This document shows, piece by piece, positions 1-64,000 of a stretch of DNA of 64,000 nt (the first letter of the stretch is position 1; each line of letters opens with the position of its first letter). Position numbers and translations under genes: made by a program. The notes under the pieces were generated by a model, which was given only the letters and a program-made list of their open reading frames with translations, was not told where the DNA came from and did not search any database. Origin of the DNA: Lasiodiplodia sp. COLG20 (lineage: Eukaryota; Ascomycota; Dothideomycetes; Botryosphaeriales; Botryosphaeriaceae); the NCBI GenBank assembly GCA_009801085.1, contig VNWV01000001.1, forward strand, positions 3,844,001-3,908,000, in the 5' to 3' direction.

Positions 1-1
1 C

Positions 2-322
2 AGCGGCGGCCCGCCTGGTGGTCCGATGAGGAGCACGAGTATGCCGCCACCCATGGCGGCGAGCGCGCCTGGATCGGGTGCCGCGACGCCGGCCAGGACG
101 GGCTCTCCGGCTGTCGGTGGTCCGCCGTCGGCGGCGGGTACGCCTGGTGGTGCGGGTACGCCCGGTGGTGGTCCGCCGGGTGGTCCGCCGAGTAGGCCGG
201 CGACCAGCATGAGCAATGCGAGCAGCATTGATGATTTGCTCGGCGTGCCGGCGCCGAGGAAGGGCGCGGCGAAGAAAAAGGGGAGGGGTGCGGGGAGGTA
301 TGTTGATGTTATGGCGAAGTAG
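2..322 (+). CDS. sec16: Probable COPII coat assembly protein Sec16, C-terminal end (partial)
   Basis: The frame is open from the left edge of the window to TAG at 320-322, so only the last ~106 codons are present. The visible part is a low-complexity Gly/Pro/Ala/Ser-rich tail followed by a conserved-looking end: a SNASSIDDLLG stretch, a basic Lys-rich patch, then GRYVDVMAK at the stop. I recognise this ending from fungal Sec16, a peripheral ER-exit-site scaffold that organises COPII vesicle budding; that is memory of the family, not a search. The ATG at 26 is internal, not a start. No TM segment is expected or seen. Confidence is high for coding, moderate for the name. Confidence 0.6.
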   Translation, partial: SGGPPGGPMRSTSMPPPMAASAPGSGAATPARTGSPAVGGPPSAAGTPGGAGTPGGGPPGGPPSRPATSMSNASSIDDLLGVPAPRKGAAKKKGRGAGRYVDVMAK

Positions 323-1194
323 AGGGGTTGAGGTTTGGTTTGGTCTGGGTTGTATAGATAGAGTGTTTGTGGGATAGGAGGGGTTGGAGACGTGAGGTAG
401 TGTGTGGCAGAGGTTTTCGGGGGTTTTTGGTTGTGTTTTTCCCTTGTTTTTTTCCCTTTCCCCTGTGTCTTCTCTTTAGTGTGGTTGCATGGATGGACGG
501 ACGGACGGACGGACTGACTGATTGACGGATGGATGGATGAAAGCAACGATCAGATGGCACTCGCAATTGCAATTGAGAATTGGATTCAGGCATTGGGGGA
601 TTGCGTCTTATTCGAGATGAATGAAGGGATGGGTTGATGGATGGGCGGACGGGGTTTATGGGATTGGGTTGTACGATAGCGTTTTTTCTTTTCCCTTTTT
701 TTCTATGCTGAAAGTATAGGATTTCAAGACGCTGTATGGATTTGTAATTGGGATATGTCCCCGCCTTTATTTTTCTGTTCACCTCTGCAGTTAAGCTTTT
801 GGTATGAGGTGATCAGGTAGCCCTGCCTAAGACGGTGGCTCAATCAAGCATCGGGAAGGCTCTTTCGCGAGCTAGTAGTCATAGCTTTTTGCTATGGATA
901 CTTTTAGCTATTTTCTCAATAGAGATACCAAGCGGTGTTGCGATATACTTTGCACAAAAAGGTCATCGTTAGGAAGACCATTCATATCTGGTAATAATAT
1001 AAAAATGAAAATGTTCGTTTAGAGATGTGATAGGGGTCCTTCAACAATGATGAGTCCGTAAGCGAAAATAAAGACAATCAATGAGATGGTGAATCATGAT
1101 TGATGATGAATCACTCCCTACATCCATTGAGACATTCGCTTTGACCATTTACCACCTGAATTTGATAGCACCCCCACAGCAATGTACCTAGAAC
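323..1194. other. Intergenic, convergent 3' ends
   Basis: Spacer between the sec16 stop and the stop of the minus-strand NACHT gene. It is T-rich on the plus strand (likely 3' UTR) and holds the tetranucleotide repeat. I see no gene. Confidence 0.6.
487..540. repeat. Degenerate tetranucleotide microsatellite (GGAC/GGAT)n
   Basis: About 13 consecutive 4-bp units of GGAC, TGAC and GGAT type lie 165 bp after the sec16 stop, in the presumed 3' UTR or spacer. Confidence 0.85.
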
Positions 1195-4178
1195 TTAGTC
1201 CAACTTCTTCAAAGCCTTGCCTATCAATCCCTGAATAATCTTAGAGCCGCGCTTGATTGGGACCAAATGCCTGAATCGACGAGACTTTAGTAGAAGTCTT
1301 ACCAATTCCGTTCGTTGCTCGGTGGGTAGAACTTGTTTTGCTCCAAGAATGATCTTGACTTCATCTTTCGTAGAAGAGTGAGCCCCGTGAACTATGAAGA
1401 CCTTGCCCATTTCGAACAGATCGTTCTGGTTGGTAGTCTTTGCGGCATCTTGAGCTGATAAAAGACGTAGAAACAAGTCCCATGGTGTTTCATTACCGGA
1501 AATTGACTTGTTCGGGCTGGCTCCTGTGTCGAGTAGGCCTTTAATGAAGTCCTTGCGGATGTCTTGCGCTTCTGGGGCATCATAGTTGTGACACAAGTTC
1601 TTTACAGCTTGATGGAGGAACACATCTCTGTACCTCTCATTTATTGCAGAACATGTTTCAATAGCCCGTAGCAGGTAGAGCCAAAGCTGATTCATAGCCG
1701 CAAATTCGAGGAAGGGTTGTGTGCCGATCGTACGGACTTTTTCTACCGCCTGAGCTTCGTCGAGCACGTCTACGAGCGCTTTACCTGTACGAATCTCATA
1801 CCTCCGGGAGTGGAAAATGAGTGAAGAGTAATAAGTCTCATCTTCGTTCAGTCTGGGGGACGTGCCCCTCGCGGGAACCGTTTTGATGAGAGCCAGGAAT
1901 GCTCTTGCGGCAGAGACATGGGCGTCAAATTGTGGGTCGAGCTTACTGAATAGCTTCTCCATGGCCTTGTTCTCAAGAAAGTCTCGCACTGTTCTGTGCA
2001 GGAACCGAACCTTGATATCTTGGGCAGATGTAGACGGATTGGTGTCTACCTCTACAAGACCTCTACAACGACCATCAAGCCGTCGCCTCGTTTCATCGCA
2101 ACGCCGGGAAATCTCCGGGTCCTCCATAGGGCACCACCCTCGAATCTTGAAGGCGTAGTCATTCTCCTCCTCGAAAAAGAATGAAAATGCCAGTAATGGG
2201 ACAGCTGCTCGGCTTTTCAGCATGATCTGAAAAACTTCCGCCGTCTCTTTTAGATAGAATTTGTCAACAGAGCCCAGTATTTGTTCAAAGTAATCATTGA
2301 GATCATCGGGAATCTGATCCAGTCTCTTTTGTAGATCCGAAACACGGTCCGCAAATGTCAAGCCCCTGAGCAAAGACCGAACAACAAGGAAGACCCAGAG
2401 GAAGACGCCTTGTGACTTTTGGACAACCTGGTCAAGCAGAGCAGGGTATCTAGGATCTCTGTTCGAAAGATCCCTGAATCGCTCATTGTCGGAAAACGAG
2501 CTGTGAACGTAGGCCTCGATGTCCGGACGATTGAGGTGCTCCAAGGCTACCGCCCATTTTGAGACCTCCCCGTCTTCACCTCTGCTGAAAGCGTCCTTGA
2601 ACACATACCACGACCGGCTTGAAATGCAGATCTTGATATCTGGAGACTCGCCAATGCTCATCAAAGTTTTGATCAGGTCTTGATAGGAGCCTTCGGGTGT
2701 GTCTGGGTCATACTCGTCTAGGCCATCGATGAAAAGACAAATTCGAACCTCATTTTGGGATTTCAGCCTACGGAATGCCTCTCTGAGTTCTTGGAAAGTC
2801 CACTCGTCGACCGGATATTGTATTGCTTCTTGATCGGGGTACACGCAAGGGACCAAAGCCGGGCAGTCGCGAAGGATGTTGAATAATAAGGTTCGAAGTA
2901 GCCCTCTTTGCGACCGTTGTAGCATGCCTCCCGCAATCCAGAAAAAATGACTGGCGAAGACCAGTTGTTTCCTCCCGTGGCCGGCCCACTGTTCTAGAAG
3001 TTGTCTTGTCGTCGGATGACTGGCGAAAAATTTCATCAACGTAGACTTTCCTGATCCTGGCTTGCCATGCACCCAGAAGATGCCATCCTCGTATTCAAGC
3101 CACTCGACAAACCTGGGGTGTGGTCCCCGATAGTTTTCCGGTACAGAACCGTCGAATATCCAGTTGAGTGTCTTGCTATGTGCCGAGGGAACAGTCTGCT
3201 GCCGATCTCGCATCCCTTGATACCAAAGACCCTTGAGTACGGAGTATCGTGGCCAGGCAATGTTTGCAGCTGTTGGAAAACGTTGAATACTATCAGACAG
3301 CCTGATGAACATGTTCGATAAGAGCTTGACATGTTCCTGCCCAATGCATTTGCATTCTTCCTTCTTCTTGACATCTTCCTGGCCAATGCATTTGTATTCG
3401 TCTTCGGCTTTTGGTTTTCTTGTTCTAGCCTTTTTCTTCCCTCTTTTTGTTTTCTTTTCCGTGTGTTTCTTAGCGTCCTCTTCCGCGTCGTCTTTCGCTC
3501 CCTCTTTCGGCTCCTTAATGTCGAGCACCACGGGATCCTCAAGGTTTGACAGATGCTCCGCGACCCTGATATTGCAGATTTTTCCTTGGCCTGCAAGGTT
3601 CCGTAGCTCCACCAGGATATCATTTTGCAGCCGTTGAACTTCTACTGTGGTCTTCAATTGAAGTCTCTGGTCTTCCCGGATCATCTTGTTGACATCCACT
3701 AACTGTTCCCCTTGAAATCGTTAGCTTAGGTATTCAACCGGGCCAAAGAAATCATACTCATCATGGTCAATAGATGACTGTTGAGCAATCTGTGTAGCTT
3801 GTTCAACCTCTTGTTGAGCGCTAAAAGCTTGTTGCTTTGGTTGGCCTCTTTCATGGCCTGTACGAACCCTGACCATGGTTTCTTCGCTCCCTTCGGCTTC
3901 AACTCGTCCAGCTTTGCGATGAAAGCTTGCGAGAGGTCTTTTGTTTGATCTGCGAGCTCTCGAGTTTCCGGGGGTATCTGAGATGAAGGTGCTACATCGA
4001 TATTGTTGACAAGCTTAATCAGACTTTGCGACACGGTCTCGAATGTTTCGTGCTGTGCCGACACTCCAGTCGTTGAGTTGTTGATTTCCTTGGCGCCTGA
4101 GACGAGCTTGTAGGAAAAATCAATGATCTGAAGAATATTACTGGCCAGCCCAAGGGCTGCTAGCCCCTCCAAAACCAT
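1195..4178 (-). CDS. NACHT (NPHP3_N-type) STAND NTPase with DUF7791-like region
   Basis: Two exons, 4178..3758 and 3698..1195, give 974 aa. The 59-nt intron (GTATGA...GCTAAC...TTAG) joins the frames exactly and creates an ATG codon at the junction. Residues 1-140 are a helical N-terminal domain of the GLASNILQ-IDF type common on fungal NACHT proteins. Around 195-265 lies a Lys/Glu-rich stretch with a 14-residue duplication containing KCIGQE. Walker A is GKPGSGKST near 352-360 and Walker B is CLFIDGLDEYD near 461-471. The following part (VFLWVFLVVRSLLRGL, then FLHRTVRDFL) fits DUF7791. No WD40 or ankyrin repeats are visible at the C terminus. Such proteins are cytosolic NLR-like NTPases tied to nonself recognition and regulated cell death in fungi. 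It is paralogous to the gene at 60787..63612. The ligand and effector are unknown. Confidence 0.85.
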
Positions 4179-4753
4179 GTTGCGTCTTTCGTGTACACTG
4201 AGAGAGCTGTGATGTCCTAAAGCTGCATTGTACACAGGACCAAACGCGGGCAGAGAGCCAAATCTTCCAGCAAGAATGGAGAAATGCGACCGTGAGGCTG
4301 AGGACGAGAAAGCCTTTTATTGAAGTGATCCTTCGCCTGACGGGCGGGGCTGAGTTTCCCGCCAGAGAGAGCGAGGCTGAGTCGCGCAAGGCTTATTGAT
4401 TGCAGCGGGGAAGGCGAGGCTTGCGCATCGGGTGAGCGCACCCAATGAATGCAATCGCCAAGCTGAAACATCATTTGCTGAATTGATGGATCGACATCTG
4501 ACGTTGCTGCCTTCTTGTCCGCAGCGCTTAAGGCTCCAACACAGCCCGCTGCACGTATCGAGAACGAGGCTGATAGCGTATGTCGCGAAAGTCGCAAACA
4601 TGCGTTGGTTAAGTACTTTCGGGCTGTGCATCGTTGAGGCTATCTGAAATTTTTTTGTGCAATAATTGGAGAAACTTAAGGCTACGTGAGTATTGGCGAA
4701 ATGTACAGGTATACGAGACTGATACATGACCAGCTCTAAGTGCATGCTGTCAG
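4179..4753. other. Intergenic / promoter region of the NACHT gene
   Basis: About 575 bp between the NACHT start codon and the stop of the next minus-strand gene. It must hold the NACHT promoter and the upstream gene's terminator. No gene or clear motif recognised. Confidence 0.5.
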
Positions 4754-5864
4754 TCACTCTCTGGAGTAACGACATGTACTATTTGTTCTGCCGTAGGCGC
4801 TGTTGCCATCCTCTTCACCGCGGACTTCGACGAATTCCCTCCACTCGCTGTTCCTTGAGTATCCGAAAGGACTGTCCATCATGCTTCTCGAATGGCTTTC
4901 GAGTATTGGAACCTGCCACATCCCCGGCTGGTGGTTGGACGCACTTGTTGCTTCACGCCAGACATTCGCACCATGCATACCGTGCTGATTCTCCGCTTGT
5001 CTGAAGAACCCCAGCATTGCTTCAGTATCACCAGCGCCCATGAAAACCACGCCTTGGGACCCGATGTCACTGTCCCCAAATTTCTGGTCAACCCCGCCTC
5101 CGAGTTCTTTTGTTGCGACTCCCGCGAAGACCTTGGCGCTTTCCGAAGTTTTCATGTCTCCGAACACTGACTTGTACCGCGCCTCCTTTTGCACAGCGGT
5201 CACGCTTGCCTCACAGAGCTTCTGGAAGTCTGCTAGTGCTGATTTGCGGTCCTCCAAGTTCTTCTTGCTTAGCTCATCCATGCGACTAGAGGACCTTGAT
5301 GGCGGTGTCGATTCCTCGAATGTCTTCGCTTATATCGCCCATGGTCGTGCTGGCCTTGTCTTTAAAAGCGTTGATCGCATCTTGACTGTTGGAGGAGGTA
5401 ATCCTGGTGGAACTGTCAGCTCTGCCTCCCAGCCGGAGCGATTCAGGGAAAACTTACAGCGTCAAGCTTCCAACGACGATGGTGACGCTTTCCCGGGCAT
5501 AGCTGATATCCTTCCTGCGTTCTTCTATGTCATCTTCACTTCGGGCCAGCCTTGTGCGGTCCCAGAAGCTGACATGGTCGGAGTGTCGAACGAGGCTGTT
5601 GAGCAGGGTTTGTAGAGCCTCGCATGTTTGCGTGCATCTGTCGAGAACAGGCCGTAGAACAGTCTCTTGCATCAAACTTTCTTGGGGACGTCCGTCAACA
5701 TACTTGTACAAAGCCTTGAGGGTTTTGACGGTCAGAAGCAGGTCGGATTTGCTTTTTTCTAAAACATCGGGTGCTCCCTTGATACGTTCGACGAAGTCGT
5801 AGAGCTGCTTGGCGGCGCCAATGACAGTCAATATACTGGAAGTGATGCTGAGCGGGTCCGACAT
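4754..5864 (-). CDS. PigL_N-type fungal STAND N-terminal domain protein, ambiguous splicing
   Basis: Starts at ATG 5864 with MSDPLSITSSILTVIGAAKQL, the signature opening of the PigL_N-like helical domain found on fungal STAND and ankyrin proteins. Exon 1 is 5864..5458, with donor GTAAGT at 5457. Two acceptors exist. The near one (CACCAG, ending 5404) gives a 54-nt intron and a coding-looking exon, but that frame hits TAG at 5288-5286. The far one (CTCTAG, ending 5286) gives a 172-nt intron and joins in frame to 5285..4754, a 312-aa protein. The second part (FQKLCEAS, then GDMKTSESAKVFAGV) resembles the distal part of these domains. No NTPase or repeat domain follows. It is transcribed divergently from the ankyrin gene 300 bp away. 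An alternative is a frameshifted pseudogene. Confidence 0.55.
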
Positions 5865-6163
5865 TGTGAATGAAATGATCTGTGGCCTTGATTGACGCGA
5901 GCGGCTCCGAGGCTATGAAGCGGAGCCAAATCGCCAGGCTGAGCTCAAGCTGTGCCCCACAACCGGCAGCAGCCTCACGCCTTTGACGAATCATCACAGC
6001 TACTCACCCGGACCCCACCTAGCCAAATTATTATTGCCTCTTGGCAGGCTATGTGGGCGACAGGTTTATTTTGTGTAGAGTTGCTGCCTGTTCCCCGCAA
6101 CCCGAAGGCGCTGACCCACGCCTGCATCCACATTCTCTCAGATAACATATCCCCGGCTACTAA

Positions 6164-8268
6164 ATGGATTATCAATCTTCTACTATCCAGCAGAGCTTTG
6201 GAGTCACTGTGCTGGACTCAGGAGCCGTCACCAATCAGGGATACTTCCAGCAATTTGTCCTTCCTCCATCTTTGATCCCAGAATTTGTAACCCACCTTCA
6301 ACAACGCCTCACTGCAGAAAACGATGCCAATAACCCTGACCGGATATATAGGAGTGTATCCCAGCTTGGCTTCCTCAACAAGCATGAGCGAGTAACCCTT
6401 GCTGGACCCGATGCCCGACGTGTCCTTGATAGCGTCGGGAACATTCTTCAGGCACTGTCGCCGCTCCAGATGCGCCCCATATCCTCAACAGAGGAGCGTA
6501 TCGGGAACAAGACATGAGCCACGACGACAGTTCCGATCAGCGTGATGCTCTTGCGGCTGTCAGAAGGATTCTATGTGCGTCAGAACGCGTAGGCGTTAAC
6601 CAGCCATATGGTACGAACTTTTGTCATTTTCGATCTATTTGGACCCGCAGTTGACATACCACAGCGACTCGCAGAAAAGTGTCCCGTGGATCCACATGTG
6701 CGGTTCTGTCCAGGATTGAAGACAGGTTTAACATCGCGCATGCCCAGGTGGGCGTTTACGCATGGAAACGCAGACTGCTGCTAAGCAGAGCAGAGAACTC
6801 GATGTACTATGAACTTACCGTGAGGATAGACGTACAGCCTAGACTTGAAGGAGCCCCGGACGGAACCCCTTACATATCCATCTACCTCCAGCAAATCCAG
6901 GGGTTTGGCCGATCCACCTTTGTCGACCCCATGATCGTGGCGCGCAGGACCGTCCCCGACTCTTCTTCAGTATTTCAGATGATCAAAGATGGCGACTTTG
7001 GAGGCTTCAAGAGACTTCTTCAGAGCGGCCATGCTTCCTTGTGGGACTGCGATTCGCACGGAAGGTCTCTCATCACTGTGAGTTCATGCTACATTGCATA
7101 TGCATATACAGAAAAGCTTACGTGAAGAAGTACGCGAGTTGCTATTTGCAACTAAAGATATGCAAGTATTTGATTGAGAACGGAGCAGATGTCGACTGCA
7201 TCGAACCCGGAATTTTTGATGAGGCCAGCGATCCGCCGATGTAAGGAACATTTCCAAAACCTTACTTACAACCAAACTTACAACTATATAGACCAATTAT
7301 GACACATGCCCTATATGAATTTCCCGATGAAGATTCTTCCACTCACATTGCCTTCTTAAAGTATCTTCTCGAGGCCGGTGCAGACCCAACCCTTGGAAAT
7401 GATCATTCATTCCTATTTGTTAGCACAATTTACCTCGTAAGAGAGAATCCATCATGATAACCTCCTATATTTTGCTGATATAGGGAAGGGGTGGCGATAT
7501 GTTGCTTTAATTCTTCTGTTTGGGCGCGAATATGTCGACACCAAAGTTCGCGACAGTCGGGGCGATACAATGCTACTCCATCACTGTCGCAACTTCTGGC
7601 GCCGGACTGAAATCGAGTATAATACCTTGGAATATCTCATCATGCTAGGGTCTACGCTTGATGAACGCGATCGGCATGGTAACACATGCTTACACATCAC
7701 GTGGATGGAGGCCGGCTTCAGGGGTTTGGATTGGAACAGAATCGGCCTTTTCATGTTCACTTACCACCTCATGGATATTGGAGCCGACGCAAACGCTTTG
7801 AACGACTCCAATGAAACGCCATCTGACATGGTTTTCTACCAAAACCAAATAGTTCTCTACAAGATATGGGATCTAGCGCTTTATGTCAAAGGCATTATAG
7901 TCGATGACTGGGAAGTCAAGAAGCAAACAATTCACGAACGGGACGGGATCGATTTCCGGATTCCACCTCTATCAGAGCGGGACGCCCTAATCTCAGAACA
8001 TGACTGGCTTGAACGTGTATGGTCAGATGCCACTGGATGGGTTTCTGCAAGAAAGAAGGGGACAGAGTCGGATAGGGCAGAGGCAGAGGAGTTTGAAGCA
8101 GAAGAGGAAGAAGAAGAAACAAAGGAGACAGAGAGTGAGGAGGCAGAAGTAGAGGCAGAAGCAGAAGAGGAGGAAGTGCCGGAATTGAATGGAACAGGAT
8201 CGAATGAGGTGGAGTTGACGCCGAAACAACCGTCAAGTATTTCATATACTTTGTGGGATTTCTGGTAG
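6164..8268 (+). CDS. Ankyrin-repeat protein with acidic C-terminal tail
   Basis: Reliable exons are ..6610, 6665..7077, 7131..7240, 7292..7436 and 7489..8268, all joining in frame through 52-54-nt introns. They encode ankyrin repeats (CKYLIENGADVDC, FLKYLLEAGADPTLGN, LEYLIMLGSTLDERDRHGNT) and end in a strongly acidic Glu-rich stretch (about residues 540-590). The N terminus is uncertain. An open frame from ATG 6164 can be joined by a 98-nt intron (6354..6451, GTGTAT...TTCAG), giving 598 aa. Alternatively translation begins at ATG 6514, giving 514 aa. The region before the ankyrins (RIEDRFNIAHAQVGVYAW) resembles the linker of PigL_N/SesA-ankyrin proteins. It probably acts through protein-protein contacts; no enzyme domain is seen. 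It shares a 300-bp divergent promoter with the PigL_N gene, which suggests a split or paired system. Confidence 0.65.
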
Positions 8269-9167
8269 CTGTGGATAGTGGTATTTAGGATCTAAATTTG
8301 CTAAATATGTTATTAATAAGCTCGAGCTGACTAATGGATTGACTGAGAAATGGACCATCTTCAAAGAGGATGTGTGCGCCAGAACTACAGCAAAGAGACT
8401 GAACGGTCAGCTTCGTGCATTGAACGAAACTTTCATCGAGTAGACCTGCCCGTGTTGCTGATACAATCTGGGTTAATCCGTAATCTGGGTATGAAAAAGG
8501 TCGAGAGACGTAATATTTTGTATACCGTCTTATCATTAGATTGAATTTAAAGGTGGTTATCAAGGACTAAAGGGTTTATGGAGCCCGAACTATAAAATGA
8601 CATGAATAGTAAGCACTGCTTTGAAGCCTTGCCTCCTTCTCCAAAGCGAGGTTCGCCCGGGACTTAGGCGGCAGGTACTCACATTGTCTGCTTTGTCTAT
8701 GTGGCGACGCGTTGAGTAATTGCACATCTGGCGAACCTTGGGTGGACATGCAGGACATTTCGGCAAACAGATCACTGAAATGGTAAATCATTGCCGTATA
8801 TCTAGAGAACGAACAAGGCAAATTGACAGGGGAATGCTCCCGCGCGTATCGCTTGAATATTTTCATCCGTTAGACATGAGCCGCCGACGGGACTCCGGGA
8901 GAGCACCAGCGCCTGCCTCCGATAACGCAGAACTACATAGAGCGAGGCGTGCGATGATCATTAGAGTCTTAGCGCGGAGCTATGTCGTGATTGGCTACGA
9001 TCTCCCCGGTCGCTGCGTGGGAAGAGCAGGCAGGCGTTCAGCGGCTACAGAACCGCGCGCCCTGAGCGTGAGCGCGTGTCTGTGACGATCTTTTGCTCCT
9101 ACGATGAAACTAATCCTTGCTGAAGTTTTCTTGATTGGTGGTAAGTGGATTTGTTTCACTCCTTGGC

Positions 9168-9211
9168 TGCGGCACAGCAAGGCTGAAGCGCTTCAGCCTT
9201 GCTGTGCCGCA
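9168..9211. repeat. Perfect 44-bp palindrome with no spacer
   Basis: Two 22-bp arms are exact reverse complements meeting at GAAGC|GCTTC between 9189 and 9190. The arm begins TGCGGCACAGCAAGG. It lies 253-296 bp upstream of the ATG at 9464. It could form a cruciform or a long RNA hairpin, or bind a dimeric factor. Confidence 0.95.
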
Positions 9212-9304
9212 TCCCATTTCGGCAACTCAATATTTTTCAGGGCGTGCCGAAAATGGCGCATCTAAAATCATACAGAGACTGGCACATAGAGTCTCCCTCT
9301 TTGA

Positions 9305-9315
9305 TTATATATATT
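9305..9315 (+). promoter_or_regulatory. TATA-like tract
   Basis: A run of alternating T and A (TTATATATATT) about 150 bp upstream of ATG 9464 is a plausible core promoter element. Confidence 0.4.
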
Positions 9316-9463
9316 GAAGCTTGAGCCCAATTCCAGTCCAAATATCTGCACCACACTTGCACAAGCAATCACGAGAAAACAGCTTCGACGTTTCTTTCTG
9401 TTCTTTTTACAAGCCAATACCTCCTGAAATACATTGGATCTAACCGTTCATACTTTTGCAAGA

Positions 9464-10741
9464 TGGCTCCTGGTTCTTTGAATGGCTCTGGACGTACGAA
9501 TGTAGGGGAAAGGACGTGAGTCTGAGCGGCCTTTTCATCATTCAAACCAGTCTGACAAATTATTTTGCAGTCCTCCTCAGAAGACACCCTCCCCAAAAGC
9601 CCAACCTGTTGTCTCTCCGCAAGATCCAGCGACTGCGCTCACCCCAATCCCATCTTTGGAGCCGGCAGACTTCACCATCGCGTTGATCTGTCCATTGCCC
9701 CTGGAATATGACGCCGTTCTGAAAGTCCTTGACTCTCCTGAAAAAGAGCTCCCGTATACCGATGACAAAGTACCCACTCTTGTGGGCGCAAAGATGGCAG
9801 GCCATACGGTGGTGGTGACCAGGCCCAAACAGAAGGGAAAAATTGACACCACGATCGTTGCAGAGAGACTGTCTGCGAAGTTTCCCAGTCTCAAGCTCAT
9901 CTTGCTGGTGGGAATCTGCGGAGGCATTCCGACTACCGAAAATAACGTCCGTTTGGGTGATGTTATCATCAGCAAGTGGGTCGGACGGTACTCCCTCAAT
10001 GCTCGCTGGGGGCCGACCGTTTTGACGCCACGCGACCCTCCGGAACCTCGCACGGATACCCAACCCGTGCTGAACCAACTCAAGAAGATGTTGGAAAGCA
10101 AGGAAGTCAACGAGCAGTTCTCTGCGACGCTGGAAAAGAAGATCGCGGACTTGGAACGTCGGGACCCCGCCTTCAGATACCCGGAAGCACTCCACAAGAT
10201 GCTGGAAAGCGATGACATCGATGAGCATTTCTCTACAACGTCGGCAGCGAATCTTGAGAACTTGCAACGTCGCGACTCCGCCTACGGGTACCCGGATGCA
10301 CCGGACGTGGTGCTCCCGCTAAGCCGTCTTCATATCCACCGCTCTCCATCCGGGTCCACCAAGGCCCAAAGCTGTGGCTGTGACTCTGAGAGGAACTCTC
10401 AGTGTGACCAAGCCAAGAAGATGACTTGTGGCGCATTGGGCTGCGACAAAGACAATGCAGCTGTGCGTGAGCCGAAGGAATTCAAGATCCACACAGGCGG
10501 CTTTGGCTCCGAGGATATCATGATGGAAGGCAATGCGTTGCGGGATGAACTTGGAAAACGTGGGTACTTGGCGTTTGACATGGAGTCAGCTGGGATTATG
10601 CATCAGAGTCGCGCTCTTGCCATCAAAGGCGTTGCAAATTATGCCGACACTCATGAGAACAAGGAGTGGCAGAATTATGCAGCTGCAACTGCAGCATGTA
10701 CTGCAAAGGCTTTGATTGCAGAGTTCTATCCACTCAATTAG
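9464..10741 (+). CDS. Nucleoside phosphorylase-fold (PNP_UDP_1) protein
   Basis: Exons 9464..9516 and 9571..10741 (54-nt intron) give 407 aa. The start ATG sits in GCAAGATGG, a good Kozak context. The fold's first strand is at about 50-65 (DFTIALICPLPLEYDAV), the Gly-rich phosphate/ribose loop near 131 (GICGGIPT), the ME-containing nucleoside-binding segment near 353 (FDMESAG), and the final catalytic-loop helix reads NYADTHENKEW. This pattern is the fungal MTA/SAH nucleosidase-like or nucleoside phosphorylase group, which in moulds often forms the effector or N-terminal part of NLR-like proteins; here it stands alone. Between core halves lies a ~90-residue insertion made of a 37-residue tandem duplication (10085-10306) followed by a Cys-rich stretch (CGCDSER, CGALGCDK). 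Substrate unknown; probably cytosolic. Confidence 0.8.
10085..10306 (+). repeat. 37-codon tandem duplication inside the phosphorylase-fold gene
   Basis: Copy 1 is 10085-10195 and copy 2 is 10196-10306, exactly 111 bp each, in frame and aligned without gaps. Both begin KMLES and contain RRD-A--YP-A. By eye 17 of 37 residues are identical. Confidence 0.9.
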
Positions 10742-11181
10742 GTAGTTGCAATTTTTACTTCTTATCTTATAAGCACATTTCCCCATTTCATCTCTCGTAA
10801 TCTAAAAGTAAGTCAAGCATGCTCGAGTAAATTCTTGCTCGAGGCGAATACACTAGTGCGCTGTGGCGTCCGCACCCGCCAACACCATTGCCGTAGTATA
10901 ATTCTGTATTCATGAGCAGGATGGTGTTGATAGTCTACAATTGAACTGATATCTCATGTAGAAACCCAAAGAGCTTTAGTGAAACTCATTGATAACGGCC
11001 TGTTTCAGCCGCAAGAGCGGTCTGGCGCTAATTCTGTGCACCATTGGCGAAAATTCTCAGGCGATGCAGCTGCTGCCTGGGCTCAGCCTTGCACTGCCCC
11101 GCAGCACTTCTTGGCGCTTCTCCGCCAGCCTCGCCTCGCCGCCTTCTCATCTTTCCCCTCACTTCGTTCGTTCGGCTCATC
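10742..11181. other. Intergenic region
   Basis: About 440 bp between two plus-strand genes. It should hold the promoter of the SesA-ankyrin gene; no specific element recognised. Confidence 0.5.
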
Positions 11182-14100
11182 ATGTCTGGTGCGGAAGTCG
11201 TTGCCGTTCTCAGCATCGGTGCCTCCGTCATCGGAGTCGTCGACGCTTGCAATAAACTCATCGATCGCATCAAAGAGTTTCGAGGCAGCGCGGCTTTTGT
11301 TGCACTCCGGTCTCGGTTACAGCTTTTTTCTTCCAACATCAAATCCCTCGACAAAATAACCAGCACCGGTGTTGTCTTCGATGAAGAAGCACAGCTACTT
11401 CGGGATGTTCTTCAAGGATGCAAGGATACTATCGAGGAGTTGGATAGTCTTTTGACGTCTCTTCTCCCGGAACCGAACGCATCGGCATGGAAGAAAACGA
11501 GGCATGCCGTGCGTGTTTTTCTCAAGGATCATCGTGTTCGCGCAGTTCTTGAAGAGTTGCAGGAGTATCAGAACACCATTTTATTCCACCTCAGCAGCAA
11601 GGCCGAGCAAAATACCCGCAAGGCAATCTTTCTTCTCGAGGAACAGAAGATGGCACTTCAGATGCGGCAAGTATCGACAAGCGGAGACGTCTTCTCGTCT
11701 CGCTCCGCGCAGGATCCATCGTCAGCTCTATATCGCCAACACATGACCGTTGGTACTGGTTGTGGCTTCAATGACTGTCACTGTTTCTGCCACCTTCAAC
11801 CTCACGCAGACGGGTTCACGGGATATTCTGCTGGCATCTCCAGGTGCCGCTGCCAGGGTATCCAGTACGAACTGCGCACGATTCTTTTGCGAAAGCTCTT
11901 CCAAGTCAGCCTCGCAGCAAGCTGGTCAAATGGTCTGTCTTTTGCTTTCTCCATAAAATCCAAAAACGTGGTCCCCGACGACAACCCGGGATTCAAGCTT
12001 GTTGGGAAGTGCATTTCCAGTGACGGAATCACATTTGAAGAGGCTAGGGCTGGCTTACGCGCCCTGCGCGACTCTGGAATTATCGATTTCAATGACACTA
12101 CTGAAAATGGTCATGGATACTTAGAGGTGTGCTGAGACTTTGATCAGACTTATACATATCAGCTTACTGTGATGTAGTTCATTTGCGCATATTCGTCGAT
12201 GGACCAAAAAAGTGCCCACCTTGCACGGTTCCTTACACAAGAAGGAGTTACTTGGAAACTACAGTATTCCATGTCCATGAAGATGAACGCCCTCTGGCCG
12301 CACTCAAGAGGGCCCGATTTGGATCTCATGAAAGCTCTCCCGCCCATTAATCATATTCACGTGTGGTGGTATTCTGTATCCCCTTTCGGCAGTCCTTACG
12401 CACCTGATCTTTTCCGGGTAAGGGCGTACACAGAAATTTGCATTGCTCAAATAGGTATGGGAATACTCATCTAGCTCGGTACCTTTGGCTGACGATGGAT
12501 CAAGATATTGGGGAGTACCAACCTTTGCATGCAGCCGCGGCCTCGAATGCAATGGACGAGGTTAAAAGACTGGTCAAGGCGCAACGCCACCCAGACCTCA
12601 CTCAAAACTTTCTAGGCCACACAGTGCTCCACCTTGCTATCCAATGGCCCCGCATCCTGGAATTCCTTCTCGAGAACGGTTACAGAGACGCGGTGGACTC
12701 TCCAGACAAGCACGGAATCAGCCCGTTGTTCTTCGCATTGTGCTATGGATACGCCAAGTCAATCGATATCCTCGTCGATGCGGGCGCATCACTCCCCGGG
12801 ATCGAGCCCGAATCTGGATTTTTCTCCCAGCTCGGGCCCGGGCCGATTGTATCGCAATGCTGGGCCCATGCAGCGAAAGAATCCGACGAAGAAGCGTTTA
12901 TCAGATTGCTGGAGCACTATACTCGTAAATTTCCACCAACGCGTCTACAATCCGATCTCCTCGAGCCCCTGATCTTCACTAAGGCTGCCAGGGGTCCGTG
13001 GAATCTGACAGCAGCAAAGGCTCTCGTCTCCGAAATCCAGAAATCGTGCGAATCTCATCCGTACGAGTTTCGAAGAAGAGGGGTGACTCCCCTGCACATG
13101 GCGATGACACCTGATCACGCCCGAGTCTTGATGAGCTACGATGGTTTCGACATCAACGCATCAGCGGGGTATCACGGAGAGACGCCTCTGATGGTGTATT
13201 CCTGGTTCCTGGATCCGGCACTCACTCAGGAAACATTGAGGCGGGGCGCGCTGGTCAATTCCACCGACGATTGGGGCCGAAATGCTCTGCACTACACCTT
13301 CGCCAGAACCTTCTCACGCCAGCCGGACTGCGCTATTACATTTTCCGGGCCCTGGGAGCGCCGGCCTTTGGCCTTCCATGCAGAAAAGCTCAAAGCACTC
13401 ATGGAAGCCGTGGCAGTTCTGATAGAAGCCGGTGGCGACCTCCTACAGCGAGACACATGCCGTTGCTACTGCTCTCCCGGCGGTTGTTCGCCACTACGGT
13501 CCTTCATCCCTGCGCTGTTCCTTGAAGCAGACCGTCATACGGTCCACGTCTGGATCCTCGAACTCTTCGTCATGCTTCGGAGTTGCGGGACGAGCGGCGG
13601 CATCATGGACCTGCTGGTCGAAGAAATAGGCCGGCTCCAAAATGCTGATGAGATCGGCATCACGCACACATGCTGTGCGTCAAAATACTCCAACATTTTC
13701 CGTAACTGGCGTTACGCTGGAGACTTCACACCCATTCCGACCAGTATGGAACTGGAATATTGGAGCAGTGACTGGGAGGAGATTCGGGAAGAGGAAAGCG
13801 ACTTGGGCGCCCAGCTGGAACGACGCTGTTTGGGCGACCGGTCGGTGAACGCTGGTAGTTGGGACAGTCGACTGGTCAGCATCCTCGCACGGAGATGCGT
13901 GATGATGGAGATGATTGAGGGAGAACGATTGAACAAACCAGGTCGCCGTGATGAATGTGAACAAGTCAGCCTGGAACTTTGTGTTAAGACGTATATGACC
14001 AGTATGAAGGATGTAGAGGACTACTTGACGGGAGTTATACCGACGTACGATCATGGATACTGGATGCAGGAACGAGGGCGACTCTCCAAACTTTTCCTGG

Positions 14101-14249
14101 AAGAGGTACACAGCGTGAGGGGAGCAACGGGTATCGTGAATGATTGGGACATTGAGAATTGGATAGACGGTATTACTATGACGGGCTTTGGGCTCAATGA
14201 ACCTCAGTTCAAACTTTGGTTGACTTTCATGCCACCCGAGAGGATATAG
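11182..14249 (+). CDS. SesA-type N-terminal domain plus ankyrin-repeat protein
   Basis: Starts at ATG 11182 with MSGAEVVAVLSIGASVIGVVD, the hallmark of the SesA-type domain placed before NACHT or ankyrin parts in fungi. Exon 1 is 11182..12126, then GTGTGC...TGTAG intron (51 nt), exon 2 12178..12417, then GTAAGG donor. The obvious acceptor at 12474 (CTAG) shifts the frame and gives a quick TGA. An acceptor at 12515 (GGGGAG, with CTGAC upstream) is in frame and yields 972 aa with ankyrin repeats from YQPLHAAAASNAMDEV onward (HTVLHLAIQWP, GISPLFFALCYGYAKSI, GVTPLHMAM). A CHCFCH motif near residues 200-205 sits in the linker, as in related ankyrin proteins. Likely a cytosolic recognition or scaffold protein; no NTPase is seen. 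The second intron is the weak point of the model. Confidence 0.65.
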
Positions 14250-14429
14250 TCACGAGCCAGGGCACCTGGTAACACTAGCACCACCTCTCGGCAGGGGACT
14301 CGCTGTAATTCTTTTATATTCACTTCGAGATCCATTGAAAACTCTTCGAACCGGTGCATTTAGAAGTTCCACATTATCTGGCAGGAATGAGCCCTTGGAA
14401 GTGCTCGGCCTCTGGATGTAAGCACCCCA

Positions 14430-16867
14430 TCACATGTACTCCCGTCCCTCAACCGGCATCATGACTTCATCACTACTGAAAGAACAATGGCCGATATCCG
14501 TAGCTGTACTTCCCCACATCACTTCTCCCCATTGAACCGGCTTCAAATGGACGTCCTCTTCCCGGTCTGGTGGATGACATGAGGCGGAAATCATTGCGCT
14601 GGAAAACCTTGACGGTGGTATTCCAGGTTTGTTTTGAAGTCTCCCCCAGGAAATCGCTCCTGCAACAAATACGATAATGGTTATCGTCAAGATATACGCT
14701 GCGTCATGCGAGTATCCGAGGCCGGTAATATCCTCCGAGATGACAGGGACACCATTCTCGTCGTCGTAGGGGGCATAGAACTGCACAGAACCGAAGTACA
14801 GAGATTGAGATACCAAGTAGTGTAGGCCTGCCGACATGGCCATCAAAGGCAAGCTGAGCTTGAACGGTAATTGCAACCAGAACGTGGATCGCTGCGCGCC
14901 GGTAGGAGTGGAGGTTCGGAGTCCCTTTCGCTGATGTGCGTGCAATGATCATTCTCGCGAAGCAGCCATACAAGTGACCAGACGGTTGATTATGATATAG
15001 TTGAACGAGACGAGTAGTTGCGGGATGTTGGCGATAACGATGAGAGCTCCGACGTTCAGGCCTTGCCCGAATCTGATTGATCCAGGTTCAACGTAATCGG
15101 TAAAGGACCATTGGAAATTGACAGGCTGATAAACTTTGATAAATGCTATCAGAGTTGCAGCTACTGAAAGAGAAGATCTATTACAGGCAATTAGGACGAA
15201 CTCAAAGCTTCTGTTGCGGCTACAGAGAGACTTACAGTGCTATAGTCACGGCCCATTGACGATACGAAGCTCCGGCTAAACGACTTGAGGTAACTTCGGT
15301 TTGTATGTAGGCTCTTGGTCCAATTGGCCAGGGGTCACAGGCAAACTCCGCCTCTTTGGCCAAACACATTCCTTTGGTGGAAGGGTCGGGGGAACGCAGG
15401 AAAGATGCGAGGCCGTCACCAACTGTAACAAGCGACGGTCGCTTGTACTGGCAAAGGGTGGCAGTCATGGCCAAGAGTTTGACAAGATTCATGGCAATGA
15501 CGATGAGTAGGAGTCGTTTGTCATACCTCAAGGAGCAAGGGGAGAATTCGATCGGCTCCCACAGACATCTGGTGATTCGGTGACTCCCCATGTATTCCGA
15601 CCCCACCTTTGTTTGTTGTAAATACAACCCAAGTGACCAGTCTGTCGCGTTCCCTGTCCTATTGCCACATGCAGGTCGTCCCATGAAACCCCAATTGAAA
15701 GGAGCATTTCGACTATACATGCAGGTCTAATTAGTGCTGTCGTCGTTGTTCGGGAAGAGCTGGTCGATCCAGACGACTGATGTGTCCGAGCGGACCTCTT
15801 CGCTTACAGCAAGGACGTTGCGATATGTGACTTGAGAGTAGGATGAATATGTGTCGAGGCATTCCTGTGATGTCATCTCATTGAGGAGATTCTCTTGTGC
15901 CTTTTTGCGAACAACATCGAGAACATGGCCTGTGATAGGACCAAATGATGGCACACCGTAGTCTTCCATGTCTTTATGTGCGAAAGGTATTTTACCGGTG
16001 CTGAAAGAAGGCTCGGAGTGGGCGGCATCGAATTTGCCGATTAGGGACGTGTCAAAGGGAGCGCCGTGGAGAAAGTCGGGTGAAACGACCGCAGCAAGGT
16101 ATGAGTGCTTTCCAGTAGTGAGGAAAACCAGTGAGTTGTAACTAAATCCGTTAGAAGAAATTAGAACTCAAAAGAGGGTTGCACAGACATAAGATGCAGC
16201 GGAATTGAGGACAAGGCGAGAGAAAGCCAAAGACTCTTGCGATAGTTGCCGACAAAGCGTAAGTTGGTGAAGGATTGAATGCCAACTGAGAGAGTTTGGC
16301 CGCGCTTATGGGCATGATCGATTTCCTCTCTCGTGGGCGCCGAAAGTATTTGCATGGTATAGTTGCTGGCACTAAGGAGGAGCGTCCCTAGAGTGTTAAT
16401 GATGCCATGAGCAACTACTCCAAGGTGTTTGGCCTTGTCACAGTCACCATGGTAGAGGAACCCCTCAGCCACACCATACCTTCGCATAGCCCATGATGGG
16501 AAAGCGACATTGGCGACAAGGATGAAGAGCGCAAGGAAGATATTTACTGTAAGTCCAGCCTTCCACGCCGCCCAATTTCTGCGAAGCCATCGACGTACGC
16601 GGAGCATCCATTGGAAGGTGATATATCTGGTCGTTGCGGCATATATGTAGTGATCCAAGAAAGGTAGCCTCAAATGTTCGTATTTGTATGCGTTTGTCGT
16701 TCTCGTACAGTCAGTTTCGTCGCTGTTCAGCAGCTTAGCACGCTGGAATCTGCCAGGCCCGGAGTGGGGGCGCACATTTCGAAGGGCTCCAATTCCGGGT
16801 TACCATCACCACCTTCTGTGGAGGTCCTATAGCCGATCTCATACGAGAACATTTGATTGATCGACAT
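14430..16867 (-). pseudogene. DUF6536 membrane protein, copy 1 (two nonsense codons)
   Basis: Exons 16867..16776, 16722..16189, 16141..15236 and 15177..14430 would encode 759 aa, with the same layout and splice phases as copies 2 and 3. Exon 2 is 534 nt, as in copy 3. It carries the DUF6536 signature (GTLLLSASNYTMQIL, then REEIDHAHKRG) and four to eight TM segments. Two in-frame stops interrupt it: TAG at 15727-15729 and TGA at 14949-14951. Each replaces a Trp conserved in both other copies (the W of TNW-MC/DW-VC and of SREWSLFAH). The C-terminal motif GHCSFSSDEV--PVEGR is still present. It is divergent from X copy 1, 399 bp away. DUF6536 proteins are fungal integral membrane proteins of unknown function. 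A pseudogene is likeliest; readthrough or sequence error is possible but two hits make it less so. Confidence 0.8.
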
Positions 16868-17266
16868 GGCTCAAAAATCTGGTGTTTGGTGGCCGAAAGT
16901 GACAAGAAACCCGGTTTGCTCCATTCATATGTTCAACCACGACCACCTGAGTGCAGGGCCGACCCAGCGTTCTAGACAAAGTGTCTTAGTACTATTGTTT
17001 GATAGTGACGCACTGGGTGAAACTTGAGTGTGACGCAAGACAAGGATTAATCAAGCTCCTTCGGCCGAGTTTCGTTTCGAGCATCCCCTGCATGAAGTCA
17101 TGGATGATGTGTGTTGGATACACAGGAGTGAGATGGGCACACAAGAGTGTGCAGCAAAGTATCTACATGTTTCACCAACTAAGCCGTCCTGTACATATGT
17201 AGTGCTTCAGCCGTCACTTCCATTTATCAACAAAACTGTTCTTTCGAGAATATTACGTCGATTGCA
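16868..17266. promoter_or_regulatory. Divergent promoter region of pair 1
   Basis: 399 bp between the start codons of DUF6536 copy 1 and X copy 1. Both genes point outward, so their promoters must lie here. No shared motif with pairs 2 and 3 was found by eye. Confidence 0.6.
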
Positions 17267-19085
17267 ATGGCACTGCTGAACAGACCGCTTCCTGGTCCAG
17301 ATGGAACCAGCCAATCCCCATATGAAGATGAGGAAATAGGAGGCGTAGCTGGTCAGCCATCATCCAGCAACACGAATCGGCTACTTGATGAAAATGTCCT
17401 GGGAAGCAAAGCGACTTGGTCGGCCAATCACTTGTATTCCAACGGTCCTAGAAGAAACATGTTGATTGGATATGTTGATCTCTGTTTCCCAGTAATCATT
17501 TGGGTATATCACCTTGTCTCCGGATGTTCCATATATTAACCTTCTCTGAGTAGTTTTCATACGTCGTCAATTCACAAATAGAGGCCTCATTGTCTTTGAT
17601 ACCAAGCACAGGCAAGTGCGCGAAAGCAAGAGAACCTTTAGACAAGGGCTGACTTGAAAAAAGATTCCCTTGTGTACTCCCGCATTATACAAGCCATCGG
17701 AACGAGTACAGCTGCTGGAATCAGTCATCGAGAGGGACCAATTTTCATTCTCTCGGTGGGCCTCTTCTCAACTGGTAGGCACCACGGTGAAACTTGCCCT
17801 TGCTCTCCTTTATGTTCAATGTGCACTCACCTAACTTATTCCTATAAGGGCTACTGACTTCGGCCATGTATCTGGTTCTTGATTTTGGCCCGCACTGTAT
17901 GGGAATCGGGAATGACTACTGCCATACCTCTGCTGCAACGGTAGCATACCTGACGTTCTATGCTCTCGCAAGCTCAACGCTACTTCCCGTCACATTTATC
18001 CTTGGGGCTGAATATTACGACTCCGGCGCACGGCCATTTTTTTGCTTCATTTGGGGAAGCGGAGCTCCTCTTGCCCTCGCACTTTGGAGCATGATACAGC
18101 ACCAATGCAACGTCAAAAGATTCGAACTTTCACACGAGACCCGAACAGATGACATTTTGGTTCGTCTGCAGGGACTCTGCGTAAGTGTTATTTCTCTAAG
18201 CATTCCATCACTTATACGCATACCTAAGCCTGCTCGCCAACCATGGCAGGCAAAGAACCGGGTCCGGTTCTGGAAACAGTGGCGAAGACAAATCATCCAA
18301 GGGTGTAAATCAGTAAGTGACATCCGCAGTCATACAATACCACAAGAGTCCTCACACATGTAGGTCAAACTGCTGAGAAAGCATGTTCACTTCTATTTCT
18401 TCTTCACCTTTGCTTTTGCCCATGGGTTGTCTTCGCCCACTCGGCTGCTCGAATGCAGCAGCTTGATTTATTACAACCTGTTTTCCCTTGCTCCATACAC
18501 TTTCTACATACTAAATTCATGCTTAACTACGCATTGGTACGGTAAGTTCCAACCAGCCCTCGGACCGTTTCCATGGCTCAAAAGATCTAGGTACAGTTCT
18601 TGGAGTCTATCTGCTTCTCGAGACCTTCAAACTCTCGGTGGAGACAGCCTTCAAGCGTCCTCATTACCTTCTCGGGCTTTTTGAAACTCATGGGTTAATT
18701 ATACTTTGTGAGTCTTCCGATAGTGTATATTTCAGGAACAGTAGCTGATCTACACGTAGGCTTGGGACAATATGCTGTTGCAAATGTCTCAGGAAGGGGT
18801 CGGAGAGCTGTCATGATTGCGGTAGTTTTCGTTGCATTTCATCTCGCTCAGGCGGTATGCCTACTCGGAAAGGGATATTACTGGGAATTCTCCGCTGTCC
18901 CATTGTTGCTAAAGTGTTGCAGCCTTTTCATGTTCGTATTCTGGGCTGTTCGGGAGAACGCAAGCCGGAAGAAGGAAATTTCTGAAATGGGGATCTCGGA
19001 AGAGGAGTCTTATTCGCTTTGTCGGGTTGCAGAAGAAGAAGGCATGAGCGACCTGGAAAATATTCACTTTCGGTATTGTTTCTGA
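17267..19085 (+). pseudogene. Family X polytopic membrane protein, copy 1 (broken)
   Basis: Exons 17267..17503, 17554..17774, 17849..18312, 18364..18541, 18591..18707 and 18760..19085 match copies 2 and 3 in order and phase, about 513 aa nominal. Exon 2 is damaged. Reading on from exon 1 it meets TGA at 17650-17652, and its end is one base out of frame, with an A6 run at 17657-17662 where A5 would restore the downstream frame (DSLVYSRIIQAIG). The rest codes for several TM helices, a central cytosolic-looking basic segment (RFWKQWRRQ) and the C-terminal motif GISEEESYS...DLENIHFRYCF shared with copy 3. I do not recognise the family. It is divergent from DUF6536 copy 1, which is also broken. 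An extra intron removing the TGA was considered, but no GT-AG choice restored the frame. Confidence 0.7.
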
Positions 19086-20818
19086 CTTTTAGAAGTCGGG
19101 AGGTTTCTTCTATACGTTTGACTGAGGTAACAAGCCTTCTGTTCCTATAACAAAACTTTTACTCCAAATGAATTTCATCTGAGATGCGCATCTTTTGATA
19201 TTTGGTCTGCCTTTCGTCGCAGAAATGATTATTCGGCTATGCAACAGATTCGTTTATCATGGTTCATGTTTATTCCTGTTTGGCATCTGCTCAGCTGGAA
19301 AGACTTGAGTGAGAGCGGCTACCCCCCCATTCGAACTCATTCATTTACACTATATATCCTGTGTCTCCGTTGTGCAAGGAGTGAGCCTTCGATCCTCAGC
19401 CATCTCAGCTATGTTCTTCCTGTCTATTATCTAATTGGCTCAAGAAGAAGGTAAAATGGTAGTCCATGCATGCCATGACAGCCACAGGCACACTGTGTTG
19501 CACCTAATTTTCAGGGTAAGGCGTTTCTTGACCTCTGTGTAACTGATGGCAATGGAACTGCGTTGCTTGTGGCAAAAGAAGGCAAACGGTGCGACAATCG
19601 GCGCCAATTTGTGCCGTGTATTGGTGAAACTTGGGCGCAGGTTGGCGGCTTTGACACCTGCAGTGCCATGCAAACGAGTTCAGCCTACGTCGAGCCGCCA
19701 AAGCTGCCAAACTCAGATTATTCGTTGGTAGGGGACGATAATATGCGTGGGTGTCGTGACCGACGTGTATCATACAGGAAAAAAAAAAAAAAAAAGACAC
19801 GTGGTAACTACGCAGGAGCTGCTTGCGCAATTTCGAGGATATGCAGTGTTCGTTTAAAACAGAGTTTGAGCCCGCAAGTGGAATTCATAATAGCTGGATG
19901 CGAAGGGATGGCTGTTCGGTTGCCAAATTGTTCCGACACATCAGAGCCAAGAATGGGGAAGCGTTGATAGTCATGCGGGGGCTTACGCTTGGTGGTCGTA
20001 CATGCCATATACGGAAGGGCCTCTTGGCCCTGATTTAGCCTTGTGGCACGGTTCAAACACAGTAGTTCGGCTGGAGCAGCAGCGGAAATAGAAATCAGAA
20101 ACGCCGTTCCTGTCTCGACTTTCTTTTTTTAGGGAATGGAATGAGAGCTGGATTGAGACAATGAAAAATCAGACGAAAGGCGGCTTTTGACTTTGGGTGT
20201 ATCAAGATGATGTTGCACTCAGCCAAGCTGCCAAGTAGGTTTCCCCGCAAACACCCCAACCGCGAAGCTTTGCACACTGTCCACCTGCCCCCACCAGACA
20301 TAAGCTTGACCAGTATCGCTCTCAACCTCGGCGCGACTTGCAGCATGATCCGCATGCGACAATGCCAGATTTCCCGACGTCGTATCATAGGTAGCCAGCC
20401 GAGAGGTAGCACCATGCCGACTGCAGCCAACGCCGTCTCGTCGCTGCTGTCACGCCTCGCTGGCTTATCTGGTCCCCTGTGTCGGCCAAGCCAATTCTCC
20501 GCTGGCCGGATGCTTGCTGCAGCTGAAACGCCCCAAACAAGCGAACGCCAGGACGATCGTTTGGATGCCGATGTGTTATCTGCTGTGTAACTGCGTTGTT
20601 CTAGCTTCCATTGCTGCCGCTTGTCGCCCATGCGCGAAGCCAGTTCTCTCTTATGCTTTTCCTCCCTCGTCACTCCGGGTCTCCACTGTTCATCCTGCCG
20701 ATTCAGGCCCTGTCCTGCCCGCTGAGCCGGAACTTTGAGACAAGACATTTCCCAACTTTCGTCAACGCAACAGTCTTTCTTCCTTCTCATCCGGACACTC
20801 CTCCCCTCGTCGCACACC
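19086..20818. other. Intergenic region
   Basis: About 1.7 kb with short unconvincing frames only. It includes a 17-bp A tract at 19779-19795. The last few hundred bases are the promoter and 5' leader of the permease gene; a C/T-rich stretch precedes its ATG. Confidence 0.5.
19779..19795. repeat. A17 homopolymer
   Basis: Uninterrupted run of 17 A on the plus strand in intergenic DNA. Confidence 0.95.
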
Positions 20819-22975
20819 ATGCCGGCTGCAAGATACTACTCGGGGAACCACAAACCCATCGATGAAGAGAAGCACGACGATGGCGGCCTGCCAGCACGCG
20901 AAGTTTCCGGCGGCTCCGAACAGGGCACGGCCATCGTCGAATCGGCCCCGCTAAGGCGAGCCCTACATGGCCGTCATATGCAGATGATTGCCATCGGTAC
21001 GCATGCACTCCCTCGCCGATGATCCAGGCCTGTGGCACGACCGCGTTTCGAAGAAGAAATTGACTAACACATCCCCACGTTCGTCCTTGGCAGGCGGTTC
21101 GATCGGCGCGGGGTTATTTGTCGGCTCTGGCAGTGCACTGAGTACCGGAGGTCCCGCCAGTTTGGTATGTTTGCTTCCCCGGACCGTCGGATGCTGGTGT
21201 TGATCATGCTTGTCACTGACCTCGAAGATGGAAGACGATCGGGTTCATCATTGTCGGTACGTCGGAGCCTACTTTCCACTGATGTCGAACGGCTACTGAC
21301 TACTCGTAGGCTTCATGCTGCTCTGCACGATGCAGGCCCTCGGCGAGCTGGCCGTGCTGTATCCCGTGAATGGCGCCTACTACATCTACATGGCGCGCTT
21401 CCTTGACCCTGCGTGGTACGTCATCTTGCTTCTGCTTCAGACTTTACCACTTTAGACTGCTGACCACATATCAGGGGATTCGCCATCGGATGGGACTACG
21501 CCCTCGGCTGGCTGTTGATCCTACCCTTCGAAATTACAGCCGCCGGTATCACGATCCAGTTCTGGGAGAGCGCCAAAGACATCGACATCGGCGTCTGGAT
21601 CGCCGTCTTCATGGTCGCTCTCATCGTCGTCCAGTTCTTCGGCGTCCGCGGTTACGGTGAAGGTCTGCTACCCCCCGCCTATCCATCCTGTCTTCCACGT
21701 CTTCCTCCACATCTTCCTCTAACCATCCACGCTCCCTTCTACGTCTCCCCGAGCCCCCCTCCCCGCCTCCCCCCAAGACCCCCCCACCACTAACCCCCTC
21801 TCCCACCCACAGTCGAATTCGCCCTCGGCCTCATCAAAATCCTCGCCTGCCTCGGCTTCATCATCCTCGGCATCGTCATCGACTGCGGCGGCGTGCCCAC
21901 CGACTCCCGCGGCTACATCGGCGCCCGCTACTGGCACGACCCCGGCGCCTTCCGCCACGGCTTCCACGGCTTCTGCTCCGTCTTCGTGACGGCCGCCTTC
22001 GCCTTCGGCGGCACCGAGCTCGCGTGCCTCGCCGCCGCCGAAGCGGCCTCGCCACGCACCTCCCTGCCCAAAGCCACGCGGCAGGTCTTCTGGCGCGTGT
22101 TTTTCTTCTACATCGTCAACACGTTTATCCTCGGCCTCATCGTGCCGAGCGATGATGGGCGGTTGCTCAACGCGTCCGGCGCCAACACCGCGTTCAGCCC
22201 CTTCGTCATCGCTATCCGCCTCGCCGGGATCAAGGTCCTGCCGAGCGTCTTCAACGTCGTCATCTGCATCGCCGTCCTCTCCGTCGCCAACTCCGCCACC
22301 TTCGGCAGCACCCGCACCTTCCAGGCGCTGGCCTCGCACGGCATGGCGCCCGCGTGGCTCGCCTACGTCGACAACCGCGGCCGCCCGCTCGCCGCCGTCG
22401 CGCTGCAGGTGGCGTTCGCTTTCCTGGCGTTCGTGAATGAGGTCGAGGCCGGGGAGACGGTGTTTAACTGGCTGCTGGCGCTGAGCGGGCTGTCGAACTT
22501 CTTCGTGTGGGGGAGTGTGTGTCTCGCGCATATACGGTTTCGGCGGGCGTGGAGGTTGAGGGGGAGGAGGGTGGCGGAGTTGCCGTTCGCGGCGGCGATG
22601 GGGACCGGGGGGAGTTGGGTGGGGTTGGGGTTGAATGCGGTTTGTTTGGTGGCGCAGTTCTACGTCGCGTTGTTTCCGGTTAATGGCGGGGGGAAGGCGG
22701 CGGGGGCGGGAGCGTTTTTTCAGTCGTTTTTGGCGGCGCCGCTGATTTTGGGGTTGTATGTTTTTTGGAAGGTGTTTAGTGCGTGCTCCGGGGATGAAAG
22801 GATTAATCAGAGGGGGTGGAGGCTGTTTATGCGGTCGCATGAGATGGATTTGACGAGTGGGATGCGTGAGGGCGTGTTGGAGGTGCCGGAGGGGGAGGCC
22901 GACGAGGTGGACGATAGGACGTTGGGGCAGAAGATTGCGAGGTTGCCGGTGACGGTGTGGAAGGCGCTGATTTGA
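20819..22975 (+). CDS. Amino-acid permease (YAT/APC family)
   Basis: Six exons: 20819..20996, 21094..21164, 21235..21256, 21310..21415, 21475..21662 and 21813..22975, giving 575 aa. The first TM contains the family's GGSIGAGLFVGSG motif, followed by MQALGELAVLYPV, then the long exon with FGGTELACLAAAEAASPR and about 12 TM helices in all. These are landmarks of fungal general and dicarboxylic amino-acid permeases, plasma-membrane H+ symporters of the Gap1/Dip5 kind. The cytosolic N terminus is charged and Lys-rich (possible ubiquitination site), and the C tail contains DLTSGMREGVLEVPEGE. Exon 3 is only 22 nt. Intron 5 (150 nt) is long for this window and C-rich. Third codon positions are strongly GC-biased, unlike the X/DUF6536 genes. 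Substrate specificity cannot be read from sequence. Confidence 0.9.
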
Positions 22976-23112
22976 TGTGGAGGGGTGGGTGGGTCGGCGC
23001 GGATTGCGGTGCGGGTAATGGCAGGAGGTGGGTATTTAAGTCACATGGGTGAGAGGCAGCAGTGCATATCCTATGAAATTTCTGTCTATCTCCGTCGGAC
23101 CGTGGTAAAGAA

Positions 23113-23130
23113 GACGTCAGTCACTGATAT
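23113..23130. repeat. 18-bp direct repeat, copy 1 (downstream of secreted gene 1)
   Basis: GACGTCAGTCACTGATAT occurs here and again at 24561-24578, just beyond the stop of each tandem paralogue. It marks the edge of the duplicated unit. Confidence 0.9.
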
Positions 23131-23176
23131 CTAAGATCAGAGCAGATTGAAGTGTAGATTCTCCATCAGTAATCCT

Positions 23177-24125
23177 TCAAATGTCCGAGCAGGGAGCGTG
23201 GTGCATCTCGAAGAAGGTGGTATCAACCTGAATGCCCCAGACATCTTCCCACTTCTTCCCATCACCTCCATTGTACAAGTCGCCAGCCACGTCGACGTAG
23301 CCATTCACCACCACGGGGTCCCATTGTCCCTGCGAGGTCTTCTTCTTGAAGCTCCTGGCATAGACGTCGCAGCCCTTGGCCGGGTCGGTGAAGGAGGCCT
23401 GGTTGGTGATGTTGAAGAAGAAGTCCACGGGCCAGGGCATCTTGCCGTCCGGCGAGGTGATGGCCTCCCACTTGCTGTCGAACTGGATGCCGACGGCATC
23501 CGAGTCATCTTTCTTGAACCCCTGGAGGAAGACCTTCCTGTCCTTGGCGTTGCCGTCGCGTGTGTAAGTGTACGGATCGCAGGGCGGATCGAACGTGGCC
23601 GGAATGACCTTGGTGCCGTACGAAGTAGCGTTCTTGATCGCGCCATCGTTGGAAGCGGTGATGAGCTGCGTCTTGACGAGGCGGAAGAGCGAGGAGGCCT
23701 TGGCGTCCGGGATGGACAGGAAAGGGAACTCGATCGAGACGCGCTGAGGTGAGGTACGTAGTCAATGATGCAGGTGAAAGAAGGCCAAGCTGACTTACAG
23801 TGAAGTCGGGCACTTTCAGACCCTTAGCCTGAACATCATGGTTGATGACGGCCTGGACCAAAGCCGGGTAGGCGTTCTTGGGCATCGCGGGGACTATCTC
23901 GTGGAAGGCCTCCTTCTGGATCTTGTACTTGTCGCCGACGATCTTCTGAGCCTCATCAAGCGTAATGAGGACGATAGCAAGAGTACCGTTCATAGTGCCG
24001 GCAATGTCCACGCCTTTGACGGGGGCAACAGGGTTGGGCTGCGATTCAGGCGTGCACGTCATAGCGACGACGCAGACAGCGCTGAAGTACAGCGCCGTCA
24101 GGACGGAGAGGATACCGAAGCGCAT
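23177..24125 (-). CDS. Secreted protein, tandem paralogue 1
   Basis: Exons 24125..23799 and 23743..23177 (55-nt intron) give 297 aa. An N-terminal hydrophobic segment ending in Ala/Met residues before TCTPESQPNP looks like a signal peptide. N-glycosylation sequons (NGT, NIT, NAT) and a few Cys are present downstream. Conserved blocks shared with the neighbour include EAQKIVGDKY, NHDVQAKGLKVPDF, EFPFLS and YGTKVIPATFDP-C. The blocks recall fungal acetoacetate-decarboxylase-like secreted proteins, but I am not sure of that family and see no catalytic proof. It lies 492 bp downstream of its paralogue in the same orientation. A 23-bp repeat sits in its 5' leader. Confidence 0.7.
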
Positions 24126-24174
24126 GGTGGCTGTTGTTGCCCTGGCAAGTGAGAGGGGGTATGTGGAGGATCTA

Positions 24175-24240
24175 GAAAGGTAGAAGGTGTAAGAACAGAA
24201 AGGTGGACGGTGTAAGAGCAGAAAGGTGGAAGGTGGAGGA
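24175..24240. repeat. 23-bp tandem repeat in the 5' leader, nearly three copies
   Basis: Units begin at 24175, 24198 and 24221, each starting GAAAGGT; the third is 20 bp. It lies 50-115 bp upstream of ATG 24125 on the minus strand, so it is probably transcribed or in the core promoter. Confidence 0.85.
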
Positions 24241-24560
24241 GGAGGTGAACAGGATTGCGGAGGATCTGAAGTATTTATGCTGACGGTCAGGGTCCAGGTC
24301 ACGCCGAAAATTTAGCGGCGCTATGCAAGAATGGAAGGAGCGCGGGTAAGTGACGCCGGTGAGGATCGAAACTGTAGCTTCATGGCGCGCGCGCTGATCA
24401 CTAACACTTTCCACTGGTTCAACTTGGCGCGATTGGGACAGTCATCACCTGCGACATCTCTGCAAGTCGTCAGGGACAGAGCCATCACATCCAAAAGCAC
24501 CGCCTGTTTCCGCATGTTGTATGGATTGTCTGCTTATTCTCACCACGCCGTCGGAGCCAT

Positions 24561-24578
24561 GACGTCAGTCACTGATAT
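24561..24578. repeat. 18-bp direct repeat, copy 2 (downstream of secreted gene 2)
   Basis: Exact copy of the sequence at 23113-23130, placed just after the stop of the second paralogue. Confidence 0.9.
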
Positions 24579-24617
24579 GTGAGTCCGAAGCAAGCTCACC
24601 ACAGCTTTCCACTCCTC

Positions 24618-25587
24618 TCACAACGTCTCGCACTTTTGATAGTTGATCTCAAGAAACGCCGTGTCAACCTTCACGCCCCAAACGCCCTTCCACATCGTCC
24701 CGGCGTCCTCACCTCTAAACACGTCCTTGCTCGCCCACACCTCGCCCCGGACCGCCACGGGCTCCCACGGCGCCATGGTGACAGCCGTGTCGAAGTACCT
24801 GCGCTGGACGTCGCAGCCCTTGGCCGGGTCCGCGAACGAGGGCTGGTTGGTGACATTGGCGAAGAAGGACAGCGGGTACGGGCTGTCGTGCATCTCATCA
24901 CAGCCAACGCTGCCATCATCGTCTCCGCACGCGCCGAGCGTGCTGAAGGTGGTCGTGAAGAGCGCGCTGCCGTCGGCGGGGAGGGGGTGGTTGGCGTTGA
25001 GATGGGTCGTCGTCACGTTGGCTTGGCTGGTGGTGCTGTACGCGTAGGCGTTGCAGGAAGGATCGAAGTTGGCCGGGATGACGCGCGTGCCGTACGAGGC
25101 GGAGCCGGTGAGGGCGACGGGGTTGGTGGCCGTCATGAGTTGCGTGTTGGCGAGGCGGAAGAGCGAAGTGCTTTTGGCGCCTGGCATCGACAGGAATGGG
25201 TATTCGATTGAGATGCGCTGGCGAGACAGGTCAGCCGAGTAATGTAGGTCTTAGAGGCAAACGTACGGTGAAGTCTGGAATCCCGATGCCGCCAGCCTGA
25301 ACGTCGTGGTCGAACACGGCCTGGAGGAGGGCCGGGTACATGTCTTCGGGCAGTGACGGAATGAGGGAGCGGTAGACAGCTGTCTGGATGGTGTATTTGG
25401 AGCCGACGATGCTCTGGGCTTGAGAAAGCGGGATAGGCAGGACGGCGAGGGTGCCGTTGATGGTGCCGGTGATGTTGAGGCCGCTGGACGCGGCGATTGG
25501 ATTGCGTTGCGATTCAGACTTGCACGTTAGAGTGGCGCTGACTAGGCCGAGGCACACCGCGAGGGTGGAGAGGATGTTTGTCTGCAT
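24618..25587 (-). CDS. Secreted protein, tandem paralogue 2
   Basis: Exons 25587..25267 and 25217..24618 (49-nt intron at the same position as in paralogue 1) give 306 aa. A signal peptide (MQTNILSTLAVCLGLVSA) precedes TLTCKSESQRNP, aligned with the neighbour's start. Shared blocks: QAQSIVGSKY, DHDVQAGGIGIPDF, EYPFLSMPGAKS, YGTRVIPANFDPSC, NVTNQPSFADPAKGCDV and the C-terminal WKGVWGVKVDTAFLE. Relative to paralogue 1 it has an extra segment rich in Thr and Asp with two Cys (GACGDDDGSVGCDE). Upstream sequences of the two genes are also similar (GAGGTCACGCCGA and GTGACGC blocks), so the duplication included the promoter. Function unknown; possibly acetoacetate-decarboxylase-like. Confidence 0.7.
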
Positions 25588-26257
25588 GGCGGATGTGGTG
25601 GACAGGAATGGTGCAGGCAAACGAAGGATCTCTTCAGCGTGAGAGTCGAGGTCACGCCGACACTGGAAAAGAAAGAACGACTTCGTGCAGCAAAGGAAGG
25701 AGTGTGAGTGGGTGACGCAACTGTGCATTTATGAGGAGCCGCATCGCCCCTTTAAGTCTAAATTTTAGCTTCATGGCCGCTATGCCGGACTGAGATAGCG
25801 GGCGTGCTACGGCTGAGAGTTTAGCTTAGCGCCATTGACACATTCATAGCTCTAAAAGCAGCCCGCAACAGAGTCGTAGCATCTATGCCATGCAGGAACT
25901 CTACTTAATACGGACGCCCACGAACACCAGCCGTGTTTGCTTTTCCAACTGCGGTAATTCCGCAGCGGACAAGCCCGGCGATCATTTGCTGGTTAAAGGT
26001 TTATTACCAGCCACACCTCAGCGTCCCAATAAAGTTTACAGCACATGTCAATCTGGATAAGCTGAGAGGATGTTCAAAGCTTCCTTCTCCATTTGATTAG
26101 CCGCGGCAGCAGATCCTGGGCATGCTCCCCGCATCTCGACACAGGTGCGCATGACTCGCTAGCCGAGCGCATCCGCCATCAGATATATCTCACCTCAGCG
26201 CCTTCCACCTCGACAGTACCTCCGCTCACCTCACCTCGCTCTCGCCCCACACAAACC
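25588..26257. other. Divergent intergenic region
   Basis: 670 bp between the minus-strand secreted gene and the plus-strand membrane-protein gene. It must carry both promoters. No gene seen. Confidence 0.5.
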
Positions 26258-27507
26258 ATGGTGAACTTCAACCTCTCTACCACCGTCCTGCTCCCGGCGC
26301 TCCTCGCCGCCGGGGCGACAACGACCATGGTCTTTAGCGCCAACAACGGCATGTTCGACGCAATCACCGACATCATCGACGACCCGACCATCACCACCAT
26401 GCCCGGCACCGCCGACGTGCCTCTGACCCGCGAATGGACCGGTATCGCCGCGCTGGACCGCCAATTCACTGTGCTCCTCATCTTCTTCTGGCAGCTGCTC
26501 GACGGCCGCCACCCCGCCGGCACCCTGCACGCCGTGCATTTCTTCGGCCAAATGGGCGCCTACTGGACCCTGATGCAGCTCGAAGCAAAGCGCGAAGGCA
26601 ACAAGCGGCGCGTCATCGCATAGTACGCTTAACCCCCATCTCCCCACACGCGAACCCCGCTGACATCACACCCCCTCGCCGCAGCACCACCCTCATCGGC
26701 CTCCTCTTCCAAAACATCTCCGTCGCCATCACCATCCCGCTCTGGTGCCTCCTCCACCTCTTCACCCTCCCCACCCGCACCAACTCCGCCACCCTAACTG
26801 CCAGCCTCACCCTCCCCGCCGCCGAAGCCCGCATGCTCCCCTGGGCCATGGCCCTCGGCTACGTCGCCCCCTCCCTCGCCATGACCCTGCCCTCTCCCGC
26901 CCTCACCACCCCTCTCGTCCAGCAATGGCTCGCGTCCACCTGGCAAGTCTTCCCACTCTGGATCTACCTCGCCCGCACCGTCCTCCTGCGCCCATTCTTC
27001 ACCTCCCCCACCCCGACCCCATCCTCCCCCGCCGCCGCCGCAACAGCCGCTTACCACGCCGCCTCCACCACCCACCTCTTCGCCCTCCTCCTCGCCGCCC
27101 TGCCCCACGCAACCACCCTCACCCTCTCCCTCTCCTCCCTCGCTTTCCCCACCCTCTTCGCCCCCGCGACCGCCGCGGCGCTGCACCCCGCCGCCGTCTT
27201 CCTGCCCAAGCTGTCGCCGGCCGGCACGACGGGCGTCGGGTTAGCCGAGGGCGTGACGCGGTTTATGCAGTGGGACGAGCTGGTCAGCAGCGTGGCGAGC
27301 GTCGTGTGGGCGGGGACGCTGTACCTGCGGGATACGCGGACGAAGGGCGGGCGCAGGTACGGGGTGGTCGGCGTGGTGGTGCGGGCGGTGGGGTGGAGTG
27401 TTGTGGGTGGGCCGGCGGCGGCGGCGGTGGGGTTGGTTTGGGCGAGGGATGAGGGGGTGTTGGGGTGGGAGGGGACGGGCGCGGGGGCTGGGGGGAAGAA
27501 TTTGTGA
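26258..27507 (+). CDS. Polytopic integral membrane protein (possibly AtmA/PaxA-like)
   Basis: Exons 26258..26622 and 26685..27507 (62-nt intron with CTGAC branch site) give 395 aa. ATG 26258 lies in ACAAACCATGG. The protein has about seven to eight hydrophobic helices, an N-terminal FSANNGMFDAITDIIDDPTI block and a motif FFWQLLDGRHPAGTLHAVHFFGQMGAYW. This block order resembles uncharacterised integral membrane proteins, including the AtmA/PaxA type of indole-diterpene clusters. No prenyltransferase, cyclase or P450 gene is nearby, so there is no cluster support. Third positions are very GC-rich, with long Pro/Ser/Thr/Ala codon runs. The C terminus is Gly-rich and basic. Confidence 0.65.
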
Positions 27508-28604
27508 GAGGATTTTTCTTTTGTTTGTGTTTCTGTTTGGGTTTTGTGGATGGTTGGCTGATTTGGGGTGTGGTGAGTAGAGGCGGGAGTAGGGAGAGCG
27601 GCGAAGTGGCGGTGGCACCTGATGCGGGGATTGAGGGTTACTTTATGCTTGATATGATGAAGTATATCAAGGCGGATATCGAGGTTTCGACCGCTGCGTC
27701 GTCGTCGCCGTCTGGCAATCTCGTGACGCCTGTAGTTACGGTGCCGAAATGAGACCAGGGTTGTGTGAAGATCCCTGCGTTGTCGAAGCAGTGATGTTTT
27801 GGTACGCATTTGATGATTGGGGGGATCGGTTGCACTGCATCGACTGAGAGGCGCAGACTGAGGGAAGGTCTGCCTTGCGAGGCCGCCCCTTGATGAGCCA
27901 GGCTGGTAGGACACACTCCTATTTACTGCCTGATACGCTATTCCGTAGCTATGCGCTTCCGACAACACACCAACAAGTTCTATCAGTACTTACTGGTGAC
28001 AGCGGTACAGCCCAGAATTCCGTCAGAAAGATCCAATTCTACACAACGGCCACAACCGCTGAGCAATCTCGCCTACCCTTGTTGAAAACGCGGATGCCGA
28101 GCATTGTGGCGCGTTGCGAGGCAGAAACGGCCCCATAAGCATTGCCAGAGACTTTCACATCCGACAGCCAGCACGGTTTTCCTTTCGTTCATGAAAGGCT
28201 GCAATGCCAATCTATCATACCACCACAATACAGACAGCCTCCAAGTCCGTCTTATTACATGTGCTACTTGATCAATACCAGGCTCTCTTGAACAGCGTCG
28301 AAGATAGAGGGTTGTGGGAGCGGGATACTGCAATGCTTGGCGTGCGTTAGTACGAAACCGAAGGTGCATGTCAAGCGCGAGAGGCTGCATCTCTCCCGCC
28401 TGAGATATGGTCCGGCTTCCCACTTCCTGCAAGGCTGATATTTCCACTTTCCCATTTCATCGCGCACCCTTTGAGCTCTCTACACACACAATCAATATCC
28501 TCTTCAAGGTAGCTGTCGACGTATCATCATCTCGTGCAAACAGTTCTTAATTCTGAAGCAGTCATTTAGACCCTTTTCATACCCGGAGAATAGCCCTCAT
28601 CCTC
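27508..28604. other. Intergenic region
   Basis: About 1.1 kb with only short frames lacking recognisable domains or convincing splice partners. No gene called. Confidence 0.5.
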
Positions 28605-29428
28605 ATGGGGAACACGCAATCCGATAACAGAGAGGCCAAGATCTACAATGGTCCTATCAAACGCGTTCCCGTTGTCAAACAGCTCTATAGCCTCGTCAGG
28701 GCATCCGTGTACGCCATGAAAGGAGACAAGGCGGAAGCCAAATGGAGCGCCAAAGGCGCGGTACCGGGATGGCAGACTTGCGAGCGGAAGATCCCCGCTA
28801 TGGCAGAGCGGGAAGTTCGGAAGTTGAAGGGCTACGCTGTCGGCGAGGTCAAGAAGCAATGGGATGATGTTAGGCCCCGACTCATCAATTACGCGACCTT
28901 TGGTGTGGTATCGCTTGTTGGCTTCCTCTTCTGGCACTCACAGAACAACGTAAGAAGATCCCCCTTTATGTCGGCATGTGTTGCTTCAGGTTCTACACTG
29001 ACTGCAGGTCCGCATAGCATGCTCAACAACGGAAATTCGAGGAGAGGCTTCTCAAGAAGATGGCAGCTCAATATCGCGAGGCCAGCTCCCGTCTGGAACA
29101 AGGCTCATGCCCTGCTCACTGCGAGTCAGCTTCGAGTAACAGTACGGAGGAAGTATCTTCCAATACGGTGTTCAATTGGAATTGGCTGGTGGTGGTACTA
29201 ATTTTTCTTACTTTTGCTGGAATTTCAGTCGTCGTCTCCAAGGCACAGAGATCACCAGCAAACCAATGGCCTGGACCAAAGCGGCAGCCGGTTACTGCGA
29301 TTCCGAGTCACTCTGAATTTACGACAAGGCCAGCCGGGCCAGAAAGACGGCCTCTCACCGAGGACAACTTACGGCAACTATCTCGACCTGGCCGAGCACG
29401 CCAGCGGCGACAGATGATAGTCAGTTAA
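28605..29428 (+). CDS. Small predicted membrane protein, unrecognised
   Basis: Exon 1 is 28605..28949. The nearest acceptor (CTGCAG) fails the frame, but CGCATAG ending at 29017 joins in frame to 29018..29428, giving 251 aa. The first exon opens with MGNTQSD, which could be N-myristoylated (Gly2), then a basic region and a hydrophobic stretch (ATFGVVSLVGFLF). Exon 2 has a charged helical part (QQRKFEERLLKKMAAQYREA) and a second TM-like stretch (NWLVVVLIFLTFAGISVVV), then a Pro/Arg-rich tail. The second hydrophobic stretch could instead be a 40-nt intron (GTGGTG...TTTCAG, with TACTAAT), which would change the C terminus. I do not recognise the family. Confidence 0.5.
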
Positions 29429-29784
29429 TTTCAGCCAGTTGGAAAATGTTCTCACTGAGCCTCTATTTGATATTCCGGATGATACTCCAAACCTCAACCG
29501 TCGTGTCTTTGTGTTTTTCTTTTTTGTCTTCTTGATCTGGAAACTTGGGAGCTGTATCGCTCCAAGTATATTGGGGTGACTTCCAATGACTGCTCTATTC
29601 TTTACGTAATATGGCGATATACTTGCGTAGCACTACTAGCTGGCTTGTCAGAACCCTCATAACATCTATCATTCCATCTACCATTCCTTCCAGAAGCGAA
29701 TTGATTGTACTTATCTCTAGCCTGAAAGCAGTCAAGCTAGAAATAGACTCCGAATTTAGCTTATGACACGATAGTATCTTCGTC

Positions 29785-32700
29785 TCATTCCGTGGTCAGG
29801 TCGGAGTCGATTGAACGGCAATCTTCATTTTCGCAGTCCTCCCTTAGTTTTTTAATGCAGAGATCACAGAATGTGGTACTCAAGCCACCATCATCCTTAG
29901 GGAGATCGCGGAGTCCCCGAACCAGATCTACTGCCTTGATGCGACTAGATCGGTCAGTTAATAACATTTTCCTAATCAGATGTGACGGGTTCCATGAGAA
30001 GTCGAAGCGCAATGCAGGTTGGTGCTGCGTATTTGGAGCCTGCGCATTCTGAGTCTGATTAACTGAAGTGAAATAAGATTCCAATTCAGCCTTGCGCTGC
30101 GCCCAAAGCGCTTCAAGGTCTACGTCGGATAGTTGCGGGTGGCGCTCCCAGATGGAAAGTCTCTCGCGATGAAGAATCTGAGGGAATGAATCCGATGGCT
30201 GGATAGCAACTGAGGCTGGTTGGAGAAGATCCAGCCACGGTTCGATAGCCTCAATATTCCGATTATACCATGAATGCTTGGAGCCATTGGCACCAAAATA
30301 TTGTCGGACATCTTCTACCGTCTTGCCTTCGATCACCGAGTACATTTCGAGATACACGCAGCCCAGAGACCAAATATCGGCAGATTCGTTTCGCTTCTCC
30401 CATTCAGCTACTTCTGGTGCGGAGTAACGGGGATCGTGGAAGCCTCTGCCGGAGGTCGTTGGGCGGGTGTCATAACCCCAGTCATGGCTAATTATAGATT
30501 AGCAGTCTTACCAGTGTATCTGCAGGAGACGTATCGGTCATACCTGATGCCAAAGTCTGTCAAGAGGATTTCACCATCTGATATTAAGCAATTCTGCGGT
30601 TTGATGTCTTTATGCCTATGATCTCATAAGCATCGATATCCTTTCAAGCTATTCTGATCGTACCTTATTCTCATGTCATGGAGCTTGTTCAAAGCCGAGG
30701 CCAGACAACCAAACCAGCGCTTCAGACTTGCAATATCAGGCGACGAGTCCAAGTACTGCGCAAGGTTCATTACTGCCACCGGAGAGAAGAGGACCGCAAA
30801 ATCGCCCACATCGGTATAGCTTCCTACCATACGGACAAAATGATGATATCCTTCGGATGTCACTCGTCGAAGTACCTCCAACTCTTTCTCAAACATGGTT
30901 GTGGCTTCAGTCGCTCGGCCGCCTTGCAGCTTTCTCTCGCGCGGAATGAGTTTTCTCGCAACATGACGGTTATTCCTCGAATCGATGCAATGCGAAACCG
31001 ATCCAAATCCACCGCAGCCAAGTTCCTCCAGGGTTTCGAGATGCGAATCTGCATCCAGGAAGTGCTGGTGTAAGTCGGGATCCATCGATTGACTGAGAAC
31101 AAGCTCTTGATTCTGCAAAAAGCCATCCTTTACCTCCGGCTCTTGAAACAACTGCCTCAATAATTGATTGTCAAATGGAATCCATGTATCGGTTACTCCA
31201 GCACCCGCGAAAATTGGCAAAAGATCCAGACGGTCCATAGAATTGAGAATACAGTAGACTCGAGGGTTTGATGCCCAACGGAACATTTGCTGATAGGCAA
31301 GCTCGCCACGGACCAGCTCAAAATGCTGCTCTGTGAAAGGTTTCTGGGAACCGGGAATTTTCTCACGCACTTCCAGGCATGTGATCTCAACATCACCAAG
31401 TCTGTTGACACAGCACTCGTGGCACCACGCTGACTCCACCTCGGCCAGTGTCCGGATCTTTGAGGCCACCTGTTTCGCTGTCGGCCGAGTTGTATGTTGT
31501 CCAGACAGCATGCTCTCTACCAAGTCAAAGATGGACCAGGAGAACCGCTGAGAATCTTTTCCATGGAGTATGCGAAGATATTTCTGAGTCCATCGTGTAT
31601 GCCGGTCGAAGAAAAGTTCAGACTTGCTTGCGGTGTCGAGGTTTCGGCCGCATATACGGCTCAACATCTGCAAGTAGACATTCCCGAGGCCCCGTACATC
31701 TTCTAATTCATCGTCAGGTGAAAGGTAGTTATTTGTCATCTCTCTCCGGTCAACGCTGTAAGCCATCAGAATCATCAACGGCATAGCGCAAAACTTTGAA
31801 CCCACCTTGAGGCAAAGTTCGCGATGATGATGTTTTCTCTGTCAACGAATACGCTTGTCGCCTTGATGTTGCGGTGGCTGAGCTGATTCAGTATCCCTGT
31901 CTCCAAGATCCGGAATGCCCGTCAACTTACCGGATTGAGTTGCTATGTAGATACAAGATTGCTGATGCCAAACAGCCCATCCAACCCTGGAGTTGAGCGA
32001 TAAGATTTGGATCTTTCCCGAAGTTGGCCATTAACTGTGATAGATTGCATTCCTCGACCGGCGCGAAGATGAATGAGATGGAGTCTGGTGTGGAGTAACT
32101 TCCAACGAAGTCTGTCAGATGGCGATGGTGCAGGCGACTGAGAATTGTGATTTCAGTATAATCGCAGGGCTGAGGAATCGTTGTACTCCTGGAGACTACT
32201 TTTCGCGTGTATAATTTCCCAGACAATTTGTCTTGGACGGCATCAACAATCCACCGTTCCTGCGCGCAAATTCTCCTAATCTGTCGCATAGGCCAATCAT
32301 CGGGTCCGTGATAGGAAACATGTGTCCTGTAAGGCCATGTTTCAAGCGAAGGTAGACGCTTGGCCAAAACCAGCTTTTGCACCTTGGAGAAGTGTTCGAA
32401 GCCTTGGATATGAGCCAAAAGGGTGGACACGACTCTCTGTGGGGGAATTGGTATACAAAAGTCTGTAATCCCGTCATTAAGAACGTCGTCGAGTCTGTGA
32501 AGAAGCCCGAGCATCCGAAAGATGCAGTAAAGCGTTGGATTATTCGCCCATTCCTTGTAGCCTCTGGAGTCCAGGATCCGGGCAATAGCCTTGATGTCTT
32601 CGGGAGATTTGCGCTTCCTCGTGGGCGGAAAATATTCATTCAAGTCTTGCAGCTCGGTTGAGTCTCTTCTCAATGCAACCATCGTAAGCAGGACGGCTAC

Positions 32701-32811
32701 TCGTGGATTTTTTGCGCAACGCGAGGCTGAAAGTGGGGGTTTTGATGAGCTGACGCCAAGTCTCGGATAAGTCTGGTGGGGAGATAGAAGGCTGGGTACA
32801 TGGGTGTTCAT
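29785..32811 (-). CDS. Tandem pseudokinase-kinase protein with internal duplication
   Basis: Five exons: 32811..31931, 31877..31806, 31755..30664, 30615..30544 and 30487..29785, giving 939 aa with every phase matching. The protein is two copies of one module, an N-terminal helical domain plus a protein-kinase domain. The helical domains align at EWANNPTLYCI (~88) and RWASNPRVYCI (~477). Kinase 2 has a glycine loop (GCGGFG, ~564), VARK Lys (~586), HKDIKPQN (~683), DFG (~702) and APE, so it looks catalytically competent for Ser/Thr. Kinase 1 keeps the Lys (YTRK, ~204) but has no glycine loop, reads HRNIKATS in place of HRD and NFA in place of DFG, so it is a pseudokinase. Exons 2 and 4 are both 72 nt and have equivalent boundaries, so the duplication included introns. 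An alternative start is Met44. Likely cytosolic signalling; target unknown. Confidence 0.8.
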
Positions 32812-33622
32812 TGGTTTGTCGGATATGTGAGGCTGTAGATTCGCCTGCGCCTCCTTGCCGATCCTTCATAATCAAAACAATCGATTTTCCCCTCACACTC
32901 AAGAAAAGCCTGGTTTAATAGTTTTTCTTTCTGTGCCTACAACACCCTCTTCCTTACCTCCCCCATCGCATTCAGTAGCCCCTACGCACTCAGCGTCATT
33001 TTCACGTCGCGTCACACCGTAATCAAAACATAAAGATCTCAGCCTCACAACCCTTTATTTGTAGCTTTAAGTTCAATATTTTATATCACCTCAATCAAAT
33101 CCAGACTCGATAAGGATTTGCGTTCCTATTTTCCTCTTGTTTTAGTAAGGGAGGTGAAACTATGGGAGGGCCGGCTGGTCAATTATGATACGGGGATAGG
33201 TTCCTCAGTAGCAACGGTAGCATTATAACGAGTGACTATGGCAAAAACAATAGAGAAGTGTTTCGTGTTACACACGGTTATCTACGGCAAGGAGATATTG
33301 ACATTGAACCTGGCTCCCACCACGCTCTCTCTTTCTAGTATGGCAATCATGCCTGTACCCAGCCTGCCAGCGTTGAAATCAATATATGTGTCATTCTGGT
33401 AGCAAATTCCCTTGCCAGAGTTCGATTCAACCGATGTGTGTATAGTAAAATCTGCGATTCGGTATCTACAACGGACTGTCAGCGAGATCTTTTTGCATAA
33501 TAACAAAGGGAAACCCAACAGCTTACACTGCCATGCAGTTCTGAAATTCAGGGTAGATTGTTCTCGGATGTCGTTTGATGTGTCAATGTGTAATCCTTCC
33601 ATAGATCGGTAAATGGTGCGTT
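32812..33622. other. Intergenic region
   Basis: About 0.8 kb. Short minus-strand frames near 33282-33641 have no recognisable domain. Part may belong to the 3' end of the retropepsin-like fragment. Confidence 0.4.
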
Positions 33623-33991
33623 TTAATTTGCAAGCCCGCACTGAATAGCTGTTTCGCGGCCCAACAGGATGTCGAAGGGCGGATCGTATTGCGAGACGAC
33701 GGCAAAACGAGCCACCCTTGTGTTTCTTGACTTTCTAAACCCCCATTCGAGATCAACATATCCTCTGATGTCCAGCAGCGTTCCTTGAAAAGGGACCTTC
33801 GGAGAGGTTCTCGCCTTCTCGTCTTGTTGAATTTCGAGGCGCAGAACTTCCGAGACCAGCTTTGGTGAAATTAAATTGGCGTCACCATTGTCTGCGGAGT
33901 ACCAAAGTACCGCAAGCTTCGATATCCTCTCACTAGCTTGGTTAGAGATATAGATGCGTATCGTCTCCACAACGTCCTCGTCAACTTTCGA
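33623..33991 (-). CDS. Retropepsin-like domain fragment (terminal exon)
   Basis: An open frame of 122 codons begins after a consensus acceptor (CCTTTCAG, ending 33992) and runs to the stop at 33623. It contains LWYSADNGDANLISPKLV, an aspartic-protease-like turn with DNG where active retropepsins have DTG, then DLEWGF, and FDILLGRETAIQCGL, the second conserved block of this fold. The upstream exon(s) and start codon could not be fixed; a GTACGT donor near 34130 may mark one. It shares layout with the gene at 36361..37290. Such domains occur in single-copy fungal proteins and in retroelement remnants; no reverse transcriptase or integrase is nearby. The Asn for Thr change suggests no protease activity. 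Confidence 0.4.
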   Translation of the reverse strand, partial: SKVDEDVVETIRIYISNQASERISKLAVLWYSADNGDANLISPKLVSEVLRLEIQQDEKARTSPKVPFQGTLLDIRGYVDLEWGFRKSRNTRVARFAVVSQYDPPFDILLGRETAIQCGLAN

Positions 33992-35020
33992 CTGAAAGGC
34001 AAAACATCAGCAACTGCAAAATTTGTAAGAGGGTGATGAAGATTGTGGAGTTTTCCGTTACTATCATCCTTTAAGTAACAAGCTATGTCACCGGACCGCT
34101 CCACAAGCAAACCATAGGTTTGGTACGTACCGGTTTATGCTGCTTTTGAAGACAAAGCAAGCGCAAACACATATTGATATTTTTGATGGGCGGCGAGAAC
34201 TCCTTCAGGCGGCAAAGAGTGAAGGGCTTCGTAGTGAGTGGATGTCAGAAGTTGAGAGGTACGACAGATCGCCCCGCAGTTGAAAGAGGGGGCGCTAGAA
34301 CCGATTTAGGGCCCCGGGCTTCTTAGCCTCATATCCCATAGAAGCATTGCAGGATTCAACTTTGAGCACGACGCGACGAAAAGAGCTGAATATTTGATGA
34401 ACGTTAAAGCATCGAGACCAGCCTTGCTGAATTTGTTGCGTTCACCTTTGTGTTCGCGTGCTGAAAATCCGCGATGGACAGTGGCGCTGAGAAACTCTTC
34501 GGATTCGTTGGGCACACTTGAAACATACTGTTGCCTGGCCAGTCGACTCATTGGTACGGTAAACAGGTAGGCGCATATATACTGTCGTACAAGGGCTTAC
34601 TTCCCCTCACCGAAGACCGAGGGGTTGGAGACCCGGTTTCTGCGCAGTTTGAATGTCTGTGCGCGCCATTCACCCGACAGTTCGCCCAGACCCAAGAAAT
34701 TACAGCCTCTCTCATCCAACTTTCAGAGCTAGAAATGAGCATCAAACTTGTTATTTATTTATTCATCTTCGCGATTCAGGCTCTCGTGACGAGAGTAGGC
34801 TCTGACGTTCACAGTATGCCTTGCGGCTTCATTCATGCATTGACACGCCATCATGCATGAAAGCCACAGCCTCGCGCCCGTAAGCATGAGCATCCCCCTT
34901 CTTGATGCACCGCTGCGAGGCTGAAAGAGCCTCTGGACAGCATACAAGACTCCTGCTCTACCACCAGATGAAGCAGCCTCGTGGTCGCCAGGTGGTATCG
35001 AAAAGCGTGTGTACATTGAG
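33992..35020. other. Intergenic, possibly with unresolved 5' exons of the retropepsin-like gene
   Basis: About 1 kb with no supportable complete gene. Short frames at 34300-34860 lack domain signals. Confidence 0.4.
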
Positions 35021-36130
35021 ATGTCGCAAAGCCAGACGCCCGTTCTCCCATGTCACAATGATTCCAGAATAACCGTAGCTCACTCGGCCAGTGCAAACCA
35101 AACTTCGCCGCAGAAGAAAGATGAGGAACAGCAAACAACCGAGACAGCATCAGGTCGCACCTCATTGTCAGCTTCGCCTCTCAACGCGCCGCCCGGCTAC
35201 CCGAAGCTAGCAGAACTTATGAACATCCTCCCCGAGACCTCTATCTTCCGCCGCTTCGGGACACTGAACTCGCTAAACCTACTCTACTTACAAGCCGAGC
35301 TTACGGACATCGAGAACAAGCTCCGACAAGCTCAGGTTGCGGATTACAAAGCAGGAGCAGGGTTTAAGACCCTTTATGCAAAGAACTGGTATTTTCTTGA
35401 AGCCTCGGCTCAGGATGGCGATGGCCAGCAGTTACAGCTGGTCAATTTGGCACGCGACAAGCTAGATAAGTACAGTAAGTTTCACTGTTTCAGAATGAGG
35501 CTTTTGCTTTAGCCAAACATGCGCGGAAAGATCTGCTGTTGATTGACAATCTACCTCACAGACGCAGCCCTTATTCAACAAGAAAAGATCCTCTCCTTCA
35601 GCCCTCCTGGCAAATACGACATGGACTACATCCGCCGATACCTGGCTTCTGACGAGATCGGCGAGCCGTACCCGCTGACTGGCGACGACTCGGACACGTG
35701 GGGAACATTTCCGGAGCCAAAAGCCCACGCCGATGACCTCGTCGCCCTCAAGCCACGCCGTAATGAAGATGCATTCTCAAACTGGATTACAAGCAAGGGC
35801 ATTTTCAAATTATTGGCGCTTGGAGGGGCGCGCTTTGGCAAGCCATCTGCAAAGCACGGTGGACGCGTCAGCTTTGAGGACACATCCTTGCTGCGCGTTA
35901 CCTACAGTATCACCAGTGTTCTTGCCTCCCTTATACCCATAGCCTCCATCGCTGTTCTTTACGTGGTGCAATCGATGAAGACAAGGTTGGTGCTGATTGC
36001 CGTCTTCAATGTGCTAGTCACCGTCTGCCTTATGGCCTTTACTACAGCTAAAAGGGCTGAGGTCTTCGCTGTGGCGGCTGCTTTCTCAGCCATACAGGTG
36101 GTCTTCGTGCAGGGTGGGGAGTACAGTTGA
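35021..36130 (+). CDS. DUF6594 membrane protein
   Basis: Exons 35021..35474 and 35562..36130 (87-nt intron, GTAAGT...CTCACAG) give 340 aa. The start is ATG 35021; the in-frame GTG just upstream is not used. Family landmarks appear in order: GYPKLAELMNILPETSIFRRFGTLN at ~65, LLYLQAELTDIENKLRQAQ, the W-DLV-L region, SFEDTSLLRVTYSITSVLAS, then three C-terminal TM helices (SLIPIASIAVLYVV, LVLIAVFNVLVTVCLM, EVFAVAAAFSAIQVVFV). This is the usual DUF6594 plan: a cytosolic N-terminal part and a hydrophobic C-terminal anchor. Function is unknown in the family. It is convergent with the next gene, stops 230 bp apart. Confidence 0.85.
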
Positions 36131-36360
36131 TCCTACAACTTGAGGTAGTTGAGCTAAGCAAGGTAGCTTTCTACGTAGTTACAAAGACATTCCTCATTCA
36201 ATCCCAGTGGGCCTTTTGTATGCTCCATAAATAGAACCACTATGAAATAAGGCAGACAGGAAACAATTCGAATCATATGAAATGTGAGCAAACATGTCGT
36301 AGGGAAATCTCTCGGAAACTCGTGCTCATGAAACTCTGTCGCCATCATTGGTCTCGTGCA

Positions 36361-37290
36361 TCACTTCCTGGAAGGCTTGTTTTGGCCCTGCTCATCTCGC
36401 CTCGCTTTTTCCTGGCTCTGCTGAATTTTTTTCTGTTCCTTCTTCGCATCTTTAGACCTCCTCGCTGCATTGGGGTCTGGGGGTGCTGATGTCAGATAGG
36501 GCTTCTGCTTTGCGGTCGGGGTTGAAACACTAACCTTTCGTCGGGTTTGGCCGTTGAGTAACCGCTACTGTACGAATACATGAGCCCCGGAGCCCCGCAT
36601 CGTTCATGGTCTTAGAGCTGAATATGGCATCATAAGCCAGGTTTTCGACGACCAGAAAACGGCCGTCCAAGAATCTCTGCGGGAAATTCAGCCCACTATT
36701 GCAGCGCGGCTCAGGGATACCTCGCCAACGAAGGTTCTCTACCACCCCGACGACCGCAATCGGACGCTGGTCAGCGGTATAACATGTGGCCTGAGAACGC
36801 TTCCCAAAGACTTTGAGCCATTTGCACTTCCACCACGGCAGCCGCGTCCCTCTAACACGGGTGCAAGGTTCGAAACGGAGGTTGCACTGCGTTACGAAGT
36901 CCAGAGACAGAAGATTGTCGACGTTAGAGCCAGTGTCAAACAGCGCTCTGCCAGGTGCGAAACTCTCGCATCCGTTGTTGGCCAAATTCGCGAATTCGAC
37001 AGACCTTGTCCAGTCCTCCTGCGCGAAAACATCTTAGCATTGTTATGAAAAGTTGGGAATTTGAAGAAATTCCATACCTCTTGATATCCGCAGTCGGTGC
37101 ACCAACGATGAATAAGTGGTGCACAAGCCGGAGGCGGTCCAAGGGCCTGTATATAAGGCGCAAGCAAGGATTTGACTTGCGAATCATCTCCAACTTCATT
37201 CTGCCGGACGGCGGCATTATCCGCTAGTACGCCGGCTGGAACTCCATCCGTTGCATTGCCGTTCTGGTGTCCACTCTTTCTGCAAGCCAT
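36361..37290 (-). CDS. Retropepsin-like aspartic protease-fold protein
   Basis: Exons 37290..37078, 37018..36535 and 36485..36361 (introns 59 and 49 nt) give 273 aa with consistent phases. The middle part has GRALFDTGSNVDNLLSLDFV, an intact D-T-G-S active-site turn, followed by strands and a DAIFSSKTMNDAGL segment where the family has its second conserved (D)xxLG block; here that block looks altered. The last exon encodes a highly charged coiled tail (KKEQKKIQQSQEKARRDEQ). A WCTDCGYQE segment precedes the protease fold. It is similar in layout to the fragment at 33623..33991, pointing to a duplicated local family. Fungal single-domain proteins of this kind are of unknown function; no retroelement genes surround it. 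Confidence 0.55.
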
Positions 37291-39193
37291 TATGACAGCA
37301 GTAAGGCAGATGATTTACGTGAGAGTGCCACCCGATAATACCTGGAATACAAAATGAATGGCGACTAGAATAGTTGCTATGGGGCAGATCCAAACCGTGC
37401 ACAGATAGCGACCAGAGTGCGGTCCCCGAAGGATCTCCGTGGGTCAGCTGGGGGGATGTGAAGATGGATTGCGATGATGTCGGTAAGGGTCTTATTGGGA
37501 GTGAGCGCAGCACCTCCTTAATTTTGCTCAAAAGAGCGGCGCACAGTAACAGGCGTTTCGACGGCACCTGCTTCAATATATTGTTGTGTCAGCTGTAGTC
37601 AATAGATTACCAGAGCAGGATCCCGAGAGATGTGGCTGGGAAACAAGTAGATCTTTCAAGCGCCTTGTCCAAGTGACATTCGGTTTAAGGCCGACGATCA
37701 CATATAACATAGACGTTTGCTCAAACCGAGTACCTTTTTTGGGCTTTGTCGCACAGAAACGGGAGTCCAGGGGGGAAAGACTGTGGAGACCGCACAGTGA
37801 TCTAATAAAAATTAAGTGAGCTCTTGGATCTGAGACCTTCAAGACCATAGCGCTATCAGTAAGCTTAAATCATGCTGCGTGGGAGAGTCACTCCGACATA
37901 GCCCTGGTTACGCAGCACGCGCCGCCCGCGCCGCCTCCATGTGTGTCCAACAGCAAGAGTTCGCTGCACTCTCGGCATCAAAGCTTATAGGCCATTTAAA
38001 ACGCCCACTGGGCACTGTCAGCGTGTCGCAGTGGAGGGAAAGGCTAAGCACGACGCCAGGCGCAGGGCCAGACACCGGTTTTCCTACCTGATGGACGCAT
38101 ACCACGGATGACGGCTGGACGGTCTAACAATTCTCTCACTGCGACGGCCTAGGGCCGGCCTTTGCCTGGAAAAACTGAGTGTCTCTTACATTTATCGTCA
38201 AAGTTGATCCAAAGTCACTATATGCGTGCGCGTCGAACACAGTAGTAGCGAATGTGAGAATTCGGGCAGGCCGACTACACAACACCAGGGACCGAGGGGA
38301 TCGTCAATGCTGCACCGCAAAATAAGCGAGTTCTGCGGAACGGGATCCACTAATGTAAGTTGGACTGTGTTAGTTTAATGATTCTGTCTGTTCGAATAGA
38401 GAGTCTCAGGAAAGATAGGCATACATCGGGCGCAATAGTCGCGCGTGAAGGAATGGCTATGGCGGGACGAAAGTACGTTTGGGCGCAAGCAAGTAGGTAT
38501 AGCTAGTAGCAGAGCTGGTGGGCCCGTGCTGTCCCCGGATGGGAGCGAGGAATTGAAGGCAAGCTGGAGAACTTGGCAAGGTATGCCAAAAGAATCTTGA
38601 AATTTTTGTAGCAAGGACGAGACTGCCCATTTTCGTCGTAACGGTGGGAACTTTTAATCGGCGCGGGCAGCAGCGAGGCTTGTCGGTTAAGCTGCCCGGG
38701 TGAGCAAAGAAGATCGCGGGCTGCTGCGTGTGATGAGCAAGGCGGGGTCCACAGTCCAGCCTCGCGACTCCTGATAGGCTAGGTGGTATGGAAAGCAGGA
38801 ATACAGGGATACCGAAATGGCAACAATGTCAGGATCGGCCTGTTGATGGTACAAATCGTTCCGTGTAGAGCCGGCAATCTGGTTAGCCAATTAGAGAGTC
38901 CCATCTAGTCGCTTGATATACCTCTTATTGCAACCCGAAGAAAGTCCACGAGTAGTACCATCGCGGAATGCTCCTAATAATGTGGCGAGAGAACGGCGCA
39001 GTCAGCCACAATTATGGTAACACAGCCCTACCAGCGGCGGCAGCTAAAAGCACCCGACCCCGCGCCTGGGCTGACCTCAAGCATCAACTCGGATTGACAC
39101 CATTCAAGGGTGTTCGAGAGTATTCTACCTGAGCGACAGTGGCGCCCGCTCTCTCATTAAAGAAATACTTCCTCCCACACACCACCATCCACC
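37291..39193. other. Intergenic region, 1.9 kb
   Basis: No frame here shows a domain, signal peptide or a set of splice sites that I can support. A locally GC-rich patch lies near 37915-37945. I see no tRNA or transposon structure. Confidence 0.5.
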
Positions 39194-41268
39194 TCAGAAA
39201 AACCTCGGCTTAAACAACCTCTCCTTCCCCCTCCTCAGCAACCTCTTCTGCACCGCCTCCGTCTCATTCACCGGATTCGGCGCATTCAGCGTCGTGTTGT
39301 ACGTCGCATCACTCGGCAACACCTCCGTCTGCACCGTCGCGTTTCCTTCCCTATACTCACTCGTCGGCGTCCCCACCGTCACATACCCCGCACCAACCAC
39401 CTCCTTACCCGTCGCCAAATCCACGCCCTTCAACGCGCGCTCGAACATCTCGAGCGAGGCCAGCGGCTGGTAGAACGGCACCTCATGTCCACTCTCGTAG
39501 ATACGCACGAACGCAAACTTCGCCGCCTGCCGCACCTGCCCGTGGGCGATACCGTCGCTGGTCTCGATGTCAACGAAGCCCGCGACGTCGTAGTCCTCCG
39601 CGGCAATGATATCCGCCACAGCCTGCCCGCCGAGCCAGTTGCAGTTATAATCCGCGTCGCCGAAGTACAGCGTCACGCTGACGTTCCTTCCCAGCAGCGC
39701 GCGGACGTCCTCGATCGTGTTCATGCGCCTGTCATCGTCGCCCGTCGACCCGAACGCCGTGCTAACGGCATTGTTGGATTCGGAGAAATTGACGTACGCG
39801 CCGATGGCCTGCTGGACGGCGGGCGTGTTGAGGTAATCGACGTAGAAGGAATACGGGAAGGGGTCGGGGGTCAGCTCGCGGAAGTCGTATTCGTCGCGGC
39901 CGGCGTAGATGTCGTACAGGTTCTCGACCTCCTTGTAGCAGAAGTCGTCGGCGGCGCTGCAGACCTCGTTCAGGCCGGAGGTGTAGCAGGCGAGGGTTTG
40001 GTCGTAGCAGTTGCCCTCGCCGTAGAGGTTGTTGTACCACATGTCGGCGATGGTCGAGTTGAAGGGTTGGTAGTCGTATGTGTGGCCGGGGGAGATGGAG
40101 AAGTTGTAGTAGGCTTGGTACTGCGTGAGCGGGTCGAACCAGCCGTTGCCGATGAGGACGGATTGCAGGTCGATGGGGATGGCGTCGGTGATGTTCTTGG
40201 CGTTTTGCTGCTCGATGTACTCGCTGAAGACGGGCGCGTAGTGCCCGCCGTAGCTCTCGGTCGTGAAGTGGAAGCCGTTTTGAGAGTACTCCGGGAAGGC
40301 GCCCATGAAGCCTTGCAGCGTCTTCCAGAAGTTGGGCGCGGCGTTGTCGGTGGAGTTGGCCGTCAAGGTCAGGTTCGGGTACGAGTACGTGCCGCAGTCC
40401 GAGGCGTAGTCGGGGCACGTTGCGTTTGGCAGCGTGATGATGTCGCCTTGGTCGGACGTGTACGCCGACACGGGGATCGAGTAGGAGAAGCCGACCTGCG
40501 TGGGCTGGTCGATGAAGAGCTATTCAGATGTAAGTACGCGGGTGTAAATTCGGAGGTGTTTGAGATTATGCAGGGTCTTTCCGAGGCGGATAACCCCTGG
40601 TGCTGATCGTCGAGACTGACCATGTTGCTGACGTTGCTCCACGAGTACGGGTTGTTGTAGACGTTGCCGTCAATATCAACACCGCAGGGGCCAAGCTCCT
40701 GGAAAAGACCAATCATGGACGAGCTTCCAGGACCTGCATGGGAGTGGTCAGTTTTCCGCTGTTTTGTTTATTGGTGCTAGTGAATTCCATACCTCCGTTG
40801 ATCCACACGGTCAAGGGAGCAGTCGTCGGGTCTTGGTTGCGCGCCTCGAAGAACCACCTGCAACGCCAGAAATTTAGCCATTGAACTCCCCTCTCGACAA
40901 ACTCCACTGCAATCACGTACCAGAAAATGTGCTGGTCCTCAGCCACGTCCGCATAACCCGAAAGACTCTTGACATTGGGATCCGTCTCGCAAATGCCCGT
41001 GGGGACCTATTTCAGCAGGGTTAGAGACACGTTATTGGTCGAGCTGGCGTTTCACAACGATTTTTCGTGATCCGATTTTATGCGGGTAATCCCGAAGGAA
41101 GGAAAAGAGAGAAACGAAATCCACACGTACTTCCTTATACCGCACATTAACGCCAGCAGCGCCCTTCTTGAGCGTCAAGTTCGTCGGAGCAGTCACGAAC
41201 TGCGCAGAAACCGCAGACGGCAGCACGGCCGTAGCCGCGATGGCAACAGCAGCAAGCATCGAAGGCAT
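39194..41268 (-). CDS. Secreted serine carboxypeptidase (peptidase family S10)
   Basis: Five exons: 41268..41131, 41006..40921, 40857..40793, 40733..40621 and 40519..39194, giving 575 aa, typical for fungal S10 enzymes. [22 protein letters not shown] is a clear signal peptide. The oxyanion and substrate region reads [15 protein letters not shown], the catalytic Ser is in [10 protein letters not shown], the catalytic Asp in [11 protein letters not shown] and the His in [12 protein letters not shown]. More than ten N-glycosylation sequons and paired Cys suit a vacuolar or extracellular enzyme that removes C-terminal residues at acidic pH. A basic Arg-rich C terminus ([11 protein letters not shown]) follows the domain. 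Codon use is GC-rich, unlike the flanking membrane genes. Start chosen at the Met that begins the signal peptide; an upstream in-frame stretch is Arg/Ser-rich and unlikely. Confidence 0.9.
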
Positions 41269-42177
41269 CGTCGCTGCGAGGCTTGAACAGGAGGGACGGC
41301 GCGACGAAGAAAGGGACGGAAGGCGACGGCACGGAAAAGCCCTGAAGAAGGCGCCATGATCGGGGGCCTGGCGGTGCAATATATAAATACGGCGGAGGCG
41401 GAGAGCGTCAATTACGGCGTACGTGCGCGTCAGTTAGCAGCGCCGGTGTGTCCGTCATGGTGGTCGGTTATTACTCGATTGCGTGGGACGTGCGGCGATA
41501 AGCAGCTCCGGTGCGGAGTCAGGATTCAGGAACGGCGGGCTGCTAGCGCTAAACCAGAACAGGCAGGTCGTTGCAGCCCGTCGAAGCTTCGGCAAGGAAA
41601 GCTTGCCCCGCCAATCGCTGCGCTTGGTACCCGGCTAAGAAGCTGGGCGGAATGATGGCGCTTTCCTCTCCCCCCCTTGCTTCGGCCGGACGCGCGTGTA
41701 GGTCTTGTTTTCTGCCTTTTCGAGTTACGAGTGCCGCTATCGTGGGCTGATGACGGTGTGCCCGCTGTTTAAAAGCCCGGCCCGGCCGAACCCACAATCT
41801 GTGCGTGTGGGGCGCCTGCGCGTGCGGCGCAGATCCGAGCATGTCCGTCATCGGGAATGCCCGCGGGTCTTCAAGGCTCCTTGCAAAGGGTGCAATGAAA
41901 GTCAATTTAGAGGAACAAAATGAGGCTCAGAATTCCACTGGTAGCTTCAGCTAGATAAACGAAGAATATGATCTCATTGCTAAACCCCGTACGCAACATC
42001 ACCTGAAAACTTAGGAACTTTACACAGTGAGAATCTTTCACGCGCTGTTTTGCGATGCCATTGCTTATTTTGGAGTGAATTACTCTTGATGGGCGGCCGG
42101 GAATATATCCACTACTGAGGTTTTCTGAGTTGCAATTTTTCATCAACCCTTCGTCCAATTCTAATAAGATATGTATA
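41269..42177. other. Intergenic region
   Basis: About 0.9 kb between the carboxypeptidase promoter and the end of X copy 2. No gene seen. Confidence 0.5.
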
Positions 42178-44090
42178 CTAATATACATAGACAAAATTAT
42201 CGTTATCGATCTCCATTTCCTCCCTCTCCTCTAAAGCGCCCTCATGCAAAGCGCATGCGAACTCATCCCCAGCCATGTTGATTTGTTGTCTTCGCTTCAG
42301 GCTCTGCACCGCCGTAAAATTAACATACACCCAAAGGCAGACAATCTTAATTGCGTTGGCTATTAAAAAGAATTTGAACCATTGATCAATGGTAAGCCGA
42401 CTTTTGAAGATCGTGCACATCAGCCCTCCTATTGCGTGTCCAGAACAAAAGACCGCCACAAAAAAGACGCTCCGTACTTTGCCGCTTATCTTGGTTAGCA
42501 ATAAGATTATTGCCACTAAGCCTCTTATTTAGCTCTTATTCTTGCACTAAATAGGTCTTTGTGATACTCACAAGTAATAGAAATATCACCAGCCGTCGGA
42601 ACCAAGCTTAGTAGCCACAAGGGAATAGGACGACACTCCTGGACTCCATCAGACCCATAAACCAATTTTTCGCAACTCTGAATAGGCCACCAGGCACACA
42701 TTTCTGTGACCGTAATTACGGCGATAGGAATTGCTGGAATCCAATTGAAGTTAGCCCAGCAGCATGCATTTGCTTTGGGGATACGTTCAATTATTCAGAG
42801 GATGTCACAAGGGAATCCGTGGAGGACTTACCCACACAACCAACTCCCGTAGAAAAATGGAGAATTGCGCCAACAACGGCATATGCGAGTAGAGGAGACG
42901 CCTGCGCAAATGCATCGGCAAACTTCCAGTCGAGCGGTCCGCTGATTTCGCGTTTTGTGGAAGCATCTACAATGGCAAACAACAAAAAAAAGTATAACTG
43001 GTAGTCCACTAGTGAACCCGAAATCTAGTAAATGTTTAAAAAATAGGATATTAAGCTTGAACATCTAACGTACCTGATTCTTGTGAAGTTTCCACATTGC
43101 TCGGAACCTTGTCCAGTTATTTGGGTGCACTTCTCCATCGAAGAGTATGGCCGTTCTTTGTGATAGGACCCAGGGTGCTGTGGCGGAACTTGCACTGCTT
43201 ATCCATGGCTCAATTGCTAGTGATAGGCCACTAATTATAATCCCTTCGACGATTACTGGTAGGTTTGTCAAATTATTAGCCAGATGCCGGTTAATTTCGC
43301 CAATGAATACCGCGACTGGGCTAGAAGTAGCCCAAAGGATGGACCGAATTGGCTGCGCACGTTTGCTGTAGCACATATGTGCTAGCAACATACTCGCAGG
43401 CATCAGCGGAGAGCTTGATAGTGCGCAGAGAAGATAACAGACAGGTCGCAGTACATTATTTTGCCCGGAATAGAAGTTGAATAAGGAAGCAAATAAACCT
43501 GTGAGCTTTAGCATAAGGCCCCAAAAATCTATCATCTGGACCTTGCTTACCTGTGAGGAATATGCTGGTTGGAATAACTCTCGCAAACTCTTCGACAACA
43601 ATTGCCATCGATCCCAGCCATACACCAATTGCTCGCCCAATGTAGAAGAGCAAAACCGCTGAATCGATCTCTCTCCGTTTTGAGAAATTGTTGAGGGCGG
43701 TCGAATTCTCGTCCAGAATGGTTTCTTTAGTGAAAACCGTTTCGAGCTGTCTGTCCCAGAAGTAGCAAAGCTGACCCTGCAGATTAGTACCCGACTTCCA
43801 TCATTTCAATATGAAATAGGACTTACCCAAAGTATGGGTAGAATACGATAGTCCGCAAATCTATTGCGCTTCCCTTCCTGAGCCTCTTGAATCCGTATAT
43901 CCGGAAACTCAGCGGTCTCCGTCTCCATGCGCACACCCTGGAGTTCCATGTCCGTCAGCTGACTATCGCCATGTTGCTGAGATGTACTGGATCTAGTGGA
44001 TATGTTTTCATAAGTCCCGCCATCTTCGACTTGTGTACAGCCCTGACTGCCGACTGCAAAGTCTGACACTTCTTGGCTAGCTCGAGACAT
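42178..44090 (-). CDS. Family X polytopic membrane protein, copy 2 (intact)
   Basis: Six exons: 44090..43827, 43776..43551, 43498..43074, 43024..42832, 42733..42572 and 42515..42178, giving 535 aa. All donors are GTAAG, GTACG or GTGAG and all phases agree. The ~80-residue N-terminal part is hydrophilic, followed by about nine to ten hydrophobic helices (for example FYIGRAIGVWLGSMAIVVEEF, CYLLCALSSSPLMPASMLLA, YQLYFFLLFAIVDA, VFFVAVFCSGHAIGGLM). The C terminus is charged and ends EMEIDNDNFVYVY, matching the DIEN-HFRY end of copies 1 and 3. The last two exons are 162 and 338 nt, identical in length to those of copy 3. I do not recognise the family and see no transporter, receptor or enzyme signature. 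It is divergent from DUF6536 copy 2, with 775 bp between start codons. This is the best reference copy. Confidence 0.8.
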
Positions 44091-44865
44091 GTATCTCACT
44101 GCAACAACAGGCCTCGTATTCTGGGAAACAATATGCGTTCGTGTGAAATTCAAATGGGCGACAAGGCTGGGAATGAGCCACAGAAGAGTGGGAATGCGGG
44201 GCTACAAGGCTTTTGATGGCACCAGTAGACTATTATTAGCTGTGAATGTCAGTTACACGAGATTGCATGCCACAATTGCACAGAACTAAACATGATTGGT
44301 AGCAGTCTGCAAGGCAGAATTCTCAGCCTTGCCTTTCCCGAAGAACTAAAAAAAGACCATGTAGCTGACGAGTCAAATTGGTGACACAAGGAGGATTCTG
44401 TGACCAAGGCTGTCACAAAGTTGTTTTTCTGCAAAGTAATGCAGCTTTGCCCTATCACATCTATTTACTTCGGAGTTACACAATTAGACGCATTACTATT
44501 ATTAGCGCATATCGCATGTGCCGCAGACGCGAATTGGATTCACAAATAGTACTACTAACTATATATAGGTCAGATTTCAAGTATACTAAATGATAAGTAC
44601 TAGCAATAATATTAATAGCTTTACCCGGATGACTTCTTCTAGTCCTCCCTTCCGCCTTCCGCCAAACACATCCGCTTAGACCCCGATGCACGCCAGCTGG
44701 CTCTCTCAACAGTTCCAATATTTAGAAGGCGGATCCCCGCCATCTTCTATAGATCTAGATGTATTAGATGGGTTGGTTCACTTGAGCTGAACTTTCTATT
44801 ATTTATTATCTGACGCTCGCAATAATAGTCAAGAAACATCCTCCAACGCACGGCCTTCTGCAGTT
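44091..44865. promoter_or_regulatory. Divergent promoter region of pair 2
   Basis: 775 bp between the start codons of X copy 2 and DUF6536 copy 2, both pointing outward. AT-rich; no motif shared with pairs 1 and 3 identified by eye. Confidence 0.6.
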
Positions 44866-47136
44866 ATGAGGCTCGGCTCCTTTCGAACTCCTCTGCACCC
44901 CTTTGCTGAATCTGCCTCGCCATGTTCGACCTTACTTAGCAAGTTCCCCGGATTAGCTGCTTTGAAACACCATTTCAATGCCTGGAGAGTCGTTGTCGCA
45001 TTCAACATTTTGGTGGCCTCTATCACCCTGGCCATCAATATTTCAGCCCTAATTTGGGCTGGTGCAAGACATGAGGACCATGTCTTATACGGTGGTGATT
45101 GTGAGACGGTTGACACCATTGCCCTTTACGCACATGCAGTAATCAATGTGCTGGGCACCGCTCTTTTTGCTGCAAGCAATTATGCAATGCAAATTTTAGC
45201 GTCGCCAAGTAGGCATGATGTCAATGTCTCTCACAGTCAAGGACACACTTTTTCCATTGGTGTACAATCCCTAAGAAATCTCAGGAATATCAACACACTC
45301 CGATTCACACTGTGGATCATCCTCGCAATTTCTTCTATCCCTCTAAACCTTGTGTAAGTTTGTTAATACCCGATAAGCAGTATTTAATTTCTAACACCAC
45401 AAGGTATAATTCGGTAATCTTTCCAATGACAGGTGCACGCGAGTATAAAGTTGCCGTCGTGACGCCGAATTTCCTGAGCGGGGCGGCTTTCGATCTCAAG
45501 TCTATCAACAATCTTACGAGTTCTTCATCGAAATCTCCTTTCTCCAGCGGGGTGCTATCTCTTCATTTGCACCAAGATTTATCAAGCCTACGAATTCCTT
45601 CGGTCGAGCCCCATGATCTCGAGTTACTGAATTCACTTCAGTCGAAATACCTCAAGACGCAGTTAAAAAACATGACGACCGATGCATGCATCAAAGCCTA
45701 CCTTACAAGTCAACAATTGACTCATCGCAATCTTATTGCAGTGAGCGACGAAGCCCGCTCAGAGTCAAGCTCTGTCGTTTGGCTAGATCGCTCCTCGGCG
45801 AGAAACTTTGCTACGAACTGGATGTGTCGATACGTAAACGGCTCCATTGATTCTTGGACGCATGACATTAAGGATCCTGAATGCACTCCTGAGTATTCTT
45901 CCATATACCCCGACGATTGGGCTGTCGGTATGTATGCCACGCAACTAAAAGATGGCTATTTTAAAGTCGGAAGACATCGGATATCCCGGTGCTATGCAGA
46001 GGAATCCGAATCAGCTTGCAGGCTAGCATACGAACCAAGGCTTCTAGCGGTGGTCATCGCAGCAAATGCCGTTAAGGTAGTTGCTATGATGGCAACTCTG
46101 TTGCAATACAAGCGGCCGGCATTGGTTACCATTGGCGATGCCCTTGCATCATTTTTGGAAGAGACCGACGTAGCGACACGCGGGATGTGTCTCACTACTG
46201 CGAAAGGGTTTGCCTCTCAATCCTGGAGTACTCGGCCTCAAGTCTTCTCTCGGCAACCCAGAGCCCTCAAACGGTCCGCTGGCGCCTCACGCCAGCAGTG
46301 GATCGCAACCAGTTTAATGTACGGATATTGAACCAGCCTCTCACTATTTTCCCTCCGCCCCCTCTTTTTACTTATAAAAAGCTGAGTAGATCTCCAGGTT
46401 CGCTATAACAATGATCGCCGGTATCGTATGCTTCGCAAGTATTTACGATGTCTCAAATACATTTCGTTGGTCAAGCTCCGGATCTGTCAGTAAGGAGTCT
46501 CTCAAGCTCGGCACCGGATTAGATGTAGCCTCAGCCGTCGTGCTAGCTAATCTTCCTCAAGTCATTTTATCGCTGACCTACCTAATCCTCAACCGGCTTT
46601 TGACCTGCATGGCAGTCTCCAGAGAGTGGTCTTTGTTCGCACATACGCGAAAGGGTCTCCGAACTTCTGATTCACAAGGAGAGCAGCGGTCGACGTACTG
46701 GTTACAACTTCCTCTAAGATTCTCCATCCCGATGATTTTCGTTTCGACTGGCCTTCACTATCTTGCGTCACAGAGCTTGTTCTTTGGAGGTTTGCGCATA
46801 TATTCTGCGTACAGCGATGACACATTCGTTGAGAGTTATACTGGGCTTGGATATGCACAGACTCCAGCCCATGCTCTGTTAATAACACTCCTGCTCTTGT
46901 ACGCCTTCATCATTCTGTGGAGCAAATCCTACAACGATCCGGGAATGCCACCGGGCGGTTTCAACAGCGCAGTTCTGTCCGCAGCTTGCCATCCTCCGGT
47001 TGGCGAGACCGACGTTCATCTCAAACCAGTACAGTGGGGCGTGGTCAGCCCACCGGACGAGGAATCTGGAGTCGGACACTGCTCATTTAGTAGTGACGAG
47101 GTTTCGTTGCCGGTTGAAGGGAAGAAGTACGCATAG
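44866..47136 (+). CDS. DUF6536 membrane protein, copy 2 (intact)
   Basis: Exons 44866..45353, 45404..46318 and 46398..47136 (introns 50 and 79 nt) give 713 aa, joining at the same places as the other copies. It lacks the short first exon seen in copies 1 and 3 and starts directly at ATG 44866. DUF6536 core: AWRVVVAFNILVASITLAIN, GTALFAASNYAMQIL, then VGVQSLRNLR-like ending. The central exon is extracellular or lumenal in character with conserved Cys and the intact Trp of ATNWMCRY. TM segments follow (VVIAANAVKVVAMMATLLQY; VVLANLPQVILSLTYLILNRL), the SREWSLFAHTRKGLRTS loop and the C-terminal GHCSFSSDEVSLPVEGKKY. All conserved residues broken in copy 1 are intact. Function is unknown. Pairs with X copy 2. 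Confidence 0.85.
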
Positions 47137-47461
47137 GCGAGTCAGGGTGGGTCAAAAGAAGAAATAGTCGGCGAGTATGACCTACTTCTGGGGTGCGCAA
47201 GTGGCATCTCACGTCTTCGTTTCTCGGATTACCTCCAAAGGAGTTTCGGAAACGACGTGCACGGATCTATCGACGAAGATTATTCGTGTGGGGGATGCGT
47301 CAAGAGGCCTTGAAACGGTTGCCTTGCACCTAGAGGATTTTGTTTCACAAGATCATAGAACAGACCAATAAGCTGATCGCAATTTAATGCACAATACATC
47401 AACTGAGGTGGTATGCGTCTGAGTTGCAGACCGTTCCAGGCCTCGCATGTTTATCAATAGT
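47137..47461. other. Convergent intergenic region
   Basis: 325 bp between stops of DUF6536 copy 2 and the small secreted-protein gene. Nothing recognised. Confidence 0.5.
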
Positions 47462-47974
47462 CTAGTGGATGCTCTTGCAGTAACCCTGGGTACCCTTTTG
47501 CCCACAGTAGTAATCGAACTCATCGCCGCCCATGTGAAATCCCACTGAGAAGCATGCAGGAACATCGACCTGCGCATCGAAATCCTGCGTATCCATCTGG
47601 CCTGTTTACAGGATTAACCACAGCTTCCGGGCCATAGGAAGTATTTACTTACAATCAGGACAGCTATCCCACTGCTTGGTGCCAGTGTGCCTGTTTCTGT
47701 ACGCAGCGCATGCGTACTTCGTGATATCGGTTTGGAAATCCCACTGTATGCCTGAGTCAGACGGCAGATCGACAGGGGCTACTGCGGGAGACGTACGTAA
47801 GGATCTTCAACTGTATCGCCTTTATGGCGAATGCCGCATCCGCAGAAGTTGTGGAGATCAGCCAGCGCAACGCCTGCGCAGAGCCTGCGGTGAATGTTCA
47901 GTGGACATGAATTTGCTACGGGATGTGGGGGAAAGGTACACTGCGATTGTGCCGAAGATGTTGGAGAACCTCAT
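47462..47974 (-). CDS. Small secreted cysteine-rich protein (117 aa)
   Basis: Four exons too short to stand out individually: 47974..47940, 47884..47797, 47743..47653 and 47601..47462. Introns are 51-55 nt, all phases agree and the total is 117 codons plus stop. The signal peptide is MRFSNIFGTIAVLCAGVALA, followed by DLHNFCGCGIRHKGD. The mature chain (~97 aa) has eight Cys, in order FC, GC, AC, SC, DC, AC, YC, YC, consistent with four disulfides. Blocks KYACAAYRNRHTGTKQWD and GFHMGGDEFDYYCG recur in character in fungal small secreted proteins but I cannot name a family. It lies between the second and third membrane-protein pairs. Possible roles are an effector, antimicrobial or signalling ligand; none is proven. 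Confidence 0.75.
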
Positions 47975-48934
47975 GTTTGGCGAATAGAGTCGTAACGAAT
48001 GAATAAAGATGAATATAGATCCTAGGAGGACTGATGATGAGAGTTGAAAATGATGTGATTGAGTGAGAAGCCGGGGAGCCGCAAGCTGCATATATACTGC
48101 CTTATCGTGCTTCACATGAGCATGACCGCATTCATGGACTTGTGGCTGCTTTGGGCTTCAAACACTATGTCATTCCTTGACGCCGGCTATCTGTCACTCG
48201 TATCGCGAGTAATGCAATCGTTGTGTGTGCTTTCCTTTGTAATGGTGGAAAATCTGGACGATGCAGCCGGCTCTACCGGAGAATGCTCCATAATCCACAC
48301 ACAGACATCACTGCATGCATCGGAGTTCGGATTGTGTGAAAGCCGAGCGGCTCTTCGGATTGGTGGCATCATCATGGCGATACGAGGGATTCAGGCAGCC
48401 AGCCTCTCGGTTTCGACGTCGCGCAGAGAACGTGGTGTTGAGCGGCTCGAGCTGGTTGAGTCGGGCGATTCGGCTCGCAATCCCCGTCATTGGGCCATGT
48501 ATAGCAGTGATATTACAAGGCTTGTAGCTAGTGCTTAGCGTCGCTTGGTCGCGTTTGGCAATGCTTTTGGAAGCTTAATTTGCGCAAGAGTTGCCGGTTC
48601 CAGATTGACGGCGGCCCGTGCTGCTGCCCGCACTTGTCAAGTAGTGGCTCTACACATGTCAGGTGGTGGAGACAACACGAACACCGGTCGAGATCAACAG
48701 CGTCATGCGAAAACACCGAATACGGATTCGTTGAACTGTAGCGAATTCATCTCCGGAAATGCCGGAACAACATCACGAGTCGTCCAGTTCGTCTGCAGCA
48801 ATTGTATCTAGAAGTGTTCATGGAGAATTACTATAAGTACACTCATATTCATGTCGAACAAGAAGGCCAACAGAATAATCCATTCATTCAATCACCGGTC
48901 GCTCTCTCGAACGTACTCTCTTTTGATTTTCAAA
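47975..48934. other. Divergent intergenic region
   Basis: 960 bp between two outward-pointing secreted-protein genes. A 159-codon frame at 48059-48540 has no domain or homology that I recognise and is not called. Confidence 0.5.
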
Positions 48935-49583
48935 ATGCGTTTCACCTCCATCGCCATTGCTGCTCTCGCGGTCGCTGTCAACGCCAGCCCCGTGCCACTC
49001 AACACTGAGGGAGCCTCGAACGTGCAGTACGGCCAGGCCATTGGCGAGGCCGTCGAAGGTGCCATCGCTGCCGTTAACGGCATCAAGAACTGGAACAAGG
49101 TCAGCGGGCACAACAATCGCCCTCCTCAGGAGTTGCTCTAACACCTGTAATAGAAGCGCGAAGCCTTTGTCAAGGCACTCACTCAGTCCATGTGGGACCA
49201 CAACCCGGACCCGAGCGAGGCTGTTGCTGCTATCTGCTATAACGACGGTTACGCCCTGAGGGTCCCGACGGGAATGCTCGGCTTGAGAAGCGAGTCCGTT
49301 TCTTCCGGACCGCTGCACACGAGGTGAGTGCAAACACTGATTTTAGATTGAAGAGGGGAGACTAACGCACGGAATTTTTCAGCTACGACTGCTTCTACAT
49401 GAAAGGCAACAATGCTTTCTGGTCTCAGGGTGACGGTGGGAGCGTCAACGTAAGTACTCTAAATCTACAACATCATAAGTATTGCAAGCGCACCTGCTGA
49501 CTTGATATTCTCAGCTCTGGACCGTCTACAACGGCAATCGCTGCTCGTTTGACCATTCTACCTCGGATCTAACCTGCAATTAA
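48935..49583 (+). CDS. Small secreted protein (156 aa)
   Basis: Four exons: 48935..49099, 49154..49323, 49383..49449 and 49515..49583. Introns carry clear branch sites (CTCTAACACC, GACTAACGC) and phases agree. ATG 48935 (TTTTCAAAATGCG) begins a signal peptide, MRFTSIAIAALAVAVNAS, followed by PVPLNTEG. The mature part is about 138 aa, with a dibasic NKKRE site at the first splice junction that could be cut by Kex2. Four Cys fall in the last two thirds (AICYND, YDCFY, NRCSF, LTCN). The tail WTVYNGNRCSFDHS is compact and likely folded. I do not recognise the family. It lies immediately before X copy 3 (convergent) and points away from the other small secreted gene. Confidence 0.75.
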
Positions 49584-49896
49584 GCGTCAGTATGTGGAGT
49601 AAGGCAATGTGGTCCCTCGGTTGAGACACTCAGGGCTGGCGATATGATACAACAGCCGGATTATCATGCATTCGCCGTCGATCTCTAAATCTTGCACAAC
49701 ATCACAGATCTTCAAGAAAAAAAAAAGTAGAGAGGGGAGCGGGAGCACGTGTGCTTATTCTGCAATCTGTCAACCGGAAATGACTGGACTTGGTTTTGTT
49801 TCTCTAAACATGGCATCGATAACTTCAACCAACGCCTAATGTACAAACTGAAAGCACCCAACCATGTATATATAATAGCCTCCAAGCAGACCCCTC
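49584..49896. other. Convergent 3' region
   Basis: 313 bp between two stops, with an A10 run near 49717-49726. No gene. Confidence 0.5.
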
Positions 49897-51805
49897 TCAA
49901 TAGCCGTACCTAAAATGGATGTTCTCGATATCCGTCATTTCCTTGCTCTCTGCAATGATATTGAAAGCATCTGAATGTTCCTCGGATATCCCCAGCTCTC
50001 TTACCAGCTGCTTTCGCTCTCGATTCTCCGTAACGACCCAATAAGTATACATAGCAAGGCCAAAGAATTTTATAGTCATACAGGATATAAAGAAAATGGC
50101 CAAATACTTGAAAGTGCCAAATTGATCTGGCAATCGGTATGTTTGTAGGCGGATCAAGGTACCAAGATAATACCCTACAACAAGCGTGCTAATGATGAAT
50201 GGTGCTCTTGCTGCTCCTCTTACATTGGCTATAGCTATAATCGCAAGGCATGTAATCTTATCAGCGACACTGGACGCTGAAAGTGGATTTCCAACTTACA
50301 GATGATTGAGAGCTCCCCGGAGGTGTCGCTCAACAGATGTTTTGGCTGAAAACAATTCCAATCGATCGTCTTCGAGATGTAGCTCTCGAAGATTATGCTG
50401 CCTTGAAACAATGAATAGGCTGATTCTATGCAGATAATGAGCACTGCAAGGGTGACTGTAGCTGTGTGAGTTACTACAATGCGGGGTCTTGGTGAAATTC
50501 TTACTGCGTAAATTGGGCTTCTTCCAGAACACGTAACCAACTATGATATACCATATGAGGGAAAGAAGTCTGGCGTATATTGTGTATGGCCAACAGCCTA
50601 TCGGACGGGGATATATGTTTCTATCCAACCCCATGATAATTGATAACGCGAGGAAAAAATAAGCTTGTGGGTCTTTAAGGGATTGATAGACCTGTATCTA
50701 ATTGAGTAAAATCATTGTCAGGATGCACTGACAAACGCACGCACCTGGGGATTGATGGTCATATTAACCCTCCGAATTGCTATTAGAGATTTCCACGTTC
50801 GTCGTGCTCGGATTCTGGGTTCGCCTGAGCTTTCAAAGTTTCGCGTGTCCAGGATGAAATTGGTTGCCAAAGCAACTATTGCAAAAGCCAAGCCTTGCAG
50901 TTTCAAAATGAGATTGCGTCTATCCGGGGAGGTCGTATAGGTATTCATGGCGATAGTCGTGTTGTAGGAATGAAGCTTTCCGTCGTCATCGTAGGAACGG
51001 TCGGGAAAGTGATCAATTTCCGCGAGAATTTTCCCACAAATGCCTGCAGAAGCAACGAAAAGTAGGCGTGATGGCTGAGATTCCTGCAAATAATACTTCA
51101 CGGCCAAGAGAAGCATTTCTGGAAGAATGGCTGCACTTATCAAGCCGCACAGAAGTAGAATGACTCCATGAAGATAGGCTTTTGGCGTCGGGAAATCTTT
51201 TAAAAACCCTACTAAGTCATTTTCATGAGAATGGGGAGCAAACATTGTCCACAAAGATGTGAGAATTCCTAGAATAAGTTAGGCGTAGAACCACTTTGAT
51301 GATTAAGTAGTCCTGCTTACCTGTAATGAATAAGGTAATCTTAAGGGATGCGAAAGGCCCGAAATAACGGATCATCAATATTGAAAAAAAAGGTACCAAA
51401 GAGTGGGAAAATGGGAATAAACCACGTGTTCACTATGATACATTAACGAGGGCATTCATGAAAACGGTGAGCACGACTTACCCGGCAGAGGAAAGAAAAT
51501 AAATGTATCTTCCAATTGACTATACAGTAGAAAGCAAATCTTGTGATATCTGGTAAGTAATCTTGATTAGAAGACAGATCGGAGTACTCACCCATAAAAA
51601 AAAGTTGCAGCTTCATATCCAACGAAGAGGGCACAGTCCGATTAATAGGCCGGACTGTGATCGCTTGATTTTGGCCAGCATCTACTTCATAATGAAGTAT
51701 TTCGGACGGACTGTTGGTGATAGTCGGAGGCTGACCGTCCGACGCATGTCTGCTGTGCGAAGACCCTGAAATTGCCTCCGAGGCGTTATCTGGAGATTGA
51801 GTCAT
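49897..51805 (-). CDS. Family X polytopic membrane protein, copy 3 (frame broken as given)
   Basis: Seven exons: 51805..51592, 51519..51482, 51432..51321, 51268..50745, 50697..50505, 50461..50300 and 50234..49897, about 526 aa nominal. The last three exons are 193, 162 and 338 nt, exactly as in copy 2. From exon 4 on the frame is clean, with TM helices (AYLHGVILLLCGLISAAI; TLAVLIICIESAYSLF) and the C-terminal GISEEHSDA...DIENIHFRYGY. Exons 1-3 do not join as written: a TGA falls at the start of exon 3. Alignment with copies 1 and 2 puts the middle part in the other frame, bounded by two 8-bp T runs (coding strand), one in exon 1 (51596-51603) and one in exon 3 (51384-51391). One base gained in the first and lost in the second would restore everything. 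This is sequence error or real decay. Divergent from DUF6536 copy 3. Confidence 0.7.
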
Positions 51806-52364
51806 TGCAAAGAGAGAAACGTGGATGGAGGTGGCAAAGAGGCGGAGATTTGCTTACAGTGGTGCATGGACGGTCGCTGCGTGCATTTAAAGATAGAACG
51901 GGTCTGTTTCACCACAGAATTACGAGCCCAGGCAACAGTGACCTGCGCGACACGTCACCATGAAAGTTCCTGTCGCGTAATTCCGTGAGGCTCGCATTAG
52001 TGCTTATGGAGCCATCTTACTCGGTGACACAATGAGCAGCCACATGGGACATACTGGTAGATAGGTTATAGTGTTCTTATGGATGACCCTTGGAGTGATA
52101 ATATGCTCGAATGCCTATATCTTCCCCAAACGTTAGGACGTAGACTGGGACTACACATGGCGTCATGTAGCAAGCTGGTATTGCAAGGTGCCTCTGTTCA
52201 GCTGGACGAGAATTTTGTTACACAAATGCATAGCCACCGCTGCATCGCACTCTGTATGACGGATGCAGCGCTAATTATATAGATTGCTGCAGTCTGGATA
52301 CTTGTTATTATGTGTTCAGCCGACTTGAATTTTCCAATCTTCATCGTGTGGGAAATTTTATATC
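51806..52364. promoter_or_regulatory. Divergent promoter region of pair 3
   Basis: 559 bp between start codons of X copy 3 and DUF6536 copy 3, both pointing outward. No conserved element recognised by eye. Confidence 0.6.
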
Positions 52365-54793
52365 ATGAACTGTTTTGAATCTGTTCGAACACTAACTCCA
52401 AGCGGAGATCGTGGCTTAGAGCCGATTAGGTCCCGCCACGATGATCAACTTTCGTATGGCCCTAAATTTCCTGAAGAGATCTAGACTGACCATCACCAAG
52501 GACCAGAGAGCACCGGTTGGAGATTGACATTGGTCCGCCCGCCGAGCAGGTCACTTCATCTGACTCAACTGAGTCAGATAAAGCCTGGATCTGGGACATT
52601 CATCGGCGTACATGGATCACCAAACTGAGGTCATATCGACGAAATCGGCCAAACGCTTGGAAAACCGCAATGACGTTCAATATTCTCATGACACTCGCTA
52701 TCTTGGTCTTCAACACTTCTTTCTTTGTAATTGCGGCAGGACATAATGACCTCAGTGAAGGATCTCTATACACTGGCTCATGCCAGAAAACTGAGATATT
52801 TGCAATGATTAGTCATATGGTCATTAACATTTTCGGTACGTTACTTCTAAGCGCCAGCAACTATGCCATGCAGATCCTTGCTTCGCCGTCAAGAGACGAC
52901 ATCAATTCTGCACATCGTCGTGGTGTATCTCTCTCCATTGGAGTTCAGTCTCTCAAAAACTTGAGGTTTGTCGGCTACACACGTTTGTCGATATGGATTG
53001 CTTTGGCTCTTGCTTCTATCCCATTACATCTATTGTATGTACATAACCATATGGAACTTGAAATCGACGCCTAACAGTACCTCCAGATACAACTCGACCG
53101 TATTTACAACCAATGGACAGTTTGCATACGTAGTGGCTGTAGTCACATCAGATTTCGAGCAAGGAAGACCTTTCGATCTTGAATTCACAAACCAACTTTC
53201 GGCCAACGCTCCTGTTCCTACTCCAGAGACGTGGGGACAACTGCCCTCAAACAATTCAGCACAAACACCAGACGATCTGTTGAAATTGCTTGAAAGCATT
53301 GACTATGAGCTTCCTCCTGTTCGGGCTGGAGATCGGGATACACTAGCACGATTACAGAGCAAGGCTCTACATAAAGACCTAGTGAGCTTTACCAAAGATG
53401 AGTGCCTGGAAATGTACTGGGGGTCATCTCCAACGAATTATAGGCATGTCCTTGCTATTAGCAACACCACCGCCTCGAACAACTCAATCCTTTGGCTCGA
53501 CAATTTTTCTTCACTGAACAAAACCTGGAAAGACTGGGTGTGTGCTTACGGAAACGTTGTCGACATGGAATGCGGTAATTTTGCATTCTCTGGTGTGTGG
53601 CCTCTCGGATTCTACGCCAAACATCAGGATAACGGGTGGAAATTGAAGAGCTATCCGATTTCGAGGTGCCTAGTAGAACCAGTTGACGATCCATGTTCAC
53701 TACGGTACAACAGCAGTATCCTTATCATCGTGCTAACAGCAAATGCCGTCAAGCTGGTTGCTATGGCGGCAACAATGCTCCAGTACCGACAACCAGCTCT
53801 GGTAACTGTTGGAGATGCACTCGCATCTTTCCTGGAAAGGCCTGATTGCACCACTTACCAAATGTGCCTTACTGGAAAAGGCGAATTCAATTCTAACATA
53901 TGGACTGCTGGACCGAAGAAATATTCAGTGAACAATAAGGAGTCTCGGCGCTCAAACGGCGCTTCTCAGCTACAGTGGGCAACAGCGGCTGCATTGTAAG
54001 TTCGAAATCTGGGAGTGTGATAGACGCTAATAGATCTAGATTGCTCTCTTGTTTTACTGGAGGCGCAGTATGCGTCATATTGGTCTATGACAGTTACTCT
54101 GGACTTGATTGGGCTTCGAGTGGCCCCGCGAAAGCGGACACTGCAGAGCTTGGCCGTGGCCTTCCGGAGTCGATATTGATCTGTCTTGCAAACCTACCGC
54201 AGATGGTACTGTCCTTCAACTATATCCTCTGCAACCGCCTTATGACTTCCATGGCTGGATCTCGCGAGTGGTCGTTATTTGCACATCAAAGAAAAGGGCT
54301 TCGGACATCACAGCCTAAAGGTTCACAACGCTCGACTTACTGGTTACAGCTGCCAATGAAGTTAAGTCTCCCGATGATGGTCATTTCGTCGTTGCTACAT
54401 TACGTTGCGTCGCAGTGTATTAGCTTCGGGTCCATGAAGTATTATGACTCAGACTACCTAGGAAAAGGTGGCAAGCATACCGTGTTGGAAGATTTCTCGG
54501 GACTGGAATACTCACGAACGGCGATACATGCGCTCCTTATTCTTCTGACCATAGCGTTTGGGGCTATAGTGGCGTGGGGCCAAGGAAATAATCAGCATGG
54601 GATACCACCTTGTGGTTTCAACAGCGCCGCCATTTCCGCGTCTTGTCATCCACCAACAGAGGAGGAAGAGCCGCATCTCAAGCCGGTGAAATGGGGGACG
54701 GGCCCAGCGAATGAGGATGGAGATGAAATTGGCCATTGTTCGTTCAGCAGCAGAGATGTTACGATGCCGATTGAAGGGAGAATGTATATGTAG
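52365..54793 (+). CDS. DUF6536 membrane protein, copy 3 (intact)
   Basis: Exons 52365..52453, 52501..53034, 53087..53995 and 54040..54793 (introns 47, 52 and 44 nt) give 761 aa. The first exon (MNCFESVRTLTPSGDRG) is supported by a GTATGG donor, CTGACC branch site and ACCAAG acceptor and mirrors the small first exon of copy 1. The DUF6536 core has AWKTAMTFNILMTLAILVFN, GTLLLSASNYAMQILASPS and ASIPLHLL. The central loop keeps the Trp (KDWVCAYG) lost in copy 1. C-terminal helices (LIIVLTANAVKLVAMAATM; ICLANLPQMVLSFNYILCNRL), the SREWSLFAHQRKGLRTS loop and GHCSFSSRDVTMPIEGRMYM follow. Likely plasma or internal membrane; function unknown. It pairs divergently with X copy 3. Confidence 0.85.
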
Positions 54794-54940
54794 GATGCGC
54801 TAGATGATGGAGGATTCATCTTAGAATAGCCTTTCCTTATGTACACGTCTTCACCGGGTATGTTGCTCGAACATTGTAACTTCACGATGCATGGATTCGA
54901 TTGAGTGAATTAGCCGAGAAGCGGACGAATCCTTCCGGCA

Positions 54941-54947
54941 TATATAG
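54941..54947 (+). promoter_or_regulatory. TATA box candidate of the HET gene
   Basis: TATATAG lies about 100 bp upstream of ATG 55046, which favours that start over the in-frame ATG at 54953 only 6 bp downstream of the TATA. Confidence 0.45.
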
Positions 54948-55045
54948 GTATCATGCATACAAAAGTGGGACAGTTCTCGGCGTCAGCGCGAATACCCCGC
55001 CTTCGTCCATCCTCAACGTCTGAACTCTACTGTAAGGCCACTTTA

Positions 55046-57335
55046 ATGTCGCGACGCCTATTCAAACTCGTGTACTTGCTTCAGCAATGGCCATCCAAGT
55101 TGAGGATTGCCCGGGCAACGATATACGCAAATACTCCTGATCAAGCGCTGCCCGAACGAGCTGGGGACCCTGAATCTACACACGGAGCCGCACCCGAAGT
55201 CTATTTTTGTCAAGAGTGCAACGACATCCGCCTGGACGGCAAATGGGCGAAGGAACTATCCCACACAGTTGAGATACGGCGCCACTATTCGAAGACAGAC
55301 ACGCTTCCGGATCTTCCAGGTCTTCATGAGTCAGCCGGCCGTGGTTGCCCCTTCTGTACTTTGTTGTTGCAGGCACTCATCGAGCCTGAATGGCTGGAGA
55401 TTGCTCCGATACGTGATTGGCAGGAATGTCGATCCCCGCTACCCTCGACCACACCAACACATCCACGTATACCCCGGCTCTCCGATCTTTCCCCGCCACC
55501 ATCTGAAGGGAGATTGGTCATCGGCGATGTCCTCTACAAAACCCGTTCCGAAGTGGAAAATTATAGAGTGTATCTTCCATCGATGGCTTTCAGGATTATG
55601 ATTGTCTGGAATGAGATACGGCTCCATTATCGTCTTAATTTTGAGATGACCTGTTTGGATGGTAAGTTGCAACTATCTTAGATGTAGACATAGGACTGAC
55701 GATACCATAGACCGCCTTCTTGATGACGGCTCAGATGATAATGTCTTGGAGATCCACTTCCTCAAACCCCCCTTCGAAAATCCTCTTTCTCCAAGAGCCA
55801 TCTCTACTATGAAAACATGGATCGCGGGATGTGAAGATTCCTGCCACCCTTTTGAGCAGAATGGACCCCTTCCGTCTAGGCTTATCGATCTCAGCGAAGA
55901 TCGGCCAAGACTCGTGGTTACTTCCCAAGGCATCACGGATCGTAGATATGCAACCCTCAGTTATTGCTGGGGCTCAGATGGCACAAGCATACTGAAAACA
56001 GAAAAGGGTTCTTTCACACAACACCAATCAGGGATCGATGCGCAGTCCATTCCTAAAACTATCTTCGATGCAATTCTTGTTGCAAAAGCTCTCGGATTCA
56101 GGTATCTCTGGGTAGACTCCATTTGCATTATTCAAGATGATGAAGAGGACTGGGAACTTGAGGCATCAAGGATGGGTGAGATATACCGACGCTCTTACAT
56201 TACTATTGTTCCCATGGATAGTCGTTCCTCCGACGAGGGGTTCTTGCGCCGTCCAACGGTACCAAAAGCCACTATTCCATTCCATTCGTCACAAGGACCA
56301 CTGAAAGGCAAAACATACCTGCTTCAAAGCCGAGATGGAGATCTCACTGGAGTATTCCCAGAGCGCATCATTGAGAAGTCCGTCTGGAAGTCCCGGGGAT
56401 GGACCTTCCAGGAAGAACAGCTTTCCCGTCGAATGCTCATGTTTAGTGAGGATAGAATAACCTTCCGGTGTCCCGAGAGAATGAATGCTGAGACGGAAGT
56501 CATGCCTGAGGCTCACCAGGTTCCCGGAATGCACCATTGCCCAGATGACTGGGCAAGCTTGGTTGTGAATAGGTACAATAACCGCCAATTTACCTACTTG
56601 AACGACAAACTTCCAGCCCTGTCAGGATTCGCCAAGCATTTCCAGCAATCCTCAGGTCTAGCAGACGATCGGTATCTTGCCGGTCATTGGCTATCTCAGT
56701 TGCACTACAGCCTTCTGTGGACACCGAATTGGGAGCTCATTGACCGGATCTCCCCTTCCGAGGCCGTGGAGCGAGTATCCACACGTCCCAATCCATATAT
56801 TGCACCCACTTGGAGTTGGGCGAGCTTTCTCAAGCCAACCGATATGGCCGCAGAGCGGGGAAGGTTGTCGTCAATCACGATCGTGGAAGCCGAAACTCCA
56901 TATCATGGAAAAGACCTATTCGGGCGCATAACGGATGGCTGGCTGGTAATAAGAGGTGAACACCGGTCACTTGACCAGTTCTTTGAGGATCCCAGAGGCA
57001 GTGTGTTGAGGGCACTACCACACGGGAAATCCCGCTATCAGTGGGACTTGCAATGAAATTATGAAGCGGTTTGCATGTGTTGGCCCGACTGGGGATTCCG
57101 ATCGGCGAATGTACTCGAGTCGGACGGGACGCTCGAGTCTTACCGTGATTTTGGCTATCTACGTCGTCTCACGCTTTTGCGTCTGAGTAGAGAAACATTT
57201 GCCGGACTCATGTTGCTCCCTCTTCGAGAGAAGGGTGTTTGGGTCAGGATGGGAACCTTTCAAGAACATTTCCGCGGTCGATGGGTGTCCAAAGAGGATG
57301 CGAGTGACCCTCGTCGCTGGGAGGCGGCCCAGTAG
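55046..57335 (+). CDS. HET-domain (heterokaryon incompatibility) protein with in-frame TGA
   Basis: Exons 55046..55661 and 55711.. (49-nt intron). The HET core follows a Cys-bearing N-terminal part (FCQECNDIRLDGKW, GCPFCTLLL): YATLSYCWGSDG, then IPKTIFDAILVAKALGFRYLWVDSICI..., EASRMGEIYRRSYITI and WTFQEEQLSRRMLMFS. HET proteins trigger cell death on contact with nonself partners; they are cytosolic. The frame stops at TGA 57054-57056 (653 aa) but continues open for 93 codons to 57335 with typical HET C-terminal sequence (VCMCWPDWGF, then GLMLLPLREKGVWVRMGTF). So the gene is truncated by a nonsense codon, read through, or spliced: a GT-AG pair 56999..57064 would remove the TGA in frame but has no clear branch site. 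It follows DUF6536 copy 3 in the same orientation. Confidence 0.75.
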
Positions 57336-58230
57336 AATTGGGCTGAATGGTGTGATGGATGGGAAGAGGGAGATTTCAAGATTAGCTAGTATTCTCGTCA
57401 CTTTGAGACAAAATCGATCTCATTCTATTTGCTATTATTCTTTTTGAATAACAATGAGATTATAGTGCGAATAAGCCACCCAAAATATCTTTACATAAGG
57501 CAGAACTAACTCATGAAGAGCCCTGGAGCACACCTTCGAGTTCTGGCAAACGATTCGAAAGCGGTTATCTCCCTTATCTGCAGCCGCCGGTCTTTAGCTA
57601 CGATGTACGCCACCAGCTGCTGGCCCTGGACGCAGGTGCCAAGGATATTTTCTCTGAAGCCTCGCCTATATCTACAAGGTCGCGGATGCATCTGTGCCTC
57701 CTCCTCTACGGTGAAGATGCCGCGATGCGGGGAGCTGAGACGTGCGCGGCGCAGCGTGATGCATCATCTACACTATTGGTGGCGAAGCCCTGCGGGATGG
57801 TCCGCGTTTGGACTGACGGGTTGTGGGAGCTGGCTACGGATAGGATAGATAATTCCAGAGAAGTCAGCGATGGTCTCTTCGGGGATCCTGAAAAGTGTGC
57901 ACTGGGATGCATGTGTGTGGTTGAATGATTGCGCTTCTCATGTAATACGTGAATGCATGTCAGCTGCGTCCACGCCTGTAATGAGATTAGTTGGGACAGC
58001 TCAGCTCCGCCACGGAGGCCAACAAAACCAACAAGGCCAATCAATTCCGAGATGCTGGTGCGATATACATATGCTTACAGCAATGCGATGCTATCTTAGA
58101 AAAGGTGGGGCTGGTGCGGAAAGAAAGGAATGTCCTCGGCCGCACCTAGCTCACTTCAGCCTCACCAAACCCTCCTCGCTTGTCCCATCGGTGTCCACCA
58201 CTCTAGACAACCCAGAATCCCAAGGCAGAA
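57336..58230. other. Intergenic region with repeat copy
   Basis: About 0.9 kb between the HET gene and the exchanger gene. It contains copy 1 of a ~120-bp dispersed repeat (57939-58058). Other frames here have no recognisable domain. Confidence 0.5.
57939..58058 (+). repeat. ~120-bp dispersed repeat, copy 1
   Basis: Direct, diverged repeat (roughly three quarters identical by eye) of 60348-60468. Shared anchors include CATGTAAT, TGTCAGCTGC, GGGATTAG/GAGATTAG, CGCCACG and ATGCTSGG. It lies 173-292 bp upstream of the exchanger ATG. Confidence 0.7.
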
Positions 58231-60016
58231 ATGCGTAAGTAGCATCGGCTATGATATATGGCTCCAGCTAAGCTTTACAGATACCATCAAATCTCGAGCT
58301 CGCCACACGGCATGGGAGGCCAAAAAGGGCTCCACCCAATGGAATCCATGGGCGCGCAAAATATCTCACACCGGCGACTCCCTCTACGATGAGGAGAATC
58401 CACGCGAATCACATGATACGCACCATTCAAGAGCTCATTCCGAGGCCGCTGTTGCCGGCGACGTCGAATTAGACAGGATACCCGATGGCCAAAACCGCCC
58501 TATACATGCCGCAACCATGCCGCCTCCATCGCGCGGCTCAACCGAGGCCTTCGGAATTCAGGTCATCGAAGCTGGCGAACCTAGTAATGGTATTACTAGA
58601 CCGATGACGAATGAGACGGATAGCGACGAGGAAAAGCCTGAGGGGTTAGGTATCCGGACAAGCGATAGGCGAACTAGAAAAGAGCCCATCATTACTCCTT
58701 GGACTCAGTTCAAGGATGTGATGTTTGGCCCCTGGGTCAATGTTCTATTCCTCTTTACCCCAGCAGGCTTCGCAATCTACTACACCGAGGAAAATCCAAT
58801 TGCAGTTTTCTGTGTAAACTTCATCGCCTTGATCCCGTCAATTCTGACGCTCGAGTTTGCTCTGGAGGAAGTAGGTTTTCATGTTGGCGAGAGCATGCAA
58901 GAACTTTTGAGCATTACTTTCGGGTAAGTCTGTCTCATTTACGCTGGTTCGGCTGTAAGTCTCCTATTAACCTTCCCTAGGAATGCCGTCCAACTGATAA
59001 GCTCTATCATGCTGCTCAAAAGCAGACAGATCATCGTCCTGCAAGCCACCCTTTTGGGGAATATCCTTTCAAACCTTCTGTTTATGACAGGAATCAGCTT
59101 TCTCTGTGGCGGCATAAAGCACAAAGAACAGCAATTCAACGGAGAGGTGGCGCACACCATCAGTACATTTCTGCTTTTAGCGTCACTAAGCGTCGTTGTA
59201 CCCACTGTATCCCATTTGTTGACGGAAGTCAAGCCAGGAGGTATAATAGCGCAGTCTCGTGGTTCGTCTGTCATCATTCTCATATCTTACGGGTTGTGGT
59301 TGCTTTTTCAGAACAAAACGCACAATAACATCTTCGAAACCACGCCAAAACAAGCCAAGGAATGGCACATAAAGATAGAGCCAGGAGCAACAGGCAAGGG
59401 CTTGGCTGGAATTGGCGCGGTCGCGGCAGGAGCAGTTGGGGGGAAAATCCACGAAGATCGGCTCTTGAACAAGCAGGACGACGACGACGATGAGGACGAA
59501 GAGGAAGTTGCAGTCCTTACAACTGTAGGAGGAATATTGGCCACCGTCTTCTCCACAGCCCTAATCGGGTTTCACAGCGCGTTCGCTACCAACAGTATCC
59601 AAGGCCTCTGCCAGCAAGCTCACATCTCGCAAAAGTTTGTCGGACTTGTAATCCTCCCTTTTCTTAGCTTTGACCACTCCGCCGCCGTAGTGGCAATTAA
59701 AGATAGGATGGACATGAGCATATCTCTCACCCTCGAGAGATGCATGCAGACGTCACTGCTAGTTGTCCCGCTAGTGGTATTACTGGCTTGGTGCATGGGA
59801 ATCAACGACATGACGCTAGAATTCGATGGATTTTCAGCGGCTTCACTTTTTGCGTCCAACATAATCGTTTCTTATGTTGTCCAACAGGGAAAAGCGAACT
59901 GGTAAGCCTGTTACACCAACTTCCACTCACACTACTAACTTAAGAGAAGGCTGACTGGAGCTCTTCTTCTAAAAATATACCTCATCATCGCCATCGCTGC
60001 CTTCTTTATAACCTAG
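58231..60016 (+). CDS. CAX-type Ca2+/H+ exchanger with altered alpha-repeat motifs
   Basis: Four exons: 58231..58234, 58281..58923, 58981..59901 and 59950..60016, giving 544 aa. The first coding exon is only ATGC; ATG is followed at once by GTAAGT, and only this start joins in frame (MHTIKSRARHTAW). A ~150-residue hydrophilic N-terminal part precedes ~11 TM helices. Family landmarks: VGFHVGESMQELLSITFGNAV, LLGNILSNLLFMTGISFLCGG, KDRMDMSISL, GKANWLTGALLLKIYL. The protein is vacuolar-type by family. The first cation-binding motif reads GNAVQL where active CAX have GNAVEL, and the second reads SFDHSAAV where they have GNAAEH. The linker between halves is Asp/Glu-rich (DDDDDEDEEE, ~380). It may be a divergent subgroup or a non-transporting homologue. 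Confidence 0.8.
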
Positions 60017-60786
60017 TAAGAGGGGCAAAGGTTGCCATTTTACGATTCATGCTGTGTCGGAGGTGTCAAGTATGGGTGCAGATTTGTGGATCTGATGGGG
60101 GTGACTGAATCAAGATCGCGAGCACCATCGCGTAAAATTGAGACGTCGTGCGTGGGGGCGGGCCGGGAGCGGCGCGGCGCGGAGCGAATCGTCTCCGCTG
60201 TCGACGATTATGGTGGAGATTGTCTGTGTTTTAGCGAATAGGTCGCACAAGCTAGCTATATACAGATTGCTGAATGCCAGGCAGATGGGACAAGATTTTT
60301 GCGGATATCCTTCCTGGTGCTATCTCCCGTGAACGATGGTGGGTGCACATGTAATGCGAATGCGTGTCAGCTGCATCTCCATCCGTAACGGGATTAGCTT
60401 GAGCAGGCTTAGATACGCCACGTAGGCTACTAAAATCAATATACCCAATCGTTTTCGAAATGCTCGGAGCTGGTCTGGGCCGCGATTTTACCCATTGGTT
60501 TGCCTTGGAGAACCCCTGGCGACTGCGCGAACGCGGTGTGTACAGCCACATTGTCGGTTACGAGTAACCAGTAGTATGCCCCCAAAAGATTAAAAGGTAG
60601 CCTTGCCTACTGTATTGATAATCCTGTCTGCCTTTTGCTGAGTCTTTCTTTCGGACAGCCTTATCAAGGCGAGGCTCTTGTATGTAAAAGGCGGCCACGC
60701 CTGAGACCAACTCAATTGTCCCCTCTATCTTTGACCAGCAATACGTTCCGAAAGATTCCCCAAATCGTTCCTTCAAGCTTCCAGCG
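60017..60786. other. Intergenic / promoter of the second NACHT gene
   Basis: 770 bp with copy 2 of the dispersed repeat (60348-60468). No gene recognised. Confidence 0.5.
60348..60468 (+). repeat. ~120-bp dispersed repeat, copy 2
   Basis: Same orientation as copy 1 at 57939-58058; it lies about 320-440 bp upstream of the NACHT ATG at 60787. Confidence 0.7.
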
Positions 60787-63612
60787 ATGGAAGCACTCGT
60801 TGCCGTCGGCCTAGCTAGCAACATCCTCCAATTTGTCGATTTCGCAAGGTCCATCGTCAGCGACGCAAAGAGATTCTACGACACTACGTCTGGGGCACGA
60901 GATGAGTATCAAGAGGCGAACGACTATGCGCAAAGCCTTCAAAGCTTAGCTGCACAAGTCGCAATGACCCAGACACCTCGTAGTGGTAGAACCTCTGGAG
61001 GAGAAAAGGAGCTGAAGAAGCTTGGCGAACGGTGTTCGCAAATCGCAAATGAACTTCTGGATGCCACAAGGGATGTCACAGGGAATTCCCAGCACGACTG
61101 GCTCCAGAGTGCCAGAAAGGCAGTCAAGGGACGCCTTAGCTCAGCGCAGATAGAATCCCTGCAGACTCGGCTAGATCGGATCAGGCAACAGCTCACGAGC
61201 GAGCTACTCAACACCCAGCTCAGAAATACGCAAAGGACACTCGAGGGCATGGCGGCTGAGAGCCGCCGCTTATCCTCAAAACGCGACAATGACATTCGTG
61301 ATCTGCAGGATCAACTTCGCGTTGTGACTAAGCTGCTGGAAAATGGAGACAGTCGAAGAGACACTGCCATATCGTTGTCTGGTATTGTCGAAACTGGAGT
61401 TAAGTTTTCTGCGGAACAACTCATACTTGGACGCCTGTTTTTCCATGGCATGAATGAGCGGCACACAAATGTCCACGTCGAACACCAGGAAACTCTCAGT
61501 TGGATATTTGAAGAAGATTCCCCGGTACACTTTGTCGAGTTCCTTGAGAGTGAAATCAGCTTCTACTGGGTCTCAGGAAAACCAGGTTCCGGGAAATCTA
61601 CGGCCATGAAGTACATTTGCCAGCATCCGAAGACCGAACGATGCTTAAAACGGTGGGCAAACAGAAGCAAGCTGATTGTCGCCAAGTTCTTCTTTTGGAA
61701 TGCAGGAAAATCATCCCTGCTGAAATCGCAAGAGGGGTTGCTTCAGTCGATTCTTTACCAAATCCTCTGCGCGGCGCCAGCTTTGATACCTCATGCCTTC
61801 CCGGAAGATTGGGATGCCCACCTGTCGGGCAACTCTTTCACCTCGTTGTCCAAAGCTAGCTCATTCTCAATCGCGCAGCTGCTTACCGCAATCAGGCTCC
61901 TCTGTGCTCATCTGTCTGAGCTGGACATTAAAATATGCATTTTCGTGGATGGCCTTGACGAATACGACGGTCGACCAGGCGACGTAATCAGATTGATCGA
62001 AACGTTGAAAACCTCTACCAGCGTCAAAACATGTGTCTCCAGCCGACCGTGGAATGAATTTGAGAGAGCATTCGGTCAAGATCAGAAGAATAAGCTTTAC
62101 ATGCAAGACCTCACCAGATCCGACATCAGGAAGTACGTCCGAGATACTCTAGAAAACGACGAAACATTTCGAGAGCTCATCGAGTCTGAAGGAAGAGCTA
62201 GTAGCATGCTGTTGATTCACGATATTGTCGATGCTGCTCAAGGAGTGTTCCTTTGGGTCATTCTTGTGGCGAGATCCCTTCTGGAGGGTCTCACGAATGC
62301 AGACACGTTCAGCAACTTGCAACGAAGGCTTCGAAGTCTGCCATCTGATCTCGATGAATATTTCGACCGCATTCTATTCTCTGTGGATGATTTCTACAGC
62401 AGCCAGGCATCGGCCATGTGCCTGGTTACTCTCACCGCCGTGAAGCGCTTACCACTCATGAGCTATTGGTTCATGGATCAGGAGAGCAACAGATATGCTC
62501 TCGACTTGCCAGTTCAACCCATGCAACACCAACTTATCGATTCACGACTGAGGAGTATGAAGAAAAGACTCAATGCCTGCTCGAAGGGTTTGCTGGAGCT
62601 CATCTATGACGATCCGCAAAGCGATAAGGGCGAAGATATTTCGCGTATCTTTTTCATCCAGAAGGTCGACTTCTTGCATCGGACCGTTCGCGACTTCCTG
62701 AGAATACCACAGACCCAACACCGTCTATTGGATCGACTTCCCGATGGTTTCAATACAGAGGTAGCTATCTGCCAAGCGCTTCTCGCACAGATCAAAACCT
62801 CGTCCCATCAAAAGGAACTTTTGATCGACGATGGGCCTTTAGCAGAGCTTCTGCATGTCTTTTCACTTCAGGCTGTTCATCTTGAAGATGAAAGAATACC
62901 AATCCAAACAGAAGTGGAAATCATGAACGAGTTCAACTCCACACTGCAAATCAAGTCAAATGCTATGAACATAAACATCTTCAAATACCTTCGGTTCCTC
63001 CATTCTGATGATCTTCTGTCCTCATGTATCAGATCAGGACTGCTGCGGTACGTCTATGAGGTATTAGAGAGGGAACCAAAGCCATCAGTTGATGAGCTAT
63101 CTAGCTTGCTTGAAACGACAAATTGGGGAGTGCAACCTAGCCATTGGGGCGAAACACAGGATCATGGTCTCTGGAGCGAGTCACAGCTGGAGTTAACCCG
63201 CTATTTGTTCAGATCGGGAGCGGACCCCAACCACCAACTACGTCGTTCCAATGGAACCCCATGGACGGAATTCTTAGACACCATCGGAAGGGAAGGACGT
63301 ATCGGGTCAGAGCGCCAAAGCGTATTTCTCAAAATCCTAGAGGAGTACACAAACCATGGGGCTGGTCTACAGTCTATCAAGACAGGGCGCCGCGGAGGAC
63401 CATTGGATTACAAATTGATGCTCAAGACGTATCTGACTACGGAGCAATTTGATTTCTTTCTCAACCTCGCTCCTCTGGAAATGACTGAGGAGCAAGTTGA
63501 TGGATCACTCAGCCTCGCTGATTCGGAGAGGAGTAAGGACCGGAATTTAAAAGGCCTTAGGCGTTTTCTAAGCCTTCGCAAGGTTATGGAGAAATGTAGA
63601 CGGTATGTGTAA
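60787..63612 (+). CDS. NACHT (NPHP3_N-type) STAND NTPase with DUF7791-like region, paralogue 2
   Basis: Single exon, 941 aa. It opens MEALVAVGLASNILQFVDFA, the same N-terminal domain as the gene at 1195..4178. A charged coiled region (~110-190) precedes the NTPase. Walker A is SGKPGSGKST at ~263-272 and Walker B is CIFVDGLDEYD at ~384-394. Downstream are GVFLWVILVARSLLEGL, SLPSDLDEYFDRIL and DFLHRTVRDFL, matching the DUF7791 part of its paralogue, then a C-terminal region with one ankyrin-like stretch (LTRYLFRSGADPNHQL). It lacks the Lys-rich insertion of paralogue 1. An in-frame stop ends it at 63612; a GTATGT just before the stop could be a donor for a small extra exon. NLR-like recognition role by family. 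Confidence 0.85.
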   Translation: MEALVAVGLASNILQFVDFARSIVSDAKRFYDTTSGARDEYQEANDYAQSLQSLAAQVAMTQTPRSGRTSGGEKELKKLGERCSQIANELLDATRDVTGNSQHDWLQSARKAVKGRLSSAQIESLQTRLDRIRQQLTSELLNTQLRNTQRTLEGMAAESRRLSSKRDNDIRDLQDQLRVVTKLLENGDSRRDTAISLSGIVETGVKFSAEQLILGRLFFHGMNERHTNVHVEHQETLSWIFEEDSPVHFVEFLESEISFYWVSGKPGSGKSTAMKYICQHPKTERCLKRWANRSKLIVAKFFFWNAGKSSLLKSQEGLLQSILYQILCAAPALIPHAFPEDWDAHLSGNSFTSLSKASSFSIAQLLTAIRLLCAHLSELDIKICIFVDGLDEYDGRPGDVIRLIETLKTSTSVKTCVSSRPWNEFERAFGQDQKNKLYMQDLTRSDIRKYVRDTLENDETFRELIESEGRASSMLLIHDIVDAAQGVFLWVILVARSLLEGLTNADTFSNLQRRLRSLPSDLDEYFDRILFSVDDFYSSQASAMCLVTLTAVKRLPLMSYWFMDQESNRYALDLPVQPMQHQLIDSRLRSMKKRLNACSKGLLELIYDDPQSDKGEDISRIFFIQKVDFLHRTVRDFLRIPQTQHRLLDRLPDGFNTEVAICQALLAQIKTSSHQKELLIDDGPLAELLHVFSLQAVHLEDERIPIQTEVEIMNEFNSTLQIKSNAMNINIFKYLRFLHSDDLLSSCIRSGLLRYVYEVLEREPKPSVDELSSLLETTNWGVQPSHWGETQDHGLWSESQLELTRYLFRSGADPNHQLRRSNGTPWTEFLDTIGREGRIGSERQSVFLKILEEYTNHGAGLQSIKTGRRGGPLDYKLMLKTYLTTEQFDFFLNLAPLEMTEEQVDGSLSLADSERSKDRNLKGLRRFLSLRKVMEKCRRYV

Positions 63613-64000
63613 CCAAAGACCTTTTTCTTGAAGTTTGATTTGTGTATAGTACATATATAAGGTTTACTTTAGGCAATGGTGGAAAGTGATTATGTTGAAT
63701 TGTAAGACGTAATAGTGCTACAAGATAGCTCCTCTACACGCACACAAATGTGTTCATACTCATTGATACGACGCCCACTTGAACGCAGTGCAACGATATG
63801 TCGGAACTGCAAATAAATTTAATAAAATGAATGATCCGTATATTCGTTCTTAGTTCGAGCTGTTGAGGACCCAAATCCCATGAAAACGCAGCTTTCACAT
63901 GGTGTTGGCAACGATGGAACGTAATGAAGGTGTGTGGTCAATCCAGATTGGCGCTGGCAGAAGCGATGCCTCTAAATAGCTTTAGAGGTAAGGCAGGTCC
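63613..64000. other. 3' region to the window edge
   Basis: No gene seen in the last 388 bp. A perfect 8-bp stem with a 4-base loop (CCTCTAAA-TAGC-TTTAGAGG) is at 63969-63988; it may be chance. Confidence 0.4.

Follow-up and report, generated by a model that had tools for sequence, protein, structure and literature searches.

Divergent gene pairs in the window

The window analysed here, a 64,000-nt stretch of DNA from Lasiodiplodia sp. COLG20, carries three divergent gene pairs, each made up of a DUF6536 gene (D) and a gene of a second family (X), at 14.4-19.1, 42.2-47.1 and 49.9-54.8 kb (Table 1). Splice phases are conserved among them. An earlier note on this DNA had described three back-to-back pairs pointing outward, the first inverted relative to the other two, and our gene models, which place no gene between the partners of a pair, agree with it on both points. 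Of the distances between start codons given there, 399 and 559 bp stood for pairs 1 and 3, but the 775 bp of pair 2 became 595 bp in our model; the longer value would correspond to a start at a Met further along the D2 frame (position 44866). When the intergenic stretches of these pairs were compared with those of two further pairs of the same genome (pairs 4 and 5; the pair-5 stretch was delimited by hand), no 7- to 10-mer common to all five was found.

Table 1. Genes and intergenic stretches of the three pairs, in window coordinates
Feature	Position	Strand	Details
D1, DUF6536 gene	14430..16867	-	exons 16776-16867, 16189-16722, 15236-16141, 14430-15177
Pair 1 intergenic, start codon to start codon	16868..17266		399 bp
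X1, divergent MFS anion:cation-symporter relative	17267..19085	+	8 exons, 471 aa
X2, divergent MFS relative	42178..44090	-	533 aa; exons 43827-44090, 43551-43770, 43074-43498, 42832-43024, 42572-42733, 42178-42515
Pair 2 intergenic, between modelled start codons	44091..44685		595 bp
D2, DUF6536 gene	44686..47136	+	754 aa; exons 44686-44771, 44829-45353, 45404-46318, 46398-47136
X3, divergent MFS relative	49897..51805	-	505 aa; exons 51592-51805, 51482-51549, 51321-51339 (uncertain), 50745-51268, 50505-50697, 50300-50461, 49897-50234
Pair 3 intergenic, start codon to start codon	51806..52364		559 bp
D3, DUF6536 gene	52365..54793	+	759 aa; exons 52365-52453, 52507-53034, 53087-53995, 54040-54793

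The remaining structural details in the note were largely recovered as well. D1, D2 and D3 each consist of four exons with common phases 2, 2, 2, and all three end in the GHCSFSS..V..P.EG motif described for them. The 534-nt exon reported for copies 1 and 3 is exon 2 of D1; in D3, two acceptors 6 nt apart give an exon 2 of either 528 or 534 nt. Likewise, the X exons of 193, 162 and 338 nt ascribed to copies 2 and 3 are present in our X2 and X3 models, while the tail D-EN-HF-Y, claimed for all copies, is evident in X1 (DLENIHFRYCF) and X3 (DIENIHFRYGY) and weaker in X2 (DNDNFVYVY). The Pfam family PF20163 (DUF6536) scored over its curated cut-off in all five paired D genes (L017, L026, L025, L016 and L027 for D1 to D5, respectively), which resemble another member of the family in this genome, L001, in length and in the C-terminal GHCSF motif. 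The DUF6536 protein has about seven hydrophobic segments.

Some of the models carry irregularities. At residues 347 and 587, where its four relatives D2 to D5 have Trp, D1 is interrupted by two in-frame stops, which make it a probable pseudogene. The X1 model needs one GC-AG intron, the N-terminal exons of X3 include one that is either 19 nt long or damaged, and the start codon of X4 was chosen by hand. These features of D1, X1 and X3 would be expected if the pairs in the window were mostly decaying duplicates and the genome had only one or two modules still live. We consider this highly improbable, as the frames of D2, D3, X2, X4 and X5 are open and their splice sites consistent despite deep divergence, and the frames of D4 and D5 are likewise open over the parts that were read (the D4 model to the end of its locus, D5 without its first exon).

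Relationship of X to fungal anion:cation symporters

The designation of X as unrecognised turned out to be strictly wrong. Comparison by hhalign aligned the X profile with fungal anion:cation symporter relatives (99.1%, E value of 7.8e-19) over 334 columns, covering positions 176-527 of 528 in the X profile and leaving the N-terminal third of X unaligned. The X profile also matched two ordinary fungal symporter relatives, X6 (1.4e-12) and X7 (4.8e-10), and the reverse search with an X6/X7 profile matched X3 (2.1e-12), X5 (2.3e-9), X1 (9.5e-7) and X4 (1.8e-4) and missed X2. Gene structure provides a further link: a phase-1 intron at alignment column 175 occurs in X7 and in four of the five X genes, being absent from X4, and a second phase-1 intron, close to the C-terminus, falls at column 522 (X7 and X3) or column 517 (the other four X genes); X6 is without this C-terminal intron. 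Collectively, the profile comparison, the common introns and the profile matches in both directions rule out X as a new protein family and show it, at the level of sequence, to be a strongly diverged relative of the Dal5/SLC17-like anion:cation symporters (MFS) of fungi.

These symporters, which we take to be of the Dal5/TNA1 type (TCDB class 2.A.1.14), have in common with X the profile homology, the introns and a tail of the D.EN..FRY type. X differs from them in being found solely beside DUF6536 and in that none of the five copies matched Pfam MFS_1, which matches X6 at 8.2e-33 and X7 at 8.3e-32. The DAL5 family is, in the accessible part of the text, the subject of PMC2329640. By sequence, X6 and X7 match the SLC17/DgoT organic anion transporters sialin, VGLUT2 and DgoT, whereas the X profile had no match among PDB sequences. 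A crude hydropathy count gave 8-9 segments for X, 9 for X6 and 7 for X7.

The MFS alignment of X begins at approximately the fourth helix, reaches the C-terminal tail and includes the conserved L.DP stretch preceding the second half. Within the fourth-helix motif, an Arg and a Glu that are retained in X6 and X7, the two canonical members aligned, are both replaced in all five X copies, a call made on alignments at 14-22% identity in which a Pro five residues further along fixes the columns of the fourth helix. The Glu, replaced by Ser in every X, aligns with Glu133 of DgoT, and the Arg lies seven residues before it (DgoT 126 by count). According to the accessible portion of PMC6532931, the E133Q substitution in DgoT eliminates active transport. 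No intact Asp-Lys/Arg pair of the first helix (DgoT 46-47) was aligned in any of the five X copies, where gaps make the column unsure.

The span of the MFS alignment, L.DP stretch included, would suit an X that still transports, but with a changed substrate and coupling, and has the DUF6536 protein as its accessory subunit or regulator. The replacement of both charged residues in every copy and the fast divergence of X (18-27% identity outside X4-X5) argue against such a transporter, and we regard it as improbable.

Pairing and duplication across the genome

The repeated co-duplication of D and X that had been proposed from the window extends beyond it, to five divergent pairs on three contigs of this genome (C1, C78 and C34), three of them in the window and two on the other contigs. 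Whereas the earlier note had allowed that X genes might elsewhere be usually unlinked to DUF6536, all five X genes found in this genome are paired with D, and a lone X was not found apart from a weak match on contig C8 (E value of 0.58). The reverse does not hold: DUF6536 has 31 matches in the genome, and at 26 of them, that is, all except the paired D genes, X was not found within the 4-6 kb examined upstream; DUF6536 therefore does not need X. Some of the genome and database searches for X, like alignments A1 and A2, were based on earlier X2 and X3 models rather than on the final ones.

As a control, we examined 72 X7-like symporter loci, taken from a single-sequence search in which 93 of 170 candidates were scored. 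One of these loci lay within 5 kb of a DUF6536 match and two within 10 kb, and by the former count no general link between DUF6536 and canonical symporters is seen. Separately, an MFS gene missing from this X7-like list lies about 3.3 kb from the DUF6536 match L019, on the same strand.

The D copies are 41-56% identical, most of them 41-44%, with D4-D5 the closest (56%), while the X copies are 18-42% identical, with X4-X5 the closest (42%), so that sister relations agree between the two genes. The D identities rule out one recent segmental duplication, the other outcome that the note had set against its proposal, and by this measure the D/X duplications are old. In a full-length tree of the five paired genes, three unpaired ones from this genome and 20 of 106 database DUF6536 proteins, D1 to D5 formed one clade (100/100) with P0069 and P0097, the latter being LTHEOB_6026 of Lasiodiplodia theobromae (a 516-aa record, 63% identical to D2); the unpaired L007, L012 and L018 fell just outside. 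In a domain-only tree of 28 of the 31 matches (L028, L030 and the C12 match omitted), the paired D genes were not resolved as one clade, with 2 changes in the best tree and 1 in 47% of bootstrap trees. That the paired DUF6536 clade arose once is thus supported by one tree. As the pairs appear to go back to a single event, the pairing of all five does not represent five independent events, and a chance figure of 1.4e-12, which presumes independent copies, was set aside for this reason.

A possible joint role of D and X

The co-duplication of D and X suggests that they have a shared job. The explanation we tentatively favour, at a little under even confidence, is that the two genes were duplicated together because their products share one membrane job, in which X would be a non-transporting or re-purposed MFS scaffold partnering the DUF6536 protein in a transceptor or heteromer-like arrangement. 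A single joining of the two genes would have preceded the divergence of the copies, the pair then being duplicated and retained as a unit because its products act together in one membrane; the short common upstream region may provide joint control. A shared membrane function of D and X is plausible, and a two-part membrane complex is possible. Precedents exist for a transporter fold reused as a sensor (yeast Snf3/Rgt2) or in a heteromer (SLC3-SLC7), which would be analogous to the proposed role of X in arrangement.

Counting against joint function is that D1 is apparently broken and X1 is not. Such one-sided decay, the single clade of paired D genes in the full-length tree and the 26 DUF6536 matches beside which X was not found are all consistent with passive linkage, in which ancestral neighbours were copied by dispersed duplication and kept adjacent by a common promoter region, their proteins having separate functions. 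On the other hand, all five X copies found have stayed beside a D on three contigs despite the low identity of most D copies, and the weak C8 match is the only candidate for an X alone; we hold passive linkage to be a serious but somewhat doubtful possibility.

A bolder form of the shared-job explanation, which we think rather unlikely, is that X is a pseudo-transporter without coupling residues and an obligate DUF6536 partner, the two together forming a two-part receptor or channel duplicated into several versions. DUF6536 proteins form a large membrane family in fungi, and their X partner offers a handle on the role of one branch, since this dedicated, co-duplicated partner derives from a known transporter family. 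With its coupling residues apparently naturally missing, X makes the D/X question open to simple tests.

Literature searches returned no functional study of DUF6536, the one match to the term concerning Brucella MucR in the accessible part of PMC10746212, and nothing on PF20163 or on Lasiodiplodia with DUF6536. Scans for DUF6536 found none in viral contigs (A4 query) or prokaryote contigs (P0069 query), and a viral-contig scan with P0001, an X relative on a 58.5-kb contig, was likewise empty. A database search with alignment A2 gave no X among 7996 candidates, a weak negative because even P0001 was missed. P0001 was the one relative recovered, among 7994 scored candidates, by an early X2 model without 26 residues, and its predicted structure has a pLDDT of 45.

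Gene models and identity of X

The genome searched comprised 43.5 Mb in 88 contigs, and the window spans positions 3844001-3908000 of contig C1. Splice-aware models reproduced the three divergent pairs that the earlier note had described in the window, each of a DUF6536 gene (D1 to D3) and a gene of family X (X1 to X3), with their positions, splice phases and common exon lengths; only the distance between starts in pair 2 proved to vary with the start codon picked. D1 to D3 each have seven hydrophobic segments in one layout, three followed by a loop of about 200 residues and then four; D4 and the partial D5, from pairs elsewhere in the genome, have eight and seven. The predicted structure of the DUF6536 database protein P0069 was fair (pLDDT 81) and gave no convincing match to solved structures. 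Two in-frame stops interrupt D1, at residues 347 and 587; at both places its four relatives (D2 to D5) have Trp. The first is avoidable with an 81-nt intron, and because the second can be skipped only by a 144-nt intron that deletes a conserved stretch, D1 is most likely a pseudogene.

Searched singly against Pfam, none of the five X proteins matched a relevant family. A genome search with X1 and X3 yielded weaker relatives on contig C78, modelled as X6 and X7, which are ordinary MFS transporters (PF07690, 8.2e-33 and 8.3e-32) matching the SLC17 structures sialin, VGLUT2 and DgoT. The five-member X profile matched X6/X7 with a probability of 99.1% and E 7.8e-19; the alignment covers 334 columns, from position 176 to 527 of the 528 in X, and leaves out the N-terminal third of X. 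X7 and four of the five X (not X4) have a phase-1 intron at alignment column 175; a second, close to the C-terminus, is shared by X7 and all five X, its column being 522 for X7 and X3 but 517 for the other four X. X6 and X7 too end in D.EN.HFRY, the tail that the earlier note had described for X. The profile match, common introns and common tail thus show that X, described as unrecognised, is a very divergent relative of fungal anion:cation symporters, and this homology is well supported.

The canonical Asp-Lys pair and Glu align with DgoT Asp46-Arg47 and Glu133. In DgoT, active transport was eliminated by D46N and likewise by E133Q (PMC6532931); at the position of Glu133, all five X have Ser. 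The Arg seven residues before it is replaced by Leu (X1, X3), Tyr (X2, X5) or Cys (X4), and the Pro five residues after it is retained throughout; Arg and Glu are present in both X6 and X7, the two controls for this comparison. The first-helix pair is seemingly missing from X as well, but this stretch of the alignment is gapped. We infer from these replacements that X may no longer be a proton-coupled anion transporter.

Distribution and history of the pairing

Outside the window, X matched two loci, both divergent to a DUF6536 gene (see table); apart from these, it matched X6 and X7 and, weakly, a site on C8 (E 0.58). The X profile placed X beside 5 of at least 31 DUF6536 matches, and beside none of the 26 non-paired ones over about 4-6 kb upstream. 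This profile missed MFS genes in two of the loci (L041 and L051), and therefore still more divergent X could escape detection. As a control, a search with X7 that scored 93 of 170 candidates gave at least 102 matches in at least 72 loci, of which one lay within 5 kb and two within 10 kb of a DUF6536 match; the list lacks an MFS gene close to L019. The D-X pairing is well supported.

Features of the window and of related loci
Feature	Location	Remark
SesA-domain ORF	window 11032-12132	adjoins pair 1
Ankyrin ORF	window 12408-14246	adjoins pair 1
Two adjoining kinase-like ORFs	window 30627-32865	PF00069; second below cut-off
Serine carboxypeptidase ORF	window 39197-40519	PF00450; end about 1.7 kb from X2
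HET-domain ORF	window 55650-57053	PF06985, 6e-32; just past pair 3
X4	C78:323.3-325.2 kb	DUF6536 gene (D4) at 325.9 kb
X5	C34:17.8-19.7 kb	DUF6536 gene (D5) at about 20.7 kb
L023 and L001	L031:2006-7585 (C1 about 2872.5-2878.1 kb)	DUF6536 genes divergent to each other
L006 and L012	L036/L042 (C9 about 129.6-137.1 kb)	tandem DUF6536 genes, one strand

A tree was built from 28 DUF6536 proteins, complete or nearly so; in it, D1 to D5 formed a single clade with P0069 and P0097 (LTHEOB_6026, Lasiodiplodia theobromae; support 100/100), and the non-paired L007, L012 and L018 branched directly outside. An exclusive clade of D1 to D5 is ruled out, as P0097 groups with D2 and P0069 with D4/D5; the lineages of D2 and of D4/D5, at least, had therefore separated before those sources diverged. 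P0069 lies on a 58.9-kb contig, and P0001, a relative of X2, on one of 58.5 kb. A second tree, of the short domain in 28 of the 31 own matches, clustered the paired genes (1 of 500 shuffles gave an equally low count of changes), but the pairing required two changes, or one in 47% of bootstrap trees. Identities are 41-44% among D copies (D4-D5, 56%) and 18-27% among X copies (X4-X5, 42%). Tree and identities are best explained if the pairing arose once and D and X then duplicated jointly; a single origin of the paired clade is fairly well supported. We prefer, tentatively, a shared function of D and X; passive co-inheritance is the main rival, serious if less probable.

Neighbours and other DUF6536 arrangements

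HET, SesA and ankyrin domains, found beside pairs 1 and 3, are associated with fungal incompatibility. No serine carboxypeptidase gene was found in the other loci examined. The window's carboxypeptidase is 34% identical to that of P0012, a Stemphylium record in which a carboxypeptidase is annotated as joined to DUF6536, perhaps a merged gene model. The X profile found no X at the L023/L001 divergent pair. Database DUF6536 proteins carry the precomputed labels PF28510 and PF28511, both absent from a Pfam scan of the D3 exons. LTHEOB_6635 of L. theobromae shares 95% identity with a DUF6536 protein encoded in this genome, so that the DNA probably comes from a Lasiodiplodia. Two further records, P0073 and P0092, are annotated as DUF6536 joined to alcohol oxidase and exoribonuclease, and these too are perhaps merged gene models.
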